Source: Actinomycetota bacterium (GTDB taxonomy: Bacteria; Actinomycetota; Actinomycetes; JACCUZ01). Taken from it: DNA of 64,000 nt. Where the stretch lies: positions 62,001 to 126,000 of the forward strand of contig JAVEDI010000038.1 of assembly GCA_030841035.1 (NCBI GenBank), in the 5' to 3' direction. The translations under genes and the position numbers were made by a program. Under the pieces are notes generated by a model, which saw only the letters and a program-made list of their open reading frames with translations, ran no database searches and was not told the DNA's origin. Shown piece after piece: positions 1 through 64,000 of this stretch. The first letter of the stretch is position 1. Each line of letters opens with the position of its first letter.

Positions 1-177
1 GAGGCGACGCTGGGCGCCGGAATGCGAGCGGCGGCAGGTTCAGCGGCCACCTGTGTCCGCTCCTGGAGGTCGAGGCCCCACCCGTGGCTCTCCTCGAAGA
101 CGCGCTCCTGCAGTCGCGCCGAGCCGAGCCGTCGGTAGCGCCGGGGCGCCGGTCGTGGGTCCGGCAGACGACACCTG
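1..177. other. unassigned left edge
   Basis: This is the stretch downstream of glgB. One minus-strand frame stays open to the window edge and reads somewhat protein-like, but I find no convincing start codon with a ribosome binding site and no recognisable domain. It may be the first part of a gene that continues outside the window, or non-coding sequence. No tRNA-like or terminator-like structure was seen. Confidence 0.3.
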
Positions 178-2373
178 CTAGCCGGCGGCCTGCCGGCGCA
201 GCCACACCGTGCCGAGCGGCGGCACCCGCAACGCCGCCGACGCCGGTCGTCCGTGCCACGAGTCGGACGTCGCCGTGACGGTGCCGAGGTTGCCCACGCC
301 GCTGCCGCTGTAGATCTCGGCGTCGGTGTTGAGCACCTCCTCCCAGTCGCCTGCGAACGGCAGGCCGACCCGGTACCCCTCGTGCGGGAGCGCCGAGAAG
401 TTGGCGATGCACGCGAGCACCGAGCCGTCGGTGCCGTGGCGCAGGAAGGAGAACACGTTGTTCCCCGCGTCGTTGGCGTCGATCCACTCGAAGCCGGCGG
501 GATCGGCGTCGCGGGTGAACAGTGCGGGACTCTCCGTGTAGACCCGGTTCAGGTCGGCGACCAGGCTCTGGACACCCTGGTGGTCGGGGTTCGCGGTGAG
601 CCACCAGTCGAGCGACCGCGACTCGGCCCACTCCGACTCCTGGCCGAACTCCGACCCCATGAACAGCAACTGCTTGCCGGGGTGGGCCCACATGAACGCG
701 AGGTAGGCGCGCAGGTTGGCGAGCTTCTGCCAGTGATCACCAGGCATCTTGCCCAGCAGCGACCCCTTGCCGTGCACGACCTCGTCGTGGCTGATCGGCA
801 GCACGTAGTTCTCGGAGTAGGCGTACATCATCGAGAACGTCATCTGGTGGTGGTGGTACTGGCGGTAGATCGGCTCGTTGGCGACGTAGCCCAGCGAGTC
901 GTGCATCCAGCCCATGTTCCACTTGAACCCGAAGCCGAGTCCGCCCAGGTGCGTGGGCCGGGTGACACCGGGCCACGCGGTCGACTCCTCGGCGATGGTG
1001 ACGATGCCGGGCACCCGCTTGTACGCCGTCGCGTTGACCTCCTGCAGGAACGACACCGCATCGAGGTTCTCGCGACCGCCGAACTGGTTGGGCAGCCACT
1101 CGCCTTCCTTGCGCGAGTAGTCGAGGTAGAGCATGGAGGCGACGGCGTCGACGCGTAGCCCGTCGATGTGGAACTCCTCGAGCCAGTAGAGCGCGTTGGC
1201 GACCAGGAAGTTGCGCACCTCTGTGCGACCGAAGTTGAACACCAGCGTGCCCCAGTCGGGCTGCTCGCCACGGCGGGGATCGGGATGCTCGTAGAGCGCG
1301 GTCCCGTCGAACCTGGCCAGCGCCCAGGCATCCTTGGGGAAGTGGGCAGGCACCCAGTCGACGATGACCCCGATCCCCGCCTGGTGCAGGCGGTCGACGA
1401 GGTAGCGGAAGTCGTCGGGGTCGCCGAAGCGGGAGGTCGGCGCGAAGTACGAGGACACCTGGTAGCCCCACGAGCCGCCGAAGGGGTGCTCCGCCACGGG
1501 CAGGAACTCGACGTGGGTGAAGCCCAGGTAGCTCACGTGCCCGACCAGCTCGTCGGCGAGCTCGCGGTAGGAGCGGCCCTGCCGCCACGAGCCGAGGTGC
1601 ACCTCGTAGGTGCTCATGGGGCTGGCCAGCGCGTCGGTCCTGGCCCGCCGTTCCAGCCACTCCTGGTCGCCCCACTCGTGCCGGGACGTGAACACCACCG
1701 ATGCGGTCGCCGGCGGCACCTCGGCCCGGAACGCGACCGGGTCGGCCTTCTGTCGCCACTCGCCGTCGTGCCCGAGGACGGCGTACTTGTAGTGGGTTCC
1801 GTCGCCGATGTCCGGCACGAACAGCTCCCACACGCCGGTCGAGCCCATGGCCCGCATAGGGTGCGCGCGGCCGTCCCAGTGGTTGAAGTCGCCGAGCAGC
1901 CGGACGCCCTGCGCGCTGGGCGCCCAGACGGCGAAGGACGTGCCCTGGACCGGACCCGAAGCACCCTCGTAGGTGTGGGTGTGGGCGCCGAGGACCTTCC
2001 ACAGCTCCTCGTGCCGGCCCTCGCCGAGCAGGTGCATGTCGAGCTCGCCCAGGGTGGGCAGGAAGCGGTAGGGGTCGTCCGTCGTGCGCGCCGGACCGTC
2101 GTAGGAGACCTCGAGGCGGTAGTCCGGCACCGTCGGTCCGGGGACGACTCCCACCCAGACGCCGAACTCCTCGTGGCGCATCTCGTACCGTCGGTCTCCG
2201 ACGACCGCCGTGACCGACGTGGCCCACGGTCGCAGCGCGCGGATGGTGACCGCGTCACCGCTGGGATGCGGACCGAGGACCGAGTGCGGGTCGTGGTGGG
2301 TCCCGGAGACGAGCCGGTGCAGCTCCTCGCCGGCGACCGGTGCCGGGGTCAGGCGGGTGCGGCCCTGTGTCAC
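178..2373 (-). CDS. glgB: 1,4-alpha-glucan branching enzyme GlgB (GH13)
   Basis: Transfers alpha-1,4-glucan segments to make alpha-1,6 branches in cytosolic glucan. The product is 731 aa, the usual GlgB length. An N-terminal beta-sandwich/CBM48 region comes first ([22 protein letters not shown]), then a GH13 barrel with the nucleophile motif [10 protein letters not shown] and the acid/base motif [10 protein letters not shown], the branching-enzyme signature [13 protein letters not shown], and a C-terminal beta domain. I chose the GTG at 2373 because a GGAGGG sits just upstream and the start overlaps the maltokinase stop as GTGA. The longer frame upstream reads as low-complexity Arg/Pro and overlaps the preceding gene. 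It is the last gene of the glgE-treS-mak-glgB operon, so it probably branches the linear glucan built by GlgE. Confidence 0.96.
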
Positions 2374-3833
2374 GGTGCTCCCTCCGTGGGGTGGCTCGCG
2401 AGCCGGCGGACGGCGGACATCGGGATGCCCAGCCAGGCCGGTCGGTTGCGGGCCTCGTAGACCACCTCGTAGATGGCCTTGTCGGTCTCGTACGCGCGCA
2501 GGAGGACGGCGTCCTCGCGTGGGTCGCGACCGCTCACCTCCGCGTAGCCGCGGCAGAAGGCGTCGCGGTTGCGTTGTGCCCACTCGTTGGCCCGGTACTC
2601 GCGCTGCGGGTCGGCCGGGTGGTCGGCGAGCAGCTGACGGGCCGCGTAGTCGAAGGAGCGCAGCATGCCGGCGACGTCCTTGAGCGTCGACTCCAAACCC
2701 CTGCGCGACTCCAGCGCGCGGGCCGGCTCGCCCTCGAAGTCCAGCAGCTTCCAGCCTTCGAGCGTGCGCATGACCTGACCCAGGTGGTAGTCGCCGTGCA
2801 CCCGCTGCACCGGGACCTCCGCGGTGAGCACACGCAGGTCGTCGAAGGCGCCGCGCAGCCCCGGTGCGAACGGGGCGAGGAGGTCGACCTCGGCCACCGC
2901 CTGCTCGAGCCGCTCACGCATGCCGTCGGCGAGCGCGGCCAGCTCCTTGGCGTCGAGCGTGCCCGTGGGCAGCGCCCGGGCCAGCGCGTCGTGTACGTCG
3001 GCTGTGGCAGCGCCCAGCCGCGCCGCTTCGCCCGCGAAGTCGCCCCCCACCTCGTCGGCGTGCAGGTCGCCCTCGGCGTAGAGGTCACGGACGCTGGTCC
3101 GGGCCAGCTCCCAGCCCTCGGTCGCGTCGCGCAGGAACAGCTGCGCCATCGCCAGGCTCACCTCGGGCTGTGGCGGGCGGCCCTGCAGCCAGCCGAGCGG
3201 CGTCGCGATGTGGGCGCATCCCGCGGCCGCCAGCGCGGTGTGGATCTCGATGTCGGGGTTGAGCCCCGGCGAGACCTTGCGGAAGACCTTCATGATCGCC
3301 GTGTCACCGAAGACGAGCGAGGTGTTGCTCTGCTCGGCCCCGATCACCAGCGACGGCCCGCCCGGGGGCAGCTGCTCGGCGGTCCCGTCGCGGTGGAACT
3401 CCCAGCCGTCACCCGAGGACGAGGAGGCGATGCCCTGCCACCACAGCTGCGTGGCGTCCTTGTCGTGCAGCGCGTCGAACACGTACGTCGGCGCGCCGTC
3501 GGGCCCGTCGCCCTGACCGACGAGGACGTGCAGCAGCGTCTCGACGGCATGGTCGTGGTACACGAGGGGGAGCTGGTAGGTCTCCGTGTCGCCGTCGTCG
3601 TAGCCGACGGTCACCAGCGCGATCCGCACGGCGGGTGGCTCTGCGCGCAGCCAGCCGAGGTGGGTGACGCCGGTGACCTGCCAGGTCCGGTTCTTGCCGG
3701 CGAACCATCGCTGGTGCGCCAGGAAGGTCTTGAGGTCTGCGGTCGTCGGCACCGTCGGTGGGGTCGACCCACCGGTCGCCGCGACGTCGCGAGGCGGCGG
3801 GCTGCCCGGGCGCTCGGCCGCCGCGGGCGCCAT
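2370..3833 (-). CDS. mak: maltokinase (Mak/Pep2)
   Basis: Phosphorylates maltose at C1 with ATP to give maltose-1-phosphate, the donor for GlgE. The product is 487 aa. The N-terminal cap has the family sequence [14 protein letters not shown], and the C-terminal lobe has the aminoglycoside-kinase-like catalytic loop [11 protein letters not shown] followed by KLLDFEGEP, which carries the metal-binding Asp. The ATG at 3833 shares one base with the treS stop (TGATG), which supports translational coupling. Upstream in-frame sequence overlaps treS and is not protein-like. In some actinobacteria mak is fused to treS; here the two are separate but abutting, and TreS and Mak are known to form a complex in mycobacteria. 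Confidence 0.95.
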
Positions 3834-5536
3834 CAGAGGACCCCGTCGGGGGCGTTGAGCCGGAACCAGTAGAAGCCGTGCCCGGCGATGGTGAGCAGGT
3901 ACGGCAGCTCGCCGATGAGCGGGAACGGCACGGTGCCGAGCAGCTCCACGGGCCGGTAGCCCTCCCAGCGCCTCAGGTCGAGCTCGACCGGCTGCGGGAA
4001 GCGCGAGAGGTTGTTGACGCACAGCACGATGTCGTCGCCGAAGGTGCGCACGAACGAGAGCACGCTCGGGTTGCTGCCCCCGAGGTCCTCGAAGTCACCC
4101 AGGCCGAATGCGGGGTTCTGCTTGCGCACCTCGATCATGCGCCGCGTCCAGTGCAGGAAGGACGTCCCGCTGGCCAGCGCAGCCTCGACGTTGGTCACCT
4201 GGTGACCGTAGATCGGGTCCATGATCACGGGCAGGTTGAGCTGGCCGGGGTTGCACGTGGAGAAGCCGGCGTTGCGGTCGGGCGTCCACTGCATGGGTGT
4301 CCGCACGCCGTCGCGGTCGCCGAGCCAGATGTTGTCGCCCATACCGATCTCGTCGCCGTAGTAGAGCACCGGCGACCCGGGCAGCGAGAGCAGCAGCGCG
4401 GTGAACAGCTCCAGCTGGTTGCGGTCGTTGTCGAGCAGCGGCGCCAGCCGGCGGCGGATGCCGATGTTGGCCTTCATGCGGGGGTCCTTGGCGTACTCGC
4501 CCCACATGTAGTCGCGTTCCTCGTCGGTCACCATCTCGAGGGTGAGCTCGTCGTGGTTGCGCAGGAAGACGCCCCACTGACAGTTGTCCGGGATGTCGGG
4601 AGTCTGGGTCATGATCTCGGAGATCGGGTAGCGCGACTCCCGGCGCACGCCCATGAACAACCGGGGCATGACGGGGAAGTGGAAGGCCATCTGGCACTCG
4701 TCGCCGTCGGTGCCGAAGTACTCCACCACGTCGGCGGGCCACTGGTTGGCCTCGCAGAGCAGCACCCGGTCGGCGTACTGGGTGTCGACCTCCTTGCGCA
4801 GCCGCTTGAGGAACTCGTGGGTGCGGGGGAGGTTCTCGCAGTTGGTGCCCTCCTCCTCGAACAGGTAGGGCACGGCGTCGAGCCGGAAGCCGTCGATGCC
4901 GAGGTCGAGCCAGAACTTCAGGGCCTCGATGACGGCTTCCTGCACCCGCTCGTTCTCGAAGTTGAGGTCGGGCTGGTGGCTGAAGAAGCGGTGCCAGAAG
5001 TACTGCTTGCGCACCGGGTCGAAGGTCCAGTTGGACGTCTCCGTGTCGACGAAGATGATGCGCGCGCCGGAGTACGCCTCGTCGGTGTCCGCCCAGACGT
5101 AGAAGTCGCCGTAGGGGCCGTCGGGGTCGGTGCGTGACGACTGGAACCACGGGTGCTGGTCGGAGGTGTGGTTCATGACGAAGTCGATGATCACGCGGAT
5201 GCCGCGGGCGTGTGCCGCGTCGACGAACTCCACGAAGTCGCCTAGCGTGCCGAACTCCGGCAGCACGTCGGTGTAGTCGCTGACGTCGTAGCCGCCGTCG
5301 CGCAGCGGCGAGCGGAAGAACGGCGGCAGCCAGATGCAGTCGACACCGAGCCACTCGAGATAGTCCAGCTTGTCCTTGAGCCCGGTGAGGTCACCGGTGC
5401 CGTCGCCGTTGCTGTCCTTGAACGAGCGGACCAGGACCTCGTAGAAGACGGCCCGCTTGTACCAGAGCGGATCGCGTTGCTCCTCGGGTACGTCGGCGAA
5501 GCTGTCGATCGCGTGTGGGGAGCCGGACGGAGTCAC
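3833..5536 (-). CDS. treS: trehalose synthase TreS (maltose alpha-D-glucosyltransferase)
   Basis: Interconverts trehalose and maltose, feeding maltose to Mak. The product is 567 aa. GH13 motifs appear in order: [17 protein letters not shown], nucleophile region [17 protein letters not shown], acid/base region LLCEANQWP, and [13 protein letters not shown]. The N-terminus [18 protein letters not shown] is typical of TreS. The start is the GTG at 5536, with GGAGGG upstream and a GTGA overlap with the glgE stop. It is the second gene of the operon. Plain alpha-amylase or oligoglucosidase is less likely, given the length, the [17 protein letters not shown] segment and the mak/glgE neighbours. Confidence 0.95.
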
Positions 5537-7500
5537 TGGCCGGCCCTCCGTACGGTGAAGAGGTGAGCGGGCTCGTGGAACGGGTCCAGGCGCACGTAGT
5601 TGTGCTCCCCCCAGACATAGCTGGCCCCGGTGATCTCGTCCTGTACGGCGAAGGTGTCCTCCCATCCGAGGCCGAGCGCGGGCAGGTCGAGGTGGACCGT
5701 GGTCTCGCGAGCCGCGTGCGGGTCGAGGTTGACGACGACGAGGACCGTGTCCCGCTCGACCTGCTTGGAGTAACACATGATCTTGTCGCTGTCCGTGGTG
5801 TGGAAGGTCAGGTGCCGCAGCTGCTGCAGTGCGCGGTGGCGACGGCGTAGGTCGTTGAGCATCGTGATGTACGGCGCCAGCGTGTTGCCCTCGGCGTTCG
5901 CGGTCGCCCAGTCGCGCGGCCGCAGCTGGAACTTCTCGGTGTCGAGGTACTCCTCGCTTCCTGGCCGCACCGCGACGTGCTCGTAGAGCTCGAACCCGGC
6001 GTACACCCCCCAGGACGGCGACAGCGTCGCCGCCAGGACTGCCCGGATCTTGAACGCGGGCGGGCCGCCGTACTGCAGGTAGGCGTGCAGGATGTCGGGG
6101 GTGTTGACGAAGAAGTTGGGCCGCAGGAAGTGCGCCGTCTCCTGCGAGAGCTCGGTGAGGTACTCCTCGATCTCCCACTTCTCGTTGCGCCAGGTGAAAT
6201 ACGTGTAGGACTGGTGGAAGCCGACCCGCGCCAACGTGCGCATCATCGCCGGCCGGGTGAACGCCTCGGACAGGAACAGCACGTCCGGGTCGGTGGTGCG
6301 TACCTGCTCCAGCAGCCACGCCCAGAAGCTGACGGGCTTGGTGTGCGGGTTGTCGACGCGGAAGATCCGCACGCCGTGGGACATCCAGTGCCGCAGCACG
6401 CGCAAGCACTCGGCGTAGATGCCCTCAGGGTCGTTGTCGAAGTTGATCGGGTAGATGTCCTGGTACTTCTTGGGCGGGTTCTCGGCGTACGCGATGGTGC
6501 CGTCGGCCAGCGTCGTGAACCACTCGGGGTGCTCCTTGACCCAGGGATGGTCCGGTGTCGCCTGCAGGGCGAAGTCCAGCGCCACCTCGAGGCCGTGCTT
6601 GCGCGCCTCGGCGACGAACGCGTCGAAGTCCTGGAGCGTGCCGAGGTCGGGGTGGATCGCGTCGTGGCCGCCCTCGTGGCTGCCGATGGCCCACGGGGAG
6701 CCGACGTCGTCCGGGCCGGGGGTCAGGGTGTTGTTCGGGCCCTTGCGGTTGGTGGTGCCGATCGGGTGGATCGGCGGCAGGTACAGCACGTCGAACCCCA
6801 TCGCCGCGACCGCGGGGATGCGCTTCATCGCCGTGCGGAACGTCCCCGAGCGCACCACACCGGCGGCGTCGGCGTCGGCACCCTCGGACCTGGGGAACAT
6901 CTCGTACCAGCTGCTGAACAGCGCTCGCTCCCGGTCGACCCGCAGCGGGAGTCGCTCGCTCGCGGTGACGTGCTCCCGAAGCGGCGTGTCGCGCAGCGTC
7001 GCGATGACGTCGGGGTTCTCCACGGCGGCGAACCGGGCCTCCACCGGGCGGGACTCGTCGCGCAGCGCCGTGGCGGCGTCGAGCAGCGCCCGCTTGGCCG
7101 GCGCCGGGCGCGACACCTTCGCGGCGCGCTCCAGGACCAGGGCGCCCTCCTCGAGCATCAGGTCGACGTCGACCCCGGCCCCGATCTTGACCTCGGCGTT
7201 GTGGTGCCACGTCGCGTAGGGATCGCTCCACGCCTCGACCTGGAACGTCCAGCGCCCCTCCGCGCTCGGCGTCACCTCCGCGGCCCAGACGTCGTTGCCG
7301 GGGTCGATCAGCCGCATGGGCGTCCACGGACCCTTGCGTCCCTTGGGATCGCGCAGCACGACGTTGGCGCTGACCGCGTCGTGCCCCTCGCGGAACACCG
7401 TCGCGGTCACGGCAAAGCTCTCGCCCACCACGGCCTTGGCCGGCCAGCGGCCACAGCCCTCCGCGGGCGCGACGTCGAGAATCGGGATGCGTCCAGTCAT
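5533..7500 (-). CDS. glgE: alpha-1,4-glucan:maltose-1-phosphate maltosyltransferase GlgE
   Basis: Extends alpha-1,4-glucans by transferring maltosyl units from maltose-1-phosphate, releasing phosphate. The product is 655 aa. The N-terminal beta-sandwich domain ([22 protein letters not shown]) and insertion are followed by a GH13_3 barrel with [19 protein letters not shown], the nucleophile segment [12 protein letters not shown] and the acid/base segment [11 protein letters not shown]. Start ATG 7500 has no Shine-Dalgarno but lies 7 nt after a TAGGTT -10 box, consistent with a leaderless mRNA. It is the first gene of the operon and therefore sets operon transcription. It diverges from glgP across 119 bp. 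Confidence 0.96.
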
Positions 7501-7619
7501 CGGGTCGAACCTACCCACCTGTCCGCTGCGTGCACATCTGGACTGCGAGCACTGCCCGGTGACCCACCGGATGACACTCGGCTGCTGCACCCCGTGGGCC
7601 GACGGTACCGTTGTTTCCC
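7501..7619. promoter_or_regulatory. divergent glgE/glgP promoter region with two leaderless-type -10 boxes
   Basis: On the minus strand TAGGTT (7513-7508) ends 7 nt before the glgE ATG. On the plus strand TACCGT (7606-7611) ends 8 nt before the glgP GTG. Both fit TANNNT. Neither gene has a Shine-Dalgarno, so both mRNAs probably begin at or next to the start codon. No clear -35 was found for either. Confidence 0.5.
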
Positions 7620-10259
7620 GTGAAGGCCATCCGTCGGTTCACCGTCCGCACCGTCCTGCCCGCCGCCCTGGCGCCGCTGGGTGAGCTCGCGCTCAACCTG
7701 CGCTGGTCGTGGCACACGCCGTCCCAGGACCTGTTCGCCAGCCTGGACCGCGGGGTCTGGGACCGGGTCGAGCACGACCCCGTGCGGCTGCTGGGGGCCC
7801 TCGGCCCGGACCGGCTGGCCGCGCTCGCCGAGGACGAGGACGTCGTACGCCGGGTGCAGCGGGCCACCGAGGACCTGCACGCCTACCTGTCCGAGGACCG
7901 CTGGTACCAGCACCTGCAGCGCGAGTCGGCCGCCGGCGGCTCCGGAATGGCCGTGCCCGAGGCCATCGCCTACTTCTCGCCGGAGTTCGGCATCACCGCC
8001 GTGCTGCCGCAGTACTCCGGCGGACTCGGCATCCTGGCGGGGGACCACCTCAAGACCGCCTCCGACCTCGGGGTGCCGATCGTCGGGGTCGGCCTGCTCT
8101 ACCGGGCCGGCTACTTCGCCCAGTCGCTCTCGCGCGAGGGGTGGCAGCAGGAGCGCTACCCCGTCCTCGACCCCCACGGGCTGCCGATCTCGCTGCTGCA
8201 CGAGACCGACGAGCCAGGTGCCGAGCCGCTCAAGGTGCGCGTCGGGCTACCCGGCGGCCGCCACCTGGTCGCTCAGGTGTGGAAGGCCCAGGTCGGCCGC
8301 GTGCCGCTGCTGCTGCTGGACTCGGACATCGAGGACAACGAACCCACCGAGCGCGACGTCACCGACCGCCTCTACGGCGGGGGCAGCGAGCACCGACTTC
8401 TGCAGGAGATGCTGCTGGGCATCGGTGGGGTCCGCGCGGTGCGGGCCTACGCGCGGCTGACGGGCTCGCCGGCGCCCGAGGTCTTCCACACCAACGAGGG
8501 GCACGCCGGATTCTTCGGTGTCGAGCGCATCCGCGAGCTCACCGAGGAGGCGGGGCTCAGCTTCGGCGAGGCCCTCGAGGCAGCGCGCGCGGCGACGGTC
8601 TTCACGACCCACACGCCCGTGCCGGCGGGCATCGACCGGTTCTCGCGCGACCTGATCGCCCAGCACTTCGGTGGCGACAACGCCTCCGCGGGCGTGCCGG
8701 TCGACCGGGTGCTCGCCCTGGGCGCCGAGGACTACGAGGGCGGTGACCCCTCCGTCTTCAACATGGCCGTGATGGGGCTGCGCCTGGCCCAGCGGGCGAA
8801 CGGCGTGTCCAAGCTGCACGGCGCCGTCGCCCGCCAGATGTTCGCCCGGCTCTGGCCGGGCTTCGACGGCCAGGAGATCCCGATCAGCCACGTCACCAAC
8901 GGCGTCCACGCGCCCACCTGGGTGGCGCCCGAGGTGTTCGATCTCGCCGAGCGCGCGGTCGGTCCCCAGCTCGTGCAGGACGGCACCGGCTGGGAGGGCA
9001 TCCAGCACGTCGACGACGAGCGCATCTGGGCCGTCCGTCGGGTGCTGCGCGAACGCCTGGTTGCCGACGTGCGCCGGCGGCTGCGCGTGTCGTGGCTCGA
9101 GCGTGGCGCCAGCGACGCCGAGCTGGGCTGGGTCCGGAAGGTGCTCGACCCCGACGTGCTGACCATCGGCTTCGCGCGCCGGGTGCCGTCGTACAAGCGG
9201 CTGACCCTCATGCTGCGTGACCCCGAGCGGCTGAAGTCGCTGCTGCTCGACCCGGAGCGTCCGGTGCAGCTGGTGATCGCCGGGAAGGCGCACCCCGCCG
9301 ACGACGGAGGCAAGAAGCTCATCCAGGAGCTCGTCCGGTTCAGCGACGACCCGGCGGTGCGCCACCGCATCGTCTTCCTGCCCGGCTACGACATCGCGAT
9401 GGCCCAGGCGCTCTACCCGGGTTGCGACGTCTGGCTGAACAACCCGCTGCGGCCACTCGAGGCGTGCGGCACGTCGGGCATGAAGTCCGCGCTCAACGGT
9501 GGCCTCAACCTGTCGGTGCTCGACGGGTGGTGGGACGAGATGTACGACGGGCACAACGGCTGGGCGATCCCGACGGCCGACGGCGTGACCGATCCCGACC
9601 GGCGCGACGACCTCGAGGCCGGCGCGCTCTACGACCTCATCGAGCACACCGTTGCCCCGCTCTTCTACGACCGTGACGCGGGCGACCAGCCCAGCCGCTG
9701 GATCGAGATGGTGCGCCACACCCTCCAGACGCTGGGCCCGCAGGTCCTGGCCAGCCGGATGGTGCGCGACTACGTGCACGCCCTCTACAGCCCGGCCTGC
9801 CGGTCGGCGCACTCGCTCGACGACGACGGCTACGCCGGTGCCCGCGAGCTGGCGGAGTGGAAGGCGCGGGTCCGTGCCGCGTGGGGCGGCGTGCGGGTCG
9901 ACCACGTCGAGGCGTTGGGGGTCGGTGACGTGCCCGAGGTCGGCGCCACCCTCGAGGTGCGCGCGTTCGTGTCGCTGGGCGAGCTCACGCCGGACGACGT
10001 CGAGGTGCAGGTGGTGCACGGCCGGGTGGACGAGCAGGACCAGCTCACCGACACCGGGGTGGTGCCGCTGCGCCACGCCGAGGCCTATGAGGGCGGCCGG
10101 CACCGCTACGTCGAGGACATCAAGCTCGAGCGGCCCGGGCCGTTCGGCTACACGACGCGCATCGTGCCGCGGCACCGGCTGCTCGCCGCTCCGACCGAGC
10201 TGGGCCTCGCGGCCCTGCCGCACGAAGGCGGCGGCTTGGAGTGGGGCGACCTGCGCTAG
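7620..10259 (+). CDS. glgP: alpha-glucan (glycogen/maltodextrin) phosphorylase
   Basis: Releases glucose-1-phosphate from alpha-1,4-glucan ends using PLP and phosphate. The product is 879 aa, the actinobacterial GlgP-type phosphorylase. The N-terminal domain (AIRRFTVRTVLP, LNLRWSWHTP, YFSPEFGI) precedes the catalytic GT35 fold with VFHTNEGHAGF, FTTHTPVPAGIDRF and the PLP-lysine loop GTSGMKSALNGGLNLSVLDGW. I chose GTG 7620 (family N-terminus MKAIRRFTVR) over a TTG at 7611. It lies 8 nt after the -10 box TACCGT, so the mRNA is likely leaderless. The stop codon overlaps that of convergent glgX in a CTAG palindrome. It probably degrades the glucan made by the divergent glgE operon. Confidence 0.95.
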   Translation: MKAIRRFTVRTVLPAALAPLGELALNLRWSWHTPSQDLFASLDRGVWDRVEHDPVRLLGALGPDRLAALAEDEDVVRRVQRATEDLHAYLSEDRWYQHLQRESAAGGSGMAVPEAIAYFSPEFGITAVLPQYSGGLGILAGDHLKTASDLGVPIVGVGLLYRAGYFAQSLSREGWQQERYPVLDPHGLPISLLHETDEPGAEPLKVRVGLPGGRHLVAQVWKAQVGRVPLLLLDSDIEDNEPTERDVTDRLYGGGSEHRLLQEMLLGIGGVRAVRAYARLTGSPAPEVFHTNEGHAGFFGVERIRELTEEAGLSFGEALEAARAATVFTTHTPVPAGIDRFSRDLIAQHFGGDNASAGVPVDRVLALGAEDYEGGDPSVFNMAVMGLRLAQRANGVSKLHGAVARQMFARLWPGFDGQEIPISHVTNGVHAPTWVAPEVFDLAERAVGPQLVQDGTGWEGIQHVDDERIWAVRRVLRERLVADVRRRLRVSWLERGASDAELGWVRKVLDPDVLTIGFARRVPSYKRLTLMLRDPERLKSLLLDPERPVQLVIAGKAHPADDGGKKLIQELVRFSDDPAVRHRIVFLPGYDIAMAQALYPGCDVWLNNPLRPLEACGTSGMKSALNGGLNLSVLDGWWDEMYDGHNGWAIPTADGVTDPDRRDDLEAGALYDLIEHTVAPLFYDRDAGDQPSRWIEMVRHTLQTLGPQVLASRMVRDYVHALYSPACRSAHSLDDDGYAGARELAEWKARVRAAWGGVRVDHVEALGVGDVPEVGATLEVRAFVSLGELTPDDVEVQVVHGRVDEQDQLTDTGVVPLRHAEAYEGGRHRYVEDIKLERPGPFGYTTRIVPRHRLLAAPTELGLAALPHEGGGLEWGDLR

Positions 10260-12412
10260 GCGACGGCCGCCAGCACCCGCATGCTGAACGGCGCCAGGAG
10301 GGCGGTGGTCCCCGCCGACTCTGCCGTCTCGGACGGGCGCGGCTGCTCGTCGATGGTGTCGAGCAGTCCGCGGTACGCCGTCGCCCAGGGCGCGGCCGGC
10401 AGCACGAAGGGCGCCTCGTCGGGGCCGGTGTTGAGCAGCACGAGAAGCGAGGCGGCCGGCGCGCCGTCGGCGCCGACGGCCAGGTCGGCCCCCGAGAGGT
10501 ACAGGCCCAGCACGCGCCGGTCATGGTCGAACCATCCGGCGTCGGTCATCTGCTGGCCGTCCGGGGCGAACCACGCGAGGTCCGTCTGGCCGTCCTCGTG
10601 CACGGGTCGGCCGTCGAAGAAGTCCGCTTGACGCAAGACCGGGTGCCGTGCGCGCAGCGCCAGCAGCGCGCGCGTCCACTCGAGCTGGCGCGACTGCCAC
10701 GTGTCGTGGCCCGCCCGCGACGCCTCGAGCCATGACCAGTCGAGCCACGTGGTGTCGTCGTCGACGCAGTAGGCGTTGTTGTTGCCGCCCTGGCTGCGTC
10801 CCGTCTCGTCTCCTGCGACGAGCATGGGAACGCCGGTCGAGGTCGACAACGTGGTGAGCAGGTTGCGCATCATCCGCCGCCGGACGGCCAGCACCTCCTC
10901 GTCGGCGGTCGATCCCTCCACGCCGCAGTTCCAGCCCCGGTTGTGGTCGGAGCCGTCGCGGTTCCCCTCGCCGTTGGGTTCGTTGCGCTTGCGTTCGTAG
11001 GCCACGAGGTCGTGCAGCGTGAAGCCGTCGTGCGCGGTCACGAAGTTGACCGAGGACAGGGGGCCGCGGGCGCCGTTCTCGAAGACGTCGGACGACCCCG
11101 ACACCCGGTAGGCCAGGTCGCGTAGGCCGCTGCCCTGCTTGCGGGCGTTGTCGCCGAGCCAGGTCTCGCGAATCGTGTCGCGGTACCGGTCGTTCCACTC
11201 CGCCCACTCGGCGGGGAAGTGGCCGAGCTGATAGCCGCCTGACCCGACGTCCCAGGGCTCCGCGACGAGCTTGACCCGTGAGAGGACGGGATCCTGGCGC
11301 AGCACGGACAGGAAGGTGCCGGAGCCCTCGAAGGTGTCCGACCCGCGCGCCAGCGCGGGCGCCAGGTCGAAGCGGAACCCGTCGACGTGCATCTCCTGTG
11401 CCCAGTAGCGCAGCGAGTCGGTGACGGTGCGCAGCGTGCGGGGCTGCCTGAGGTCGAGAGTGTTGCCGCAGCCGGTCACGTCGCTGTAGAGCCGGCCGTG
11501 GCGCAACCTGTAGTACTCGTGGTTGTCCAGGCCCCGCCAGGCCAGGGTGGGGCCGTCGACGCCGCCCTCGGCGGTGTGGTTGTAGACGACGTCGAGCAGC
11601 ACCTCCAGCCCCGCGGCGTGCAGCGCCCGCACCATCGCCTTGAACTCCCGTACCTGCCCGCCGCGCGAGCCGGAGGCGGCGTACGCCGCATGCGGCGCGA
11701 AGAAGCCGAGTGTGTTGTAGCCCCAGTAGTTTCGCTGGCCCCGGCGGAGCAGGGCCAGCTCGGGCACGAAGTGGTGCACCGGCAGCAGCTCGACCGTGGT
11801 GACCCCGAGCGAGGTGAGGTGCGCGACGACGGCGGGGTGCGCAAGGCCGGCGTACGTGCCGCGCAGCTCCTGCGGCACGTCGGGATGCATGCGGCTCAGG
11901 CCGCGCACGTGCGCCTCGTAGATCACGGTCTCCGACCACGGCACCTCCGGCCGTCGGTCGCCGCCCCAGTCGAAGTCGTCGGCCACGACCACCGACCGCG
12001 GCACGAACGGCGCCGAGTCGCGGGTGTCGGCCACGGTGTCGTCCCGCGTGCCGTCATGCCCGAGCACCGCGGTGTCGGCGAGCAGGTCGCCGTCGATGGC
12101 TCGTGCGTAGGGGTCGACGAGCAGCTTGGCCGGGTTGTAGCGGTGACCGTGCCACGGGTCCCAGGGCCCCTGTACGCGGTAGCCGTAGCGCTGGCCGGGG
12201 CCGACGCCGGCCACGTGGCCGTGCCAGACGCCGTGGGTGCGATCGGTCAGCGCCACCCTCGTCTCGCGACCGGCCTCGTCGAAGAGGCACAGCTCGACGG
12301 CCTGGCCGCCGCTGTGCACCGCGAACATCGTGCCGTGCTCGTCGACGGTCGCGCCGAGCGGCGGGGCGTGGGGGGAGGGTCGGGCGGTGGTCACCGCGTG
12401 GGTCGGCATCAC
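10256..12412 (-). CDS. glgX: glycogen debranching enzyme GlgX (isoamylase type)
   Basis: Hydrolyses alpha-1,6 branches of limit dextrins left by phosphorylase. The product is about 718 aa. The N-terminal CBM48/isoamylase domain (LGATVDEHGTMFAVHSGGQAVELCLFD) is followed by a GH13 barrel with IYEAHVRGLSRMHP, LDVVYNHTAEGG, nucleophile segment VDGFRFDLAPALAR and KLVAEPWDVGSGGYQLGHFP, the typical GlgX acid/base segment. The start is GTG 12412 or the adjacent ATG 12409. A TAGCCT -10 box ends 7 nt before the GTG and there is no Shine-Dalgarno, which suggests a leaderless message. It converges on glgP with a 4-bp stop overlap and pairs functionally with it in glucan breakdown. Confidence 0.94.
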   Translation of the reverse strand: MMPTHAVTTARPSPHAPPLGATVDEHGTMFAVHSGGQAVELCLFDEAGRETRVALTDRTHGVWHGHVAGVGPGQRYGYRVQGPWDPWHGHRYNPAKLLVDPYARAIDGDLLADTAVLGHDGTRDDTVADTRDSAPFVPRSVVVADDFDWGGDRRPEVPWSETVIYEAHVRGLSRMHPDVPQELRGTYAGLAHPAVVAHLTSLGVTTVELLPVHHFVPELALLRRGQRNYWGYNTLGFFAPHAAYAASGSRGGQVREFKAMVRALHAAGLEVLLDVVYNHTAEGGVDGPTLAWRGLDNHEYYRLRHGRLYSDVTGCGNTLDLRQPRTLRTVTDSLRYWAQEMHVDGFRFDLAPALARGSDTFEGSGTFLSVLRQDPVLSRVKLVAEPWDVGSGGYQLGHFPAEWAEWNDRYRDTIRETWLGDNARKQGSGLRDLAYRVSGSSDVFENGARGPLSSVNFVTAHDGFTLHDLVAYERKRNEPNGEGNRDGSDHNRGWNCGVEGSTADEEVLAVRRRMMRNLLTTLSTSTGVPMLVAGDETGRSQGGNNNAYCVDDDTTWLDWSWLEASRAGHDTWQSRQLEWTRALLALRARHPVLRQADFFDGRPVHEDGQTDLAWFAPDGQQMTDAGWFDHDRRVLGLYLSGADLAVGADGAPAASLLVLLNTGPDEAPFVLPAAPWATAYRGLLDTIDEQPRPSETAESAGTTALLAPFSMRVLAAVA

Positions 12413-12513
12413 GCCCGGAAGGCTACGCTCGCGAGCCAAGAGCGACCCCGCGGTTGACGACGTCGCAGGACGGACGGGCGCCGGTCGGGAGCGACACGCA
12501 CCAGGAGGCTTGA
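12413..12513. promoter_or_regulatory. divergent glgX / crotonase intergenic region
   Basis: On the minus strand the -10 box TAGCCT lies at 12425-12420, 7 nt from the glgX GTG. On the plus strand an AGGAGG lies 5 nt before the GTG of the enoyl-CoA hydratase gene at 12514. No convincing inverted repeat was seen. Confidence 0.4.
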
Positions 12514-13299
12514 GTGGCACACGGCGAGTTCGTCCGGCTCGAGGTCGAGGAGGGCATCGGCACCATCCGGCTGGACCGGCCGCCGATGAACGCGCTCAGC
12601 TCCCAGCTGCAGGAGGAGCTGCGCGCGGCCGCCCAGGAGGCAGGTGACAGCAGCGACGTGTCGGCGGTCGTGCTCTACGGCGGCGAGAAGGTGTTCGCCG
12701 CCGGCGCGGACATCAAGGAGATGGCGACCATGTCCTACACCGACATGGTCGGGCGCGCGGGAGCGCTGCAGTCCTCGTTCACCGCGGTGGCTCGCATCCC
12801 CAAGCCGGTCATCGCGGCGATCACCGGCTACGCCCTCGGTGGTGGCTGCGAGCTGGCGCTGTGCGCCGACCTGCGGATCTGCAGCGACGACGCCAAGCTG
12901 GGGCAGCCCGAGATCCAGCTGGGCATCATCCCCGGCGCCGGCGGCACCCAGCGACTGCCGCGACTCGTCGGGCCCTCGCGCGCCAAGGAGATCGTGTTCA
13001 CCGGTCGCTTCGTCGACGCGGAGGAGGCCCTGCGCATCGGTCTGGTCGACAAGGTCGTCCCAGCAGGTGAGGTCTATGCAGCCGCCCGCCAGATGGCGGC
13101 CCGCTTCGTGGGTGGTCCGGGCCTGGCGCTACGCGCTGCCAAGGAGTCCATCGACCGCGGACTGGAGACCGACCTCGACACCGGCCTGGAGATCGAGCGG
13201 CTGGCGTTCAGTGCCCTGTTCGCGACCGAGGACCGCGCGACCGGCATGACGTCTTTCGTGGAGCAGGGTCCCGGCAAGGCGAAGTTCGTGGGGCGCTAG
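12514..13299 (+). CDS. enoyl-CoA hydratase/isomerase (crotonase family)
   Basis: Likely hydrates trans-2-enoyl-CoA in fatty-acid or related acyl-CoA oxidation. The product is 261 aa. The crotonase oxyanion-hole segment FAAGADIKEMA is present, as are both catalytic glutamates in the contexts ALGGGCELALC and LGQPEIQLGIIPGAGGTQRLP, so it should be an active hydratase rather than a degenerate family member. It starts with GTG after a strong AGGAGG. It is followed 2 bp later by a methyltransferase gene, so the two are probably co-transcribed. No acyl-CoA dehydrogenase is adjacent; the exact substrate chain length cannot be told. Confidence 0.9.
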   Translation: MAHGEFVRLEVEEGIGTIRLDRPPMNALSSQLQEELRAAAQEAGDSSDVSAVVLYGGEKVFAAGADIKEMATMSYTDMVGRAGALQSSFTAVARIPKPVIAAITGYALGGGCELALCADLRICSDDAKLGQPEIQLGIIPGAGGTQRLPRLVGPSRAKEIVFTGRFVDAEEALRIGLVDKVVPAGEVYAAARQMAARFVGGPGLALRAAKESIDRGLETDLDTGLEIERLAFSALFATEDRATGMTSFVEQGPGKAKFVGR

Positions 13300-13301
13300 T
13301 C

Positions 13302-14270
13302 GTGAGCAAGCCGGGCGGGCAGCAGACGGACGAGCGGGGCGGGGCGAGCGCCGAGGAGGTCGAGCGGGCGTGGACCGATCCCAAGCTGGCCAACGTGCTG
13401 TACCACGACAGTGAGGCCTCGACCTACGACGAGAAGTGGTCGATCTCCTACGACGAGCGGTGCATCTCCTACGCGCGCGACCGGTTCGCCGCGGTAGCAG
13501 GTACCGACGGCTGGCCCTACGCCAAGGCGCTCGAGCTGGGTTGCGGCACCGGCTTCTTCCTGCTCAACCTCAAGCAGGCCGGCGTGCTCGACGACGCGCA
13601 CGTCACCGACCTGTCGCCCGGCATGGTGCAGGCCGCCATCCGCAACGGGACGGCACTGGGCATGGACGTGGCGGGCCGGGTGGCTGACGCCGAGGCCATC
13701 CCGTACGACGACGCGAGCTTCGACCTGGTGGTCGGGCACGCCGTGCTGCACCACATCCCGGACGTCGAGCTGGCGCTGCGGGAGGTGCTGCGGGTTCTCC
13801 GGCCCGGAGGCCGGTTCGTGTTCGCCGGTGAGCCCTCGACGGTCGGTGACTGGTACGCCCGCCGGCTCGGCCGCCTGACCTGGCGGCTCACCACGACCGT
13901 GACCCACCTGCCGCAGCTGCGGGAGCGCTGGTCGCGTCCCGAGGAGGAGCTGGCCGAGTCCTCCCGCGCTGCGGCGCTCGAGTCGGTGGTCGACATCCAC
14001 ACGTTCGACCCGCGGGAGCTCGCCGCCACGGCACTGCGGGCGGGTGCCGTCGACGTACACACGACGACCGAGGAGCTGACGGCCGCGCTCTTCGGCTGGC
14101 CCGTGCGCACGTTCGAGGCGGCGGTCAACCCCGCTCGGCTGGGGTGGGGCTGGGCGATGTTCGCCTACCGCTCGTGGCAACGGCTGAGCGCCATCGACCG
14201 GGTGCTCGGCAAGGCGTTGCCGCAGAAGCTGTTCTACAACGTCCTGCTCACCGGCACCCGGCCGGGCTGA
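13302..14270 (+). CDS. class I SAM-dependent methyltransferase
   Basis: The product is 322 aa. A Rossmann-type methyltransferase core contains motif I ALELGCGTGFFLL (around residues 80-92), post-I VTDLSPGMVQAA, and FDLVVGHAVLHHIPD and LRVLRPGGRFVFAGEP (motifs II-III). The N-terminus has a conserved-looking VLYHDSEASTYDEKWSISYDE segment. The C-terminal about 130 residues are family-specific. From memory, mycobacteria carry a comparable methyltransferase (Rv3030) beside etfBA in the locus for methylglucose lipopolysaccharide; an acyltransferase gene follows here as well. GTG start 13302, 2 bp after the crotonase gene. The methyl acceptor is unknown. Confidence 0.85.
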   Translation: MSKPGGQQTDERGGASAEEVERAWTDPKLANVLYHDSEASTYDEKWSISYDERCISYARDRFAAVAGTDGWPYAKALELGCGTGFFLLNLKQAGVLDDAHVTDLSPGMVQAAIRNGTALGMDVAGRVADAEAIPYDDASFDLVVGHAVLHHIPDVELALREVLRVLRPGGRFVFAGEPSTVGDWYARRLGRLTWRLTTTVTHLPQLRERWSRPEEELAESSRAAALESVVDIHTFDPRELAATALRAGAVDVHTTTEELTAALFGWPVRTFEAAVNPARLGWGWAMFAYRSWQRLSAIDRVLGKALPQKLFYNVLLTGTRPG

Positions 14271-14287
14271 GCGGGCTGGGTCTGGGT

Positions 14288-14947
14288 GTGGCGCGCGAAC
14301 CGCGACGGCTGCCGCTGTCGACCTTCGTCTCCCCTGCGAGCCTGCGCTGGGTGGTGCGGCAGCGCGCGTGGACACCGTTCTACCTGGTGCGGTACTGGCG
14401 CTTCCTGCTGCTGCGGCTGCGGCACCCCGAGGTCGTGACGGAGGGGTTCGTGTTCCTGGGCCGGCGGGTACAGCTCGAGGTGCGCAAGGGCTATGGACGC
14501 ATCGTGCTCGGCCGCTGGGTGCACATCGGGGACGACAACCGGCTTCGCGCCCACGAGGGCACGCTGCGCGTGGGCGACCGCACGGTGTTCGGGCGTGACA
14601 ACACGGTCAACTGCTACCTGGACATCGAGTTCGGGCCGGGCTGCATGGTGGCCGACTGGGTCTACGTCTGCGACTTCGACCATCGCTTCGAGGACCTCGA
14701 CCGGCCGGTGAAGGACCAGGGTCTGGTGAAGACGCCGGTACGCATCGGTGCCGACGTGTGGGTCGGTGTCAGGGCGACGGTCCTGCGTGGCGCCAGGGTG
14801 GGGGAGGGCAGCGTGCTGGGGGCGCACACCGTCGTACGAGGGTGCATCCCGCCGTACAGCGTGGTGGTCGGCGTGCCGGGGCGCGTCGTGCGCGACCGGC
14901 GCGACGAACGCGCGCAGCGCCCCGTGCGGCATGCGGACGACGTGTAG
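14288..14947 (+). CDS. LbetaH (hexapeptide-repeat) acyltransferase
   Basis: Probable O-acetyl/acyltransferase acting on a sugar. The product is about 219 aa. After an N-terminal region (LRWVVRQRAWTPFYLVRYWRF) come hexapeptide-repeat turns: GRIVLGRWVHIGDDN, LRVGDRTVFGRDNTVN, then PVRIGADVWVGVRATVLRGARVGEGSVLGAHTVV and PPYSVVVGVPGRVVRD, the last being the classical C-terminal signature of maltose/serine acetyltransferase-like enzymes. GTG 14288 is the first good start after the methyltransferase stop; the longer in-frame extension overlaps that gene and is arginine-rich. It is in the same operon as the methyltransferase, so both may decorate one glycan. The acceptor is unknown. Confidence 0.82.
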   Translation: MAREPRRLPLSTFVSPASLRWVVRQRAWTPFYLVRYWRFLLLRLRHPEVVTEGFVFLGRRVQLEVRKGYGRIVLGRWVHIGDDNRLRAHEGTLRVGDRTVFGRDNTVNCYLDIEFGPGCMVADWVYVCDFDHRFEDLDRPVKDQGLVKTPVRIGADVWVGVRATVLRGARVGEGSVLGAHTVVRGCIPPYSVVVGVPGRVVRDRRDERAQRPVRHADDV

Positions 14948-14950
14948 CGC

Positions 14951-15382
14951 TCAGCCGGCCGGGCTGCCGTCGCCGACGGCTTGCGCGAGCTGCTCGCGCA
15001 GAACGCTCGGGATGGGGCGCGACGCGTGCGTGGCGGAGTCGAAGTTGACGTAGACGATGCTCGCCGTGGTGAGCAGCACGCCGTCCGAGCGGTGCACCTC
15101 GAAGCCGAGCTGAAAGCTGGACCGTCCCACCCGCAGGCAGTGCACGGCGATCTCGAGCCGGTCGTCGACGGTGGCCGGGCCGTTGAAGTCCGCCTCGACG
15201 TGCACCAGGGACGGAACGAACCCTTCCTGTGCCATCGCGTCGAAGGTCCAGCCCCGGTCACCGAAGAACTCTCCCATCGCGACGTCGAAGAACTCCCAGT
15301 AGCGACCGTTGAACACGATGCCTTGCGCGTCCATCTCGTGGTAGCGCACCTGGTGCCGGTACACAGACGTCCGGGGCGTCAT
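14951..15382 (-). CDS. acyl-CoA thioesterase (hotdog fold, 4HBT family)
   Basis: Hydrolyses a small acyl-CoA. The product is 143 aa, a single hotdog domain with the 4HBT signature VRYHEMDAQGIVFNGRYWEFFDVAMGEFF; the Asp-Ala-Gln-Gly-Ile-Val-Phe-Asn segment carries the catalytic Asp. The start overlaps the stop of the upstream acyl-CoA synthetase gene as ATGA, so it is the last gene of the catabolic cluster. It may recycle CoA from a dead-end thioester of that pathway. It converges on the acyltransferase gene with a 3-bp gap. Confidence 0.88.
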   Translation of the reverse strand: MTPRTSVYRHQVRYHEMDAQGIVFNGRYWEFFDVAMGEFFGDRGWTFDAMAQEGFVPSLVHVEADFNGPATVDDRLEIAVHCLRVGRSSFQLGFEVHRSDGVLLTTASIVYVNFDSATHASRPIPSVLREQLAQAVGDGSPAG

Positions 15383-17487
15383 CGGGTTTCCCGTACAGCC
15401 GGTCGTGGCACCACCACGGCGTCGACCGCGACGACTCCGGTAGGAGTGGCGATGACGGGATTGAGGTCGACGGACTCGAGCAGCCCGGCATGGGCTGTGG
15501 CCAGCTGGTCGAGCCGCTCGATGACCTCGATGACGGCACCGAGGTCCACCGGGTCGGAGCCACGCGCACCCGCCAGCAGCGCATAGCCCCGTAGCTCCCG
15601 CAGCATCTCGGCGGCCTCGCCGTCGCGCAGGCCTGCCGCCCGGATCACGACGTCGTCGAGGATCTCGGTCCAGATCCCACCGAGACCCACCAGGACGAAC
15701 GCACCGAGCTCGGCGTCGTTCTGGACACCTACGATCATCTCGACCCCCGCAGGGACCTGTTCTTGGACGAGCACGGGCCCGCCGCCGGCCACGCGCAGCG
15801 CCGCAGCGCGCACTGCCGCTGCGTCAGCCAGGCCCAGCGCGAGTGCGCCGGCCTCCGTCTTGTGCAGCAGGTGCGGGTCGGCGGACTTGACCGCCACGGG
15901 AAACCCGAGCTTCTCCGCGATCTGCGCGGCGGCGGCGCCGTCTCGCGCGATTTCCGACCGGGCCACCGGGATGCCGAGGGCCGCGACCAGATCGAGGGCC
16001 GGCAGCCCGGAGGTGGCCGTGCCGGCCAATGCCGAGAGTGCTCCGGCGATCTCGGCCAGCGGTATCCGGTGCTCGGTGGCCGGAGACGGGAGCGGCCGGG
16101 AGAAGGTGACGAGCCGCTCCAGGGCACGCAGCCCTTCGTGCAGGCCGGAGAGAACCACCACGTCGCTTTCCAGCGCTCGCTCGACCTGCTCGGCCGGGGC
16201 GGTACCACCCACGGCGTCGAGTACGACGTGCAGCGCGTCCGTCCGGTCGGCGAGCTCCAGCGCGGCGTGCAGCTGCGGCGTGGCCCGGTCCTCGGGTCCC
16301 GTCGGCCCGATGGTGAAGTCGCCGACACTCACGACGATGTCCACCTGCGGGTCCTCGGCCATGGCGGCGACCAGTTCGGGGTAGCGACGTTCGAGATCTT
16401 CGGTGCCCCAGTAGTCGAGGGGGTTGCTCGCCTCGAGGAACTCGGGCAACAGCTCGCGCAGGCGCTGCGAGGCCGCGGGGCCCAACGTGGGGAGCACGAG
16501 ACCGGTGCTCGCGGCGTCGTCGAGCACGAGCTGGATCTGGCCGCCCGAGGCGGTCAGCGCCGCCATGTTCGGGCGCTGCGGTCGGCGCCGGGTCTGCATC
16601 GCGACGGCTGTCTCGAGCAGCTCGTCCAGGGTGTCCACCCGCAGGACGCCGTGCCGGCGGAACCGCGCGTCGACCAGCCGGTCCGGCATGGCAAGCGCTC
16701 CCGAGTGGGCCACCGCCGCGGCACGGGCCGCCTCGGTCCGGCCGGACTTGACGACGATCACCGGCTTGCCGAGCTCGCGAGCCCGGTCGCACTCCCGGAA
16801 GAACCGCTCCGGGTCGCGCACGGTCTCCAGGAAGGCGCAGACCACGCGCGTGTGCGGGTCGTCAACGAAGTAGCCGAGCAGGTCGGCACTGTCCACGACC
16901 GCCTCGTTGCCGCACGAGACGACGTGGCTCCACCGCACGCCGCGCTTGTTGTTGGTGAGCGCCGTCGCGACCGAACCGCTCTGCGCCATGAGTGCCACGG
17001 CGCCGGGCCGGGTCGCCTCGACACGGTCCATGTACAGCGCGTGCGGGTGGTGGAAGTTGATCAGGCCTTGGCAGTTCGGCCCGAGCAGGGCGACGTCCGC
17101 CGCGCGGGCCACCTCGGTGATGCGTGTCTGCAGGGCCTGCCCCTGCGGACCACCGTCAGCGAAGCCGATCGCGAGCACGACGACGCCCTTGACGCCCAGC
17201 GCGGCTGCCTCCTCCACCACCGGCAGAACCCGGTCACGTGTGACGCCCACGAAGATGGCGTCCGGCACGAAGGGCAGGGAGGAGAGGTCAGGTGCGCACG
17301 GGTAGCCGAGCACCTCGTCGTAGCGCGGGTTCACCGCACCGACCGGGCCGGCGAAGCCCATGGCAGCGAAGTTCTCGAGGGCTTGACGACTCCATGGGTT
17401 GCTCGGGCTCGCACCGACGACCGCGACCCCGGCGGGGGCGAACAACCTCTGCAACGACGCTGCCGACGTCGGGACCCGGCTAGGCAC
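15379..17487 (-). CDS. ADP-forming acyl-CoA synthetase (acetate--CoA ligase family)
   Basis: Activates a carboxylic acid to its CoA thioester with ATP giving ADP and phosphate. The product is 702 aa with fused alpha and beta parts. A CoA-binding Rossmann domain (LFAPAGVAVVGASPSN, about residues 14-130) is followed by succinyl-CoA-synthetase-like domains with LLGPNCQGLIN and the phospho-His segment VAHSGALA (His about 261), and a C-terminal ATP-grasp domain (AEKLGFPVAVKSADPHLLHKTEAGALALGL, ending VDLNPVI). GTG start 17487. It overlaps the crotonase gene upstream by 8 bp and the thioesterase downstream by 4 bp. In context it should channel the carbon skeleton released by the cluster hydrolases into CoA metabolism; the acid is not identifiable. 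Confidence 0.9.
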   Translation of the reverse strand: MPSRVPTSAASLQRLFAPAGVAVVGASPSNPWSRQALENFAAMGFAGPVGAVNPRYDEVLGYPCAPDLSSLPFVPDAIFVGVTRDRVLPVVEEAAALGVKGVVVLAIGFADGGPQGQALQTRITEVARAADVALLGPNCQGLINFHHPHALYMDRVEATRPGAVALMAQSGSVATALTNNKRGVRWSHVVSCGNEAVVDSADLLGYFVDDPHTRVVCAFLETVRDPERFFRECDRARELGKPVIVVKSGRTEAARAAAVAHSGALAMPDRLVDARFRRHGVLRVDTLDELLETAVAMQTRRRPQRPNMAALTASGGQIQLVLDDAASTGLVLPTLGPAASQRLRELLPEFLEASNPLDYWGTEDLERRYPELVAAMAEDPQVDIVVSVGDFTIGPTGPEDRATPQLHAALELADRTDALHVVLDAVGGTAPAEQVERALESDVVVLSGLHEGLRALERLVTFSRPLPSPATEHRIPLAEIAGALSALAGTATSGLPALDLVAALGIPVARSEIARDGAAAAQIAEKLGFPVAVKSADPHLLHKTEAGALALGLADAAAVRAAALRVAGGGPVLVQEQVPAGVEMIVGVQNDAELGAFVLVGLGGIWTEILDDVVIRAAGLRDGEAAEMLRELRGYALLAGARGSDPVDLGAVIEVIERLDQLATAHAGLLESVDLNPVIATPTGVVAVDAVVVPRPAVRETR

Positions 17488-18325
17488 GGTCGTCCACCTC
17501 TCGGAACTGCTGGTCCCGCCAGTCCAGGGCCGCGCGAAGTCCCCGCGCGGCCCGGATCTCCTCGAACTGCCGCAGCTCGTCGGTCTCGGAGCCGTCGAGG
17601 ATCGCGACGAGGTTGTCGTGGTGGTTGAGGGCGTTGAGCAGGCCCATGATCTCGTAGGTGCGGTTGATGCCCTCCTTGGTCAGCTCGACCGCGAGCGGGG
17701 AGACCTTGGCGATCAGGCGCGCGTGGTAGTAGGCGCGCCGCATGAGGTCTTCCGGCTCGACGACCTCGTTGACCATGCCGACCTCATAGGCCCGCTGGGC
17801 GTCGATCGTCTTCCCGGTGTACAGCAGCTCCCGGGCGATCTTCATCGGCACGATCCACGGCATGATCAGGGTCGAGCCGGTGGAGAACCGGATCTCCGGC
17901 TCGCCGAGCCTGCAGTCGGAGCTGGCGATCGTCATGTCACACAGCATCGCTATCTCGCAACCGCCACCGAGGCAGTAGCCGTGGACCGCAGCGATGATCG
18001 GCTTGCGGAAGTTCCAGACCCGACGTGAGAACGGCCAGATGGACTCGAGGTGCCGCTTCCACTGCATGACGCTGCCCTGTTCGGGGTCGGAACCCGGCTG
18101 GATGTCGTAGCCGGCCGAGAAGGCGCGCCCTGCACCGCAGAGCACCACGGCGCGGACCTCGTCGTCGGCCTCGAGCCGGTCGAGTGCGTCGATGACCTCG
18201 CGTGCAAGCTGGGCGCTCAGGGCGTTGAGCTTCTCCGGGCGGTTCAGCTTGAGGGTCGCGATCGGGTAGTCGAGCTCGACCACGATCGTCTCGTACTGGT
18301 CGTCCTCCGGCGCCGTGGCGGTCAT
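17480..18325 (-). CDS. enoyl-CoA hydratase/crotonase family protein
   Basis: The product is 281 aa. Crotonase fold with oxyanion segment AFSAGYDIQPG and HGYCLGGGCEIAML. Both equivalent glutamates are present (GGGCE and LGEPE), but the usual IPGAGGTQRL loop is replaced by STGSTLIMPW, so the substrate pocket differs from the classical hydratase at 12514. It could be a hydratase, isomerase or C-C/C-N lyase on a pathway acyl-CoA. ATG 18325 is preceded by GAAGGAAGG. It lies between the amidohydrolase (8 bp gap) and the acyl-CoA synthetase (8 bp overlap). Confidence 0.85.
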   Translation of the reverse strand: MTATAPEDDQYETIVVELDYPIATLKLNRPEKLNALSAQLAREVIDALDRLEADDEVRAVVLCGAGRAFSAGYDIQPGSDPEQGSVMQWKRHLESIWPFSRRVWNFRKPIIAAVHGYCLGGGCEIAMLCDMTIASSDCRLGEPEIRFSTGSTLIMPWIVPMKIARELLYTGKTIDAQRAYEVGMVNEVVEPEDLMRRAYYHARLIAKVSPLAVELTKEGINRTYEIMGLLNALNHHDNLVAILDGSETDELRQFEEIRAARGLRAALDWRDQQFREVDDRA

Positions 18326-18333
18326 CGTCGGCC

Positions 18334-19998
18334 TTACCTTCCTTCTGCTCGTGAGGGGACTGCTGGGGGTGGCAGCGTTCCGGCGACGACGGCCCCGTCG
18401 ACCAAGGTCGCCGCGGGCGCCAGGCGGGGCAGCTCGGGAGCCGGCACGGTGCGGAGGTCCGTGTCGAAATACAGCAGGTCCGCCAGCTTGCCGGGCTCCA
18501 CGGAGCCGATGAGGTGATCCATGGACAGCACCCCGGCAGGCGAGAGGGTGTGCGCACGCAAGGCCTCGTGGAAGGTGATCCGCTGGTCGGGGCCCACGAC
18601 CAGCCCGTCGGGCGTCGTGCGAGCCATCGCCGACGACAGCGTTGCGAGCGGTCGGAAGTTCGAGACGAACGAGTCACTGGAGAGCACCGTCAGGATCTGA
18701 CGATCCAGCTCCGACCGCAGCGGCTGCAGCCCGTGCACCCGATCACCCAGGGTCCGGCACAGGTCGTCGCCGCTCTCGACCAGGAAGTTGGGCTGGTTGA
18801 CCGGGACGATGCCCAGTGCGGCGATCCGGTCCTGCTGCGCTGCGGTCGGGTAGCCGCAGTGCTCGATGCGGTGCCGGTGCTGCGAGCCGGTTCGAGCGAC
18901 GCCGTGCTCGATGGCCCTGAGGGCGTACTCGATGCCGAGGTCACCCTGGGCGTGGATGCCTACCTGCCACCCCTCCAGCATCGCCTCCCCGACGAGGTCC
19001 CTCAGCTGCTCGGGCTGCCAGAACAGCAGTCCCTTGGTGAGCGAGCCCTCGGCATAGCCGTCCCGGAACAGGGCCGTGCCGCTGGTGAGCGCTCCGTCGC
19101 AGTAGAACTTCATGGCGCCGATGCGCAACCGCTCGTCGCCGAACGGTCCCGTCATGCCGGCGTCGCGCAGTGCCGCGAGGTTGTTGGACAGGGGCATCGC
19201 CACGACCCGCAGCCGCAACGCGTCCTCCCGTCGCGCGCCGAGATAGGTCGACAGCTCCCGGCGGGTCACCTGCGGATCGCACACCGTGGTGATGCCCGCG
19301 GCGAGGTAGGCGTCCATGCCGACCTCCAGCGCGTGTCGCAGCTCCTGGGGGGAGGCATCGAAGTGGAAGTTGGGCCCGTGGCAGCCGATGTCGACCGCAC
19401 GTGGGAAGACGTGGTCCAGCGCGGCGTCCACGCAGTAGCCGGTGGGCTCCCCAGCCGCGTCACGGGCGAAGTAGCCGCCGTCGGGGTCGCGTCGCACCGC
19501 ATCTCCGGCCAGGCGCAGCGCCACCGAGTTGACCACCGCGCTGTGGCCCGACTTGTGGAACACGATGACCGGGTGGTCGCTGCTCACCGCATCGAGGTCG
19601 GCTGCGCAGGGCAGCCGCTGCTGGGGGTACTTCGCGAAGTCCATCCCGTGCCCCCGCACCCATGACCCCGGTGGCTGCGCGAGGGTCGCCTCTCCCACTG
19701 CGGCGACGAGGTCGGTCATGCTGCGCACGCTTGGGAAGCCCGCGTCGACCCCGACCATCGCCTCGCCGGTCGCGAGCAGGTGGTTGTGGGGGTCCACGAA
19801 GCCTGGCACCAGGCAGCCGCCGGAGAGCTCGACGACCGACGGTGCCGCGCCCACCAGTCGAGCGAGGACCTCGGCTCGGGTTCCGACGGCGCGGATGCGG
19901 CCCTCGGCGATCGCCACCGTGTCTCCGGCAACGGCCTCGGTGTGCGGGGAGAGAACAGCGGCACCGGTCAGCACGAGCGTTCCCAGGCCGTCGCGCAA
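18334..19998 (-). CDS. YtcJ-type amidohydrolase (amidohydrolase family 3)
   Basis: Metal-dependent amidohydrolase; relatives include N-substituted formamide deformylase and imidazolone-type hydrolases. The product is about 554 aa. The N-terminal beta segment and HxH metal motif GFVDPHNHLL are followed by the bridging-lysine region RIGAMKFYCDGALTSGTALF, GIHAQGDLGIEYALRAIE, HRIEHCGY and metal-Asp region TVLSSDSFVSN, and a C-terminal SVEPGKLADLLYFD. The start is uncertain: TTG 19998 or GTG 19974. The longer frame upstream overlaps the deacetylase gene and is rejected. It lies in the catabolic cluster between crotonase and CE4-type genes; the likely role is cleavage of an amide or formamide intermediate (inference). 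Confidence 0.85.
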   Translation of the reverse strand: MRDGLGTLVLTGAAVLSPHTEAVAGDTVAIAEGRIRAVGTRAEVLARLVGAAPSVVELSGGCLVPGFVDPHNHLLATGEAMVGVDAGFPSVRSMTDLVAAVGEATLAQPPGSWVRGHGMDFAKYPQQRLPCAADLDAVSSDHPVIVFHKSGHSAVVNSVALRLAGDAVRRDPDGGYFARDAAGEPTGYCVDAALDHVFPRAVDIGCHGPNFHFDASPQELRHALEVGMDAYLAAGITTVCDPQVTRRELSTYLGARREDALRLRVVAMPLSNNLAALRDAGMTGPFGDERLRIGAMKFYCDGALTSGTALFRDGYAEGSLTKGLLFWQPEQLRDLVGEAMLEGWQVGIHAQGDLGIEYALRAIEHGVARTGSQHRHRIEHCGYPTAAQQDRIAALGIVPVNQPNFLVESGDDLCRTLGDRVHGLQPLRSELDRQILTVLSSDSFVSNFRPLATLSSAMARTTPDGLVVGPDQRITFHEALRAHTLSPAGVLSMDHLIGSVEPGKLADLLYFDTDLRTVPAPELPRLAPAATLVDGAVVAGTLPPPAVPSRAEGR

Positions 19999-20003
19999 GA
20001 CTC

Positions 20004-20837
20004 TCAGCCCTCCCCGTGCAGCACCCGCTGCGCAAGCTCCCCCATGGTGGGGAACCAGACGCTCCCCAGAGCCTCCGCAGCGGCGACGACCTCGTCCAGC
20101 AGTCCCCGCCGCGACGGCCGGCCGACGAGCTGCGGGTGCAGTGTGAACACGGTCGTGCCTCCCAGCTCGTGGATCGCTCGCAGCTCGGCCGTCCACATCT
20201 CGGCGATCTGGCTGTTCGCGAGGAACTGGCGGTGGTTGGGAGGACTGCTCGCGAAGAGCAGGTGCGGCCCGTCGTCGAGCATCCAGTGCACCGGCAGCTC
20301 GGCCACGCGGCCCTGTTCCGACTCGACCACGTAGGGGTGCACGGAGTCCATGTAGTTCGACGAGAACGTGCAGCCGATCTCCGCCAGCACGTCGCGGGTC
20401 TGCTCGGTCACGTCGTAGAGCGGGGCACGATAGCCACGGACCGCTGATCCGCTGATGTCCTCGAGCTTCTCCTTGAGCGTGCGCAGGTGTGCGAGCTCAC
20501 CGTCACGCAACCGGTCCCGCAGCGGGTTGTGGTCGTCGCCGTGCATGGCGATCTCGTGCCGCTGCCCAACGATGCGTGCGATCGCGCCGGGGTTCGCCTC
20601 CGCCACGTCGGTCGGGACGAAGAAGGTCGTCCGGATCCCGTGCCGGTCAAGGGAGTCGAGCACGAGGTCCAGCCCCTGCCCGACGTCGTACGAGCCCGAT
20701 GACAGCACCGCCGGTCGGTCGGCGTTGCGGGCGTCCTTCGACGTCCACATCGTGTGCCCGTCGAGGTCGAACGTCATGCAGACGGCGCTGCGCTGCCCCG
20801 CGGGGAACGTTCCCGCCGGCGCGTCTCCGAGCGTCAT
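20004..20837 (-). CDS. polysaccharide-deacetylase-fold (CE4/NodB) hydrolase, imidase/PuuE-like
   Basis: The product is 277 aa without a signal peptide, so it is probably cytosolic, which argues against cell-wall deacetylation. NodB motifs: VCMTFDLDGHTMW (metal Asp), EIAMHGDDHNPL (metal His pair), VRGYRAPLYDVTEQTRDVL and FTLHPQLVGRPSR. The GSYDVGQGLDLVLDSLDRHGIRTTFF block resembles the subgroup containing allantoinase PuuE and cyclic imidases, from memory. ATG 20837 has AGGAAGGG upstream and lies 1 nt after the M20 gene stop. Given its amidohydrolase and monooxygenase neighbours, I infer opening of a cyclic amide or imide rather than deacetylation of sugar. Not proven. Confidence 0.75.
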   Translation of the reverse strand: MTLGDAPAGTFPAGQRSAVCMTFDLDGHTMWTSKDARNADRPAVLSSGSYDVGQGLDLVLDSLDRHGIRTTFFVPTDVAEANPGAIARIVGQRHEIAMHGDDHNPLRDRLRDGELAHLRTLKEKLEDISGSAVRGYRAPLYDVTEQTRDVLAEIGCTFSSNYMDSVHPYVVESEQGRVAELPVHWMLDDGPHLLFASSPPNHRQFLANSQIAEMWTAELRAIHELGGTTVFTLHPQLVGRPSRRGLLDEVVAAAEALGSVWFPTMGELAQRVLHGEG

Positions 20838-20838
20838 G

Positions 20839-22062
20839 TCATTGCCCTTCCTGCAGATATGCACGCGCCGAGTCCATGAGGATGTCGACCAGGGTCTCGA
20901 GCTCGCCGAGCTGCGCGTACTCGCTCTCGCCGCCCATCGTCGCCGGGTTCGGGCCGATGACGCAGGCGGGAATCCCGGCGTAGCGCCAGAGCCGCGCGTC
21001 GGTGCAGCCGAGACCGGTGGACAGCGGTGGGTGTTGGCCGGTGTGCCTGGTGACCGCATCGACGACCGCCGAGACGATCGCCGAGTCTCCGTCGGTCTGG
21101 TTGGCGGGCCCTCGTCCCAGCACCTCCACCGTGGCTGCGGCCCGCTCCGCCTCGGCGGCGACCAACGCGACGATCTCCTCGACCTCGATGGTCTTGGGGA
21201 TGCGGAAGTCGAGGGTCAGCTCGCAGCTGCTCGGCTGGAGGTTGACGGCGTTGCCGCCGTGCACCGTGCCGACGTTCAGCGAGACCGACCGGGTGATGCC
21301 GGCGGCGCCGGCGCCCAGGTGCCTGTCCACGGCCTGGTCGGTGGCGACGTCGGGTGACGGTGCGCCGGCCACGCGAGCGTTGAGCTCACCCACCAGGTCC
21401 TGGACCCGCCGCACCAGCGCGGCCATCCGCAGGATGGCGCCCTCGGTCTGGCTCGGGTACGCCGAGTGCAGGCTCTCGCCCTGGAAGCGCAGCTTGACCC
21501 AGAGGAAACCGCGTTCGGCCACCCGTACCAGGCCGAGCGAGGACGGCTCGGTGCTGACCAGCGCGTCGCCGAGCAGCCCCGGCTCACGGGTGAGGAGGCT
21601 GCGGGCGCCGAGCGGACCGAACGTCTCCTCGTCGCACACGAGGGTGAGCGTCAGGGACCCCGGCAGGTCACCGTGCTCGTGCAGCAGCCGCGCAGCGACG
21701 AGGAACGCCGCCACACCGCCCTTCATGTCGACCGCGCCCCGCCCGTAGACGCGGCCGTGCTCGCTGCGGGCGGCAGGGAACTTCCCCGTGGCGGGGAACG
21801 TGTCGAGGTGCCCGTTCCAGACCAGGTGACGCCCTCGTGCGGAACGGGCGACCTCGATCACCAGGTTGCGACGCCTCGCTGCCGGTCGATGAACGACACA
21901 CGACAGGCCGGCCGCCTCGCAATAGCGCAGGACCACCTCTGCCACCTCGGTGACGTCACCGGGTGGGTTCGGGCTCGGCGCGGCGAGCAGCTGGAGCAGC
22001 AGAGACTCCAGCTCAGCTCCCACGCCCCCGGCCGCAGGCTCCTCGCGGAGGCTTGCCGACAC
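20839..22062 (-). CDS. M20 family zinc amidohydrolase/peptidase (ArgE/DapE/CPG2-like)
   Basis: Di-zinc hydrolase of N-acyl or N-carbamoyl amino acids and similar amides. The product is 407 aa. Metal ligand motifs in order: HLVWNGHLDTFPA, VYGRGAVDMKGG, LVCDEETFGPLG (catalytic Glu-Glu), DALVSTEPS. A dimerisation domain with SLNVGTVHGGNAVNLQPSSCELTLDFR follows, then the C-terminal GLGCTDARLWRYAGIPACVIGP. GTG 22062 with GAGGGG upstream. It lies 11 bp after the monooxygenase gene and 1 bp before the CE4-type gene. Probable role: hydrolysis of a linear amide produced after ring opening (inference from context). Confidence 0.85.
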   Translation of the reverse strand: MSASLREEPAAGGVGAELESLLLQLLAAPSPNPPGDVTEVAEVVLRYCEAAGLSCVVHRPAARRRNLVIEVARSARGRHLVWNGHLDTFPATGKFPAARSEHGRVYGRGAVDMKGGVAAFLVAARLLHEHGDLPGSLTLTLVCDEETFGPLGARSLLTREPGLLGDALVSTEPSSLGLVRVAERGFLWVKLRFQGESLHSAYPSQTEGAILRMAALVRRVQDLVGELNARVAGAPSPDVATDQAVDRHLGAGAAGITRSVSLNVGTVHGGNAVNLQPSSCELTLDFRIPKTIEVEEIVALVAAEAERAAATVEVLGRGPANQTDGDSAIVSAVVDAVTRHTGQHPPLSTGLGCTDARLWRYAGIPACVIGPNPATMGGESEYAQLGELETLVDILMDSARAYLQEGQ

Positions 22063-22073
22063 GGCGTCACCCC

Positions 22074-23513
22074 TCAGCGGTTCTGCGGCGCGATGTCCAC
22101 GCCGAGGCGGTCGAGGACGAAGTCACGCCACGGCTGTCGGTAGTCGGAGTTGTAGATCCTCGCCCGCATCGCCGACGGCGGGGTGGCGTTGACGTTCTCG
22201 AAGAGTGCGACGCGCTGTGCGTTCGCGCTGCAGGTGAGGTCCCAGACGAAGTTGAACACGCGGTTCTTCGCCTCGGCGCTGACCCCGGTCCCGGGCAGGA
22301 ACTCCCGCAGCATCTCGCCCACGGCACCGTCCTCGAACTGCTTCTGGGTGAACCGGCTGATGAGGCCCTGCCCCGAGATCTCCCGCATGAGCTGCAGGAC
22401 GCGGGGGTAGTTCTCGACCGAGTGCAGCCGTCCGGCCGTGACGAAGCGCTCCGCCGGCACGAGCACGCCGTTGGCCGGCTGGGCGGTGTCCTCCGCCGCC
22501 AGCACGAACGCCTTCAACGCCGTCGCGTACGCCGCGATCTCGGAGATGGAGTCCCGCACCTGCGGGATGTTCTCGGTGCCCAGCACGTCGACGATGACCT
22601 GCGCGGTGCCGGCGAAGATCTCGGCCTTGTAGGCCAGCCGGGCCAGGATGTGCCACAGCGCCAGCGCACCGAGCTCGTGGTAGAGGCCGAGCATCTGCGG
22701 GTCGCGGAACGAGAAGACGTGCTCGTTCGGGATGAAGACCCGGTCGAACACCAGCATCGAGTCCGGCTCCTCGCCGCGACTGTCCAGGGCGTGGTCGTCG
22801 AGGTCCGTGCCACGGTTGACGACGGGCTCCCGCGCGACCAGCGTCAGGTTCGGGGCGTTGATCGGCACGTAGCAGAACATGTTGGCGTCGGGGTCGGCAC
22901 CGGGCGTGAGCAACGTGACGACGGTGCCCACGTGGGCCTGCACGGCGACTGAGGCGCATGGCTTGGCGCCGTAGACGACCAGGCCGTCCTTGCGCTTCTC
23001 CACGCTGCGCAGGCGACCGGGCTTCTGCGCGGTCGGCACCGAGCGGTCGGACTGCACGTCGGCCACGATGTCGGCGCTCATGGCGTTGTTGTCGCGGCCC
23101 CAGCGGATGAAGTCATCGATGTTGCTGGCGCCCTCAGGGCTGGCGTTGGCGATGCGGTCGGCAACGGAGAGCAGGCCGAGCGCGTTGAAGGAGCCGTAGT
23201 CCGGGGGACGGCCGAAGACGCCCAGCGTGTGGTACGTCGACATGCGGGCCAGCTCCCGGCGCGACACGAGGTCGTCCTTGGTCCGCGGGACCTGCCACGC
23301 CCGGCTCGCCAGCTCACCGGTCTCCTCGTCCTTGTAGGCCGCGACGTCGCGCAGGCCCGGCTCGTGCTGCATGTCGTAGAGCGCCGCGATGTTCTCGACG
23401 GCGTCCTTGAACTGCGGGTGGGTCGTCACGTCGTCGACGTGGCTCCCGTCGGCAGCCAGGACGACACGGCCGTCCCGCAGGCTCTGCTTGTACTCTTCAC
23501 CGGTCTTGAGCAT
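22074..23513 (-). CDS. FADH2-dependent monooxygenase, 4-hydroxyphenylacetate 3-monooxygenase (HpaB) family
   Basis: Oxygenase of a two-component flavin system using FADH2 from a partner reductase. The product is 479 aa with acyl-CoA-dehydrogenase-like fold; family segments are MLKTGEEYKQSLRDGR (N-terminus), YHTLGVFGRPPDYGSFNALGL, DNNAMSADIVADVQSDRS, ENYPRVLQLMREISGQGLI and KNRVFNFVWDLTCSANAQRVALFENVNA. ATG 23513 follows a GAGGG; a TTG at 23522 would overlap the reductase gene. The family includes hydroxylases of phenols and chlorophenols and, by annotation, of heterocycles. No homoprotocatechuate ring-cleavage genes are nearby, so true 4-hydroxyphenylacetate breakdown is unlikely. The amidohydrolase-rich context suggests a nitrogenous substrate. 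Confidence 0.87.
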   Translation of the reverse strand: MLKTGEEYKQSLRDGRVVLAADGSHVDDVTTHPQFKDAVENIAALYDMQHEPGLRDVAAYKDEETGELASRAWQVPRTKDDLVSRRELARMSTYHTLGVFGRPPDYGSFNALGLLSVADRIANASPEGASNIDDFIRWGRDNNAMSADIVADVQSDRSVPTAQKPGRLRSVEKRKDGLVVYGAKPCASVAVQAHVGTVVTLLTPGADPDANMFCYVPINAPNLTLVAREPVVNRGTDLDDHALDSRGEEPDSMLVFDRVFIPNEHVFSFRDPQMLGLYHELGALALWHILARLAYKAEIFAGTAQVIVDVLGTENIPQVRDSISEIAAYATALKAFVLAAEDTAQPANGVLVPAERFVTAGRLHSVENYPRVLQLMREISGQGLISRFTQKQFEDGAVGEMLREFLPGTGVSAEAKNRVFNFVWDLTCSANAQRVALFENVNATPPSAMRARIYNSDYRQPWRDFVLDRLGVDIAPQNR

Positions 23514-23518
23514 TTCCC

Positions 23519-24103
23519 TCAACCTTCGAGTGGGCTGTCGGAGAGCGAATAGAAGTTGCGGCGCGCGTACACCAGCGGCTGCTTGCTGTCATCGGCGGCG
23601 CGCACGCCGGCGACAGTTCCGAACAGGACGTCGTGGTCGCCGATCGTGACGATCTGCGAGACCCAGCAGTCGAAGTGCGCGATCGCGCCGTGCACCGACG
23701 GCGCCGCCGGGGCGGTCAGCCCGTCGTGCGGGTCCCACCGACGGTCGGTCACCGGCAGCGGGACACCACCCTCGGTCCACCACTCGCCCTCCGGGCTGAA
23801 GTGCTCCAGGAACTTCGGAGCACCCGGTGCCGCGGCGGCACGGGCGATGTGTACCTGGTCGGTGGCCAGCACCGAGATGCCCATCCGGCCCTGCAGCTTG
23901 GCGGCCTGGACAAGCGCCGTGTGCGAGAACAGGCAGACCGACACCGTGGGCGGGTCGAGAGCGACCGCGCTGAAGCTGGACGCGGTCACACCCCAGGGCC
24001 GGCCGCCGACGTAGGCGGTCACCACGACCACCGACGCCGGCATCCCGCCCAGAACCGCCCGCATGGTGCTGGCGAGATCTTCTGCAGTGTGGCTGTAACT
24101 CAT
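23519..24103 (-). CDS. flavin reductase (HpaC-like) of the two-component monooxygenase
   Basis: NAD(P)H:flavin oxidoreductase supplying reduced flavin to the HpaB-type oxygenase. The product is 194 aa with a split-barrel FMN-binding domain: MRAVLGGMPASVVVVTAYVGGRPWGVTASSFSAVALDPPTVSVCLF, GRMGISVLATDQ and FDCWVSQIVTIGDHDVLFGTV. ATG 24103 has no Shine-Dalgarno and an AT-rich upstream sequence, consistent with a leaderless transcript from the promoter described just upstream. It is the first gene of the hpaC-hpaB-M20-CE4-amidohydrolase-crotonase-synthetase-thioesterase run. Confidence 0.88.
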   Translation of the reverse strand: MSYSHTAEDLASTMRAVLGGMPASVVVVTAYVGGRPWGVTASSFSAVALDPPTVSVCLFSHTALVQAAKLQGRMGISVLATDQVHIARAAAAPGAPKFLEHFSPEGEWWTEGGVPLPVTDRRWDPHDGLTAPAAPSVHGAIAHFDCWVSQIVTIGDHDVLFGTVAGVRAADDSKQPLVYARRNFYSLSDSPLEG

Positions 24104-24139
24104 TTACTAATACTGTTGTATCTGCCTCGCCAACGTCAA
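24104..24139 (-). promoter_or_regulatory. promoter of the monooxygenase operon
   Basis: On the minus strand TTGACG (24139-24134) and CAGTAT (24115-24110) are 18 bp apart, and 6 nt separate the -10 box from the ATG of the flavin reductase gene, giving a leaderless message. The stretch 24101-24121 is strikingly AT-rich for this genome and includes ATAC-AACA-GTAT inverted arms overlapping the -10 box, a possible operator. Confidence 0.5.
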
Positions 24140-24373
24140 GGACCCGCCCGACGCCGAGGGGGTGACCGGCATGGCTGTCCGCCGGACCGTGGAGCCGGTC
24201 TCCGGCACCGACGTGCCGTGCTGCAGCGGACCCACGACCTCCGCCCGGCCCGAGCGGCTCCCAGCCCGCGGCGCTGCGCAGAGCCGCGGTCGTCGGGGTG
24301 CCGCCGCCGGCGAGGTACCGCTCCTGGGTCGCCTGTCGTCCGGCTCGCCCCTCGTCCCCGGCGCGGCAGACGA
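24140..24373. other. intergenic gap between importer and monooxygenase operons
   Basis: About 230 bp of very G+C-rich sequence downstream of the ABC ATPase stop. Frames on both strands remain open, but their translations are arginine/proline/glycine-rich with no domain and no credible start. I see no strong terminator hairpin with a T-run. The gap plus the promoter at 24110-24139 suggests that the downstream eight genes can be transcribed independently of the importer genes. Confidence 0.4.
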
Positions 24374-25474
24374 CTACTTGTCGGGGCGGATCAACCATGC
24401 GTTGCGCGCTGAGAATCGAAGGGCCACGATCTGCCCGACCTCCGGACGGTGTCGCAGGGCATCGCCGCTGAGCCGGACCGTGACGGTCCCGCCGGACTGG
24501 GTCGCGACGATGACGCGCTCCTCGGAGCCGAGATACACCACCTCGCGCACCGTGGCCTTCCAGTCGTCGACGGCGTCGGCGCTGTCCGAGATGAGCACGT
24601 CCTCGGGACGGAACATCAGGCAGTGCTGCCCCTCGGTGACGCCCTCCGGGGGCGTCCACCCGTCCAGGTGGACGGGCCCGTCCTTCGCCTCGAGCACCCA
24701 GCGGCCGTCCACCCGGCGCAGGGCACCGTCGAGCAGGTTGCTGTCGCCCAGGAACTCCGCGACGAACCGCGACTGCGGACGGCGGTAGAGCTCCGCCGGT
24801 GTGCCGATCTGCTGGATGCCGCCGCGGTCGAAGACGACGACCGTGTCCGAGAGTGCCATCGCCTCCTCCTGGTCATGGGTGACGAACAGGAAGGTGATGC
24901 CGAGCTCGCGGTGCACCCGCTTGATCTCCAGCTGCAGGCGCTGGCGCAGCTTCTTGTCCAACGCACCGAGCGGCTCGTCCATCAGCAGGATCGGCGGGTC
25001 GAAGACCAGCGCGCGGGTCAGGGCGACCCGTTGCTGTTGGCCTCCGGACAGCTCGCGCGGGCGTCGTTTCTCGAACCCCGTGAGGTTCACCATCTCCAGC
25101 GCGGCCGCGACCTTGCTGCGGATGACGTCCTTGGGCACCTTGCGCTCCACAAGGGGGAACGCCACGTTGTCCCAGACCGTCATGTGCGGGAACAGCGCGT
25201 AGTTCTGGAAGACCATGCCCAGGTTCCGCTTGTGGGGCGGCAGATCCGCGATGTCGCGACCGTTGATCAGGATGCGGCCGGAGCTGGGCGTGATGAAACC
25301 GGCGATCATGTTCAGAGTCGTCGTCTTGCCCGAGCCGCTGGGACCGAGGAAGGTGACGAACTCGCCCTTGCGCACCTTGAGATCGATCGCCTCGACCGCC
25401 GGTGTGTCGGTGCCGGCGTACTGCTTGCAGATCCTCTGCAGCTCCAGCACGTCATCGGGATCGTGATCCACCAT
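24374..25474 (-). CDS. potA: ABC transporter ATPase (PotA-type)
   Basis: Energises import by the PotBCD-like system encoded upstream. The product is 366 aa. Walker A GPSGSGKTT (about residue 44), Q-loop FQNYALFPHMTVWDN, signature LSGGQQQR, Walker B ILLMDEPLGALD, H-loop VTHDQEEAMALSD, then a TOBE-type C-terminal domain (CLMFRPEDVLISD). The start overlaps the permease stop by one base (TAATG). Polyamine/opine/organic-amine type by family; the actual solute is set by the binding protein and is probably the pathway substrate. Confidence 0.92.
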   Translation of the reverse strand: MVDHDPDDVLELQRICKQYAGTDTPAVEAIDLKVRKGEFVTFLGPSGSGKTTTLNMIAGFITPSSGRILINGRDIADLPPHKRNLGMVFQNYALFPHMTVWDNVAFPLVERKVPKDVIRSKVAAALEMVNLTGFEKRRPRELSGGQQQRVALTRALVFDPPILLMDEPLGALDKKLRQRLQLEIKRVHRELGITFLFVTHDQEEAMALSDTVVVFDRGGIQQIGTPAELYRRPQSRFVAEFLGDSNLLDGALRRVDGRWVLEAKDGPVHLDGWTPPEGVTEGQHCLMFRPEDVLISDSADAVDDWKATVREVVYLGSEERVIVATQSGGTVTVRLSGDALRHRPEVGQIVALRFSARNAWLIRPDK

Positions 25475-26280
25475 TAGCGCTTCGACCTTCCCTCGGCCTT
25501 GGACGAGAACAAGAACTTGGTGCTGACCAGGATCAGCACGGTGCTGACGATCAGGATCAGCGTGGACGCTGCGGCAATCGTCGGGTTGATGTCACGCGTG
25601 ACGCTCGAGTACATCTCCACGGGCAGCGTGCGCAGCTGAGGGTTCGCGATGAACAACGAGACGACCACCTCGTCGAACGACGTCACGAAGGCGAACAGGC
25701 CGCCGGCGAGGACGCCCGGCGCGATGAGTGGCAGCGTGATGCGACGGAAGACCCGTACGGGGCTGGCTCCGAGCACCGTCGCCGCGCGTTCCAGCTGGCG
25801 GTCCATGATTCGCAGCGAGCTGGACACCGTGATGATGACGTAGGGCACGGCCAGCACCGTGTGGGCGGCGACGAAGCCGGTCGGCGTGCCGACCAGGCCC
25901 CACTTGAGGAAGATGGCGTAGGTCCCGATGCCGAGTACCACGACCGGGACGATCAGTGGCGCGATGCCGATCATCTCGAGGATGTTCCGTCCCCGGAAGC
26001 GACCGCGCACGATGGCGAAGGACGCGAGCGTGCCGAGCACCACCGAGAGGAGCATCACCTGGATCGCGATGCTGATCGACGACCGGAGGGCGTCGAGCCA
26101 CAACGGGTTCTCGAAGAACTCGCGGTACCACCGCAGCGAGTAGCCGGTCGGCGGGAAGGCGAACGAACGCTGGTCGCTGAGGCTCATCGGGATGACGACG
26201 AGCGGTGGCGCCGCCATCCACACGGCGACGAGTGCCCCGATCAGGTAGAGCCACCGCGGGCGGCGTGTCTCAGTTTTCAC
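25474..26280 (-). CDS. potC: ABC transporter permease (PotC-type)
   Basis: Inner-membrane permease. The product is 268 aa with about six predicted membrane segments (LYLIGALVAVWMAAPPLVVI, SISIAIQVMLLSVVLGTLASFAI, MIGIAPLIVPVVVLGIGTYAIFL, VLAVPYVIITV, LIAPGVLAGGLFAFVTSF, STLILIVSTVLILVS) and the EAA-like cytoplasmic loop ERAATVLGASPVRVFRRITLPLI that docks on the ATPase. GTG 26280 overlaps the preceding permease gene by 11 bp. Confidence 0.92.
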   Translation of the reverse strand: MKTETRRPRWLYLIGALVAVWMAAPPLVVIPMSLSDQRSFAFPPTGYSLRWYREFFENPLWLDALRSSISIAIQVMLLSVVLGTLASFAIVRGRFRGRNILEMIGIAPLIVPVVVLGIGTYAIFLKWGLVGTPTGFVAAHTVLAVPYVIITVSSSLRIMDRQLERAATVLGASPVRVFRRITLPLIAPGVLAGGLFAFVTSFDEVVVSLFIANPQLRTLPVEMYSSVTRDINPTIAAASTLILIVSTVLILVSTKFLFSSKAEGRSKR

Positions 26281-27184
26281 CGGACTCCACTCCTCCGAAG
26301 GCCCGCTGGACCTTCACGAACCGGCTGGCGACCACGATGCAGCCCAGCGTCAAGAGGGCGAGGACCACGGCCATCGCCCCACCGCTGGCCCAGTCGAGCC
26401 GCTCCGACACCTGGCGCACGATGAGCTGGGACATCATCGAGTTCTGCGGGGAGCCCAGGATGACGGGGGTGATGTAGAAGCCGAGGGCAAGGATGAACAC
26501 CAGCACGCTGCCGGCGAAGAGACCGGGGAGACTCTGGGGGAAGTAGGCACGCCAGAAGGCGCGGCGAGGGGTCGCACCCAGCGACTGAGCCGCCAACAGG
26601 TCGGACCGGTCGATCTTCTGCAGGTTGTTGTAGAGCGGCAGCACCATGAACGGCAGCAGGATCTGGGTCATGGCGATGAGTACGCCGTTGGTGGTGCGGA
26701 TGAGCTCCAAGCCGCCGAGACCGATCGCGTTGAGCGCCGACTTCAGCGGACCGGTGTCCTGCAGCAGCACGAGCCACGCGTAGGTACGCACCATGAGGCT
26801 GGTCCAGAAGGGCAGCAGCACGAGCACGAGCAGGATGCGTCGTACCCGAGGTGTCGAGAGCGTCATCAGGTAGGCGTAGGGATAGGCGAACAGCGCGCAG
26901 ATCACCGTGCACAGGGCCGCGACGACGAAGGTCCGGAGCAGGATCTTGCGATATGCCGGCGTCTCGAGGAAGCTCACGTAGCTGTCCAGGCTCAGCGAGC
27001 CGCTGCTGTCGAAGAACGACCGCCGGACGAGCTCGAGACCGGGGATCGCGAAGAAGACCACGAGAAGCACGAGCAGGGGCACCGCGAGATGCAGCCCCTT
27101 GGGCCGCCAGCGCACCAGCGTGCGACGCGACACCACGGCGTTGCGGTCGCTCGGGTGCTCGTCGGTCTCGATCATCGGCCTCAT
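26270..27184 (-). CDS. potB: ABC transporter permease (PotB-type)
   Basis: Inner-membrane permease partner of the PotC-type subunit. The product is 304 aa: a short charged N-terminus, then the first membrane segment HLAVPLLVLLVVFFAIPGLELV, five further hydrophobic segments, and the EAA-like loop DLLAAQSLGATPRRAFWRAYFP. ATG 27184 overlaps the stop of the upstream flavin-reductase gene as ATGA. The longer upstream frame runs inside that gene and is rejected. Order in transcription: binding protein, flavin reductase, potB, potC, potA. Confidence 0.92.
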   Translation of the reverse strand: MRPMIETDEHPSDRNAVVSRRTLVRWRPKGLHLAVPLLVLLVVFFAIPGLELVRRSFFDSSGSLSLDSYVSFLETPAYRKILLRTFVVAALCTVICALFAYPYAYLMTLSTPRVRRILLVLVLLPFWTSLMVRTYAWLVLLQDTGPLKSALNAIGLGGLELIRTTNGVLIAMTQILLPFMVLPLYNNLQKIDRSDLLAAQSLGATPRRAFWRAYFPQSLPGLFAGSVLVFILALGFYITPVILGSPQNSMMSQLIVRQVSERLDWASGGAMAVVLALLTLGCIVVASRFVKVQRAFGGVESGEN

Positions 27185-27813
27185 GAGTCGGCGCTCCCGA
27201 GGAGCGGTTCGAGGCCGCGGGCCCCGTTGACGCTGAAGATGTGCCGCGTGTCGACGTACTTCGTGGCCACAAGCCGGCCGAGCGGCCGGTATGCCTGGTA
27301 GTCCACGTGCATCCGGGCGTTCATGATGGCGTCGCTGATGACCGCGTGGGTGACCCGACCGACGACCCACCACTCGCTCGCACCCATGGGCATGATCTGG
27401 ACGAGCCGGCACTCCAGCGACGCGGGCGCCGCGGCGACCCTCGGCACCCGCACCGACGTGCTGTCGGCGAGCTCGACTCCCAGGAGCTGCGCCTCGCTGT
27501 GCCCCGGCGGGAACTCGGCGCTGGATCGGTCCACCGTCTCGGCGAAGTCGACGGTGCAGAGGTTCACGACGAACTCGCCGGTGGCCTCGATCGCCGCCAG
27601 CGTGTCCTTGCGGCGGCCGTCCTCGTGGTTGCTGATCCCGAGACCGATGTGGCATTCGACCGTGGCCATGACCTGGAAGAAGCTGTACGGCGCAAGGTTC
27701 ACCGAGCCCGCCGCATCGACCGACGTGACCCAGGCGATGGGGCGGGGGACCACCAGGCCGGCCATGACCTTGTAGCGCTCGCGCTCGGTCAGCCTCGCCA
27801 GCTCAACATTCAC
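27181..27813 (-). CDS. flavin reductase-like split-barrel FMN protein (DIM6/NTAB type)
   Basis: The product is 210 aa. Family segments are RYKVMAGLVVPRPIAWVTSVDAAGSVNLAPYSFFQV, GISNHEDGRRKDTLAAIEATGEFVVNLC and a C-terminal domain of flavoredoxin type. GTG 27813 follows AAAGGA at an 8-nt spacing; the upstream in-frame ATG at 27927 would place the start beyond a strong hairpin and lacks a ribosome site. It is the second flavin reductase of the region and differs from the HpaC-like one. It sits inside the importer operon, with an ATGA overlap to potB. It may supply reduced flavin or be an FMN-dependent enzyme acting on the imported compound. Confidence 0.82.
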   Translation of the reverse strand: MNVELARLTERERYKVMAGLVVPRPIAWVTSVDAAGSVNLAPYSFFQVMATVECHIGLGISNHEDGRRKDTLAAIEATGEFVVNLCTVDFAETVDRSSAEFPPGHSEAQLLGVELADSTSVRVPRVAAAPASLECRLVQIMPMGASEWWVVGRVTHAVISDAIMNARMHVDYQAYRPLGRLVATKYVDTRHIFSVNGARGLEPLLGSADS

Positions 27814-27860
27814 GCGATCGTCCTTTCGCCGGAGGGCGAGTCGGCTGCCGTCGTACGGGA

Positions 27861-27937
27861 GGTGCGGTCGGATGGCGAGGATGGTCACCATCCGACCGCA
27901 CCGTGCCGTGGTCGACAGGGTTGTCATGCGTCCTGTC
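27861..27937 (-). promoter_or_regulatory. tandem hairpins between binding-protein gene and flavin reductase gene
   Basis: A perfect 15-bp inverted repeat has arms 27861-27875 and 27888-27902 around a 12-nt loop. A smaller 6-bp one (GACAGG/CCTGTC) has arms 27914-27919 and 27932-27937. Both lie just 3' of the binding-protein stop and 5' of the next gene. There is no T-run, so they are likelier to attenuate transcription or protect the upstream mRNA, raising binding protein over membrane subunits. The large hairpin could also be an operator. Confidence 0.6.
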
Positions 27938-27947
27938 GGTCAGGCGA

Positions 27948-29030
27948 TCAGCCGGCGGCCCACTTGGTCCAGTCAGCGCTGACCGCGTCGAAGTTCTTCG
28001 CCCACCACTCCTGGTCGAGGAACCGGCCCTGCGACAGGTTTTCCGGCAGCGTCGGCAGGAACTTCTCCGCGGTGCTGTCCAGGTTGGGCTTCGCGTCGCT
28101 GTTCACCGCGCCATAGGTGTACTTCTCGATGAAGGCGTTCTGCGACGCGGCGGTCGTGGCCTGGCGGATGAGCTTGATGCCCTCCTCGATGTTCTTCGAG
28201 CCCTTGGGGATGGCCAGCGAGTCCACCAGCATCAGGTGGTCCTTCCAGACCGGCTCGTAGGGAGCCCCGGCCCGGACCGCGTCGAGCGCACGACCGCTCC
28301 ACGCGATGCTCATCGCGACCTCCTTGCTCTGCATCTGCTGCACCTGCTGGGCGCCGGTGTCGAAGAACGCGATGTCCTTGCGGATCGTGCCGAGCTTCTT
28401 CAGCGCGGCGGGCACGTCCAGCGGGTAGACGTCATCGAGAGCCACGCCGTTGGCCAGCTGCGCCACCTCGAGCGCACCACCCGGTGCGTAGTTCCAGACG
28501 CCGCGCTTGCCGGGGTACTTCTTGGTGTCGAAGAAGTCGTCCCATGACGTCGGAGGGTTGTCCTTGAACTTCGAGCTGTCGTAGACCAGGACGTAGGACA
28601 GGATGTCGAACGGGATCCCGCAGTCCGACACGGCCTCCGGCGGCAGCTTCGAGGTGTCGACCTTGTCCTTGATCTTCTCCAGCAGCGTGCCGCAGTTCGC
28701 GATCGCCCAGAACGGCTCGAGCGTGACGACGTCCCAGGCGGTGTTCCCGGACTCGACCTGGGCGCGCAGCTTCGCATAGTCCGTCGGCCCGTCGCTGAGG
28801 ATCTTGACGTTGTTCTCCTGGCCCCAAGGCTTGACGATCGTCGCTTCCTGGGCCTCTTGGTAGCCGCCGCCCCACGAGGCGAACGTCAGCTCCTTGCTTG
28901 CTGTGCTGCCCGTGCTGCTGCCGCTGCCCTCGTCCTTCGAGCCGGAACCGGTCCCGGCTCCGCAGCCGGCGATCGCCAGCGCTGCCGCCGTCGCCGCCCC
29001 GACCAGCACAAGACTTCGTGCTCTACGCAT
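27948..29030 (-). CDS. potD: ABC transporter substrate-binding lipoprotein (PotD/SBP_bac type)
   Basis: Captures the solute outside the membrane and delivers it to PotBC. The product is 360 aa with a signal peptide and lipobox LAIAGC (lipidated Cys about 23), a Ser/Gly-rich linker, and then ELTFASWGGGYQEAQEATIVKPW, typical of type 2 periplasmic binding proteins of the polyamine/amine group. ATG 29030 is preceded by GGAGGAAACAC, a strong ribosome site. It is flanked by hairpins on both sides. Ligand not inferable from sequence; by context it is probably the compound degraded by the cluster. Confidence 0.9.
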   Translation of the reverse strand: MRRARSLVLVGAATAAALAIAGCGAGTGSGSKDEGSGSSTGSTASKELTFASWGGGYQEAQEATIVKPWGQENNVKILSDGPTDYAKLRAQVESGNTAWDVVTLEPFWAIANCGTLLEKIKDKVDTSKLPPEAVSDCGIPFDILSYVLVYDSSKFKDNPPTSWDDFFDTKKYPGKRGVWNYAPGGALEVAQLANGVALDDVYPLDVPAALKKLGTIRKDIAFFDTGAQQVQQMQSKEVAMSIAWSGRALDAVRAGAPYEPVWKDHLMLVDSLAIPKGSKNIEEGIKLIRQATTAASQNAFIEKYTYGAVNSDAKPNLDSTAEKFLPTLPENLSQGRFLDQEWWAKNFDAVSADWTKWAAG

Positions 29031-29074
29031 GTGTTTCCTCCAGGTACGTGGTTACTGCAGTGGGGTGGTTCATC

Positions 29075-29100
29075 GCTGGGCAGCCACGCGGCCGCCCAGC
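29075..29100 (-). promoter_or_regulatory. hairpin upstream of the binding-protein gene
   Basis: Arms GCTGGGC (29075-29081) and GCCCAGC (29094-29100), with an inner GCC/GGC pair after one mismatch around an ACGC loop. It lies in the 107-bp gap between the ATC-hydrolase-like gene and the binding-protein gene. There is no T-run. It could stabilise the binding-protein mRNA 5' end or act as partial terminator. Confidence 0.45.
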
Positions 29101-29137
29101 ACGCTCGTGCGGCCCGGGCGAGCAGCGGCCGCCGATC

Positions 29138-30133
29138 TCACACTCCGGCCCCCTGGGCAATGCTGAACCGGAACTCGCACGTCGCATCGCCGCGCGACTG
29201 CAGCTCGCCCCACCGGACCTCGATGTCCTGGCGGTAGGCCTTGAACTGCGAGGTGTGGAACTCGTGGTCGTAGATGCGCCCGTAGCGCAGACCGTCGAGG
29301 TCGTGCCACGACGCGACGAACGGGCAGAACGTGCAGTCCTGGGACCACTCTTGATCGGTCAGGACCCCGTCGTCGCGGTACTGCCAGACGTTGGTGTTGC
29401 CGCCCGAGTCGTAGAGCTCGATCATGTTGACGAGGTCGAGCGACAGACCGCTGCTGAGATGGCTCAGCCGCATCGCTTCCCCACGCTCCGCGCCGAAGCC
29501 GCGCATGGCCACGCGGTACATCTCCTCGCCGTCGGAGCCGAACGCGGTCTCGGCTTCGCGGCCCAGGAAGACCATCAGCGCACCACGGTTCTCGCTCGTG
29601 GCAGCCAGCAGCCGTTGCCCTGCCTCTCCCTCGAGGGGGACGCCAGGGCGCGCGGCGTCCTGCGAGTCGCCCGGCGACCCGATCGAGACGCGGAGCGTCG
29701 TACCCTCCACGTCCACGGTGACCGCGTCGCCGAAGCCGGCTGCCGTGGCAAGCTCACGGGCCAGGGCGCCGAAGTGCACGCGGGCGAACGGCAGGACGTC
29801 GTGGCCCACGTAGTGGCTCAGCTGCGGGCTGGTCGTCACGCGCATCTGCAGGCCGGACTCGGTGACCGCGAGCTCACCCCACCCCTGTGGGTTCAGCGCG
29901 AGCAGCTCCGCAGTGCCCCAGGACTCGACCATCGACACGAGTCCGCCGGTGCTGCGGGCGAGAGCGGCGGACGCGCGCCAGGCGTAGTAGCGGGACAGGG
30001 CCCGCTCTACGGCGGCCAGGCCGGCCGCGCCGCGGGCCTGCGTGTACGCGAGGCCGGCGTGGCGCACGATGCGGGCTTCGTGCCCCATCGTGGTCACCAG
30101 GGAGGAGAACAGGTCGCTCTCGCCGTGGGTCAT
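29138..30133 (-). CDS. ATC hydrolase-like protein (L-2-amino-thiazoline-4-carboxylate hydrolase family)
   Basis: The product is 331 aa. The C-terminal third carries the family-like pattern CTFCPFVASW, YDHEFHTSQFKAYRQDIEV and the ending RGDATCEFRF, reminiscent of ATC hydrolase domains (typical end GxxCCDFRF). The N-terminal and middle parts (a VTVDVEGTTLRVSIGSPG beta region) are not recognised, and the protein is longer than the usual single domain. ATG 30133 has a strong AGGAGG upstream. It is the first gene of the importer transcription unit. The family opens a thiazoline ring; a C-N or C-S ring-opening role on the pathway substrate is an inference from fold and position. Confidence 0.6.
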   Translation of the reverse strand: MTHGESDLFSSLVTTMGHEARIVRHAGLAYTQARGAAGLAAVERALSRYYAWRASAALARSTGGLVSMVESWGTAELLALNPQGWGELAVTESGLQMRVTTSPQLSHYVGHDVLPFARVHFGALARELATAAGFGDAVTVDVEGTTLRVSIGSPGDSQDAARPGVPLEGEAGQRLLAATSENRGALMVFLGREAETAFGSDGEEMYRVAMRGFGAERGEAMRLSHLSSGLSLDLVNMIELYDSGGNTNVWQYRDDGVLTDQEWSQDCTFCPFVASWHDLDGLRYGRIYDHEFHTSQFKAYRQDIEVRWGELQSRGDATCEFRFSIAQGAGV

Positions 30134-30436
30134 ACACGTCCCTCCTGGTCGGTCACGCCGTCTCCCCGACCGCGCCACGGTGGCGGCGAAGGGGCGCGCC
30201 GCCGGGCGCGGGCAGGGAACGTGACATCGGTCGAGCGGAACGAACCGGCCCGCGATCGGGCTCCGGTCGGTACCGTGCTGTCGTAGCGCCCACCCCGCCT
30301 GCGGGATAGAGCGCCACTCAAGTAAGTTCAGTGCGACTAAAACCGGTGTCAGCAAGTTAGGCCAGCGACTGCGCGCGTGTCAACGGACGTCCTGTAAACA
30401 TCGATCGCACGTTACCGGCGATGTGTAACATCGCCG
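30134..30436. promoter_or_regulatory. control region upstream of the catabolic cluster
   Basis: About 300 bp without a gene, AT-richer than surroundings at 30300-30435. It holds two near-identical direct repeats, AGTAAGTTCAG (30321-30331) and AGCAAGTTAG (30351-30360), 30 bp apart (about three helix turns), and the inverted repeat at 30416-30436. I could not fix a -10/-35 pair for the minus-strand cluster. The repeats are candidate sites for one of the PucR regulators. Confidence 0.4.
30416..30436 (-). terminator. hairpin immediately after the pucR-type gene
   Basis: A perfect 9-bp inverted repeat, CGGCGATGT (30416-30424) and ACATCGCCG (30428-30436), has a 3-nt spacer and abuts the stop codon of the PucR gene. 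It lacks a T-run, so it may be a rho-independent-like terminator typical of high-G+C genomes, or an operator for the cluster reading the same way. Confidence 0.45.
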
Positions 30437-32002
30437 TCACAACGTCCCGGTCACCTGCGGGCCGGCGGCCATCCGCAGCGCGAGGTAGAGGTCGACGCGG
30501 TCCGCGGCCGACGCCAGGCTGCGCCCGGTCAGCCGCTCGATGGTGCGCAGCCGGTAGCGCAGGCTGTTCACGTGGATGGACAGCGCTACGGCGGCCGGCT
30601 TGTGCCGCCCGTTCGCCTCGAGAAAGACGTCGAGCGTGCGCACCAGGTGGGAGCCACGGCGCTGGTCGTAGGCGCGGACCCGGCCCAGCAGCAGGTCCTG
30701 GAACGTCGCGGTGAGCGAGTCGTCCACGGCGAACAGGACGTGGTGCGACCCGAGGTCCTCGTAGTGGGCGACGCCCCGGCCGTGCTGGCGCCGGCGCGCG
30801 TAGCTGGCAGCCCGACGGGCACGCGTGACGGTGAGCTTGAGGTCGCTGTCCGCCGTCACGGCGCCCGCCCAGACGGGGCGGCGCAGCTGCTGCTCGGTGA
30901 CCACCTGCAGCTGCTCGGGCAGCCGGCGGTCCGGCTCGCGACCCGGGGCCGGCCCCTCGACACCCGGCCAGGAGAACACCACGGCCTCCTCCGTGCCCGG
31001 CACCACGAGCCCGTGCCGACCGTGGGCGCCGAGCACCTGCAGGACGACGTCCACGAGTGCGTCGACCGCGCCCGAGGGAGCCGCCTCGTAGCCGAGCACC
31101 ACCGTCTGCAGCGGTGCCTGCGGGCGCGTGGGCACGCGTCCCAGGCGCGCGTCCACCTCGTCAGCGGGCAGCAGGTCCGCCTCGACCAGCTCGAGGAACT
31201 CGCGCGCCCGCTGGCCGGTCTCGGCGGCCAGACGACGGTGGCGCGACAGCTCCACCCCGACGTAGCGGATGCTCTGCTCGAGCGTCGCGCGCTCGGCACG
31301 GGACAAGGACCCGACAGGCTCGAGGTAGACGAGGAACGACGGCGCGGGCTCCTGCGCCGTGGCGAACACCGTCACCGCGGCCCCCTCGGCTCGCCTGACC
31401 TGTGCGGGATAGGCCGCCGCCCGGGCAGCCTGCTCCCAGACCGAGGCCAGCTCGGCGTGCCGCGGCTGCTCGCCGCTCGACCACGCCCGGGTGGGACCGG
31501 TGAGCACCCACAGGTCCCGGGTGAGCATCGAGCGCAGGGCCCGGACCACCTCGGACATCCCGCCGCTGCCCGTCGCCGCCGAGGACAAGGCCTCGTGGGT
31601 CGCGAGCGACCGACGCATGTCTGCCTGCCTCGCCTGCTCGACACCGTCGACGAACGCGCGGGCCACAGCGATGAACGGCAGCTCGTGCGGCACCTCGACG
31701 AGGGGCAGCCCGGTGGCGCGACAGGCGGCCACCACGTCGGCCGGTACCTCCGCGTCCGGTGCCGCAAGGCCGAAACCGAGTGCGTGGACGTCGGCCCCGG
31801 CAAGAGCGCTGACGAACCGCTCGGCGCTGTCCGGACCCTCGTGCCACAGCCCACCGGTCAGGATGAGCTCGCCGCCGCTGAGGTAGGCCGAGGGGTCGGG
31901 CAGATCGGTCGAGTGCACCCACCGGATCTCGCGGTCGAGCTCTTCTCCGACCACGAATCGCAGGCCGAGGCCCGGCATGGCCACGAGCTCGCGGAGGTGC
32001 AC
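30437..32002 (-). CDS. PucR-family transcriptional regulator
   Basis: The product is 521 aa. The N-terminal PucR domain (LRELVAMPGLGLRFVVGEELDREIRWVHSTDLPDP, YLSGGELILTGG) is followed by a GGDEF-like/linker middle and the C-terminal PucR helix-turn-helix ALSIHVNSLRYRLRTIERLTGRSL. Such regulators respond to nitrogenous catabolites (PucR controls purine degradation in Bacillus). GTG 32002 lies 6 nt after a TACAGT -10 box, consistent with a leaderless message. It is divergent from the amidohydrolase gene at 32094, with a palindrome between them, and upstream of the catabolic cluster, so it is a good candidate for the local regulator of both. Confidence 0.88.
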   Translation of the reverse strand: MHLRELVAMPGLGLRFVVGEELDREIRWVHSTDLPDPSAYLSGGELILTGGLWHEGPDSAERFVSALAGADVHALGFGLAAPDAEVPADVVAACRATGLPLVEVPHELPFIAVARAFVDGVEQARQADMRRSLATHEALSSAATGSGGMSEVVRALRSMLTRDLWVLTGPTRAWSSGEQPRHAELASVWEQAARAAAYPAQVRRAEGAAVTVFATAQEPAPSFLVYLEPVGSLSRAERATLEQSIRYVGVELSRHRRLAAETGQRAREFLELVEADLLPADEVDARLGRVPTRPQAPLQTVVLGYEAAPSGAVDALVDVVLQVLGAHGRHGLVVPGTEEAVVFSWPGVEGPAPGREPDRRLPEQLQVVTEQQLRRPVWAGAVTADSDLKLTVTRARRAASYARRRQHGRGVAHYEDLGSHHVLFAVDDSLTATFQDLLLGRVRAYDQRRGSHLVRTLDVFLEANGRHKPAAVALSIHVNSLRYRLRTIERLTGRSLASAADRVDLYLALRMAAGPQVTGTL

Positions 32003-32008
32003 CGCGGG

Positions 32009-32014
32009 ACTGTA
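32009..32014 (-). promoter_or_regulatory. -10 box of pucR-type gene
   Basis: TACAGT on the minus strand, 6 nt before the GTG at 32002; leaderless arrangement. No matching -35 seen. Confidence 0.45.
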
Positions 32015-32063
32015 TCAACGTACGAGGACCCGCACCGGATTCTGAGGAAGCGACGATTGTCGG

Positions 32064-32096
32064 CTACGCGGGGACCCGCGTAGACACACCCGTGTG
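32064..32096. promoter_or_regulatory. candidate operator between pucR-type and amidohydrolase genes
   Basis: Two adjacent inverted repeats: CTACGCGGG (32064-32072) with CCCGCGTAG (32075-32083), and CACAC (32085-32089) with GTGTG (32092-32096). The second reaches into the GTG start codon of the amidohydrolase gene. Placement in a divergent intergenic region beside a regulator gene fits autoregulation plus control of the neighbour. Confidence 0.55.
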
Positions 32097-33731
32097 GACC
32101 TGTCGTCGCCGGAACCGGAGGGCATCCGCATCCTGCGGGCCCGCCGCATCCGCACGATGCGCCCGGGTCCGGCATCGACAGGAGAAGCGCTGGCCGTGGC
32201 CGGTGACCGCGTCGTGGCCACCGGGTGGCTGGCCGACCTGCGCGACCGCTTCGGTGGATCGCAGGAGATCGACCTGGGTGACGGGTGCGTGGTGCCCGGC
32301 TTCGTCGATGCGCACCTGCACCTGACCATGGCGGCCCGGCACGCGGCAGGCGTGGACCTCTCACCCGACGTGGTGGCCGACGAGTCCGCCCTCGCCGGGG
32401 TGCTGCGGTCGGCGGCAGCTGCGGCGGCGACCGGCAGCTGGGTGACCGCCAGCCGCTACGACCACATGCGTACGACGGCAGGACGGATCCTCGACCGGGC
32501 CGCGCTGGACCGCATCGTCGCAGACCATCCCGTGCTGCTGGTGCACATCGGAGCGCACTGGGGGGTCGCGAACAGCAAGGCTCTCGAGCTCGCAGGCCTG
32601 TCCGACGACACGCCGGACCCGCGTGGCGGCGCGCTCGGACGTGACAGCGCCGGCCGGCCCAACGGCGTGCTCTACGAGCAGGCACTCTTCGACCTCGCCT
32701 ACCCGGCGCTGGCGCGGCGCGGCCGGATCGTCCCGGAGCCCGACCTCAGCCGCCTGCTCGTCGGGCTCGACACCGCGTCCGACGCCTTCCTCTCCGCAGG
32801 CATCACCTCCGTCGGCGACGCGATGGTCGGCCGCGACGAGCTGCGGCTGCTGCAGCAGGCGCGGTCGCGCGGGCGGCTACGGCTGCGCGTGAACGCCCTG
32901 TTGACCTACCCGCACCTGGAGCACCTGGTCGCGGCCGGCATCACCGACGGGTTCGGGGACGACTGGCTGCGGATCGGCGGCGTCAAGGCCTTCGTGGACG
33001 GCGCCGTCGCCGGCCGGACGTGCTGGGTGTCGGAGCCGTTCGAGGGGACCGACGACCACGGCATGACTGTCGTGGACTCAGACGAGCTGAACGAGCTGGT
33101 CGCCACGGTGCACGCCGCGGGGCTGCGGGTCGCCGTCCACGCCAACGGCGACAAGGCGATCGAGCTGCTTCTCGACGCGGTGCAGGCCGCGCGGGACGCG
33201 TACCCGCAGATCGGCACCCGGCATCGCATCGAGCACTGCTCGATGGTCACCGACCGCATCGTGGCGCGCATCGCCGCTCTGCAGATGATCCCGGTGCCGT
33301 TCGCCGGCTACGTGCACTTCCACGGCGACACGCTCGAGGGCTGGTACGGCGCGCAGCGGCTGGAGCGCATGTTCGCGCACGGCGAGCTGCTCGCGGCCGG
33401 CATCCCGGTCGCCGGCTCCTCCGACTATCCGTGCGGGCCCTACGAGCCCTTGCTCGGGGTGCAGAGCTGTGTGACGCGGCGTTCGCGCTCCGGCCGGCTG
33501 CTCGGGCCGTCACAGCGCATCGACGTGGGGCAGGCGATGAGCCTGTTCGGCACCGGCGCCGCGTTCGCCGCGGGGGAGGAGTCGGTGAAGGGCCGACTCG
33601 CGCCGGGCTTTCTCGCCGATCTCGCCGTGCTCGACCGGGACCCCTTCGACGTGGCGCCGGACGAGATCGCCGCGATCGCAGTTCGCCAGACGTGGGTGGG
33701 CGGCCAGCCGGCCTGGAGGGCGGACGGGTGA
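32094..33731 (+). CDS. YtcJ-type amidohydrolase (amidohydrolase family 3), second copy
   Basis: The product is 545 aa. Metal site motifs in order: GFVDAHLHLTM (HxH), GGVKAFVDGAVAGRTCW (bridging-lysine region), AVHANGDKAIELLLDAV, HRIEHCSMV and VAGSSDYPCGPYEP (metal Asp). It is related to but clearly distinct from the protein at 18334-19998, so it is not a recent duplication. GTG 32094 sits inside a palindrome. It is first in a plus-strand operon with an M24-fold hydrolase and a double RidA protein. Likely cleaves an amide, formamide or lactam; the substrate is unknown. Confidence 0.86.
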   Translation: MDLSSPEPEGIRILRARRIRTMRPGPASTGEALAVAGDRVVATGWLADLRDRFGGSQEIDLGDGCVVPGFVDAHLHLTMAARHAAGVDLSPDVVADESALAGVLRSAAAAAATGSWVTASRYDHMRTTAGRILDRAALDRIVADHPVLLVHIGAHWGVANSKALELAGLSDDTPDPRGGALGRDSAGRPNGVLYEQALFDLAYPALARRGRIVPEPDLSRLLVGLDTASDAFLSAGITSVGDAMVGRDELRLLQQARSRGRLRLRVNALLTYPHLEHLVAAGITDGFGDDWLRIGGVKAFVDGAVAGRTCWVSEPFEGTDDHGMTVVDSDELNELVATVHAAGLRVAVHANGDKAIELLLDAVQAARDAYPQIGTRHRIEHCSMVTDRIVARIAALQMIPVPFAGYVHFHGDTLEGWYGAQRLERMFAHGELLAAGIPVAGSSDYPCGPYEPLLGVQSCVTRRSRSGRLLGPSQRIDVGQAMSLFGTGAAFAAGEESVKGRLAPGFLADLAVLDRDPFDVAPDEIAAIAVRQTWVGGQPAWRADG

Positions 33732-33760
33732 CGGCGTCGACCGATGACAGAGGAGCACGA

Positions 33761-34936
33761 GTGGAGCTTGCCGACAGGGCCGAGATGCGCTTCCCGGAGG
33801 AGGAGTACCAGCGCCGGTTGGTGACCTTCCGCGAGGCGCTCGCGGCCGAGGGCGTGGACGTCTACCTGGGCTCCCTGCCCGAGCACATGAACTACTTCAC
33901 CGGGTTCGACCCCACCGGCCTGTACTTCTACCAGAAGCTGTTCCTGACGCCCGGCTCCGCGCCGCCGGTGCTGCTGACGCACAAGTGCGAGCAGCAGCTG
34001 GCACGGGTCACGAGCTGGCTGGAGGACGTCCGTATCTGGACCCACGGGCAGGACCCCGTCGAGATCACCGTCGCGATCCTCACCGAGCTCGGTCTCGCCG
34101 GCGGCATGACCCTCGGACTCGAGATGGAGAGCTGGTACCTCAAGCCGGCCACCGTCAAGCGACTCGAGACAGCGTTCCCCGGCGTGCGCATCGTGGACGT
34201 GACGTGGATCGGGCAGGAGCAGCGCATGCGCAAGTCGCCGCTGGAGATCGCCTACATCCGGCAGGCGGCGCGTTTCGCCGACATCGGGATGGCTGCGGCG
34301 GTGGAGCAGCTGCGCCCCGGCGTACGCGAGCTCGACATCCACGCCGAGATCCAGCGCGCGCTGGCCACCGCGGGCAGCGAGTACCCCGCACTGCCCACGA
34401 TCATGGGGTCCGGTCCCCGCAGCGGCTTGTTCCACGCGTTGCCTTCGGAGCGAGTCGTCCAGGACGGCGACCCCGTCATGTTCGAGATCACCGGGTCACG
34501 GGCGCGGTACAACTCGAACATCGTGCGCACCCTCGTCGCCGGCGCGGCGAGCGACGAGCTCAAGACGTTGTGGGACGTGGTGACCGGCGCCTTCTGGGCC
34601 GGCTTCGAGATCACCAGGCCGGGGACGCCGGTCGGGGAGATCGACCGGGTGACCCGTGAGGCCCGCAAGGACTACGCAGACTTCATCCCGGCCCGCGCCG
34701 GCTTCGGCATGGAGCTGGCCTATCCACCTGTCTGGCTCGGGCGCCCCGACATCCTCGAGGGCGACGAGCACGTTCTCGAGCCGGGCATGGTGTTCTCCCT
34801 CGAGCCCTCGGTAGCCATGTACAGGGGCGTCTCCATGATCTTCGGCTTCAACATCCTCGTGACCATTGACGGCGCGGAGATCCTCCACCGGACCCCGGCG
34901 GACCTGTTCGAGGTCCGCTCGGGCCGCACGTCCTGA
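33761..34936 (+). CDS. M24-fold (pita-bread) hydrolase, creatinase-like, metal site degenerate
   Basis: The product is 391 aa. A creatinase N-terminal domain (EEEYQRRLVTFREALAAEGVDVYLGSLPEHMNYFTGFDPTG) is followed by the pita-bread domain. Metallopeptidase ligands are not conserved: the first Asp position reads FEITG (Glu 242), the second reads YNSNIVRT (Asn 253), and the GHGIG/HExP segments are GFGMELAYPP. The catalytic His context LFHALPSE (His 225) and the ending LEPGMVFSLEPSV are kept. This pattern fits metal-independent enzymes such as creatinase and ectoine hydrolase rather than Xaa-Pro peptidase. GTG 33761 has AGAGGAG upstream; GTG 33728 (overlapping the previous stop) is an alternative. 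Confidence 0.82.
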   Translation: MELADRAEMRFPEEEYQRRLVTFREALAAEGVDVYLGSLPEHMNYFTGFDPTGLYFYQKLFLTPGSAPPVLLTHKCEQQLARVTSWLEDVRIWTHGQDPVEITVAILTELGLAGGMTLGLEMESWYLKPATVKRLETAFPGVRIVDVTWIGQEQRMRKSPLEIAYIRQAARFADIGMAAAVEQLRPGVRELDIHAEIQRALATAGSEYPALPTIMGSGPRSGLFHALPSERVVQDGDPVMFEITGSRARYNSNIVRTLVAGAASDELKTLWDVVTGAFWAGFEITRPGTPVGEIDRVTREARKDYADFIPARAGFGMELAYPPVWLGRPDILEGDEHVLEPGMVFSLEPSVAMYRGVSMIFGFNILVTIDGAEILHRTPADLFEVRSGRTS

Positions 34937-34946
34937 GGAGAGGCAG

Positions 34947-35984
34947 ATGTCTTCGTCCAACGGCGGCTACGGCCTGCGCTTCATCGACTGCACGAGCACG
35001 TCCGGCGCCGACGGCTCCCGTGCGTTGGAGCGAGCCGGTGTGCATCCGGACGAGCTGCTCTCCTGCGAGGTGTTCTACGACGTCGCGCAGCTCGACGGCG
35101 CAGCGGCACGGGAGGTCGGCGAGCGGCTCGCGGCCGGATCGCGGCTGCCCGTCTCCGTCATCCCCACCTCGGTCGGGCTGCTCGGTGAGGGCCCGACGCG
35201 TGTGCAGGCGAGCGCCCTGCCGCCGGGTGCCACCGCCACCCGGGACGAGCAGGCGCGGTACTCGGTCTGCGGTCCCGTGGTTGCCACCCGGCTGATCGAG
35301 GCCCCCGCCGCGGGCGACATCGTCGACCAGTCGCACGCGATCCTGGGGGCCGCCCGCGCGTTGCTCGAGCAGACCGGGACCGGGCTCGATGACGTGGTGA
35401 AGTTCAACATCTTCTACAAGGGCGAGGGCACCGAGGAGGACTGGGCCCGCGCCGCGCGGGTCCGGGCCGCCTACTACACCGAGCCCGGCCCCGCGGCCAC
35501 CGGCATCCCGGTGCCACGCTTCGAGGACGACGCGGTGGACATCGCCATGCAGGTGCTCGCGATCCGCGGTGCGCGCGAGGTCCGTCGGCACTCATGGCCC
35601 GAGAACCACTGGGACTGGCCCTTCCACCTGCCGTACAAGCACGGCTGCCGCGCCCAGGACGTGACGCTCATCGGTGGCCAGGTGCCTCTGGACGGCGCGG
35701 CGGGCGTGCTCGCGCCTGGTGACTTCGCCGGCCAGGTGCGGCACAGCCTGGCGTACATCGGCCGCGTCCTGCAGGACCTCGACGTGCCTCGGACGGCGGT
35801 GGACCGGCTGACGGCGTTCGTCGCCATGGCGCCCGACAACGCCGCCGAGCGGCACGCGGCGCTGCGCGCCGAGGTCGACACCTTCTTCCAGGGCCACTCG
35901 CCGGCCCTCGTGCCGGTGCCGTTGCCCGTCCTCGCCTATCCCGGCATGGACGTCGAGATCGAGGTCCAGGCGCGGCTCAGCTGA
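34947..35984 (+). CDS. double-domain RidA/YjgF-family protein
   Basis: The product is 345 aa containing two RidA-like halves: an N-terminal half ending in IVDQSHAILGAARALLEQTGTGLDDVVKFNIFY and a C-terminal half with VTLIGGQVPLDGAAGVLAPGDFAGQVRHSLAYIGRVLQDLDVPRTAVDRLTAFVAM. Canonical RidA is about 130 aa and deaminates reactive enamines/imines; fused forms are less common. ATG 34947 with GAGGAGAGG upstream, 10 bp after the M24-fold gene, so same operon. It may hydrolyse an enamine or imine intermediate. Its 3' end overlaps the convergent C45 gene within a TCAGCTGA palindrome that holds both stops. Confidence 0.82.
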   Translation: MSSSNGGYGLRFIDCTSTSGADGSRALERAGVHPDELLSCEVFYDVAQLDGAAAREVGERLAAGSRLPVSVIPTSVGLLGEGPTRVQASALPPGATATRDEQARYSVCGPVVATRLIEAPAAGDIVDQSHAILGAARALLEQTGTGLDDVVKFNIFYKGEGTEEDWARAARVRAAYYTEPGPAATGIPVPRFEDDAVDIAMQVLAIRGAREVRRHSWPENHWDWPFHLPYKHGCRAQDVTLIGGQVPLDGAAGVLAPGDFAGQVRHSLAYIGRVLQDLDVPRTAVDRLTAFVAMAPDNAAERHAALRAEVDTFFQGHSPALVPVPLPVLAYPGMDVEIEVQARLS

Positions 35985-37116
35985 CGCGTCGCTCACGCGC
36001 ACCGGCGAAGAAGCCCTGGTACAGGAGCTCGGTCGGCGGCGTCGAGCAGGGCGAGCCGTGCACGAGCAGCATGGTCTCGGCCTCGAGGTCCATCACGGTC
36101 GAGATGACCGTCGTGAACTGCTCGAGGCGATGCGCCGACTCGGCGGGGTGACAGCAGACGCCGGCCGGCTCACCGGCATGGTCGGACAGCATCTCCAGCA
36201 GGCTCTTGGGCGTGGGGTCGCTGCGCTCGGCACGCAAGGTCGCGCGCGTCCGCTGCATGCGGAACGGGCTGTCGGGCATCAGCCAGATGCCTACGTCGAC
36301 GGCGTCGAAACCCGGGTGCTCGAAGTGGTTGCCGTGCAGGAGCACACCACGCTCGTCGGGCTGGATCAGCCGCAGCTGGGAGAAGTCACCGGGCGCCGCC
36401 TCGACGATGATGCCCAGGCCGCTGCGGTGGCCGATCACGTAGTTGGCGGAGGACGACCGCGGCGCTCGCTGCAGTGTGCCCAGCGCCTCGCTCGGGCTCG
36501 TCGCGTCGAGCATCGCCCGGAGCAGCACGTGGTAGGGCACGCCCGGCGTGCCCGTGTCCCTGTCGCTGACCAGCGCGTTGGTGGCGATGGCCACGCCGCT
36601 GGAGTTGAACCCGGTCTTGGCCAGCAACCCGGCCTCGACGACCGTGACGTACGCCGGCGCCTCGTCCTGCTCCGCCTCGAGCACGACGACGGTGTCGCGG
36701 GCATGCAGGGTCCAGTCCCAGTTCTGCCCGACGAGCACCGGCCGCTCGGACGCGGGTGGCGGGACGATCGCGAAGCTGGTGCACTCCCCGACCCGCGGCA
36801 GGGTCGCGACCGCCGACCGAGCCTTCGCAGCGAACATGACCTCGGTGCGGACGTTGATGGCGAGGATGTCCTCGAAGGGCACGTCCGCGCCCTCGGCGAT
36901 GCCGCGCATCTCCTCGAGGTAGCGCTCGTCGAAGGCGGCGACGGGCGCGAGGAACGTGCGGGCGTGCTCGACCACGGTGGGCCAGTCCCAGCCGGCGTAG
37001 TGCCCGAAGATCTCCGCGTACGCGTCGAGGCTGCCGCGGACCTGCCCCGCCACCTGCTCGCCGTACTGTCGTCCGCGGCTGCGCGCGTCGCCTCGGACCC
37101 GCACGTGGGGAATCAT
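35977..37116 (-). CDS. C45 family autoproteolytic acylase (acyl-CoA:6-APA acyltransferase-like)
   Basis: Ntn-fold amide hydrolase/acyltransferase. The product is 379 aa. The N-terminal prosegment (ARSRGRQYGEQVAGQVR, FDERYLEEMRGIAEGADVPFEDILAINVRTE) leads to the predicted nucleophile Cys in VGECTSFAI, followed by VLVGQNWDWT, TGFNSSGVAIATNAL and a GNHFEHPG segment. Cleavage would fall before that Cys; the preceding residue is Glu. ATG 37116 has GAGGTGA upstream. It is divergent from an XRE-cupin regulator and converges on the RidA gene. Probably hydrolyses an amide bond, consistent with the island theme; the substrate is unknown. Confidence 0.8.
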   Translation of the reverse strand: MIPHVRVRGDARSRGRQYGEQVAGQVRGSLDAYAEIFGHYAGWDWPTVVEHARTFLAPVAAFDERYLEEMRGIAEGADVPFEDILAINVRTEVMFAAKARSAVATLPRVGECTSFAIVPPPASERPVLVGQNWDWTLHARDTVVVLEAEQDEAPAYVTVVEAGLLAKTGFNSSGVAIATNALVSDRDTGTPGVPYHVLLRAMLDATSPSEALGTLQRAPRSSSANYVIGHRSGLGIIVEAAPGDFSQLRLIQPDERGVLLHGNHFEHPGFDAVDVGIWLMPDSPFRMQRTRATLRAERSDPTPKSLLEMLSDHAGEPAGVCCHPAESAHRLEQFTTVISTVMDLEAETMLLVHGSPCSTPPTELLYQGFFAGARERRVS

Positions 37117-37281
37117 CGGACTCACCTCGTTCGTGGTGGTTCGGTTACCAGGGTGACCTAGACAGTCCAGCTGCAGAGTTTACACTCCTACGGAAGATGT
37201 CGGCTGCCCAGCACGCAGGCTCCCCTAGTGTGAGCGATGCTTGCCGGCACAGTCGGCTCGGCGGCAGGACGAGGAGGCGCC
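37117..37281. promoter_or_regulatory. divergent acylase / XRE-cupin control region
   Basis: This region contains an AT-rich spot around 37176-37190 reading gagtttacactc, nearly palindromic, a candidate regulator site. On the minus strand TAAACT within it fits a -10 box for the acylase gene. A GAGGAGG (37271-37277) serves the regulator GTG at 37282. Confidence 0.35.
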
Positions 37282-37857
37282 GTGGACGATGGTGTAGGCA
37301 CGCCGTTGGACGTGCTGGACATCGGGCGTCGGTTGCGCGAGCACCGGGCAGCACGCCAGCTCTCGCTGGACACGGTCGCCAAGTCCTGCGGCATCAGCCC
37401 CAGCCTGCTCAGCCAGGTCGAGCGCGGCAAGGTGACGCCGTCGCTCTCGACGCTGCACGGCATCAGCCAGGCGCTCAACATCCCGATGTTCGAGCTCTTC
37501 GGCTCGCCGGCCGACCACCTCTCTCTCATCCGTGCCCGCGAGCGCAACGTGATCCGCCCGCCTGATGCAGGAGGGGTGGCCTACGAGCTGCTGTCCTCCG
37601 CGCACCTACGCCACCTGCAGATGATCGAGATGCGCCTCGGCCTCGAGGGCGGGACCTTCGATCACGCGCTCTCGCACGCCGGAGAGGAGTGTGTGGTCGT
37701 GCTGGAGGGTCGCGCGGTGGTGCAGGTCGACGACGAACGTGTCGAGCTCGACGTCGGCGACAGCGTGTCGTTCATGGCGCGACGACCGCACAGCTTCGCC
37801 GGGCTCGACGGTGCGTCGGCGCGGCTCATCGTGTCCATGACGCCGCCCGCGTTCTGA
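37282..37857 (+). CDS. XRE-family regulator with C-terminal cupin domain
   Basis: The product is 191 aa from GTG 37282 (GAGGAGG upstream); an in-frame ATG at 37237 lacks a ribosome site. The N-terminal helix-turn-helix IGRRLREHRAARQLSLDTVAKSCGISPSLLSQVERGKVTPSLSTLHGISQAL is followed by a cupin ligand domain (LEGGTFDHALSHAGEECVVVLEGRAVVQVDDERVELDVGDSVSF). This architecture (PuuR/SutR type) senses small metabolites such as amines, aldehydes or amino acids. It is divergent from the C45 acylase and convergent with mmsA. Probably controls the acylase and possibly mmsA. Confidence 0.88.
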   Translation: MDDGVGTPLDVLDIGRRLREHRAARQLSLDTVAKSCGISPSLLSQVERGKVTPSLSTLHGISQALNIPMFELFGSPADHLSLIRARERNVIRPPDAGGVAYELLSSAHLRHLQMIEMRLGLEGGTFDHALSHAGEECVVVLEGRAVVQVDDERVELDVGDSVSFMARRPHSFAGLDGASARLIVSMTPPAF

Positions 37858-37895
37858 GGGCGGCAGCAGTCTCCGGGTGGTCGTCCCACACGTCG

Positions 37896-37931
37896 GAGCC
37901 GGCGGCACGGGTCATGGGCCCGGTCCGGCTC
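37896..37931. terminator. possible bidirectional hairpin between convergent genes
   Basis: GAGCCGG (37896-37902) and CCGGCTC (37925-37931) form a 7-bp stem with a 22-nt, partly self-complementary loop, midway between the XRE-cupin stop and the mmsA stop. No T-run. Confidence 0.3.
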
Positions 37932-37989
37932 GTCGGTCTCGTGACCGGTGAGGGTCGCCTCGGCCAGGGTGCTCGCGCTCAGGTCGCGG

Positions 37990-39489
37990 TCACGTCTGGG
38001 TCGGGAAGCCGAGGTTGATGCCGCCGTGGCTCGGGTCCAGCCACCGCGACGTGATGACCTTCCCGCGGGTGAAGAAGTGCACGCCCTCGGTGCCGTGAGC
38101 GTGTGTGTCGCCGAACAGCGAGCTCTTCCAGCCTCCGAAGGAGTAGTAGGCCATCGGCACGGGGATGGGCACGTTCACCCCGACCATGCCGACCTCGACC
38201 TCGTTCTGGAAGCGCCGGGCGGCGCCCCCGTCGTTGGTGAAGATGGCGGTGCCGTTGCCGTACGGGTTGCTGTTGACCACCTCGAGCGCCTCGTCGTACG
38301 TCGGGACGCGCACCACGCTCAGAACGGGACCGAAGATCTCGTCGGTGTAGACGCTCATGTCCGGCGTGACCTTGTCGAACAACGTCGGCCCCAGCCAGAA
38401 GCCACCGGGCTGGCCGTCCGGCTGCACCTCGCGCCCGTCGACGACCAGCTCGGCTCCGTCGGCTACCCCCGTGTCGAGGTAGGAGGCCACCTTGTCGCGG
38501 TGGGCACGGGTCACCAGCGGGCCCATGTCGCAGCCGCGACGGCCGTCACCGGTGCGCAGCGTCGCCATGCGCTGCGTCACCTTCTGGATCAGCTCATCGG
38601 CGATCGGCTCGACCGCGACGACGACCGAGATGGCCATGCACCGTTCGCCGGCGGAGCCGAAGCCGGCGTTGACGGCAGCGTCCGCCACCAGGTCGAGATC
38701 GGCGTCGGGCAGCACGACCATGTGGTTCTTGGCGCCGCCGAGTGACTGGACCCGCTTGCCGTTCCTGGTGCCGGTCTCGTAGACGTGGCGGGCGACCGGC
38801 GTGGACCCGACGAACGACACGGAACGGACGTCGGGGTGCTCGAGCAACCGGTCCACCGCGGACTTGTCGCCGTGCACGACGTTGAAGACGCCGTCCGGCA
38901 GGCCAGCGTCGGCCCACATCTGCGCGAGGAGCAGCGATGCGCTCGGGTCCTTCTCGCTCGGCTTGAGCACCACCGTGTTGCCCGCGGCGATGGCCACTGG
39001 GAAGAACCACATGGGCACCATCGCCGGGAAGTTGAACGGCGAGATGATGGCTGCCACGCCGACCGGCTGACGGATGGAGTAGACGTCGACGTTGCTCGAG
39101 ACACCCTCCGAGAAACCGCCCTTGAGCAGGTGCGGGATCCCGCAGGCGAACTCCACGACCTCGAGGCCGCGCGTGACCTCACCGGCCGCGTCGGAGAGCA
39201 CCTTTCCATGCTCGGCGGTGATCGCGGCCGCGAGCTCGTCACGGCGGGCGCGGACGATCTCGCGGAACGCGAAGAGGACCTGGACCCGGCGGGTGAGCGA
39301 GGAGCCGCGCCAGTCGGCGAACGCCTGGTGGGCCGCCTCCACGGCCGCGTCCACGTCGGCCGCCGAGGCCAGGTCGACGCGGCCGCTGACCTCCCCCGTC
39401 GCGGGGTCGTACACGTCGCCGACCCGGTCGGCCTCCCCGTCCCAGGCCTTGCCGCCGATCCAGTGGGTGATGCGCGCTACCTCAGTCAT
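37990..39489 (-). CDS. mmsA: CoA-acylating methylmalonate-semialdehyde dehydrogenase (MmsA/IolA family)
   Basis: Oxidises (methyl)malonate semialdehyde to propionyl-/acetyl-CoA with CoA and NAD+. The product is 499 aa. ALDH motifs: ISPFNFPAMVPMWFFPVAIAAGNTVVLKPSEKDP, the MMSDH signature QSLGGAKNHMVVLPDAD, in which the usual catalytic Glu is absent as in this family, and the nucleophile Cys 284 in GSAGERCMAIS. ATG 39489 has GGAG about 10 nt upstream; the longer in-frame extension crosses the divergent pucR promoter and is rejected. It is divergent from a PucR regulator that likely controls it. In context it could take a three-carbon semialdehyde from the island pathway, or serve valine, inositol or beta-alanine breakdown. 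Confidence 0.92.
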   Translation of the reverse strand: MTEVARITHWIGGKAWDGEADRVGDVYDPATGEVSGRVDLASAADVDAAVEAAHQAFADWRGSSLTRRVQVLFAFREIVRARRDELAAAITAEHGKVLSDAAGEVTRGLEVVEFACGIPHLLKGGFSEGVSSNVDVYSIRQPVGVAAIISPFNFPAMVPMWFFPVAIAAGNTVVLKPSEKDPSASLLLAQMWADAGLPDGVFNVVHGDKSAVDRLLEHPDVRSVSFVGSTPVARHVYETGTRNGKRVQSLGGAKNHMVVLPDADLDLVADAAVNAGFGSAGERCMAISVVVAVEPIADELIQKVTQRMATLRTGDGRRGCDMGPLVTRAHRDKVASYLDTGVADGAELVVDGREVQPDGQPGGFWLGPTLFDKVTPDMSVYTDEIFGPVLSVVRVPTYDEALEVVNSNPYGNGTAIFTNDGGAARRFQNEVEVGMVGVNVPIPVPMAYYSFGGWKSSLFGDTHAHGTEGVHFFTRGKVITSRWLDPSHGGINLGFPTQT

Positions 39490-39570
39490 GATCACAGTCT
39501 CCGGGCTGCCCGGCGGTCGGCTCAATGGACAATGCGTAAGCCGGTCGAAGCCGCTCCTTACACTTCGGCC
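39490..39570. promoter_or_regulatory. divergent mmsA/pucR control region
   Basis: On the plus strand the -10 box TACACT (39559-39564) lies 6 nt before the ATG of the PucR gene (leaderless). It overlaps the right arm of GTAAG (39536-39540) / CTTAC (39557-39561), a possible operator. A 13-bp palindrome CCGGGC-T-GCCCGG (39501-39513) lies near the mmsA ribosome site. Confidence 0.45.
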
Positions 39571-41211
39571 ATGGCAACGACGCTGGCGGATGTCCTCCGT
39601 CTCCCGGTGGTGAGGGCCGGGCGCCCGGTCGTCCTGACCGGTGGCGAGCTGCTCGACCGGGCAGTGCGCTGGGTGCACGTCAGCGAGCTGCCTGACATCG
39701 GGCCGCTGCTGCGCGGCGGAGAGCTGATCCTCACCACCGGCGTCGCGCTGCCGCGCTCCAGCGCCAAGCTGGGCAGGTTCGTCGAGACGCTGCAGGAGGC
39801 CCAGGCCTGCGCGCTGGTCATCGAGCTTGGGCGCCGCTTCGAGGTCGTGCCCGACGCGATGGTGCAGGCAGCGGAGGCGGTCGGGCTGCCGGTCATCGCC
39901 TTGCGTCGGACGGTGCGGTTCGTCTCCATCACCGAGGAGGTCCATGGGCTGATCGTGGGCGAGCAGCACGAGCTGCTGCGCAGCTCACAGGCTGCGCACC
40001 TGGAGTTCACCAGGCTCAGCATCGAAGGCGCGTCCATGCAGGCCATCATCGAGAAGGTGTCGGAGCTGTCCGGCACTGCCGTCGTGCTCGAGGACCTGAC
40101 GCACCGGGCCGTCGTCTACGCCTGCGAGAACGGCGCGGCCGGCGAGCTGCTCGAGGACTGGGAGGTCCGCTCGAGGCTCGCGGCGCCAGCGGAGACGACG
40201 GTGCTCACGGGACCGGAGGGCTGGCTGGTCACCCCCGTGGGACCGCGCAACCAGCGCTGGGGACGACTGGTCGCGCCAGCACCTCCCCCCGCCGAGGCCC
40301 AGCTCGCGATGCTGCTGGAGAGGGGCGCCGAGGCGCTCGCCATCAACCGGCTGGTGGAACGCGACCGGGCCACTCTGGTGCAGCAGGCACACCGCGGCCT
40401 GCTCCGGGACCTGACAGGGGGCCGGGCCAGCGACGAGGCCGAGCTGCGCACCCGCGCGAACGCCCTCGGCCTCCCGGTCTCGAGACGGTCCTACCTCGGC
40501 GTGGCCGTGCAGTCGGGGTCGCCGCACCCGCTGGACCCGGTGATCGCCGAGAGCCGGGACCGAGCACTCGCCGAGGCGGTGACCTCGGCGGCGGCCGAGG
40601 CCGGCCTCCCCGCTCTGGTCGCCACGTTGCGCAGCGGCCAGTCCCTCATGCTTGCCGCGGTCTCCACGGGCCAGTCGGCCGAACGCGCGCTGAACCGGTT
40701 CGCCGAGAACGTGACGCGACGGCTGCAGGGTCTGCCCTGGTGGAACGGGTCGGCGCTCGGTGTGGGTCGCGAGGCGTCGACCCTGACCGAGGCGGCGCAC
40801 TCGTTGAACGAGGCGGCGCACGTGGCGGAGGCGGGGCTGGCCATCCGGTCCACCCACCCGCGGCCCTACTACCGCAGCACGGACGTCCGGTTGCGCGGAC
40901 TGCTCGCGCTGCTGCGTGACGACCCGCGGCTGCTCGCCTTCGCCGACGCCGAGCTGGGTCCCCTGCTGCGGTACGACAGCGGGCACTCGACCGACCTTCT
41001 CGCGACCCTGCGGATGTACTTCGACGCCGGAGGCAACAAGTCGCACCTGGCCCGGTTGGCCCACCTGAGCCGGCCCGCCCTCTACGCGCGGCTGTCCACC
41101 ATCGAACGGGTCCTCGGGGTCTCGCTCACCGAGCCGGAGTCGGCCGCGGCACTGAACCTCGCGGTGCTCGCCACCGACGTCTCCGCCCGCGCACTGGCCA
41201 CGGCCACCTGA
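39571..41211 (+). CDS. PucR-family transcriptional regulator (second)
   Basis: The product is 546 aa. N-terminal PucR domain (LADVLRLPVVRAGRPVVLTGGELLDRAVRWVHVSELPDIGPLLRGGELILTTG), middle region, and C-terminal HTH segment GGNKSHLARLAHLSRPALYARLSTIERVLGVSL. The C-terminal motif differs in detail from that of the PucR at 30437-32002, so the two likely read different sites. ATG 39571 is 6 nt after TACACT, a leaderless arrangement. It is divergent from mmsA, which is its most likely target. Confidence 0.88.
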   Translation: MATTLADVLRLPVVRAGRPVVLTGGELLDRAVRWVHVSELPDIGPLLRGGELILTTGVALPRSSAKLGRFVETLQEAQACALVIELGRRFEVVPDAMVQAAEAVGLPVIALRRTVRFVSITEEVHGLIVGEQHELLRSSQAAHLEFTRLSIEGASMQAIIEKVSELSGTAVVLEDLTHRAVVYACENGAAGELLEDWEVRSRLAAPAETTVLTGPEGWLVTPVGPRNQRWGRLVAPAPPPAEAQLAMLLERGAEALAINRLVERDRATLVQQAHRGLLRDLTGGRASDEAELRTRANALGLPVSRRSYLGVAVQSGSPHPLDPVIAESRDRALAEAVTSAAAEAGLPALVATLRSGQSLMLAAVSTGQSAERALNRFAENVTRRLQGLPWWNGSALGVGREASTLTEAAHSLNEAAHVAEAGLAIRSTHPRPYYRSTDVRLRGLLALLRDDPRLLAFADAELGPLLRYDSGHSTDLLATLRMYFDAGGNKSHLARLAHLSRPALYARLSTIERVLGVSLTEPESAAALNLAVLATDVSARALATAT

Positions 41212-41232
41212 GCGGTCCGCGACGGTGCGCGG

Positions 41233-41394
41233 TCAGCCGGACGGGTCCTCGTCGCGAGCGGCGCGGTCCCGGGCGGCCCAGGACAAGGCGATCGCGAGGC
41301 CGGCGATCACCAGGCAGACGAACGGCAGGGGGGCCCAGCGGACGGCGGGGAAGAGCGCAAGGCTCATCACGAGCAGGGCGACGTAGCGGATCAC
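41233..41394 (-). CDS. small membrane protein (hypothetical)
   Basis: A 53-aa open frame from GTG 41394: a hydrophobic stretch VIRYVALLVMSLALFPAV, then LPFVCLVIAGLAIALSW, ending in the charged tail RDRAARDEDPSG. Two predicted membrane segments and a charged cytoplasmic tail are what a real small membrane protein looks like, but there is no Shine-Dalgarno and no -10 box that I can place. Convergent with the PucR gene (22-bp gap). No function assigned. Confidence 0.5.
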   Translation of the reverse strand: MIRYVALLVMSLALFPAVRWAPLPFVCLVIAGLAIALSWAARDRAARDEDPSG

Positions 41395-41440
41395 GGCGCC
41401 GGCCAGGCGTCGACACAGCTGTCCCGGGTCATACGACCCC

Positions 41441-41472
41441 CCCTTGGGTACCGAAAGCTCCGTACCGAAGGG
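41441..41472. promoter_or_regulatory. imperfect inverted repeat upstream of etfBA
   Basis: CCCTTGGGTAC (41441-41451) and GTACCGAAGGG (41462-41472) pair at 10 of 11 positions around a 10-nt loop; the sequence GTACCGAA occurs twice in direct orientation (41448-41455, 41462-41469). It could be an operator or a terminator of upstream transcription. The rest of the gene-free stretch 41395-41706 holds the etf promoter and otherwise nothing I recognise. Confidence 0.4.
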
Positions 41473-41565
41473 TCACCCGTCCAGCCCCGCCGGTCAAGCC
41501 TCGGCTCCGGCGCGCCGGGTGCTCTACCGCAGCGGTCCCGCCGGCGGGGCCCTCGCATGCCGGGT

Positions 41566-41594
41566 GTGTCAAGGGTGCTACTGACGGGTAACAT
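41566..41594 (+). promoter_or_regulatory. etfBA promoter
   Basis: GTGTCA (41566-41571), 17-bp spacer, TAACAT (41589-41594). The predicted leader to the etfB ATG is about 105 nt. The overlapping TACTGACGGGTA has TAC/GTA half-sites and may be a regulator site. Confidence 0.5.
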
Positions 41595-41706
41595 AGCGCC
41601 CGACGAGGCAGGCCGGTGCTTGCTGCGGCCAGCCGTGCTGGCAGTCTGGCCGCACCGACGTAACCGACGCGACACGCGCGAGCAGAGGCGGGAGACCGGC
41701 ACCGAG

Positions 41707-42489
41707 ATGAACATCGTCGTCTGCGTGAAGCAGGTCCCGGACACGTGGTCCGAGAAGAAGCTCAGCTCCGAGGACAACACGCTGGACCGGGGTGCGACCG
41801 ACCCGGTGATGAACGAGATGGACGAGTACGCCGTCGAGGAGGCGCTGCGGATCCGGGAGACCCACGGCGGCGAGGTGACGGTGCTGTCCATGGGCCCGGA
41901 CGCCACGAAGGAGACGATCCGCAAGGCGCTGTCGATGGGGGTCGACAAGGCGATCCACGTGCTGGACGACGCGCTGCACGGCTCCGACGCGCTGGCCACC
42001 TCCCGGGTGCTGGCCGCGGCGCTGGCGAGGGTGGAGGGCGCCGACCTGGTGGTTCTGGGCTCGGAGTCCTCGGACGCGCGGATGAGCGTCGTGCCCGCGA
42101 TGCTCGCCGAGCGGCTGGGGATGCCGCAGCTGACCTTTGCCAAGGAGGTCACGGTCGACGGCGGGTCGGTGACGATCAAACGGCTGACCGACGAGGGATA
42201 CCAGGTCGTCGAGGCGTCGCTGCCCGCGGTCGTGAGCGTCGTGGAGAAGATCAACGAGCCGCGCTACCCGTCGTTCAAGGGGATCATGGCGGCCAAGAAG
42301 AAGCCGGTGGACACCACGTCCCTGGCCGACCTCGGCATCGAGTCGGCCGACGTCGGTCTCGATGGTTCGTGGTCGTCGGTCGAGTCGTTCCAGACGGCGC
42401 CCCCGCGGCAGGCCGGCACGGTCGTGAAGGACGAGGGTGAGGGGGCAGCCAAGCTCGCCGACTTCCTCGCGACCAAGAAGTTCATCTGA
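41707..42489 (+). CDS. etfB: electron transfer flavoprotein beta subunit
   Basis: With EtfA, accepts electrons from acyl-CoA dehydrogenases and passes them to ETF:quinone oxidoreductase. The product is 260 aa: MNIVVCVKQVPDTW at the N-terminus, EEALRIRETHGGEVTVLSMGPDATKETIRKALSMG, LVVLGSESSDARMSVVPAMLAERLGMPQLTF and the family recognition loop region KRLTDEGYQVVEASLPAVVSVVEKINEPRYPSFKGIMAAKKK. ATG 41707; longer in-frame upstream sequence crosses the promoter. Followed at 21 bp by etfA. Confidence 0.97.
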   Translation: MNIVVCVKQVPDTWSEKKLSSEDNTLDRGATDPVMNEMDEYAVEEALRIRETHGGEVTVLSMGPDATKETIRKALSMGVDKAIHVLDDALHGSDALATSRVLAAALARVEGADLVVLGSESSDARMSVVPAMLAERLGMPQLTFAKEVTVDGGSVTIKRLTDEGYQVVEASLPAVVSVVEKINEPRYPSFKGIMAAKKKPVDTTSLADLGIESADVGLDGSWSSVESFQTAPPRQAGTVVKDEGEGAAKLADFLATKKFI

Positions 42490-42510
42490 GCGGAAGGCGT
42501 GACAACAGAC

Positions 42511-43488
42511 ATGGCTGAGGTTCTGGTTCTGGTCGACCACGCCGACGGCGTGGTCAGGAAGGTCACGCTCGAGCTGCTGACGCTCGCGCGCCGGCTCGGC
42601 GAGCCCTCCGCGGTCCTGATCGGCAGTGAGGACGCCGGCGGGGTCTACGAGAAGGCCAGGGACACGCTGGCCGAGCACGGCGCCGTGAAGGTGTACGTCG
42701 CCGACGACCCGCAGCTGTCCTCCTACCTGGTGGCGCCGACGGCCGAGGTGCTGGCCGCCCTGGTCTCGCGCGCGTCACCGGCGGCGGTCCTGCTGCCCTC
42801 CACCGCGGAGGGCAAGGAGATCGCGGGACGGCTGGCCGTCAAGACCGGCTCCGGTCTGCTCACCGACGCCACAGACGTGACCGCCGACGGCGGTGCAGTG
42901 CGTGCCGAGCAACAGGTGTTCGGCGGGTCGACGATCGTGACGTCCACGGTCGTCACCGGCACGCCGATCATCACGGTCCGGCCCAACTCGACCGCTCCCG
43001 AGCAGGCACCCGCGGCGGCGACGCGCGAGGACGTCACCGTGGAGCTGTCCGAGCTCGCCAGGGGCGCCCGGATCACCGACCGCGTCGTCGAGGAGAAGGG
43101 CGAACGCCCCGAGCTGTCCGGGGCCGCGATCGTGGTCTCCGGCGGCCGTGGCGTCGGGTCGGCCGAGAAGTTCGCCGTCATCGAGGCGCTGGCCGACTCG
43201 TTGGGCGCTGCCGTCGGCGCCAGCCGCGCGGTCACCGACGCCGGCTGGTACCCCCACCAGCACCAGGTCGGGCAGACCGGCAAGACCGTCTCGCCCCAGC
43301 TCTACGTCGCCGCCGGCATCTCCGGCGCGATCCAGCACCGGGCCGGCATGCAGACCTCCAAGACCATCGTGGCCATCAACAAGGACCCCGAGGCTCCGAT
43401 CTTCGAGCTGGTCGACTTCGGCGTGGTGGGCGACCTGCACCAGGTGGTCCCGGCGCTCACCGAGGAGGTCATCAGGCGCAAGGGCTGA
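42511..43488 (+). CDS. etfA: electron transfer flavoprotein alpha subunit
   Basis: FAD-binding partner of EtfB. The product is 325 aa. N-terminal [28 protein letters not shown], then the C-terminal FAD domain ISGGRG-type segment [39 protein letters not shown], and [60 protein letters not shown] chose ATG 42511 because homologues begin [11 protein letters not shown] 42499 is an in-frame alternative nearer to the GGAAGG at 42492-42497. Confidence 0.96.
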
Positions 43489-43509
43489 GGCGCGACGCAC
43501 CACGGTGCG

Positions 43510-43515
43510 TAGACT
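43510..43515 (+). promoter_or_regulatory. -10 box of nifS-like gene
   Basis: TAGACT ends 9 nt before ATG 43525; no Shine-Dalgarno, so probably a leaderless transcript starting a new unit after etfBA. Confidence 0.4.
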
Positions 43516-43524
43516 TCCTCGGTC

Positions 43525-44760
43525 ATGACTGAGTCCCTGGCTCGCCCGGTCGCGGACGACCCGATGAGCCGCACCGTCTACCTCGACCACGCAGCGACGA
43601 CGCCGATGCTGCCTGAGGTGGCGGAGGCGATGTCGGCGCGGCTGGGCTCCGTCGGCAACCCCTCGTCGCTGCATGCCAGCGGTCGGAGCGCGCGACGCGT
43701 CGTCGAGGAGTCGCGCGAGTCACTGGCCGGCTCGGTCGGCGCCCGCCCCAGCGAGATCGTGTTCACCAGCGGGGGCACCGAGTCGGACAACCTCGCGGTC
43801 AAGGGTCTCTTCTGGGCCCGCCGGGCGGCGGACAGCCGTCGGCGCCGGATCCTCGCCAGCGCCGTCGAGCACCACGCGGTGCTCGACTCGGCGCTCTGGC
43901 TGGCCGAGCACGAGGCCGCCGAGGTGCAGTGGCTGCCGGTCGACCCTCACGGGCGCGTGCGCCCCGAGGTCCTGGAGGCGGCCCTCGCCGAGGACCCCGA
44001 CTCGGTCGCCCTGGTCAGCGTGATGTGGGCCAACAACGAGGTCGGGACCGTGCAGCCCGTCGCCGCGCTGGCCGAGATCGCCCACGCCCACGGCGTGCCG
44101 ATCCACTCCGACGCCGTGCAGGCCTTCGGGCAGCTGCCGGTCGACTTCGCCGCGAGCGGTCTGGACGCGATGACGATCACCGGTCACAAGGTCGGCGGAC
44201 CGCTCGGCGTCGGCGCGCTGCTGGTGGGGCGCACGGTCGACCTCACGCCCGTGCAGCACGGCGGCGGCCAGGAGCGCGACGTACGGTCCGGAACGCTGGA
44301 CACGCCGGCGATCGTGGGGTTCGCCACGGCCGGTGAGCTCGCGGTCAAGCGCCAGCCCGAGCGGGCGGAAGGGCTCGCCGCGCTGCGCGACGACCTGGTG
44401 GCGAGGGTGCGCGACGTCGTACCGGACGCCGTGCTCGGGGGCGACCCGGACCTGCGTCCCAGCCACCGGCTGCCCGGCAACGCGCACTTCTCGTTCCCCG
44501 GCTGCGAGGGCGACGCGCTGCTGCTGCTGCTCGACGCGCGCGGCATCGAGTGCTCCACGGGCTCGGCCTGCTCCGCCGGCGTGCCGCAGCCCAGCCACGT
44601 GCTGCTGTCGATGGGCGTGCCCGAGGACCTGGCACGCGGCTCGCTGCGCTTCTCCTTCGGCCACACCTCCACCACCGGTGACGTCGATGCCGTGGCCGCC
44701 ACCATCGGCGCGGTCGTCGAGAGGGCCCGCAGGGCCGGGCAGAACGGCGTGCGGCTGTGA
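43525..44760 (+). CDS. iscS: cysteine desulfurase (NifS/IscS type)
   Basis: PLP enzyme removing sulfur from cysteine, here most likely for tRNA thiolation with MnmA and Fe-S assembly. The product is 411 aa (or about 398 if ATG 43564, [14 protein letters not shown], is used). Motifs: [37 protein letters not shown] Lys 222 in [12 protein letters not shown], and catalytic Cys 349 in [16 protein letters not shown]. The stop overlaps the mnmA start as GTGA. Confidence 0.94.
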
Positions 44761-45815
44761 GGGTGCTCGCCGCCATGTCGGGTGGGGTCGACTCGGCGGT
44801 CGCGGCGGCCCGCGCCGTCGAGGCGGGACACGAGGTCACCGGCGTACATCTCGCTCTCTCCAGCAACCCGCGGTCCTTCCGCAGCGGCGCGCGCGGCTGC
44901 TGCACGCTGGAGGACTCGCGCGACGCCCGCCGGGCGGCCGACGTCGTCGGCATCCCTTTCTACGTCTGGGACGTGGCGCAGCGCTTCCGCGCCGACGTGG
45001 TCGACGACTTCGTCGCGGAGTACGCCGCCGGCCGCACGCCCAACCCGTGCGTGCGGTGCAACGAGAAGATCAAGTTCTCCGGCGTGCTCGACAAGGCGCT
45101 CGCTCTGGGGTTCGACGCGGTGTGCACCGGCCACTACGCGCGCATCGACGGCGGCCGGCTGCGCCGGGCGGTCGACCACGGCAAGGACCAGTCCTACGTG
45201 CTCGGCGTGCTCACCGCGGGCCAGCTGGCGCACGCGATGTTCCCGCTCGGTGACACCCCCAAGGCGGAGGTCCGGCGCGAGGCCCAGCGGCGCGGCCTCG
45301 CCGTCGCCGACAAGCCCGACAGCCACGACGTGTGCTTCATCGCCGACGGCGACACGGCCGGGTTCCTGCGCGACCGGATCGGTGCCGCACCGGGACCGAT
45401 CGTCGACGAGACCGGGGCGACCGTCGGCCGCCACGACGGTGCCTTCGCGTTCACGGTCGGGCAGCGTCGCGGCCTGCGCATCGGCCGACCGGCACCCGAC
45501 GGCAAGCCGCGCTACGTGCTCGACGTCTCGCCCGTGACCGCCACGGTCACCGTGGGCCCGGCCGAACGCCTCGACGTCGTGCGCCTCACCGGCGACCGGC
45601 TGCGGTGGTGGGGGCCGGCGCCGCGGGGCCCGATCGAGTGCCGGGCACAGATCCGGGCACATGGCGAGGCGGTCGGCTGCGAGGCCTCGGTGCAGGGTGA
45701 GCAGGTCGAGGTCACGCTGCGGGCACCCGTGCGCGGCGTGGCGGCCGGGCAGACCGTGGTGCTGTACGAGCGAGACACCGTGCTGGGGTCCGCGACCATC
45801 ACCCACAGCGACTGA
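44757..45815 (+). CDS. mnmA: tRNA-specific 2-thiouridylase MnmA
   Basis: Thiolates uridine 34 of tRNAs for Lys, Glu and Gln using sulfur relayed from the desulfurase. The product is 352 aa. PP-loop [13 protein letters not shown] at the N-terminus; the two active-site cysteines are Cys 98 ([14 protein letters not shown]) and Cys 193 ([16 protein letters not shown]); GHYARI and GKDQSYVLG segments fit the family. GTG 44757 overlaps the desulfurase stop, so the sulfur donor and user are translationally coupled. Confidence 0.96.
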
Positions 45816-45856
45816 CGCCGGGCGGCGCGTGGGCCGGCCGGGGTGGACCGGCCCGA

Positions 45857-45862
45857 TACGGT
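45857..45862 (+). promoter_or_regulatory. -10 box of guanine deaminase-like gene
   Basis: TACGGT ends 6 nt before GTG 45869, with no Shine-Dalgarno; leaderless arrangement. Confidence 0.4.
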
Positions 45863-45868
45863 GTTCGG

Positions 45869-46351
45869 GTGATCGACCCCGCAACCGCCTCCACCGCGAT
45901 GCTCGACGCCGCCATCAGGCGGGCCGTCGAGAACGTCGCCGCAGGCGGGGGGCCGTTCGCCGCGGTGGTCGCCCGCGGCGAACAGGTCGTGGCGCACGGC
46001 GTCAACCGGGTGACCCGCGACCTCGACCCGACCGCCCACGCCGAGGTGGTGGCGATCCGCGCGGCCTGTCAGGCGGTCGGTCGCTTCAGCCTCGCCGGCT
46101 GCGTCTTGGTCAGCTCCTGCGAGCCCTGCCCGCTGTGCCTCGCCGCGTCCCTGTGGGCGCGCCTCGACGCGGTGGTCTACGCCGCCGACCGGCACGACGC
46201 CGCGCGGGCCGGGTTCGACGACCTGGCGTTCTACGACCTCTTCGGCGCACCGCGCGACCAGTGGTCGCTGCCCGTGGGGCAGGTGGCCGTCGCGTCGGCC
46301 GGTGCGCCGTTCGACGCCTGGCTGGCCAAGTCCGACCGTGTCGACTACTGA
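45869..46351 (+). CDS. guaD: guanine deaminase-like nucleoside/base deaminase
   Basis: Zinc deaminase probably converting guanine to xanthine. The product is 160 aa. Zinc motifs DPTAHAEVVAIRAAC and SSCEPCPLCLAASLWAR, followed by DAVVYAADRHDAARAGFDDLAFYDLFG and the C-terminal PFDAWLAKSDRVDY. The AADRHDAARAGFDD segment and the aromatic C-terminus resemble Bacillus GuaD and differ from tRNA adenosine deaminase TadA or cytosine deaminase. GTG start. It overlaps the MetE-like gene by 14 bp. Could feed purine nitrogen salvage. Confidence 0.82.
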   Translation: MIDPATASTAMLDAAIRRAVENVAAGGGPFAAVVARGEQVVAHGVNRVTRDLDPTAHAEVVAIRAACQAVGRFSLAGCVLVSSCEPCPLCLAASLWARLDAVVYAADRHDAARAGFDDLAFYDLFGAPRDQWSLPVGQVAVASAGAPFDAWLAKSDRVDY

Positions 46352-47375
46352 GGTCGCCGGGCCCGAGCGCTCCTTCCCGGCCGACTGCCTCGGAGGGGCG
46401 AGCGGGGTCGGGTCGATGCCGGGGGAGGACCCCGCCGCCAGTGCGGCGGCCGTCGCGGCCGAGCTCGGTGAGCCGCCCGGCCTGCCGGCGCTGCCCGAGC
46501 TGCCGGCGCGCGGGCCCGGTGCCGACATGATCGGGCGCACCGCCGCCCTGCTCCCGGGGCTGCCCGTGGACCGCGAGCCGTCGGGGTGGCGGCTGGCCCA
46601 GCGCCCGGGGCTGGATCAGCGGCGCGCGACGTCCTACCTCTCCCACGACCTCGATGCGTTCGAGGAGGCGCTCGCCGGGCGCGCCGGCCCGGTGAAGGTC
46701 TCACTGGCCGGGCCGTGGACGCTCGCGGCTGCGCTGCAGCTGCCACGCGGCGAGCCGGTCCTGTCCGACGCGGGGGCACGCCGCGACGTCGCGCAGGCCC
46801 TGGCCGAGGCGGCCGCCCGGCACGTGGGCGAGATCACCCGCCGGCTGCCCGGGAGCCGGGTGGTGCTGCAGCTGGACGAACCCGGACTGCCCGGGGTGCT
46901 CGCCGGGCGGGTCCCCTCGTTCTCCGGCGTGCGCACCATCTCACCGGTCCCGGAGCACGAGGCCGTGGCCCTGCTGCGGGAGGTCGTCGAGGCCGCGGCC
47001 GTCCCCGTGGTCGCGCACTGCTGCACCGCCGAGCCGCCGGTCGGGCTGTTCCGTGCCGCGGGAGTCGCGGGCCTGTCCCTCGACCTCACCACCCTGAGCC
47101 GGGCCTGCGACGACGTGCTGGGCGAGGCACTGGAGAGCGGCACGGTCCTGCTCGCCGGGGCGGTGCCCGCGCTGGACGGACCGCTGTCGGACCCGGCGAC
47201 TACGGTCGATGTCGTACGGCGGCTGTGGGCCCGTCTCGGGCTCGCTCCCGACGCTGTCCCGCTGCCTGTCGTGACACCGACGTGCGGCATGGCCGGGGCC
47301 AGCCCCGGCCACGCCCGGCGCGCGCTCGCCCTGGCCCGGGCCGCGGCGCGCTCCTTCAGCGACGACCCTGACTGA
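46338..47375 (+). CDS. MetE C-terminal-like (cobalamin-independent methionine synthase family) protein
   Basis: The product is 345 aa, TIM-barrel of the UROD/MetE superfamily but without the N-terminal half of MetE. Zinc ligand positions look preserved: HCC at His 227/Cys 229 and PTCGMAGASPGHARRAL at Cys 316; VVLQLDEPGLPGVLAG and VKVSLAGPWTLA fit the barrel. GTG 46338 overlaps the deaminase gene. Actinobacteria carry a homologous gene just upstream of ligA (mycobacterial Rv3015c, from memory); its substrate is unknown. It could be a core methyltransferase from a one-carbon donor, not necessarily a methionine synthase. Confidence 0.78.
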   Translation: MSTTEVAGPERSFPADCLGGASGVGSMPGEDPAASAAAVAAELGEPPGLPALPELPARGPGADMIGRTAALLPGLPVDREPSGWRLAQRPGLDQRRATSYLSHDLDAFEEALAGRAGPVKVSLAGPWTLAAALQLPRGEPVLSDAGARRDVAQALAEAAARHVGEITRRLPGSRVVLQLDEPGLPGVLAGRVPSFSGVRTISPVPEHEAVALLREVVEAAAVPVVAHCCTAEPPVGLFRAAGVAGLSLDLTTLSRACDDVLGEALESGTVLLAGAVPALDGPLSDPATTVDVVRRLWARLGLAPDAVPLPVVTPTCGMAGASPGHARRALALARAAARSFSDDPD

Positions 47376-47391
47376 GGACCCGGAGGCGTGA

Positions 47392-49524
<2,133 letters not shown>

Positions 49525-49537
49525 GGGCAGGCCGCCC

Positions 49538-49543
49538 TAGGAT
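49538..49543 (+). promoter_or_regulatory. possible -10 box upstream of gatCAB
   Basis: TAGGAT about 50 nt before the gatC start; a GAGGAG at 49576-49581 can serve as its ribosome site. No clear -35. Confidence 0.35.
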
Positions 49544-49592
49544 GGTCCGGTCCGGCGACCGTCCAGGCGACCCCCGAGGAGCGACGCCCGTA

Positions 49593-49928
49593 GTGTCCGA
49601 CAGCCCTGCTCCCGACGACGTGCGTGGCAGCGCCGCGATCAGCCGTGCCGAGGTCGCCCACCTGGCGATGCTCTCCCGGCTGGCGCTCTCCGAGGAGGAG
49701 CTCGACCGGTTCGCCGGCCAGCTCGACGTGATCATCGGCTCGGTCGCCAGGGTCAGCGAGGTAGCCGCCGACGACATCCCGCCCACCTCCCACGCCCTGC
49801 CGATGACCAACGTCATGCGCGGCGACCAGGTGCGTCCGGGGCTGACCCAGCAGGAGGCGCTCTCGGGTGCGCCCGCCGCCGAGCTCGGGCGGTTCCGGGT
49901 GCCCCGCATCCTCGACGAGGAGCGGTGA
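49593..49928 (+). CDS. gatC: Asp-tRNA(Asn)/Glu-tRNA(Gln) amidotransferase subunit C
   Basis: Small stabilising subunit of GatCAB, which amidates Glu-tRNA(Gln) and Asp-tRNA(Asn). The product is 111 aa: [43 protein letters not shown] then [31 protein letters not shown], the canonical GatC pattern. GTG 49593. The stop overlaps the gatA start as GTGA. Confidence 0.94.
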
Positions 49929-51433
49929 GCAGCAGCGTGGGCACCGACCTGGTCCGGCTCAGCGCGGCCGAGACCGCGGCGGCCGTGGCGGCCGGTGAGA
50001 TCAGCGCCGTCGAGACGACCCAGGCGCACCTGGACCGCATCGCCGCGGTCGACGAGCGGGTCCACGCGTTCCTGCACGTCGACACCGACGGTGCGCTGGC
50101 CGCCGCCCGGGCCGTCGACCAGCGACGGGCTGCGGGGGAGCCCCTGGGGCCGCTGGCCGGCGTACCGCTCGCCCTCAAGGACATCGTCACCATGAAGGGC
50201 GTGCCCACCACGTGCGGGTCACGCATCCTCGAGGGGTGGCGGCCGCCGTACGACGCCACGGTGACGCGACGGCTGCGCGAGGCGGGCGTCGTGGTGCTCG
50301 GCAAGACGAACATGGACGAGTTCGCGATGGGCTCCTCGACCGAGCACTCGGCCTACGGCCCCACCCACAACCCCTGGGACCTCACCCGCATCCCGGGGGG
50401 CTCGGGGGGTGGCTCGGCGGCGGCTGTCGCCGCCTTCGAGGCGCCGCTGGCGATCGGCACCGACACGGGAGGCTCGATCCGTCAGCCCGCGGCGGTGACC
50501 GGCACGGTGGGCGTGAAGCCGACGTACGGCGGGGTGTCCCGCTTCGGGCTCGTCGCGCTGGCGTCCTCGCTCGACCAAGCCGGTCCCTGCGCGCGCACCG
50601 TGCTCGACGCCGCGCTGCTGCACTCGGTCATCGCCGGTCACGACCCGCTGGACTCGACGTCGATCGACGCGCCGGTGCCCGACGTGGTCGCTGCGGCGCG
50701 CACGCGCGAGGTGCGCGGCATGCGCATCGGGGTGGTCAAGCAGTTCGGCGGCGAGGGCTACCAGCCGGGCGTGCTCCAGCGCTTCCGTGAGGCGGGGGCG
50801 CTGCTCGAGGAGCTCGGCGCGGAGGTGGTCGAGGTCGACTGCCCGCACTTCGACTATGCCCTGCCGGCCTACTACCTCATCCTGCCGAGCGAGTGCTCGA
50901 GCAACCTCGCGCGCTTCGACGGCATGCGCTACGGCCTGCGCGTCGGTGACGACGGCACGCGCAGTGCCGAGGAGGTGATGGCGCTGACCCGCGAGGCCGG
51001 CTTCGGCGCCGAGACCAAGCGACGCATCATCATCGGCACCTACGCGCTGTCCTCCGGCTACTACGACGCCTACTACGGACAGGCGCAGAAGGTCCGCACG
51101 CTGATCGCTCGTGACTTCGCCGCGGCGTTCGCCCAGGTCGACGTCCTGATGTCGCCGACCACGCCCACGACGGCGTTCCCCCTGGGCGAGCGGGTCGACG
51201 ACCCGATGGCGATGTACCTCGCCGACCTGTGCACGATCCCGTCCAACCTGGCGGGCAACGCCTCGATGTCGGTGCCGTGCGGGCTCTCGCCCGACGACGG
51301 GCTGCCGGTCGGGCTGCAGTTCATCGCGCCCCCGATGGCCGACGACCGGCTCTACCGCGTCGGGGGCGCGGTCGAGGCGGCGTACGCCGAGCGTTGGGGC
51401 CACCTTCTCATCGACGAGGCACCGGAGCTGTGA
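49925..51433 (+). CDS. gatA: Asp-tRNA(Asn)/Glu-tRNA(Gln) amidotransferase subunit A
   Basis: Amidase subunit releasing ammonia from glutamine. The product is 502 aa. Amidase-signature triad: Lys 85 in [11 protein letters not shown], the Gly/Ser-rich loop [34 protein letters not shown] with nucleophile Ser 184, and downstream [26 protein letters not shown]. Start GTG overlaps gatC, stop overlaps the small gene at 51430. Confidence 0.97.
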
Positions 51434-51630
51434 CGCACATGAAGCACGCCAGGACGGCGATCACCCTTGTCGGCACGCTGTTCGCGGCCCGCACGGCGCT
51501 GCAGCGCATCAGGCAGGCGCGCGCCGACGACGACCGGCTCGAGCTGCTCGACGCGGCGCTGAACGCGGCCGTCGTCGTCACCGGCGTGCTGGTCGTGATC
51601 CGCCGGCTCCGGCAGGGCGAGTCGGCGTGA
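51430..51630 (+). CDS. small single-pass membrane-like protein within gatCAB operon
   Basis: The product is 66 aa: [66 protein letters not shown] in outline, that is, a charged N-terminus, a hydrophobic/helical part, an acidic DDDRLELLD patch and the membrane-like stretch [12 protein letters not shown] followed by positive charges. GTG 51430 overlaps the gatA stop and its own stop overlaps the gatB start (GTGA both times), which strongly supports translation. No function known to me. Confidence 0.75.
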
Positions 51631-53150
51631 GCACCGGTACGGCGGCACCCGCGCAGCTGGTGCCCTACGACCAGGCCGTCGCGCAGTACGACCCGGTGAT
51701 CGGCTTGGAAGTGCACATCGAGCACGGCACGGCCTCGAAGATGTTCTGCGGCTGCCCCACGGAGTTCGGCGCCGAGCCCAACACCCAGGTGTGCCCGACC
51801 TGCCTCGGCCTGCCCGGCTCCCTGCCGGTCATGAACCGGGTAGCGGTCGAGTCGACCATCAAGGTCGGGTTGGCACTGAACTGCGACGTCGCGTCGTGGT
51901 GCCGATTCGCGCGGAAGAACTACTTCTACCCGGACATGCCCAAGAACTTCCAGACCTCGCAGTACGACGAGCCGATCTGCACCGACGGCTACCTCGACGT
52001 CGACGTGCCCACCGACGACGGGCCGATGTCGGTACGCGTCGGGATCGAGCGCGTGCACATGGAGGAGGACACCGGCAAGTCCCTGCACAAGGGCGGCGCC
52101 ACCGGCCGCATCCACGGCGCCGCGTACTCGCTCGTCGACTACAACCGCGCCGGCATCCCGCTGATGGAGATCGTCACCAAGCCGGTCGAGGGCGCGGGCC
52201 GGTGGGCCCCCGAGGTGGCTCGGGCCTACGTCAGCGAGCTACGCGACCTGGCGCGCTCCCTCGGTGTCTCCGACGTACGCATGGAGCAGGGTTCGCTGCG
52301 CTGCGACGTCAACGTCTCCCTGCGGCCCTCGCCCGACGCACCGCTGGGCACCCGGTCGGAGACCAAGAACGTCAACTCGCTGCGCTCGGTCGAGCGGGCC
52401 GTGCGCCACGAGATCCGCCGGCAGGCAGCAGTGCTCGGCTCGGGCGGCCGGGTCGTCCAGGAGACCCGGCACTGGCACGAGGACACCGGTGTGACCACGT
52501 CCGGCCGGTCCAAGGAGCAGGCCGAGGACTACCGCTACTTCCCCGAGCCCGACCTGGTGCCCGTGGCCCCCGACGCCGCGTGGGTCGAGCAGCTGCGGGC
52601 GGCGCTGCCGGAGTCACCGGGTGCGGGCCGCCGCCGGCTGGCCGCGGCGTGGAAGCTGTCCGACTTCGAGATGCAGTCGCTGGCCAACGCCGGTGCGATC
52701 GGCCTGGTCGAGGCCACGGTCGCGGCCGGCGCCCCGCAGGAGGCGGCCCGCAAGTGGTGGCTCGGCGAGATCGCCCGCCACGCGAACGAGCGGGGTACCG
52801 ACGTGTCCGCCCTGCCGATCACCCCGGCGCAGGTGGCCCGGGTCGTCGTGCTGGTCGAGGAGGGCACCCTCAACGACAAGCTGGCTCGCTCCGTGATCGA
52901 GGGGGTCCTGGCCGGCGAGGGTGGCCCCGACGAGGTGGTTGCCTCGCGGCAGCTGGCCGTCGTGTCCGACGACACCGCGCTGCTGGCCGCCGTCGACGAG
53001 GCGCTGGCCGCCCAGCCCGAGGTCGCCGAGAAGATCCGCAGCGGCAAGGTCGCGGCGGCCGGCGCGATCGTCGGCGCGGTCATGAAGGCCACCCGCGGCC
53101 AGGCCGACGCCGCCCGGGTCCGTGAGCTGGTCCTCGTCCGCTGCTCCTGA
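51627..53150 (+). CDS. gatB: Asp-tRNA(Asn)/Glu-tRNA(Gln) amidotransferase subunit B
   Basis: tRNA-binding kinase/transamidase subunit. The product is 507 aa: [25 protein letters not shown] and [19 protein letters not shown] (zinc Cys pairs), [47 protein letters not shown], and [16 protein letters not shown]-type segment, then the C-terminal YqeY-like tail domain ([20 protein letters not shown]). GTG 51627 overlaps the preceding small gene. Confidence 0.97.
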
Positions 53151-53199
53151 CCCGCCGAGGCCGGTCCCGCCCGCCGCCGAAGCCGCGACCGGTCGCGGG

Positions 53200-54345
53200 T
53201 CAGGACAGGGTGAGGCGCAGGATGCGGTCGTCGCCCGGGCGCGGGTCGCCGCGCCCGTCGGTGTTGTTGGTCATCACCCACAGCGACCCGTCGGGTGCCA
53301 CAGCGACGGTCCGCAGCCGGCCGTACCGGCCGACGAGCAGGGCGCGCGGCTGCGCCGTCCTCCCGCCCACCAGCGGCACCTGCCACAGCCGTGCACCGCG
53401 CAGCGCCGCCAGGTAGACCGCGTTGCCCGCGATCGCGATGCCGCTGGGGGAGGCCTCGTCGGTGTGCCACTGGCGGGCCGGGTTGCGGTAGCGGCCGTCG
53501 CCGGAGCGGCCCTCGACCACCGGCCAGCCGTAGTTGCCGCCCTTGACGATGCGGTTGAGCTCGTCCCAGGTGTTCTGGCCGAACTCGCTGGCCCACATCC
53601 GTCCCTGCGCGTCCCACGCCAGGCCCTGCACGTTGCGGTGCCCGTAGCTCCACACCGGCGAGCCGGGGAACGGGTTGCCGGGGGCCGGCCTGCCCTGGGG
53701 CGTCAGCCGTAGGATCTTGCCGCCGAGGTCGCCCCGGTCCTGGGCCGGGCTGCCACGGCCGGCCTCACCGGTGGCGACGTACAGCATCCCGTCGGGCCCG
53801 AACGCCAGCCGCCCGCCGTTGTGGATCGACGCCGACGGGATGCCGCCGAAGATGATCCGCTGGCCGGACAGTCGGTTGCCGTCATAGGTCAGGCGGGCGA
53901 CGACGTTCTCGCCGCCGTGGGTGTAGTAGGCGTAGAGCAGGTGGTCCGAGGCGTACGTCGGCGACAGCGCGAGCCCGAGCAGACCACCCTCGCCGTCGCC
54001 GCGCACGCCTGCGACGGTGCCAACCACCCGGGTCGCCCCGGCGGGGCTCACCCTCAGGACGCGGTGGCTGTCGCGTTCGCTGACCAGCGCGGACCCGTCG
54101 GGCAGGAACGCCAGCCCCCACGGTGCGCGCAGGCCGGTCGCCACGACGCGGTCGACGTGGGTGGCGAGCACCCGCCCGGCCGGCGCACCACGCGTACCCG
54201 ACGCCGGACCCGACGGCGAGGCGCTACCGGTCGTGGGGTCCGGGGACGGCCCCGACCCGGTCCCGGATGCGCCCTCGGTGGTGGAGCAGCCAGCCACGGC
54301 GAGCAGCACCGCGAGGAGGAGGGCGGCGACCGGCGTACGTCTCAT
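53200..54345 (-). CDS. PQQ-dependent sugar dehydrogenase-type (GSDH/YliI) lipoprotein
   Basis: The product is 381 aa. Signal peptide with lipobox LAVAGC (Cys 20), Ser/Gly/Pro linker, then a six-bladed beta-propeller of the soluble aldose dehydrogenase family: VATGLRAPWGLAFLPDGSALVSERDS, EGGLLGLALSPTYASDHLLYAYYT, HNGGRLAFGPDGMLYVATGEAG, VWSYGHRNVQGLAWDAQGRMWASEFGQNTWDELNRI and NYGWPVVEG. No PQQ synthesis genes are in the window, so the cofactor source is unknown. ATG 54345. It is divergent from the patatin gene. Surface-anchored sugar oxidation is the family expectation. Confidence 0.88.
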   Translation of the reverse strand: MRRTPVAALLLAVLLAVAGCSTTEGASGTGSGPSPDPTTGSASPSGPASGTRGAPAGRVLATHVDRVVATGLRAPWGLAFLPDGSALVSERDSHRVLRVSPAGATRVVGTVAGVRGDGEGGLLGLALSPTYASDHLLYAYYTHGGENVVARLTYDGNRLSGQRIIFGGIPSASIHNGGRLAFGPDGMLYVATGEAGRGSPAQDRGDLGGKILRLTPQGRPAPGNPFPGSPVWSYGHRNVQGLAWDAQGRMWASEFGQNTWDELNRIVKGGNYGWPVVEGRSGDGRYRNPARQWHTDEASPSGIAIAGNAVYLAALRGARLWQVPLVGGRTAQPRALLVGRYGRLRTVAVAPDGSLWVMTNNTDGRGDPRPGDDRILRLTLS

Positions 54346-54419
54346 GTCCCGAGCCTTACCCGCCCGGCCGCGCACCGCCACCGCGCGGCACCGACGAGCT
54401 GTCGGCGTGGACCGGTCGT

Positions 54420-54425
54420 TAGGGT
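54420..54425 (+). promoter_or_regulatory. -10 box of patatin operon
   Basis: TAGGGT ends 7 nt before GTG 54433; no Shine-Dalgarno, leaderless arrangement. It lies in the 87-bp divergent gap with the dehydrogenase gene. Confidence 0.45.
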
Positions 54426-54432
54426 CGCGGGG

Positions 54433-55452
54433 GTGGAGGACAAGCGTGCCGACCTCGTGCTCGAGGGCGGCGGCGTCAAGGGCATCGGTCTGGTCGGTGC
54501 CGTGGCCACGCTCGCCGAGGTCGGATACCGGTTCCCCCGGGTCGCGGGTACCTCGGCGGGCGCCGTCGTGGCGGCGTTCCTGGTCGCCCTGCAGCGCGCA
54601 GGCGAGCCGTTGTCCCGCCTGGAGGACATCGCGCGCAGCCTGGACTACAGGAAGCTGCGTGACCGCGGACCGCTCGGCCGCCTCGCCAGACCGTTGGCCC
54701 GCGTCGTCGACGGCTTCTCCCTCGCCTTCGACGGTGGAGTGTTCGAGGGCGACTACCTGCGGTCGTGGCTCGCGGGGTCGCTCGCCGACCTGGGCGTCCG
54801 GACCTTCGGCGACCTGCGGCTGCACGACCCGGACGCCTCGCTCGCGCCGGAGCAGAGCTACGCGCTGGTGGTGACCGCGAGCGACGTGTCCCGCAAGCAG
54901 TTCGTGCGGCTGCCCTGGGACTACGGCCGCTACGGTCTGGACCCCGATCAGGCGTCGGTCGCCGACGCCGTGCGTGCCTCCGCGTCGATCCCGTTCTTCT
55001 TCGAGCCGGTCACGTTGCGGGCCCGCGGGCAGCGCGGCTCGTCGGTGGTGTCGACGCTGGTCGACGGCAGCGTGCTGTCCAACTTCCCGATCGGCCTCTT
55101 CGACCGTACCGACGACCGGCCGCCGCGCTGGCCGACGTTCGGCGCGCGACTGTCGATGACGTCCGACGGACGCGTGCAGACCCACGAGGTGCGCGGCACC
55201 GTGTCGCTCGCGCTGTCGCTGGTCGAGACGATGCTCGAGGCATGCGACGCGCAGCACATCAACGACGCGTGCGTGCAGGCGCGCAGTATCTTCGTCGACG
55301 CGTCGGGCATCTCGCCCGTCGACTTCGCCATCACCGACGAGCAGCAGGAGCAGCTGCTCGCAGCGGGCCGCGAGGCAGCGGTCGGCTTCCTGCAGAGCTG
55401 GGACTGGCAGGACTACCTCACGCGCTGCCGGGGACACGAGGAGACCGCATGA
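54433..55452 (+). CDS. patatin-like phospholipase
   Basis: Ser-Asp dyad lipid acyl hydrolase. The product is 339 aa. Oxyanion segment DLVLEGGGVKGIGLVGAVATLAEVGY, nucleophile Ser 41 in VAGTSAGAVVAAFL, and catalytic Asp in LVDGSVLSNFPIGLFD. There is no signal peptide, so it is a cytosolic enzyme. The longer open frame upstream overlaps the divergent lipoprotein gene and is rejected. The start is leaderless; the stop overlaps the next gene as ATGA. Confidence 0.9.
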   Translation: MEDKRADLVLEGGGVKGIGLVGAVATLAEVGYRFPRVAGTSAGAVVAAFLVALQRAGEPLSRLEDIARSLDYRKLRDRGPLGRLARPLARVVDGFSLAFDGGVFEGDYLRSWLAGSLADLGVRTFGDLRLHDPDASLAPEQSYALVVTASDVSRKQFVRLPWDYGRYGLDPDQASVADAVRASASIPFFFEPVTLRARGQRGSSVVSTLVDGSVLSNFPIGLFDRTDDRPPRWPTFGARLSMTSDGRVQTHEVRGTVSLALSLVETMLEACDAQHINDACVQARSIFVDASGISPVDFAITDEQQEQLLAAGREAAVGFLQSWDWQDYLTRCRGHEETA

Positions 55453-56360
55453 GGATCTGGGTGCCCTACCACGACGTGGTGGAGGCGATGGGCGGGTTGC
55501 CAGACGGCGTCGAGGCCGATGTGTACGACGGCGCCGGCTCGCCGCCGTCCACCATCGCGCAGGTCGAGTTCTACGTCGTGCCCTACATGTCCGGGCCGGG
55601 ACCGCTCGAGCTGATGCGCGACATGCCGTCGCTCAAGGTCGCCCAGTCGCTGACCGCCGGCGTCGACAACTTCCTGCCGTTCGTGCCCGACGGCGTGACG
55701 CTGTGCAACGCCCGCGGCGTGCACGACGCGTCCACCGCCGAGCTCGCCGTGACACTGATGCTCGCGTCCCTGCGGGGCGTGCCCGAGTTCGTGCGCGCGC
55801 AGGACAGGGGCCTGTGGCAGTCACGCGAGCACCGGTCACTGGCCGACCGGACGGTGCTGATCATCGGCTACGGGTCGGTGGGAGCCGCGGTGGAGCGCCG
55901 GCTGGCCGGGTTCGAGTGCGACGTGCTGCGGGTGGCGCGCTCGGCCCGCGACGGGATCGCCCCGATGGACGCCGTGCCTGAGCTGCTGCCGCGCGCCGAC
56001 GTCGTCGTGCTGACCGTGCCGATGACCCAGGAGACCACCGGACTGGTCGACGCGGCCTTCCTCTCCGCGATGGCCGACGGGGCGCTGCTGGTCAACGTGG
56101 CACGCGGTCCGGTCGTCGACACCGACGCGCTGCTCGCCGAGCTCGGCAGCGGCCGGCTGCGCGCCGCCCTCGACGTGACCGACCCCGAGCCGCTGCCCCC
56201 GGAGCACCCCCTGTGGTCGGCCCCCGGCCTGCTGCTCAGCCCCCACGTCGGGGGCTACTCGACGGCCTTCCTGCCACGCGCCTACGCGCTGGTTGCCGAC
56301 CAGCTGCGGCGCTACTGCGCGGGGGAGCCGCTCGCCAACGTCATCGACGGTGCCTACTGA
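55449..56360 (+). CDS. D-isomer-specific 2-hydroxyacid dehydrogenase
   Basis: NAD(P)-dependent reductase of a 2-keto acid. The product is 303 aa. The C-terminal Rossmann part has RTVLIIGYGSVGAAVERRL, ADVVVLTVPMTQETTGLVDAAFLSAM, ALLVNVARGPVVDTDALLAEL (catalytic Arg), ALDVTDPEPLPPEHPLW (Glu) and LSPHVGG (catalytic His). ATG 55449 with GAGGAG upstream, overlapping the patatin stop as ATGA. Exact substrate unknown; it may be glyoxylate/hydroxypyruvate reductase-like. Confidence 0.9.
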   Translation: MRIWVPYHDVVEAMGGLPDGVEADVYDGAGSPPSTIAQVEFYVVPYMSGPGPLELMRDMPSLKVAQSLTAGVDNFLPFVPDGVTLCNARGVHDASTAELAVTLMLASLRGVPEFVRAQDRGLWQSREHRSLADRTVLIIGYGSVGAAVERRLAGFECDVLRVARSARDGIAPMDAVPELLPRADVVVLTVPMTQETTGLVDAAFLSAMADGALLVNVARGPVVDTDALLAELGSGRLRAALDVTDPEPLPPEHPLWSAPGLLLSPHVGGYSTAFLPRAYALVADQLRRYCAGEPLANVIDGAY

Positions 56361-58105
56361 GCACCCGGGAGCGGCCGTGGTGGACCTCGGCGGTCGTCTA
56401 CCAGATCTACCCGCGCAGCTTCGCCGACTCCGACGGTGACGGCGTAGGGGACCTGCCCGGCGTCGTCGCCCACCTCGACCATCTCGCCGCGCTCGGGGTC
56501 GACGCCGTGTGGCTCTCGCCGGTCTACCCCTCGCCGCAGGACGACAACGGCTACGACATCAGCGACTACCAGGGCATCGAACCGGTGTTCGGCAGCCTCG
56601 CCGACTTCGACGAGCTGCTCGAGGCCGTCCACGCCCGCGGCATGCGACTGGTGATGGACCTCGTGGTCAACCACACCTCCGACGAGCATCCGTGGTTCAC
56701 CGAGTCGCGCAGCAGCACCGACAACCCCAAGCGCGACTGGTACTGGTGGCGCCCGGCCCGCGCCGGACACCCGGCCGGTGCGCCCGGAGCCGAGCCCACG
56801 AACTGGCGCAGCGCCTTCTCGGGTCCCGCGTGGGAGCTCGATGAGCCGACGCAGGAGTACTTCCTGCACCTGTTCTCGCGCAGACAGCCCGACCTCAACT
56901 GGGAGAACCCCGAGGTGCGACAGGCGATCTACGCGATGATGCGCTGGTGGCTCGACCGCGGGGTCGACGGCTTCCGCATGGACGTCATCAACATGATCTC
57001 CAAGGACACCGCGCTCCCCGACGGGGCGGTCGTGGGCGACGACGGGCTCGCCGACGGGTCGTCATACTACACCTGCGGTCCGCGCATCCACGAGTTCCTG
57101 CAGGAGATGCACCGCGAGGTGTTCACCGGTCGCGCCGACCGGCTGCTCACCGTCGGCGAGATGCCCGGGGTGACGGTCGAGGAGGCGCGGCTGATGACCG
57201 ACCCGGCGCGCGGCGAGGTCGACATGGTCTTCCAGTTCGAGCACGTCCAGCTCGACCAGGGCCTGACGAAGTGGGACGTCCACCCGCTGCGGCTCACCGC
57301 TCTCAAGGCCTCGCTCGGGCGCTGGCAGGCGGGGCTCGCCGAGGTCGGCTGGAACAGCCTCTACTGGAACAACCACGACCAGCCGCGTGCGGTGTCCCGG
57401 TTCGGTGACGACGGGGCCTACCGCGTGCGGTCGGCCACGATGCTGGCGACCGTGCTGCACCTGCACCGCGGGACGCCGTACGTCTACCAGGGCGAGGAGC
57501 TCGGCATGACGAACGTGCCGTTCGCCTCCATCGACGACTTCCGCGACATCGAGTCGCTCAACTACTACGCGGAGGCCGTGGCCCTGGGCGCCGATCCTGG
57601 CGCGGTGCTCGCTGCCCTGCGCGTCATGAGCCGCGACAACGCCCGCACCCCGATGCAGTGGGACGCGACGACGCACGCCGGCTTCACGACCGGGACACCG
57701 TGGCTGCCCGTCAACCCCAACCACGACGTCATCAACGCAGAGGCGGCCCGGGCCGACGAGGGCTCCGTGTTCCACCACTACCGTCGCCTGATCGCTCTGC
57801 GGCACACCGAGCCGGCCGTCGCGCACGGTGACTTCACGATGCTGCTGCCCGACGACGAGCGCGTCTACGCGTTCACCCGCAGCCTCGACGATGTGCAGCT
57901 GCTCGTCCTGGGCAGCTTCAGCAGCGAGCCGGTCGAGGTCTCAGTGCCGCAGGGCGAGGCCTGGGCCGGGGCCGAGCTGCTGTTGGGTAACGTCGCCCGC
58001 GACATCTCGCCGGTCGACCTGCCGCTGGCTCCCTGGGAGGCGCGCGTCTACCGTCGGGTGATCGCGCCCGCCGCCGACCTCGCCCGAGGAGAGTACAAGT
58101 CGTGA
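56357..58105 (+). CDS. GH13 alpha-glucosidase/oligo-1,6-glucosidase with apparent CTG start
   Basis: Exo-acting glucosidase on short alpha-glucosides. The product is about 582 aa. Motifs: [41 protein letters not shown], nucleophile segment [15 protein letters not shown], acid/base segment [26 protein letters not shown]. No ATG, GTG or TTG lies in frame between 56213 and the start of the conserved domain, and the region before 56357 would overlap the dehydrogenase by about 150 bp with non-protein-like sequence. CTG 56357 sits in a CTGA overlap with the upstream stop, like the ATGA/GTGA junctions nearby, and leaves eight residues before PWW, as in homologues. The stop overlaps ilvD as GTGA. Confidence 0.88.
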
Positions 58106-59808
58106 CCACCGACACCAAGGCCGTCGACATCAAGCCACGCAGCCGTGACGTCACGGACGGCCTGGAGAAGGCTGCCGCCCGCGGCATGCTGCGCGCGGTC
58201 GGCATGGGCGACGAGGACTTCGCCAAGCCGCAGATCGGCGTCGCCTCCAGCTGGAACGAGATCACGCCGTGCAACCTCTCGCTCGACCGGCTTGCCAAGG
58301 CGGCCAAGGACGGTGTGCACGCGGCCGGCGGCTACCCGCTCGAGTTCGGCACCATCTCCGTCTCCGACGGCATCTCCATGGGTCACGAGGGCATGCACTT
58401 CAGCCTTGTCTCGCGGGAGGTCATCGCCGACTCGGTCGAGGTCGTCATGCAGGCCGAGCGGTTGGACGGCTCGGTCCTGCTCGCCGGTTGCGACAAGTCG
58501 CTGCCCGGGATGTTGATGGCCGCGGCGAGGCTCGACCTCGCAAGCGTCTTCCTGTACGCCGGCTCCATCCTGCCCGGCATCGCCAAGCTCTCCGACGGCA
58601 CCGAGAAGCAGGTCACCATCATCGATGCCTTCGAGGCAATCGGTGCCTGCGCGCGCGGTCTGATGAGCCGCGAGGACGTCGACGCCATCGAGCGCGCCAT
58701 CTGTCCTGGCGAGGGCGCCTGCGGCGGCATGTACACCGCGAACACCATGGCGTCGGCAGCCGAGGCGCTCGGCATGTCGCTGCCGGGCAGCGCGGCGCCG
58801 CCCGCCACGGACCGCCGGCGCGACGGCTTCGCGCGACGCTCCGGCGAGGCTGTCGTGGAGATGCTGCGGCAGGGCATCACGGCCCGCGACATCCTCACCC
58901 GCGAGGCCTTCGAGAACGCCATCGCGGTGGTCATGGCCTTCGGCGGCTCCACCAACGCGGTGCTTCACCTGCTGGCCATCGCGCACGAGGCCGAGGTCGA
59001 GCTGAGCCTCGACGACTTCGACACCATCGGGTCGCGGGTCCCGCACCTCGCCGACGTGAAGCCGTTCGGCCGGTACGTCATGACCGACGTCGACCGGGTC
59101 GGTGGCGTCCCCGTCGTCATGCGCGCTCTGCTCGACGCGGGGCTGCTGCACGGCGACGTCCTCACCGTCACCGGTCGCACGATGGCCGAGAACCTCGCCC
59201 ACATCGCCCCGCCCGACGTCGATGGCAAGGTGCTGCGCGCGCTGTCGGAGCCGATCCACAAGACCGGCGGCCTGACCATCCTGCACGGGTCGCTGGCCCC
59301 TGAGGGCGCCGTCGTGAAGACGGCCGGCTTCGACTCCGACGTCTTCGAGGGGACGGCGCGGGTCTTCGACCGGGAGCGCGCCGCGATGGACGCCCTCGCC
59401 GACGGCACCATCTCGGCGGGCGACGTGGTGGTCATCCGGTACGAAGGACCCAAGGGCGGCCCGGGCATGCGCGAGATGCTCGCGATCACCGGCGCCATCA
59501 AGGGCGCGGGTCTGGGCAAGGACGTGCTGCTGCTCACCGACGGCCGGTTCTCGGGCGGCACGACCGGCCTGTGCGTCGGACACGTCGCGCCCGAGGCGGT
59601 CGACAGCGGACCCATCGCGCTCGTGCACGACGGTGACCGGATCCGGCTCGACGTGGCCACCAGGAGGCTGGACCTGCTGGTCGACGACGACGAGCTGGAC
59701 CGCCGACGTACGTCGTGGCAGCCGCTGCCGCCGCGCTACACCGGAGGTGTCCTCGGCAAGTACGTGAAGCTCGTGGGCTCGGCCGCCGGCGGGGCGGTCT
59801 GCGGCTGA
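58102..59808 (+). CDS. ilvD: dihydroxy-acid dehydratase
   Basis: Dehydrates 2,3-dihydroxy-isovalerate and -methylvalerate in branched-chain amino acid synthesis. The product is 568 aa. Cluster cysteines fall in the conserved contexts ITPCN (Cys 57), [13 protein letters not shown] (Cys 130) and [14 protein letters not shown] (Cys 207), followed by [27 protein letters not shown] and [27 protein letters not shown] 58102 overlaps the glucosidase stop. It precedes the ilvBNC operon but is separated from it by the attenuator region. Confidence 0.97.
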
Positions 59809-59860
59809 GCCGCCACGCAGGGACGCCGGAGCCGCATGGTGAGACGCGGTCGACCACGCC

Positions 59861-59889
59861 TTGACACAGGTGCGGCCGGAGTCCACGGT
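59861..59889 (+). promoter_or_regulatory. ilvBNC promoter
   Basis: Perfect TTGACA (59861-59866), 17-bp spacer, CACGGT (59884-59889, one mismatch from TANNNT), 6 nt, then ATG 59896 of the leader peptide. The transcript would begin at or next to the leader ATG. Confidence 0.6.
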
Positions 59890-59895
59890 GGGCAC

Positions 59896-59937
59896 ATGCG
59901 TCGCCGCCTCGTCGTACTCTGCGCGCGCGTCGGCTGA
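59896..59937 (+). CDS. ilvL: ilvB leader peptide
   Basis: A 13-codon frame, [13 protein letters not shown] then TGA, with the run CTC GTC GTA CTC (Leu-Val-Val-Leu) and a further GTC. Branched-chain codons make up 5 of 13 residues, and similar leader peptides precede ilvB in other actinobacteria from memory. Ribosome stalling on these codons when Leu/Val-tRNA is low should influence folding of the downstream hairpins. A G+C-rich stem (GCGCGCGCGTCGGCT near 59919-59935 with AGCCGCGCGCGC at 59943-59954) overlaps the end of the frame. Confidence 0.72.
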
Positions 59938-59954
59938 CCACCAGCCGCGCGCGC

Positions 59955-59988
59955 ACCCCTCGTTGCCCACCCGGGCCGGGGGGTTTTT
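59955..59988 (+). terminator. intrinsic terminator in ilvB leader (attenuator)
   Basis: Outer stem ACCCCTCG (59955-59962) with CGGGGGGT (59977-59984), a TT bulge, inner stem GCCC (59965-59968) with GGGC (59973-59976), loop ACCC, then TTTTT (59984-59988). This is the only classic hairpin plus T-run that I see in the window, and it lies before the ilvB start. Confidence 0.72.
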
Positions 59989-60046
59989 CATTGCACCGAG
60001 GCCCCACCCGCAGCACGGCACCCGACAGCGATTGGACTGGAGTCAG

Positions 60047-63396
<3,350 letters not shown>

Positions 63397-63400
63397 GGAC

Positions 63401-63414
63401 GCAGGTCCACCTGC
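63401..63414 (+). other. small palindrome after ilvC
   Basis: GCAGGT-CC-ACCTGC starts 5 bp after the ilvC stop. A short hairpin without T-run; perhaps a weak terminator or processing site. Confidence 0.3.
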
Positions 63415-63466
63415 AGGCGCCCCAGCCCACCAGCCGAGACCCGTCCAGCGGTTCCGCCGCCGCGGC

Positions 63467-63472
63467 TAGGCT
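63467..63472 (+). promoter_or_regulatory. possible -10 box upstream of serA
   Basis: TAGGCT about 42 nt before the serA GTG, with GAAGGA as ribosome site at about 63501-63506. No clear -35. Confidence 0.35.
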
Positions 63473-63514
63473 GGGCGCATCCGCCTGCAACCGGCCCCGC
63501 GAAGGACTCACCGC

Positions 63515-64000
63515 GTGAGCAAGCCCGTCGTCCTGATCGCCGAAGAGCTCTCCCCGGCCACCCTCGAGGCGCTCGGTCCCGACTTCGAGGTCCGCCACTG
63601 CGACGGCGCCGAGCGCACCGCGCTGCTGGCGGCCGTGGCCGAGGCCGACGCGATCCTGGTCCGCAGCGCCACGACCGTCGACGCCGAGGTGTTCGCCGCG
63701 GCGCCGCGGCTGAAGGTGGTCGCGCGGGCCGGCGTCGGGCTCGACAACGTCGACGTCCGGGCGGCCACCCAGGCCGGCGTCATGGTGGTGAACGCGCCGG
63801 CGTCCAACATCGTCAGTGCCGCCGAGCTGGCCGTCGGGCTGATGCTCGCCGCGGCCCGCAACATCGCCCCCGCCAACGCGTCCCTCAAGGCGGGAGAGTG
63901 GAGGCGCAGCAAGTACTCCGGGGTCGAGCTCTACGAGAAGACCGCGGGCATCGTCGGGCTGGGCCGCATCGGAGCACTGGTGGCCCAGCGACTGTCGGCC
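63515..64000 (+). CDS. serA: D-3-phosphoglycerate dehydrogenase (5' part)
   Basis: First step of serine biosynthesis. 162 codons are visible from GTG 63515 to the window edge, all open, so the gene is truncated by the window. N-terminal segment KPVVLIAEELSPATLEALGPDFEVRHCDG, then RSATTVDAEVFAAAPRLKVVARAGVGLDNVDV, SAAELAVGLMLAAARNI and the start of the NAD fold GIVGLGRIGALVAQRL. Position right after ilvC is usual in actinobacteria. Distinct from the 2-hydroxyacid dehydrogenase at 55449. Confidence 0.95.
   Translation, partial: MSKPVVLIAEELSPATLEALGPDFEVRHCDGAERTALLAAVAEADAILVRSATTVDAEVFAAAPRLKVVARAGVGLDNVDVRAATQAGVMVVNAPASNIVSAAELAVGLMLAAARNIAPANASLKAGEWRRSKYSGVELYEKTAGIVGLGRIGALVAQRLSA

Follow-up and report, generated by a model that had tools for sequence, protein, structure and literature searches.

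The Rut pathway of uracil use combines a flavin oxygenase and its reductase with amide hydrolysis, a RidA-type enamine deaminase and dedicated uptake, and its oxygenase, RutA, belongs to the luciferase type. In HpaBC systems, a two-domain oxygenase works with a separate flavin reductase: the catalytic site of TtHpaB consists of Arg100, Tyr104 and His142, of which His142 deprotonates the phenol (PMC10537072), while in HadA the catalytic base is His290 (PMC8342789). In the kpi cluster of Arthrobacter IN13, which acts on 4-hydroxypyridine, KpiA belongs to the FAD_binding_3 enzymes and KpiB to the alpha/beta hydrolases (PMC7356986).

We analyzed a window of 64,000 nucleotides of actinobacterial DNA for which a sequence-only reading had proposed a single catabolic pathway at positions 14951-30133. 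All 14 close-packed or overlapping minus-strand genes of that proposal were found, and its limits are exact gene ends. However, the functional unit extends past 30133, to 37125, and takes in a PucR regulator, a second amidohydrolase, an M24 hydrolase, a RidA-type protein and a C45 amidase. The gene order given earlier runs from 30133 down to 14951; the first flavin reductase that it names (27181-27927, the second flavin reductase-fold protein of our list) separates potD from potB within the transporter operon. The genes are listed here with their relatives in a genome of the same genus (L009), in Sphaerimonospora and Nonomuraea (L010/L011) and in other related loci (further L numbers).

14951..15382, minus strand: 4HBT/YbgC-like acyl-CoA thioesterase (Pfam 4HBT_2, 3e-14); lineage-specific tail
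15379..17487, minus strand: ADP-forming acyl-CoA synthetase (ACD type), 702 aa (CoA_binding_2, Succ_CoA_lig, ATP-grasp_5); lineage-specific tail
17480..18325, minus strand: crotonase/enoyl-CoA hydratase family (ECH_1, 8e-47); lineage-specific tail
18334..19998, minus strand: amidohydrolase (Amidohydro_3), conserved core (Pfam 2e-82; 67-68% in L010/L011, equivalent position)
20004..20837, minus strand: CE4 polysaccharide-deacetylase-superfamily hydrolase (Polysacc_deac_1, 8e-15; 70% in L010/L011)
20839..22062, minus strand: M20 family protein, cluster-specific type (Peptidase_M20; Met376 at a metal-ligand His position)
22074..23513, minus strand: HpaB-like oxygenase of a group D flavin monooxygenase (HpaB_N and HpaB domains)
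23519..24103, minus strand: HpaC-like flavin reductase, HpaB partner (Flavin_Reduct, 3.5e-28; 65-66% in L010/L011, directly before HpaB)
24374..25474, minus strand: potA-type ABC ATPase (71-73% in L010/L011)
25474..26280, minus strand: potC-type permease (77-79% in L010/L011)
26270..27175, minus strand: potB-type permease, start inferred (78-80% in L010/L011)
27181..27927, minus strand: second flavin reductase-fold protein, start perhaps 27813 (Flavin_Reduct, 7e-20)
27948..29030, minus strand: solute-binding protein (potD), GABA/opine type (SBP_bac_8; phmmer matches to 9d57, 6dgv and 4eq7)
29138..30133, minus strand: PF14196 (ATC-hydrolase-like) protein (33 bits, cut-off 28; 64-65% in L010/L011)
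30437..32002, minus strand: PucR-family regulator (PucR and HTH_30; 43-44% in L010/L011, adjoining the ATC-like gene)
32094..33731, plus strand: second Amidohydro_3 protein (Pfam 2e-102; 33-36% relatives in the L009-L011 and L016 clusters)
33728..34936, plus strand: M24 (creatinase/prolidase-like) hydrolase, start inferred (Peptidase_M24 and Creatinase_N on ORF 33020-34936)
34947..35984, plus strand: RidA-type protein, start inferred (Ribonuc_L-PSP in two Pfam-detected stretches; HWDW motif)
35977..37125, minus strand: C45 autoproteolytic acyltransferase/amidase (NF040521; 48% relatives adjoin the amidohydrolase in L010/L011)

The potA, potB and potC calls come from their own sequences and from synteny with L008, L010, L011 and L013, not from the Pfam scan. 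In general logic the cluster resembles the Rut pathway, but it uses HpaB in place of a luciferase-type RutA, together with CE4, M20 and an ABC importer. Similarly, the kpi cluster directs a flavin monooxygenase against an N-heterocycle, together with a deformylase-like hydrolase and a protein of the amidohydrolase superfamily, whereas HpaB, CE4, M20 and an ABC importer are not reported for kpi in the text of that study (PMC7356986). The different enzyme families rule out identity with the kpi cluster, and likewise with the skatole cluster.

We wondered whether the genes belong together. Ten of the 14 (the ATC-like protein, the PotDBCA importer, HpaC, HpaB, M20, CE4 and the amidohydrolase) show synteny with Sphaerimonospora and Nonomuraea, at 61-84% identity. 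Two species of another order thus carry these ten genes as well, and their grouping is not due to chance: the gene set is real and co-inherited, and co-conservation supports the earlier idea of one catabolic unit. That idea did not carry over to all 14 genes, since the second flavin reductase is variable (missing from the transporter operon in L010/L011, with a 37% relative in the L003 and L018 clusters) and the CoA ligase, crotonase and thioesterase do not reach beyond the host's genus. The ligase is 84% identical in the same-genus genome, while its relatives in the two Streptosporangiaceae genomes lie elsewhere and reach only 35%; the crotonase (93% in L009) adjoins the cluster only there, and outside the window the thioesterase is found only there. 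CoA activation followed by beta-oxidation-like steps, part of the original proposal, is therefore ruled out as a core of the conserved pathway.

Could the locus instead hold two neighboring pathways, with the ten conserved genes forming one and the genes for CoA ligase, crotonase and thioesterase a separate operon placed downstream by chance? The genus-bound distribution of the CoA genes, which do not adjoin the cluster in L010/L011, speaks for this. However, the three genes start 8 nt after the amidohydrolase gene and overlap one another (by 8 nt between crotonase and ligase, by 4 nt between ligase and thioesterase), an arrangement kept in the same-genus genome, and we regard two pathways as rather unlikely. 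Even among close relatives the pathway is not identical, because L009-L011 carry agmatinase-family and second-amidohydrolase genes between potA and HpaC and the window does not. Besides the two copies already known, the cluster was not found again among 251 Streptosporangiaceae genomes, and outside the host the ATC-like protein had no match in 396 genomes of the phylum. Horizontal transfer of the cluster is plausible from this patchy occurrence; the contrast between HpaB (82-84%) and GlgE (67%) is no proof of it.

The window HpaB has both HpaB_N and HpaB domains, and the solved structures nearest to it are phenol hydroxylators. When aligned with TtHpaB (2yyg), it keeps the arginine and tyrosine (R102, Y106) but has an aspartate (D148) in place of the catalytic His142. 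The HadA base His290 aligns with a leucine, which separates the protein from the HadA/TcpA type. The substitution is general: the His142 position is occupied by Asp or Glu, and none of ~93 alignable homologues keeps His. In the HpaB tree, the homologues form two clades (SH-aLRT 96 and 90). The window's clade (27 loci, four phyla) keeps Arg100 and Tyr104 and has Asp at the His142 position, while the sister clade carries Leu/Glu where the window's clade carries Tyr/Asp.

These residues bear on whether the cluster degrades a phenolic aromatic acid as classical HpaBC does, with the hydrolases stripping amide-linked side groups. The clear fold family, the phenol-hydroxylating relatives, the retained Arg and Tyr and the adjoining HpaC-like reductase all fit such a route. 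Against it stand an acid at the position of the phenol-deprotonating histidine, the missing HadA-type base and a score of 247 bits, far under the 480-bit cut-off of the 4HPA hydroxylase equivalog (TIGR02309). In addition, the genes scanned near HpaB include no catechol ring-cleavage dioxygenase, and the partners are C-N hydrolases and RidA. Phenol degradation is thus improbable.

No characterized member of the window's HpaB clade was found, so the substrate class must be read from neighbors and residues. We compared the gene neighborhoods of the two clades, bearing in mind that HpaB was the element used to find the loci, that the loci are related and that their counts are thus not independent. 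A 2,5-dihydroxypyridine-dioxygenase-like (NicX-type) gene, which its GenBank annotation and its gene context identify as a homologue and to which NCBIfam gave no name, occurs at 54 of the 56 sister-clade loci and at none of the 27 window-clade loci. On the contrary, CE4, the PF04199 cyclase, RidA and M20 are found at none of the sister-clade loci. In the window's clade, CE4 (13 loci) and the cyclase (8 loci) exchange within one partner set that also includes M20, RidA and flavin reductase; one or the other is present at 21 of 27 loci, and at least two of the six loci with neither are on short contigs. The 2,5-dihydroxypyridine (maleamate) clusters, such as that of Peribacillus (L006), resemble the window in their oxygenase without His142, their flavin reductase and their amide hydrolases, but differ in the Leu/Glu pair, the separate NicX-type dioxygenase and the absence of CE4, M20 and RidA. 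In other bacteria the window's clade also accompanies NCS1/nucleobase-type permeases, which the window cluster lacks. The host genome has another locus in which an HWDW-motif RidA adjoins a cyclase, an M20 and an NCS1 permease, with a di-iron monooxygenase replacing HpaB. The sister clade's dioxygenase-like gene and the RidA, cyclase and NCS1 partners agree with the earlier suggestion of N-heterocycles as the likely substrate class.

Reading the hydrolases by their family names did not survive score and motif checks, which speak against the names desuccinylase, allantoinase and ATC hydrolase. The cluster M20 scores 152 bits against an ArgE/DapE subfamily cut-off of 218 and has Met376 where those enzymes have a histidine, the last of their five metal ligands. 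This change is specific: a TMG/GMG signature is present in 8/8 HpaB-linked M20s, whereas the other M20s of three genomes, as far as they could be aligned, have the histidine in 15/15 cases. The CE4 protein, of a subgroup earlier said to include allantoinase and cyclic imidases, has its metal motif (D26/H99/H103) and 3rxz as its closest solved structure; it scores 37 bits against a cut-off of 425 for the curated PuuE allantoinase model and is far under other equivalog cut-offs. The ATC-hydrolase label stands as weak PF14196 membership, but not as a fold: sequence searches returned no solved relative, and a fold search with a model of mean pLDDT 78, built from three sequences, gave nothing significant, with weak TRAPP/Bet3-like matches only. 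The window RidA shares its HWDW motif with the RidAs of other HpaB clusters yet is divergent (85 bits versus about 190-290) and is encoded on the strand opposite to the main cluster. Set beside RutC, its motif is different, and a relative in L014 reaches 51 bits where the RutC cut-off is 169.

The importer genes had been called PotABCD-type; they are present, but the polyamine type is ruled out by the binding protein. Its closest matches by phmmer are GABA and agropine/opine binders, and comparison with the GABA-binding pocket (PMC12999171) shows that W53, W244, R247, D270 and Y306 are kept, including the equivalents of the GABA-site Arg205 and Asp228. The pocket is thus of the GABA zwitterion type plus one more acid, D142. 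Is this then an amino-acid, opine or polyamine utilization cluster with an accessory oxygenase and no ring degradation? The binding protein, the agmatinase-family neighbor in three clusters and a nearby methylmalonate-semialdehyde dehydrogenase are in keeping with it. However, the loci were found through an HpaB whose clade travels with nucleobase-type permeases elsewhere, and the unit lacks the set of aminotransferases or dehydrogenases that usually marks GABA or opine utilization, making such a role highly improbable.

The pocket, with two acids and one arginine, would also suit an imidazole acid, a special case of the N-heterocycle reading. In a Hut-like route, HpaB would produce an imidazolone, an amidohydrolase would open it and an arginase-family or M20 enzyme would finish; the locus has two amidohydrolases, and three related clusters have an arginase-family gene. 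That arginase-family protein, however, passes the agmatinase model, fails the formimidoylglutamase model and is missing from the window cluster. CE4 and RidA would have no role, and the stretch scanned holds no urocanase or histidine genes. We consider this special case to have little chance of being correct.

Taken together, the gene content, the synteny, the exchange of partners and the substitutions in the active sites lead us to favor, by a modest margin of confidence, a regulated catabolic unit by which a small zwitterionic N-heterocyclic acid would be taken up and its ring opened oxidatively. The earlier scheme, in which a nitrogenous compound is first oxidized and C-N bonds are then hydrolyzed, is supported, with substrate class, reactions and their order as we infer them. 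The GABA-type binding protein and PotBCA would import the compound. HpaB, with reduced flavin supplied by HpaC, would oxygenate the ring and so cause or prepare its opening; CE4, or elsewhere the unrelated PF04199 cyclase, may hydrolyze the N-acyl or imide bond so formed. The altered M20 and the amidohydrolases would release further C-N fragments, and RidA may remove enamine or imine nitrogen. In the host's genus, the carbon skeleton might additionally pass through the ADP-forming CoA ligase, crotonase and thioesterase.

A comparable cluster is a single run of genes on plasmid p1 of Aminobacter niigataensis (L003), for which we found no published study. It combines HpaB (46%), CE4, a Met-substituted M20, flavin reductases and an ABC importer, but the importer belongs to the polar amino-acid type, and Amidohydro_3, ATC-like and CoA genes were not found in it. 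Such clusters may, as a tentative proposal that we hold with less than even confidence, represent a widespread, undescribed route for N-heterocyclic acids, built from acid-for-His HpaB oxygenases, an M20-fold enzyme whose lost metal ligand implies a reaction other than that of its peptidase and deacylase relatives, and front ends (HpaB or a di-iron oxygenase) that can be exchanged, as can the hydrolases (CE4 or cyclase). If so, many genes named "4-hydroxyphenylacetate hydroxylase", "polysaccharide deacetylase" or "succinyl-diaminopimelate desuccinylase" would be misnamed parts of N-heterocycle degradation. An HpaB with Tyr/Asp or Leu/Glu, an M20 with TMG and a RidA with HWDW would then pick such clusters from any genome and sort the two chemistries, and through these recurring marks the pathway can be traced and tested in widely differing bacteria. 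The clusters so marked would be direct targets for finding the compounds consumed in soil and water.

The host genome, 3.95 Mb in size and from a sparsely sampled order, carries the window and its 14-gene cluster on contig 19. All 14 genes were found at 14951-30133 on the minus strand, where the sequence-only reading had placed them, mostly overlapping or a few bases apart. Pfam confirmed the gene families named there apart from potA, potB and potC, which were identified from sequence and synteny. A GlgE alpha-glucan cluster of ordinary type (genes for GlgB, maltokinase, GlgE and glycogen phosphorylase) adjoins at 178-12520.

We scanned 84,980 genomes with an HpaB alignment and recovered 77 loci. 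Two of them, from the Streptosporangiaceae Sphaerimonospora mesophila and Nonomuraea cavernae, keep the order ATC-like protein, PotD, PotB, PotC, PotA, HpaC, HpaB, M20, CE4, Amidohydro_3 at 61-84% identity. An agmatinase-family gene and a second amidohydrolase are interposed in this order in both, and also in L009 (a genome of the host's genus), and are missing at that place from the window; on their flanks, the clusters of the two Streptosporangiaceae and the window alike have PucR and a C45 amidase. Among the compared loci, the ligase, crotonase and thioesterase adjoin the cluster in L009 only, and in the two Streptosporangiaceae genomes the ligase has no relative closer than 35% identity. 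From these comparisons, we divide the cluster into a conserved core of 10 genes, a genus-specific tail of 3 genes and a variable insert, the flavin reductase at 27181-27927. The main idea of the earlier reading, a single catabolic unit, was right, the ten-gene core being co-conserved. The co-occurrence that it proposed to look for held for HpaB with CE4 and M20 and failed for the ADP-forming ligase, so that the CoA steps were wrongly counted as a conserved part of the pathway. The cluster is thus a genuine catabolic unit whose genes are inherited together, and it is rare: it occurs in 2 of the eight genomes representing the host's order, 1 of 396 in a phylum sample and 2 of 251 in a Streptosporangiaceae sample.

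Beyond the sight of the sequence-only reading were the altered key enzymes and an extension past 30133:

32094-35984, plus strand: run of Amidohydro_3, M24 and RidA, adjoining PucR
35977-37125, minus strand: C45 amidase, adjoining the same PucR neighbourhood

The RidA carries an HWDW motif, shared with RidA of HpaB clusters from Bacilli, Hyphomicrobium, Solirubrobacterales and Leucobacter; the host's other readable RidA paralogues lack it, bar one at a second locus, L097. Further on, an XRE-cupin regulator (37237-37857, plus strand) has relatives of 30-37% identity adjoining HpaB-cyclase clusters of Rhodococcus, Gordonia, Mycolicibacterium and others. A CoA-acylating methylmalonate-semialdehyde dehydrogenase (703 bits, above cut-off) stands beside a second PucR regulator (37990-39969, minus strand, and 39589-41061, plus strand); they may be part of the cluster's physiology or separate from it.

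In TtHpaB, the phenol hydroxyl is held by Arg100, Tyr104 and His142, the last of which takes off its proton (PMC10537072). In our alignment, Arg100 is retained and position 142 is Asp or Glu, His in none of the homologues. Leu aligns in the window HpaB with His290, the alternative base of chlorophenol and nitrophenol enzymes (PMC8342789). A tree from a quick search, without bootstrap, separated a Tyr/Asp clade, which includes the window, from a Leu/Glu clade (residues 104 and 142; SH-aLRT 96 and 90). A search of open-access text linked no Tyr/Asp enzyme to an experiment.

The clades differ in their neighbours. The 27 Tyr/Asp loci (Actinomycetota, Pseudomonadota, Bacillota, Acidobacteriota) have CE4 in 13, PF04199 cyclase in 8, M20 in 13, M20D in 9, RidA in 14 and flavin reductase in 20; both CE4 and cyclase are missing from six, of which two or more lie on short contigs. 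CE4, cyclase, M20, M20D and RidA each occur in 0/56 Leu/Glu loci, whereas a dihydroxypyridine-dioxygenase-like gene, named from the GenBank annotation of locus L005 and gene context, occurs in 54/56 Leu/Glu and 0/27 Tyr/Asp loci. Because some of the counted loci themselves supplied query sequences for the neighbour searches and the loci are mutually related, the contrast between clades outweighs any p-value. The context is that of a Peribacillus locus, L006, which carries alpha/beta hydrolase, isochorismatase-family and Asp/Glu racemase-family genes in a single run, a set expected for the route from 2,5-dihydroxypyridine to fumarate. At ~10000-16500 of L032 and L033 (Acidimicrobiaceae/Actinomycetota), a Leu/Glu HpaB is accompanied by a dioxygenase-like gene and by a protein related to the second flavin reductase of the window.

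All eight cluster M20 proteins (window, L009, the two Streptosporangiaceae, Aminobacter niigataensis plasmid p1, L016, L018 and L024) have Met, within TMG or GMG, where the last metal-binding His would stand; all 15 other M20 proteins alignable there, from three of the same genomes, retain the His. The remaining metal motifs appear intact. Weak PDB matches include the M20-fold 5-nitroanthranilate aminohydrolase, which is mononuclear and acts on an aromatic amine; we take it as a lead only. A structure model of the ATC-like protein, built from three sequences, gave no significant match in a fold search.

Parts are exchanged between clusters. In Tyr/Asp loci L014 (Peribacillus glennii) and L019, CE4 and the unrelated cyclase interchange while RidA, flavin reductase, M20D and NCS1 permease stay equal, which argues that CE4 in HpaB clusters would do the cyclase's job, hydrolysis of an amide-type bond. 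L014 holds two RidA-CE4-HpaB sets at 1838-13201, with the NCS1 permease and an alanine-dehydrogenase-like gene in between. The host itself has a second, putatively N-heterocycle-type cluster, L097:

host contig 46, 3277-13464: MerR-cupin regulator, two Phenol_Hydrox subunits (one with YHS), NuoE/F-like proteins, NCS1 permease, PF04199 cyclase, HWDW RidA, M20

Here HpaB is replaced by a di-iron monooxygenase of two subunits, with a YHS domain. A possible counterpart of the L097 enzyme, a di-iron enzyme whose relatives bear a YHS domain, makes pyridine, pyrazine and pyrimidine N-oxides (PMC8313251). Another host locus (L098, contig 116, 594-3960) has a weak PF04199-type cyclase match, an NCS1 permease and an agmatinase-family protein 66% identical to that within the L009 cluster.

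The window's binding protein is closest to agropine binders and GABA sensors. The paper text on a GABA sensor names a pocket of W9, T13, F100, F102 (Tyr in the sensor, by mutation), W202, R205, D228 and Y264, and its sole assignment for the GABA amino group is to D228 (PMC12999171). Of these named residues, the binders of the window, the two Streptosporangiaceae and L013 retain W9, W202, R205, D228 and Y264, with F100 changed to Asp or Glu; Leu/Glu-clade binders lack W202 and D228. We ourselves read Arg205 as the carboxylate holder. The simplest ligand would carry a carboxylate group, a nitrogen with positive charge and one further donor.

The arrangement, co-conservation, partner exchange and residue changes were observed, whereas we infer the reactions, their order and the substrate, as follows. 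The imported substrate would be oxygenated by HpaB with flavin supplied by HpaC, and its ring would open to an N-acyl enamine or imide. CE4 would hydrolyse this product, M20 and the amidohydrolases would cleave further C-N bonds, RidA would remove the enamine and, in the host's genus, the acid would be activated with CoA. In outline, the proposed chemistry resembles that of the Rut route. Our verdict is that the cluster probably encodes a new form of N-heterocycle degradation led by an oxygenase.
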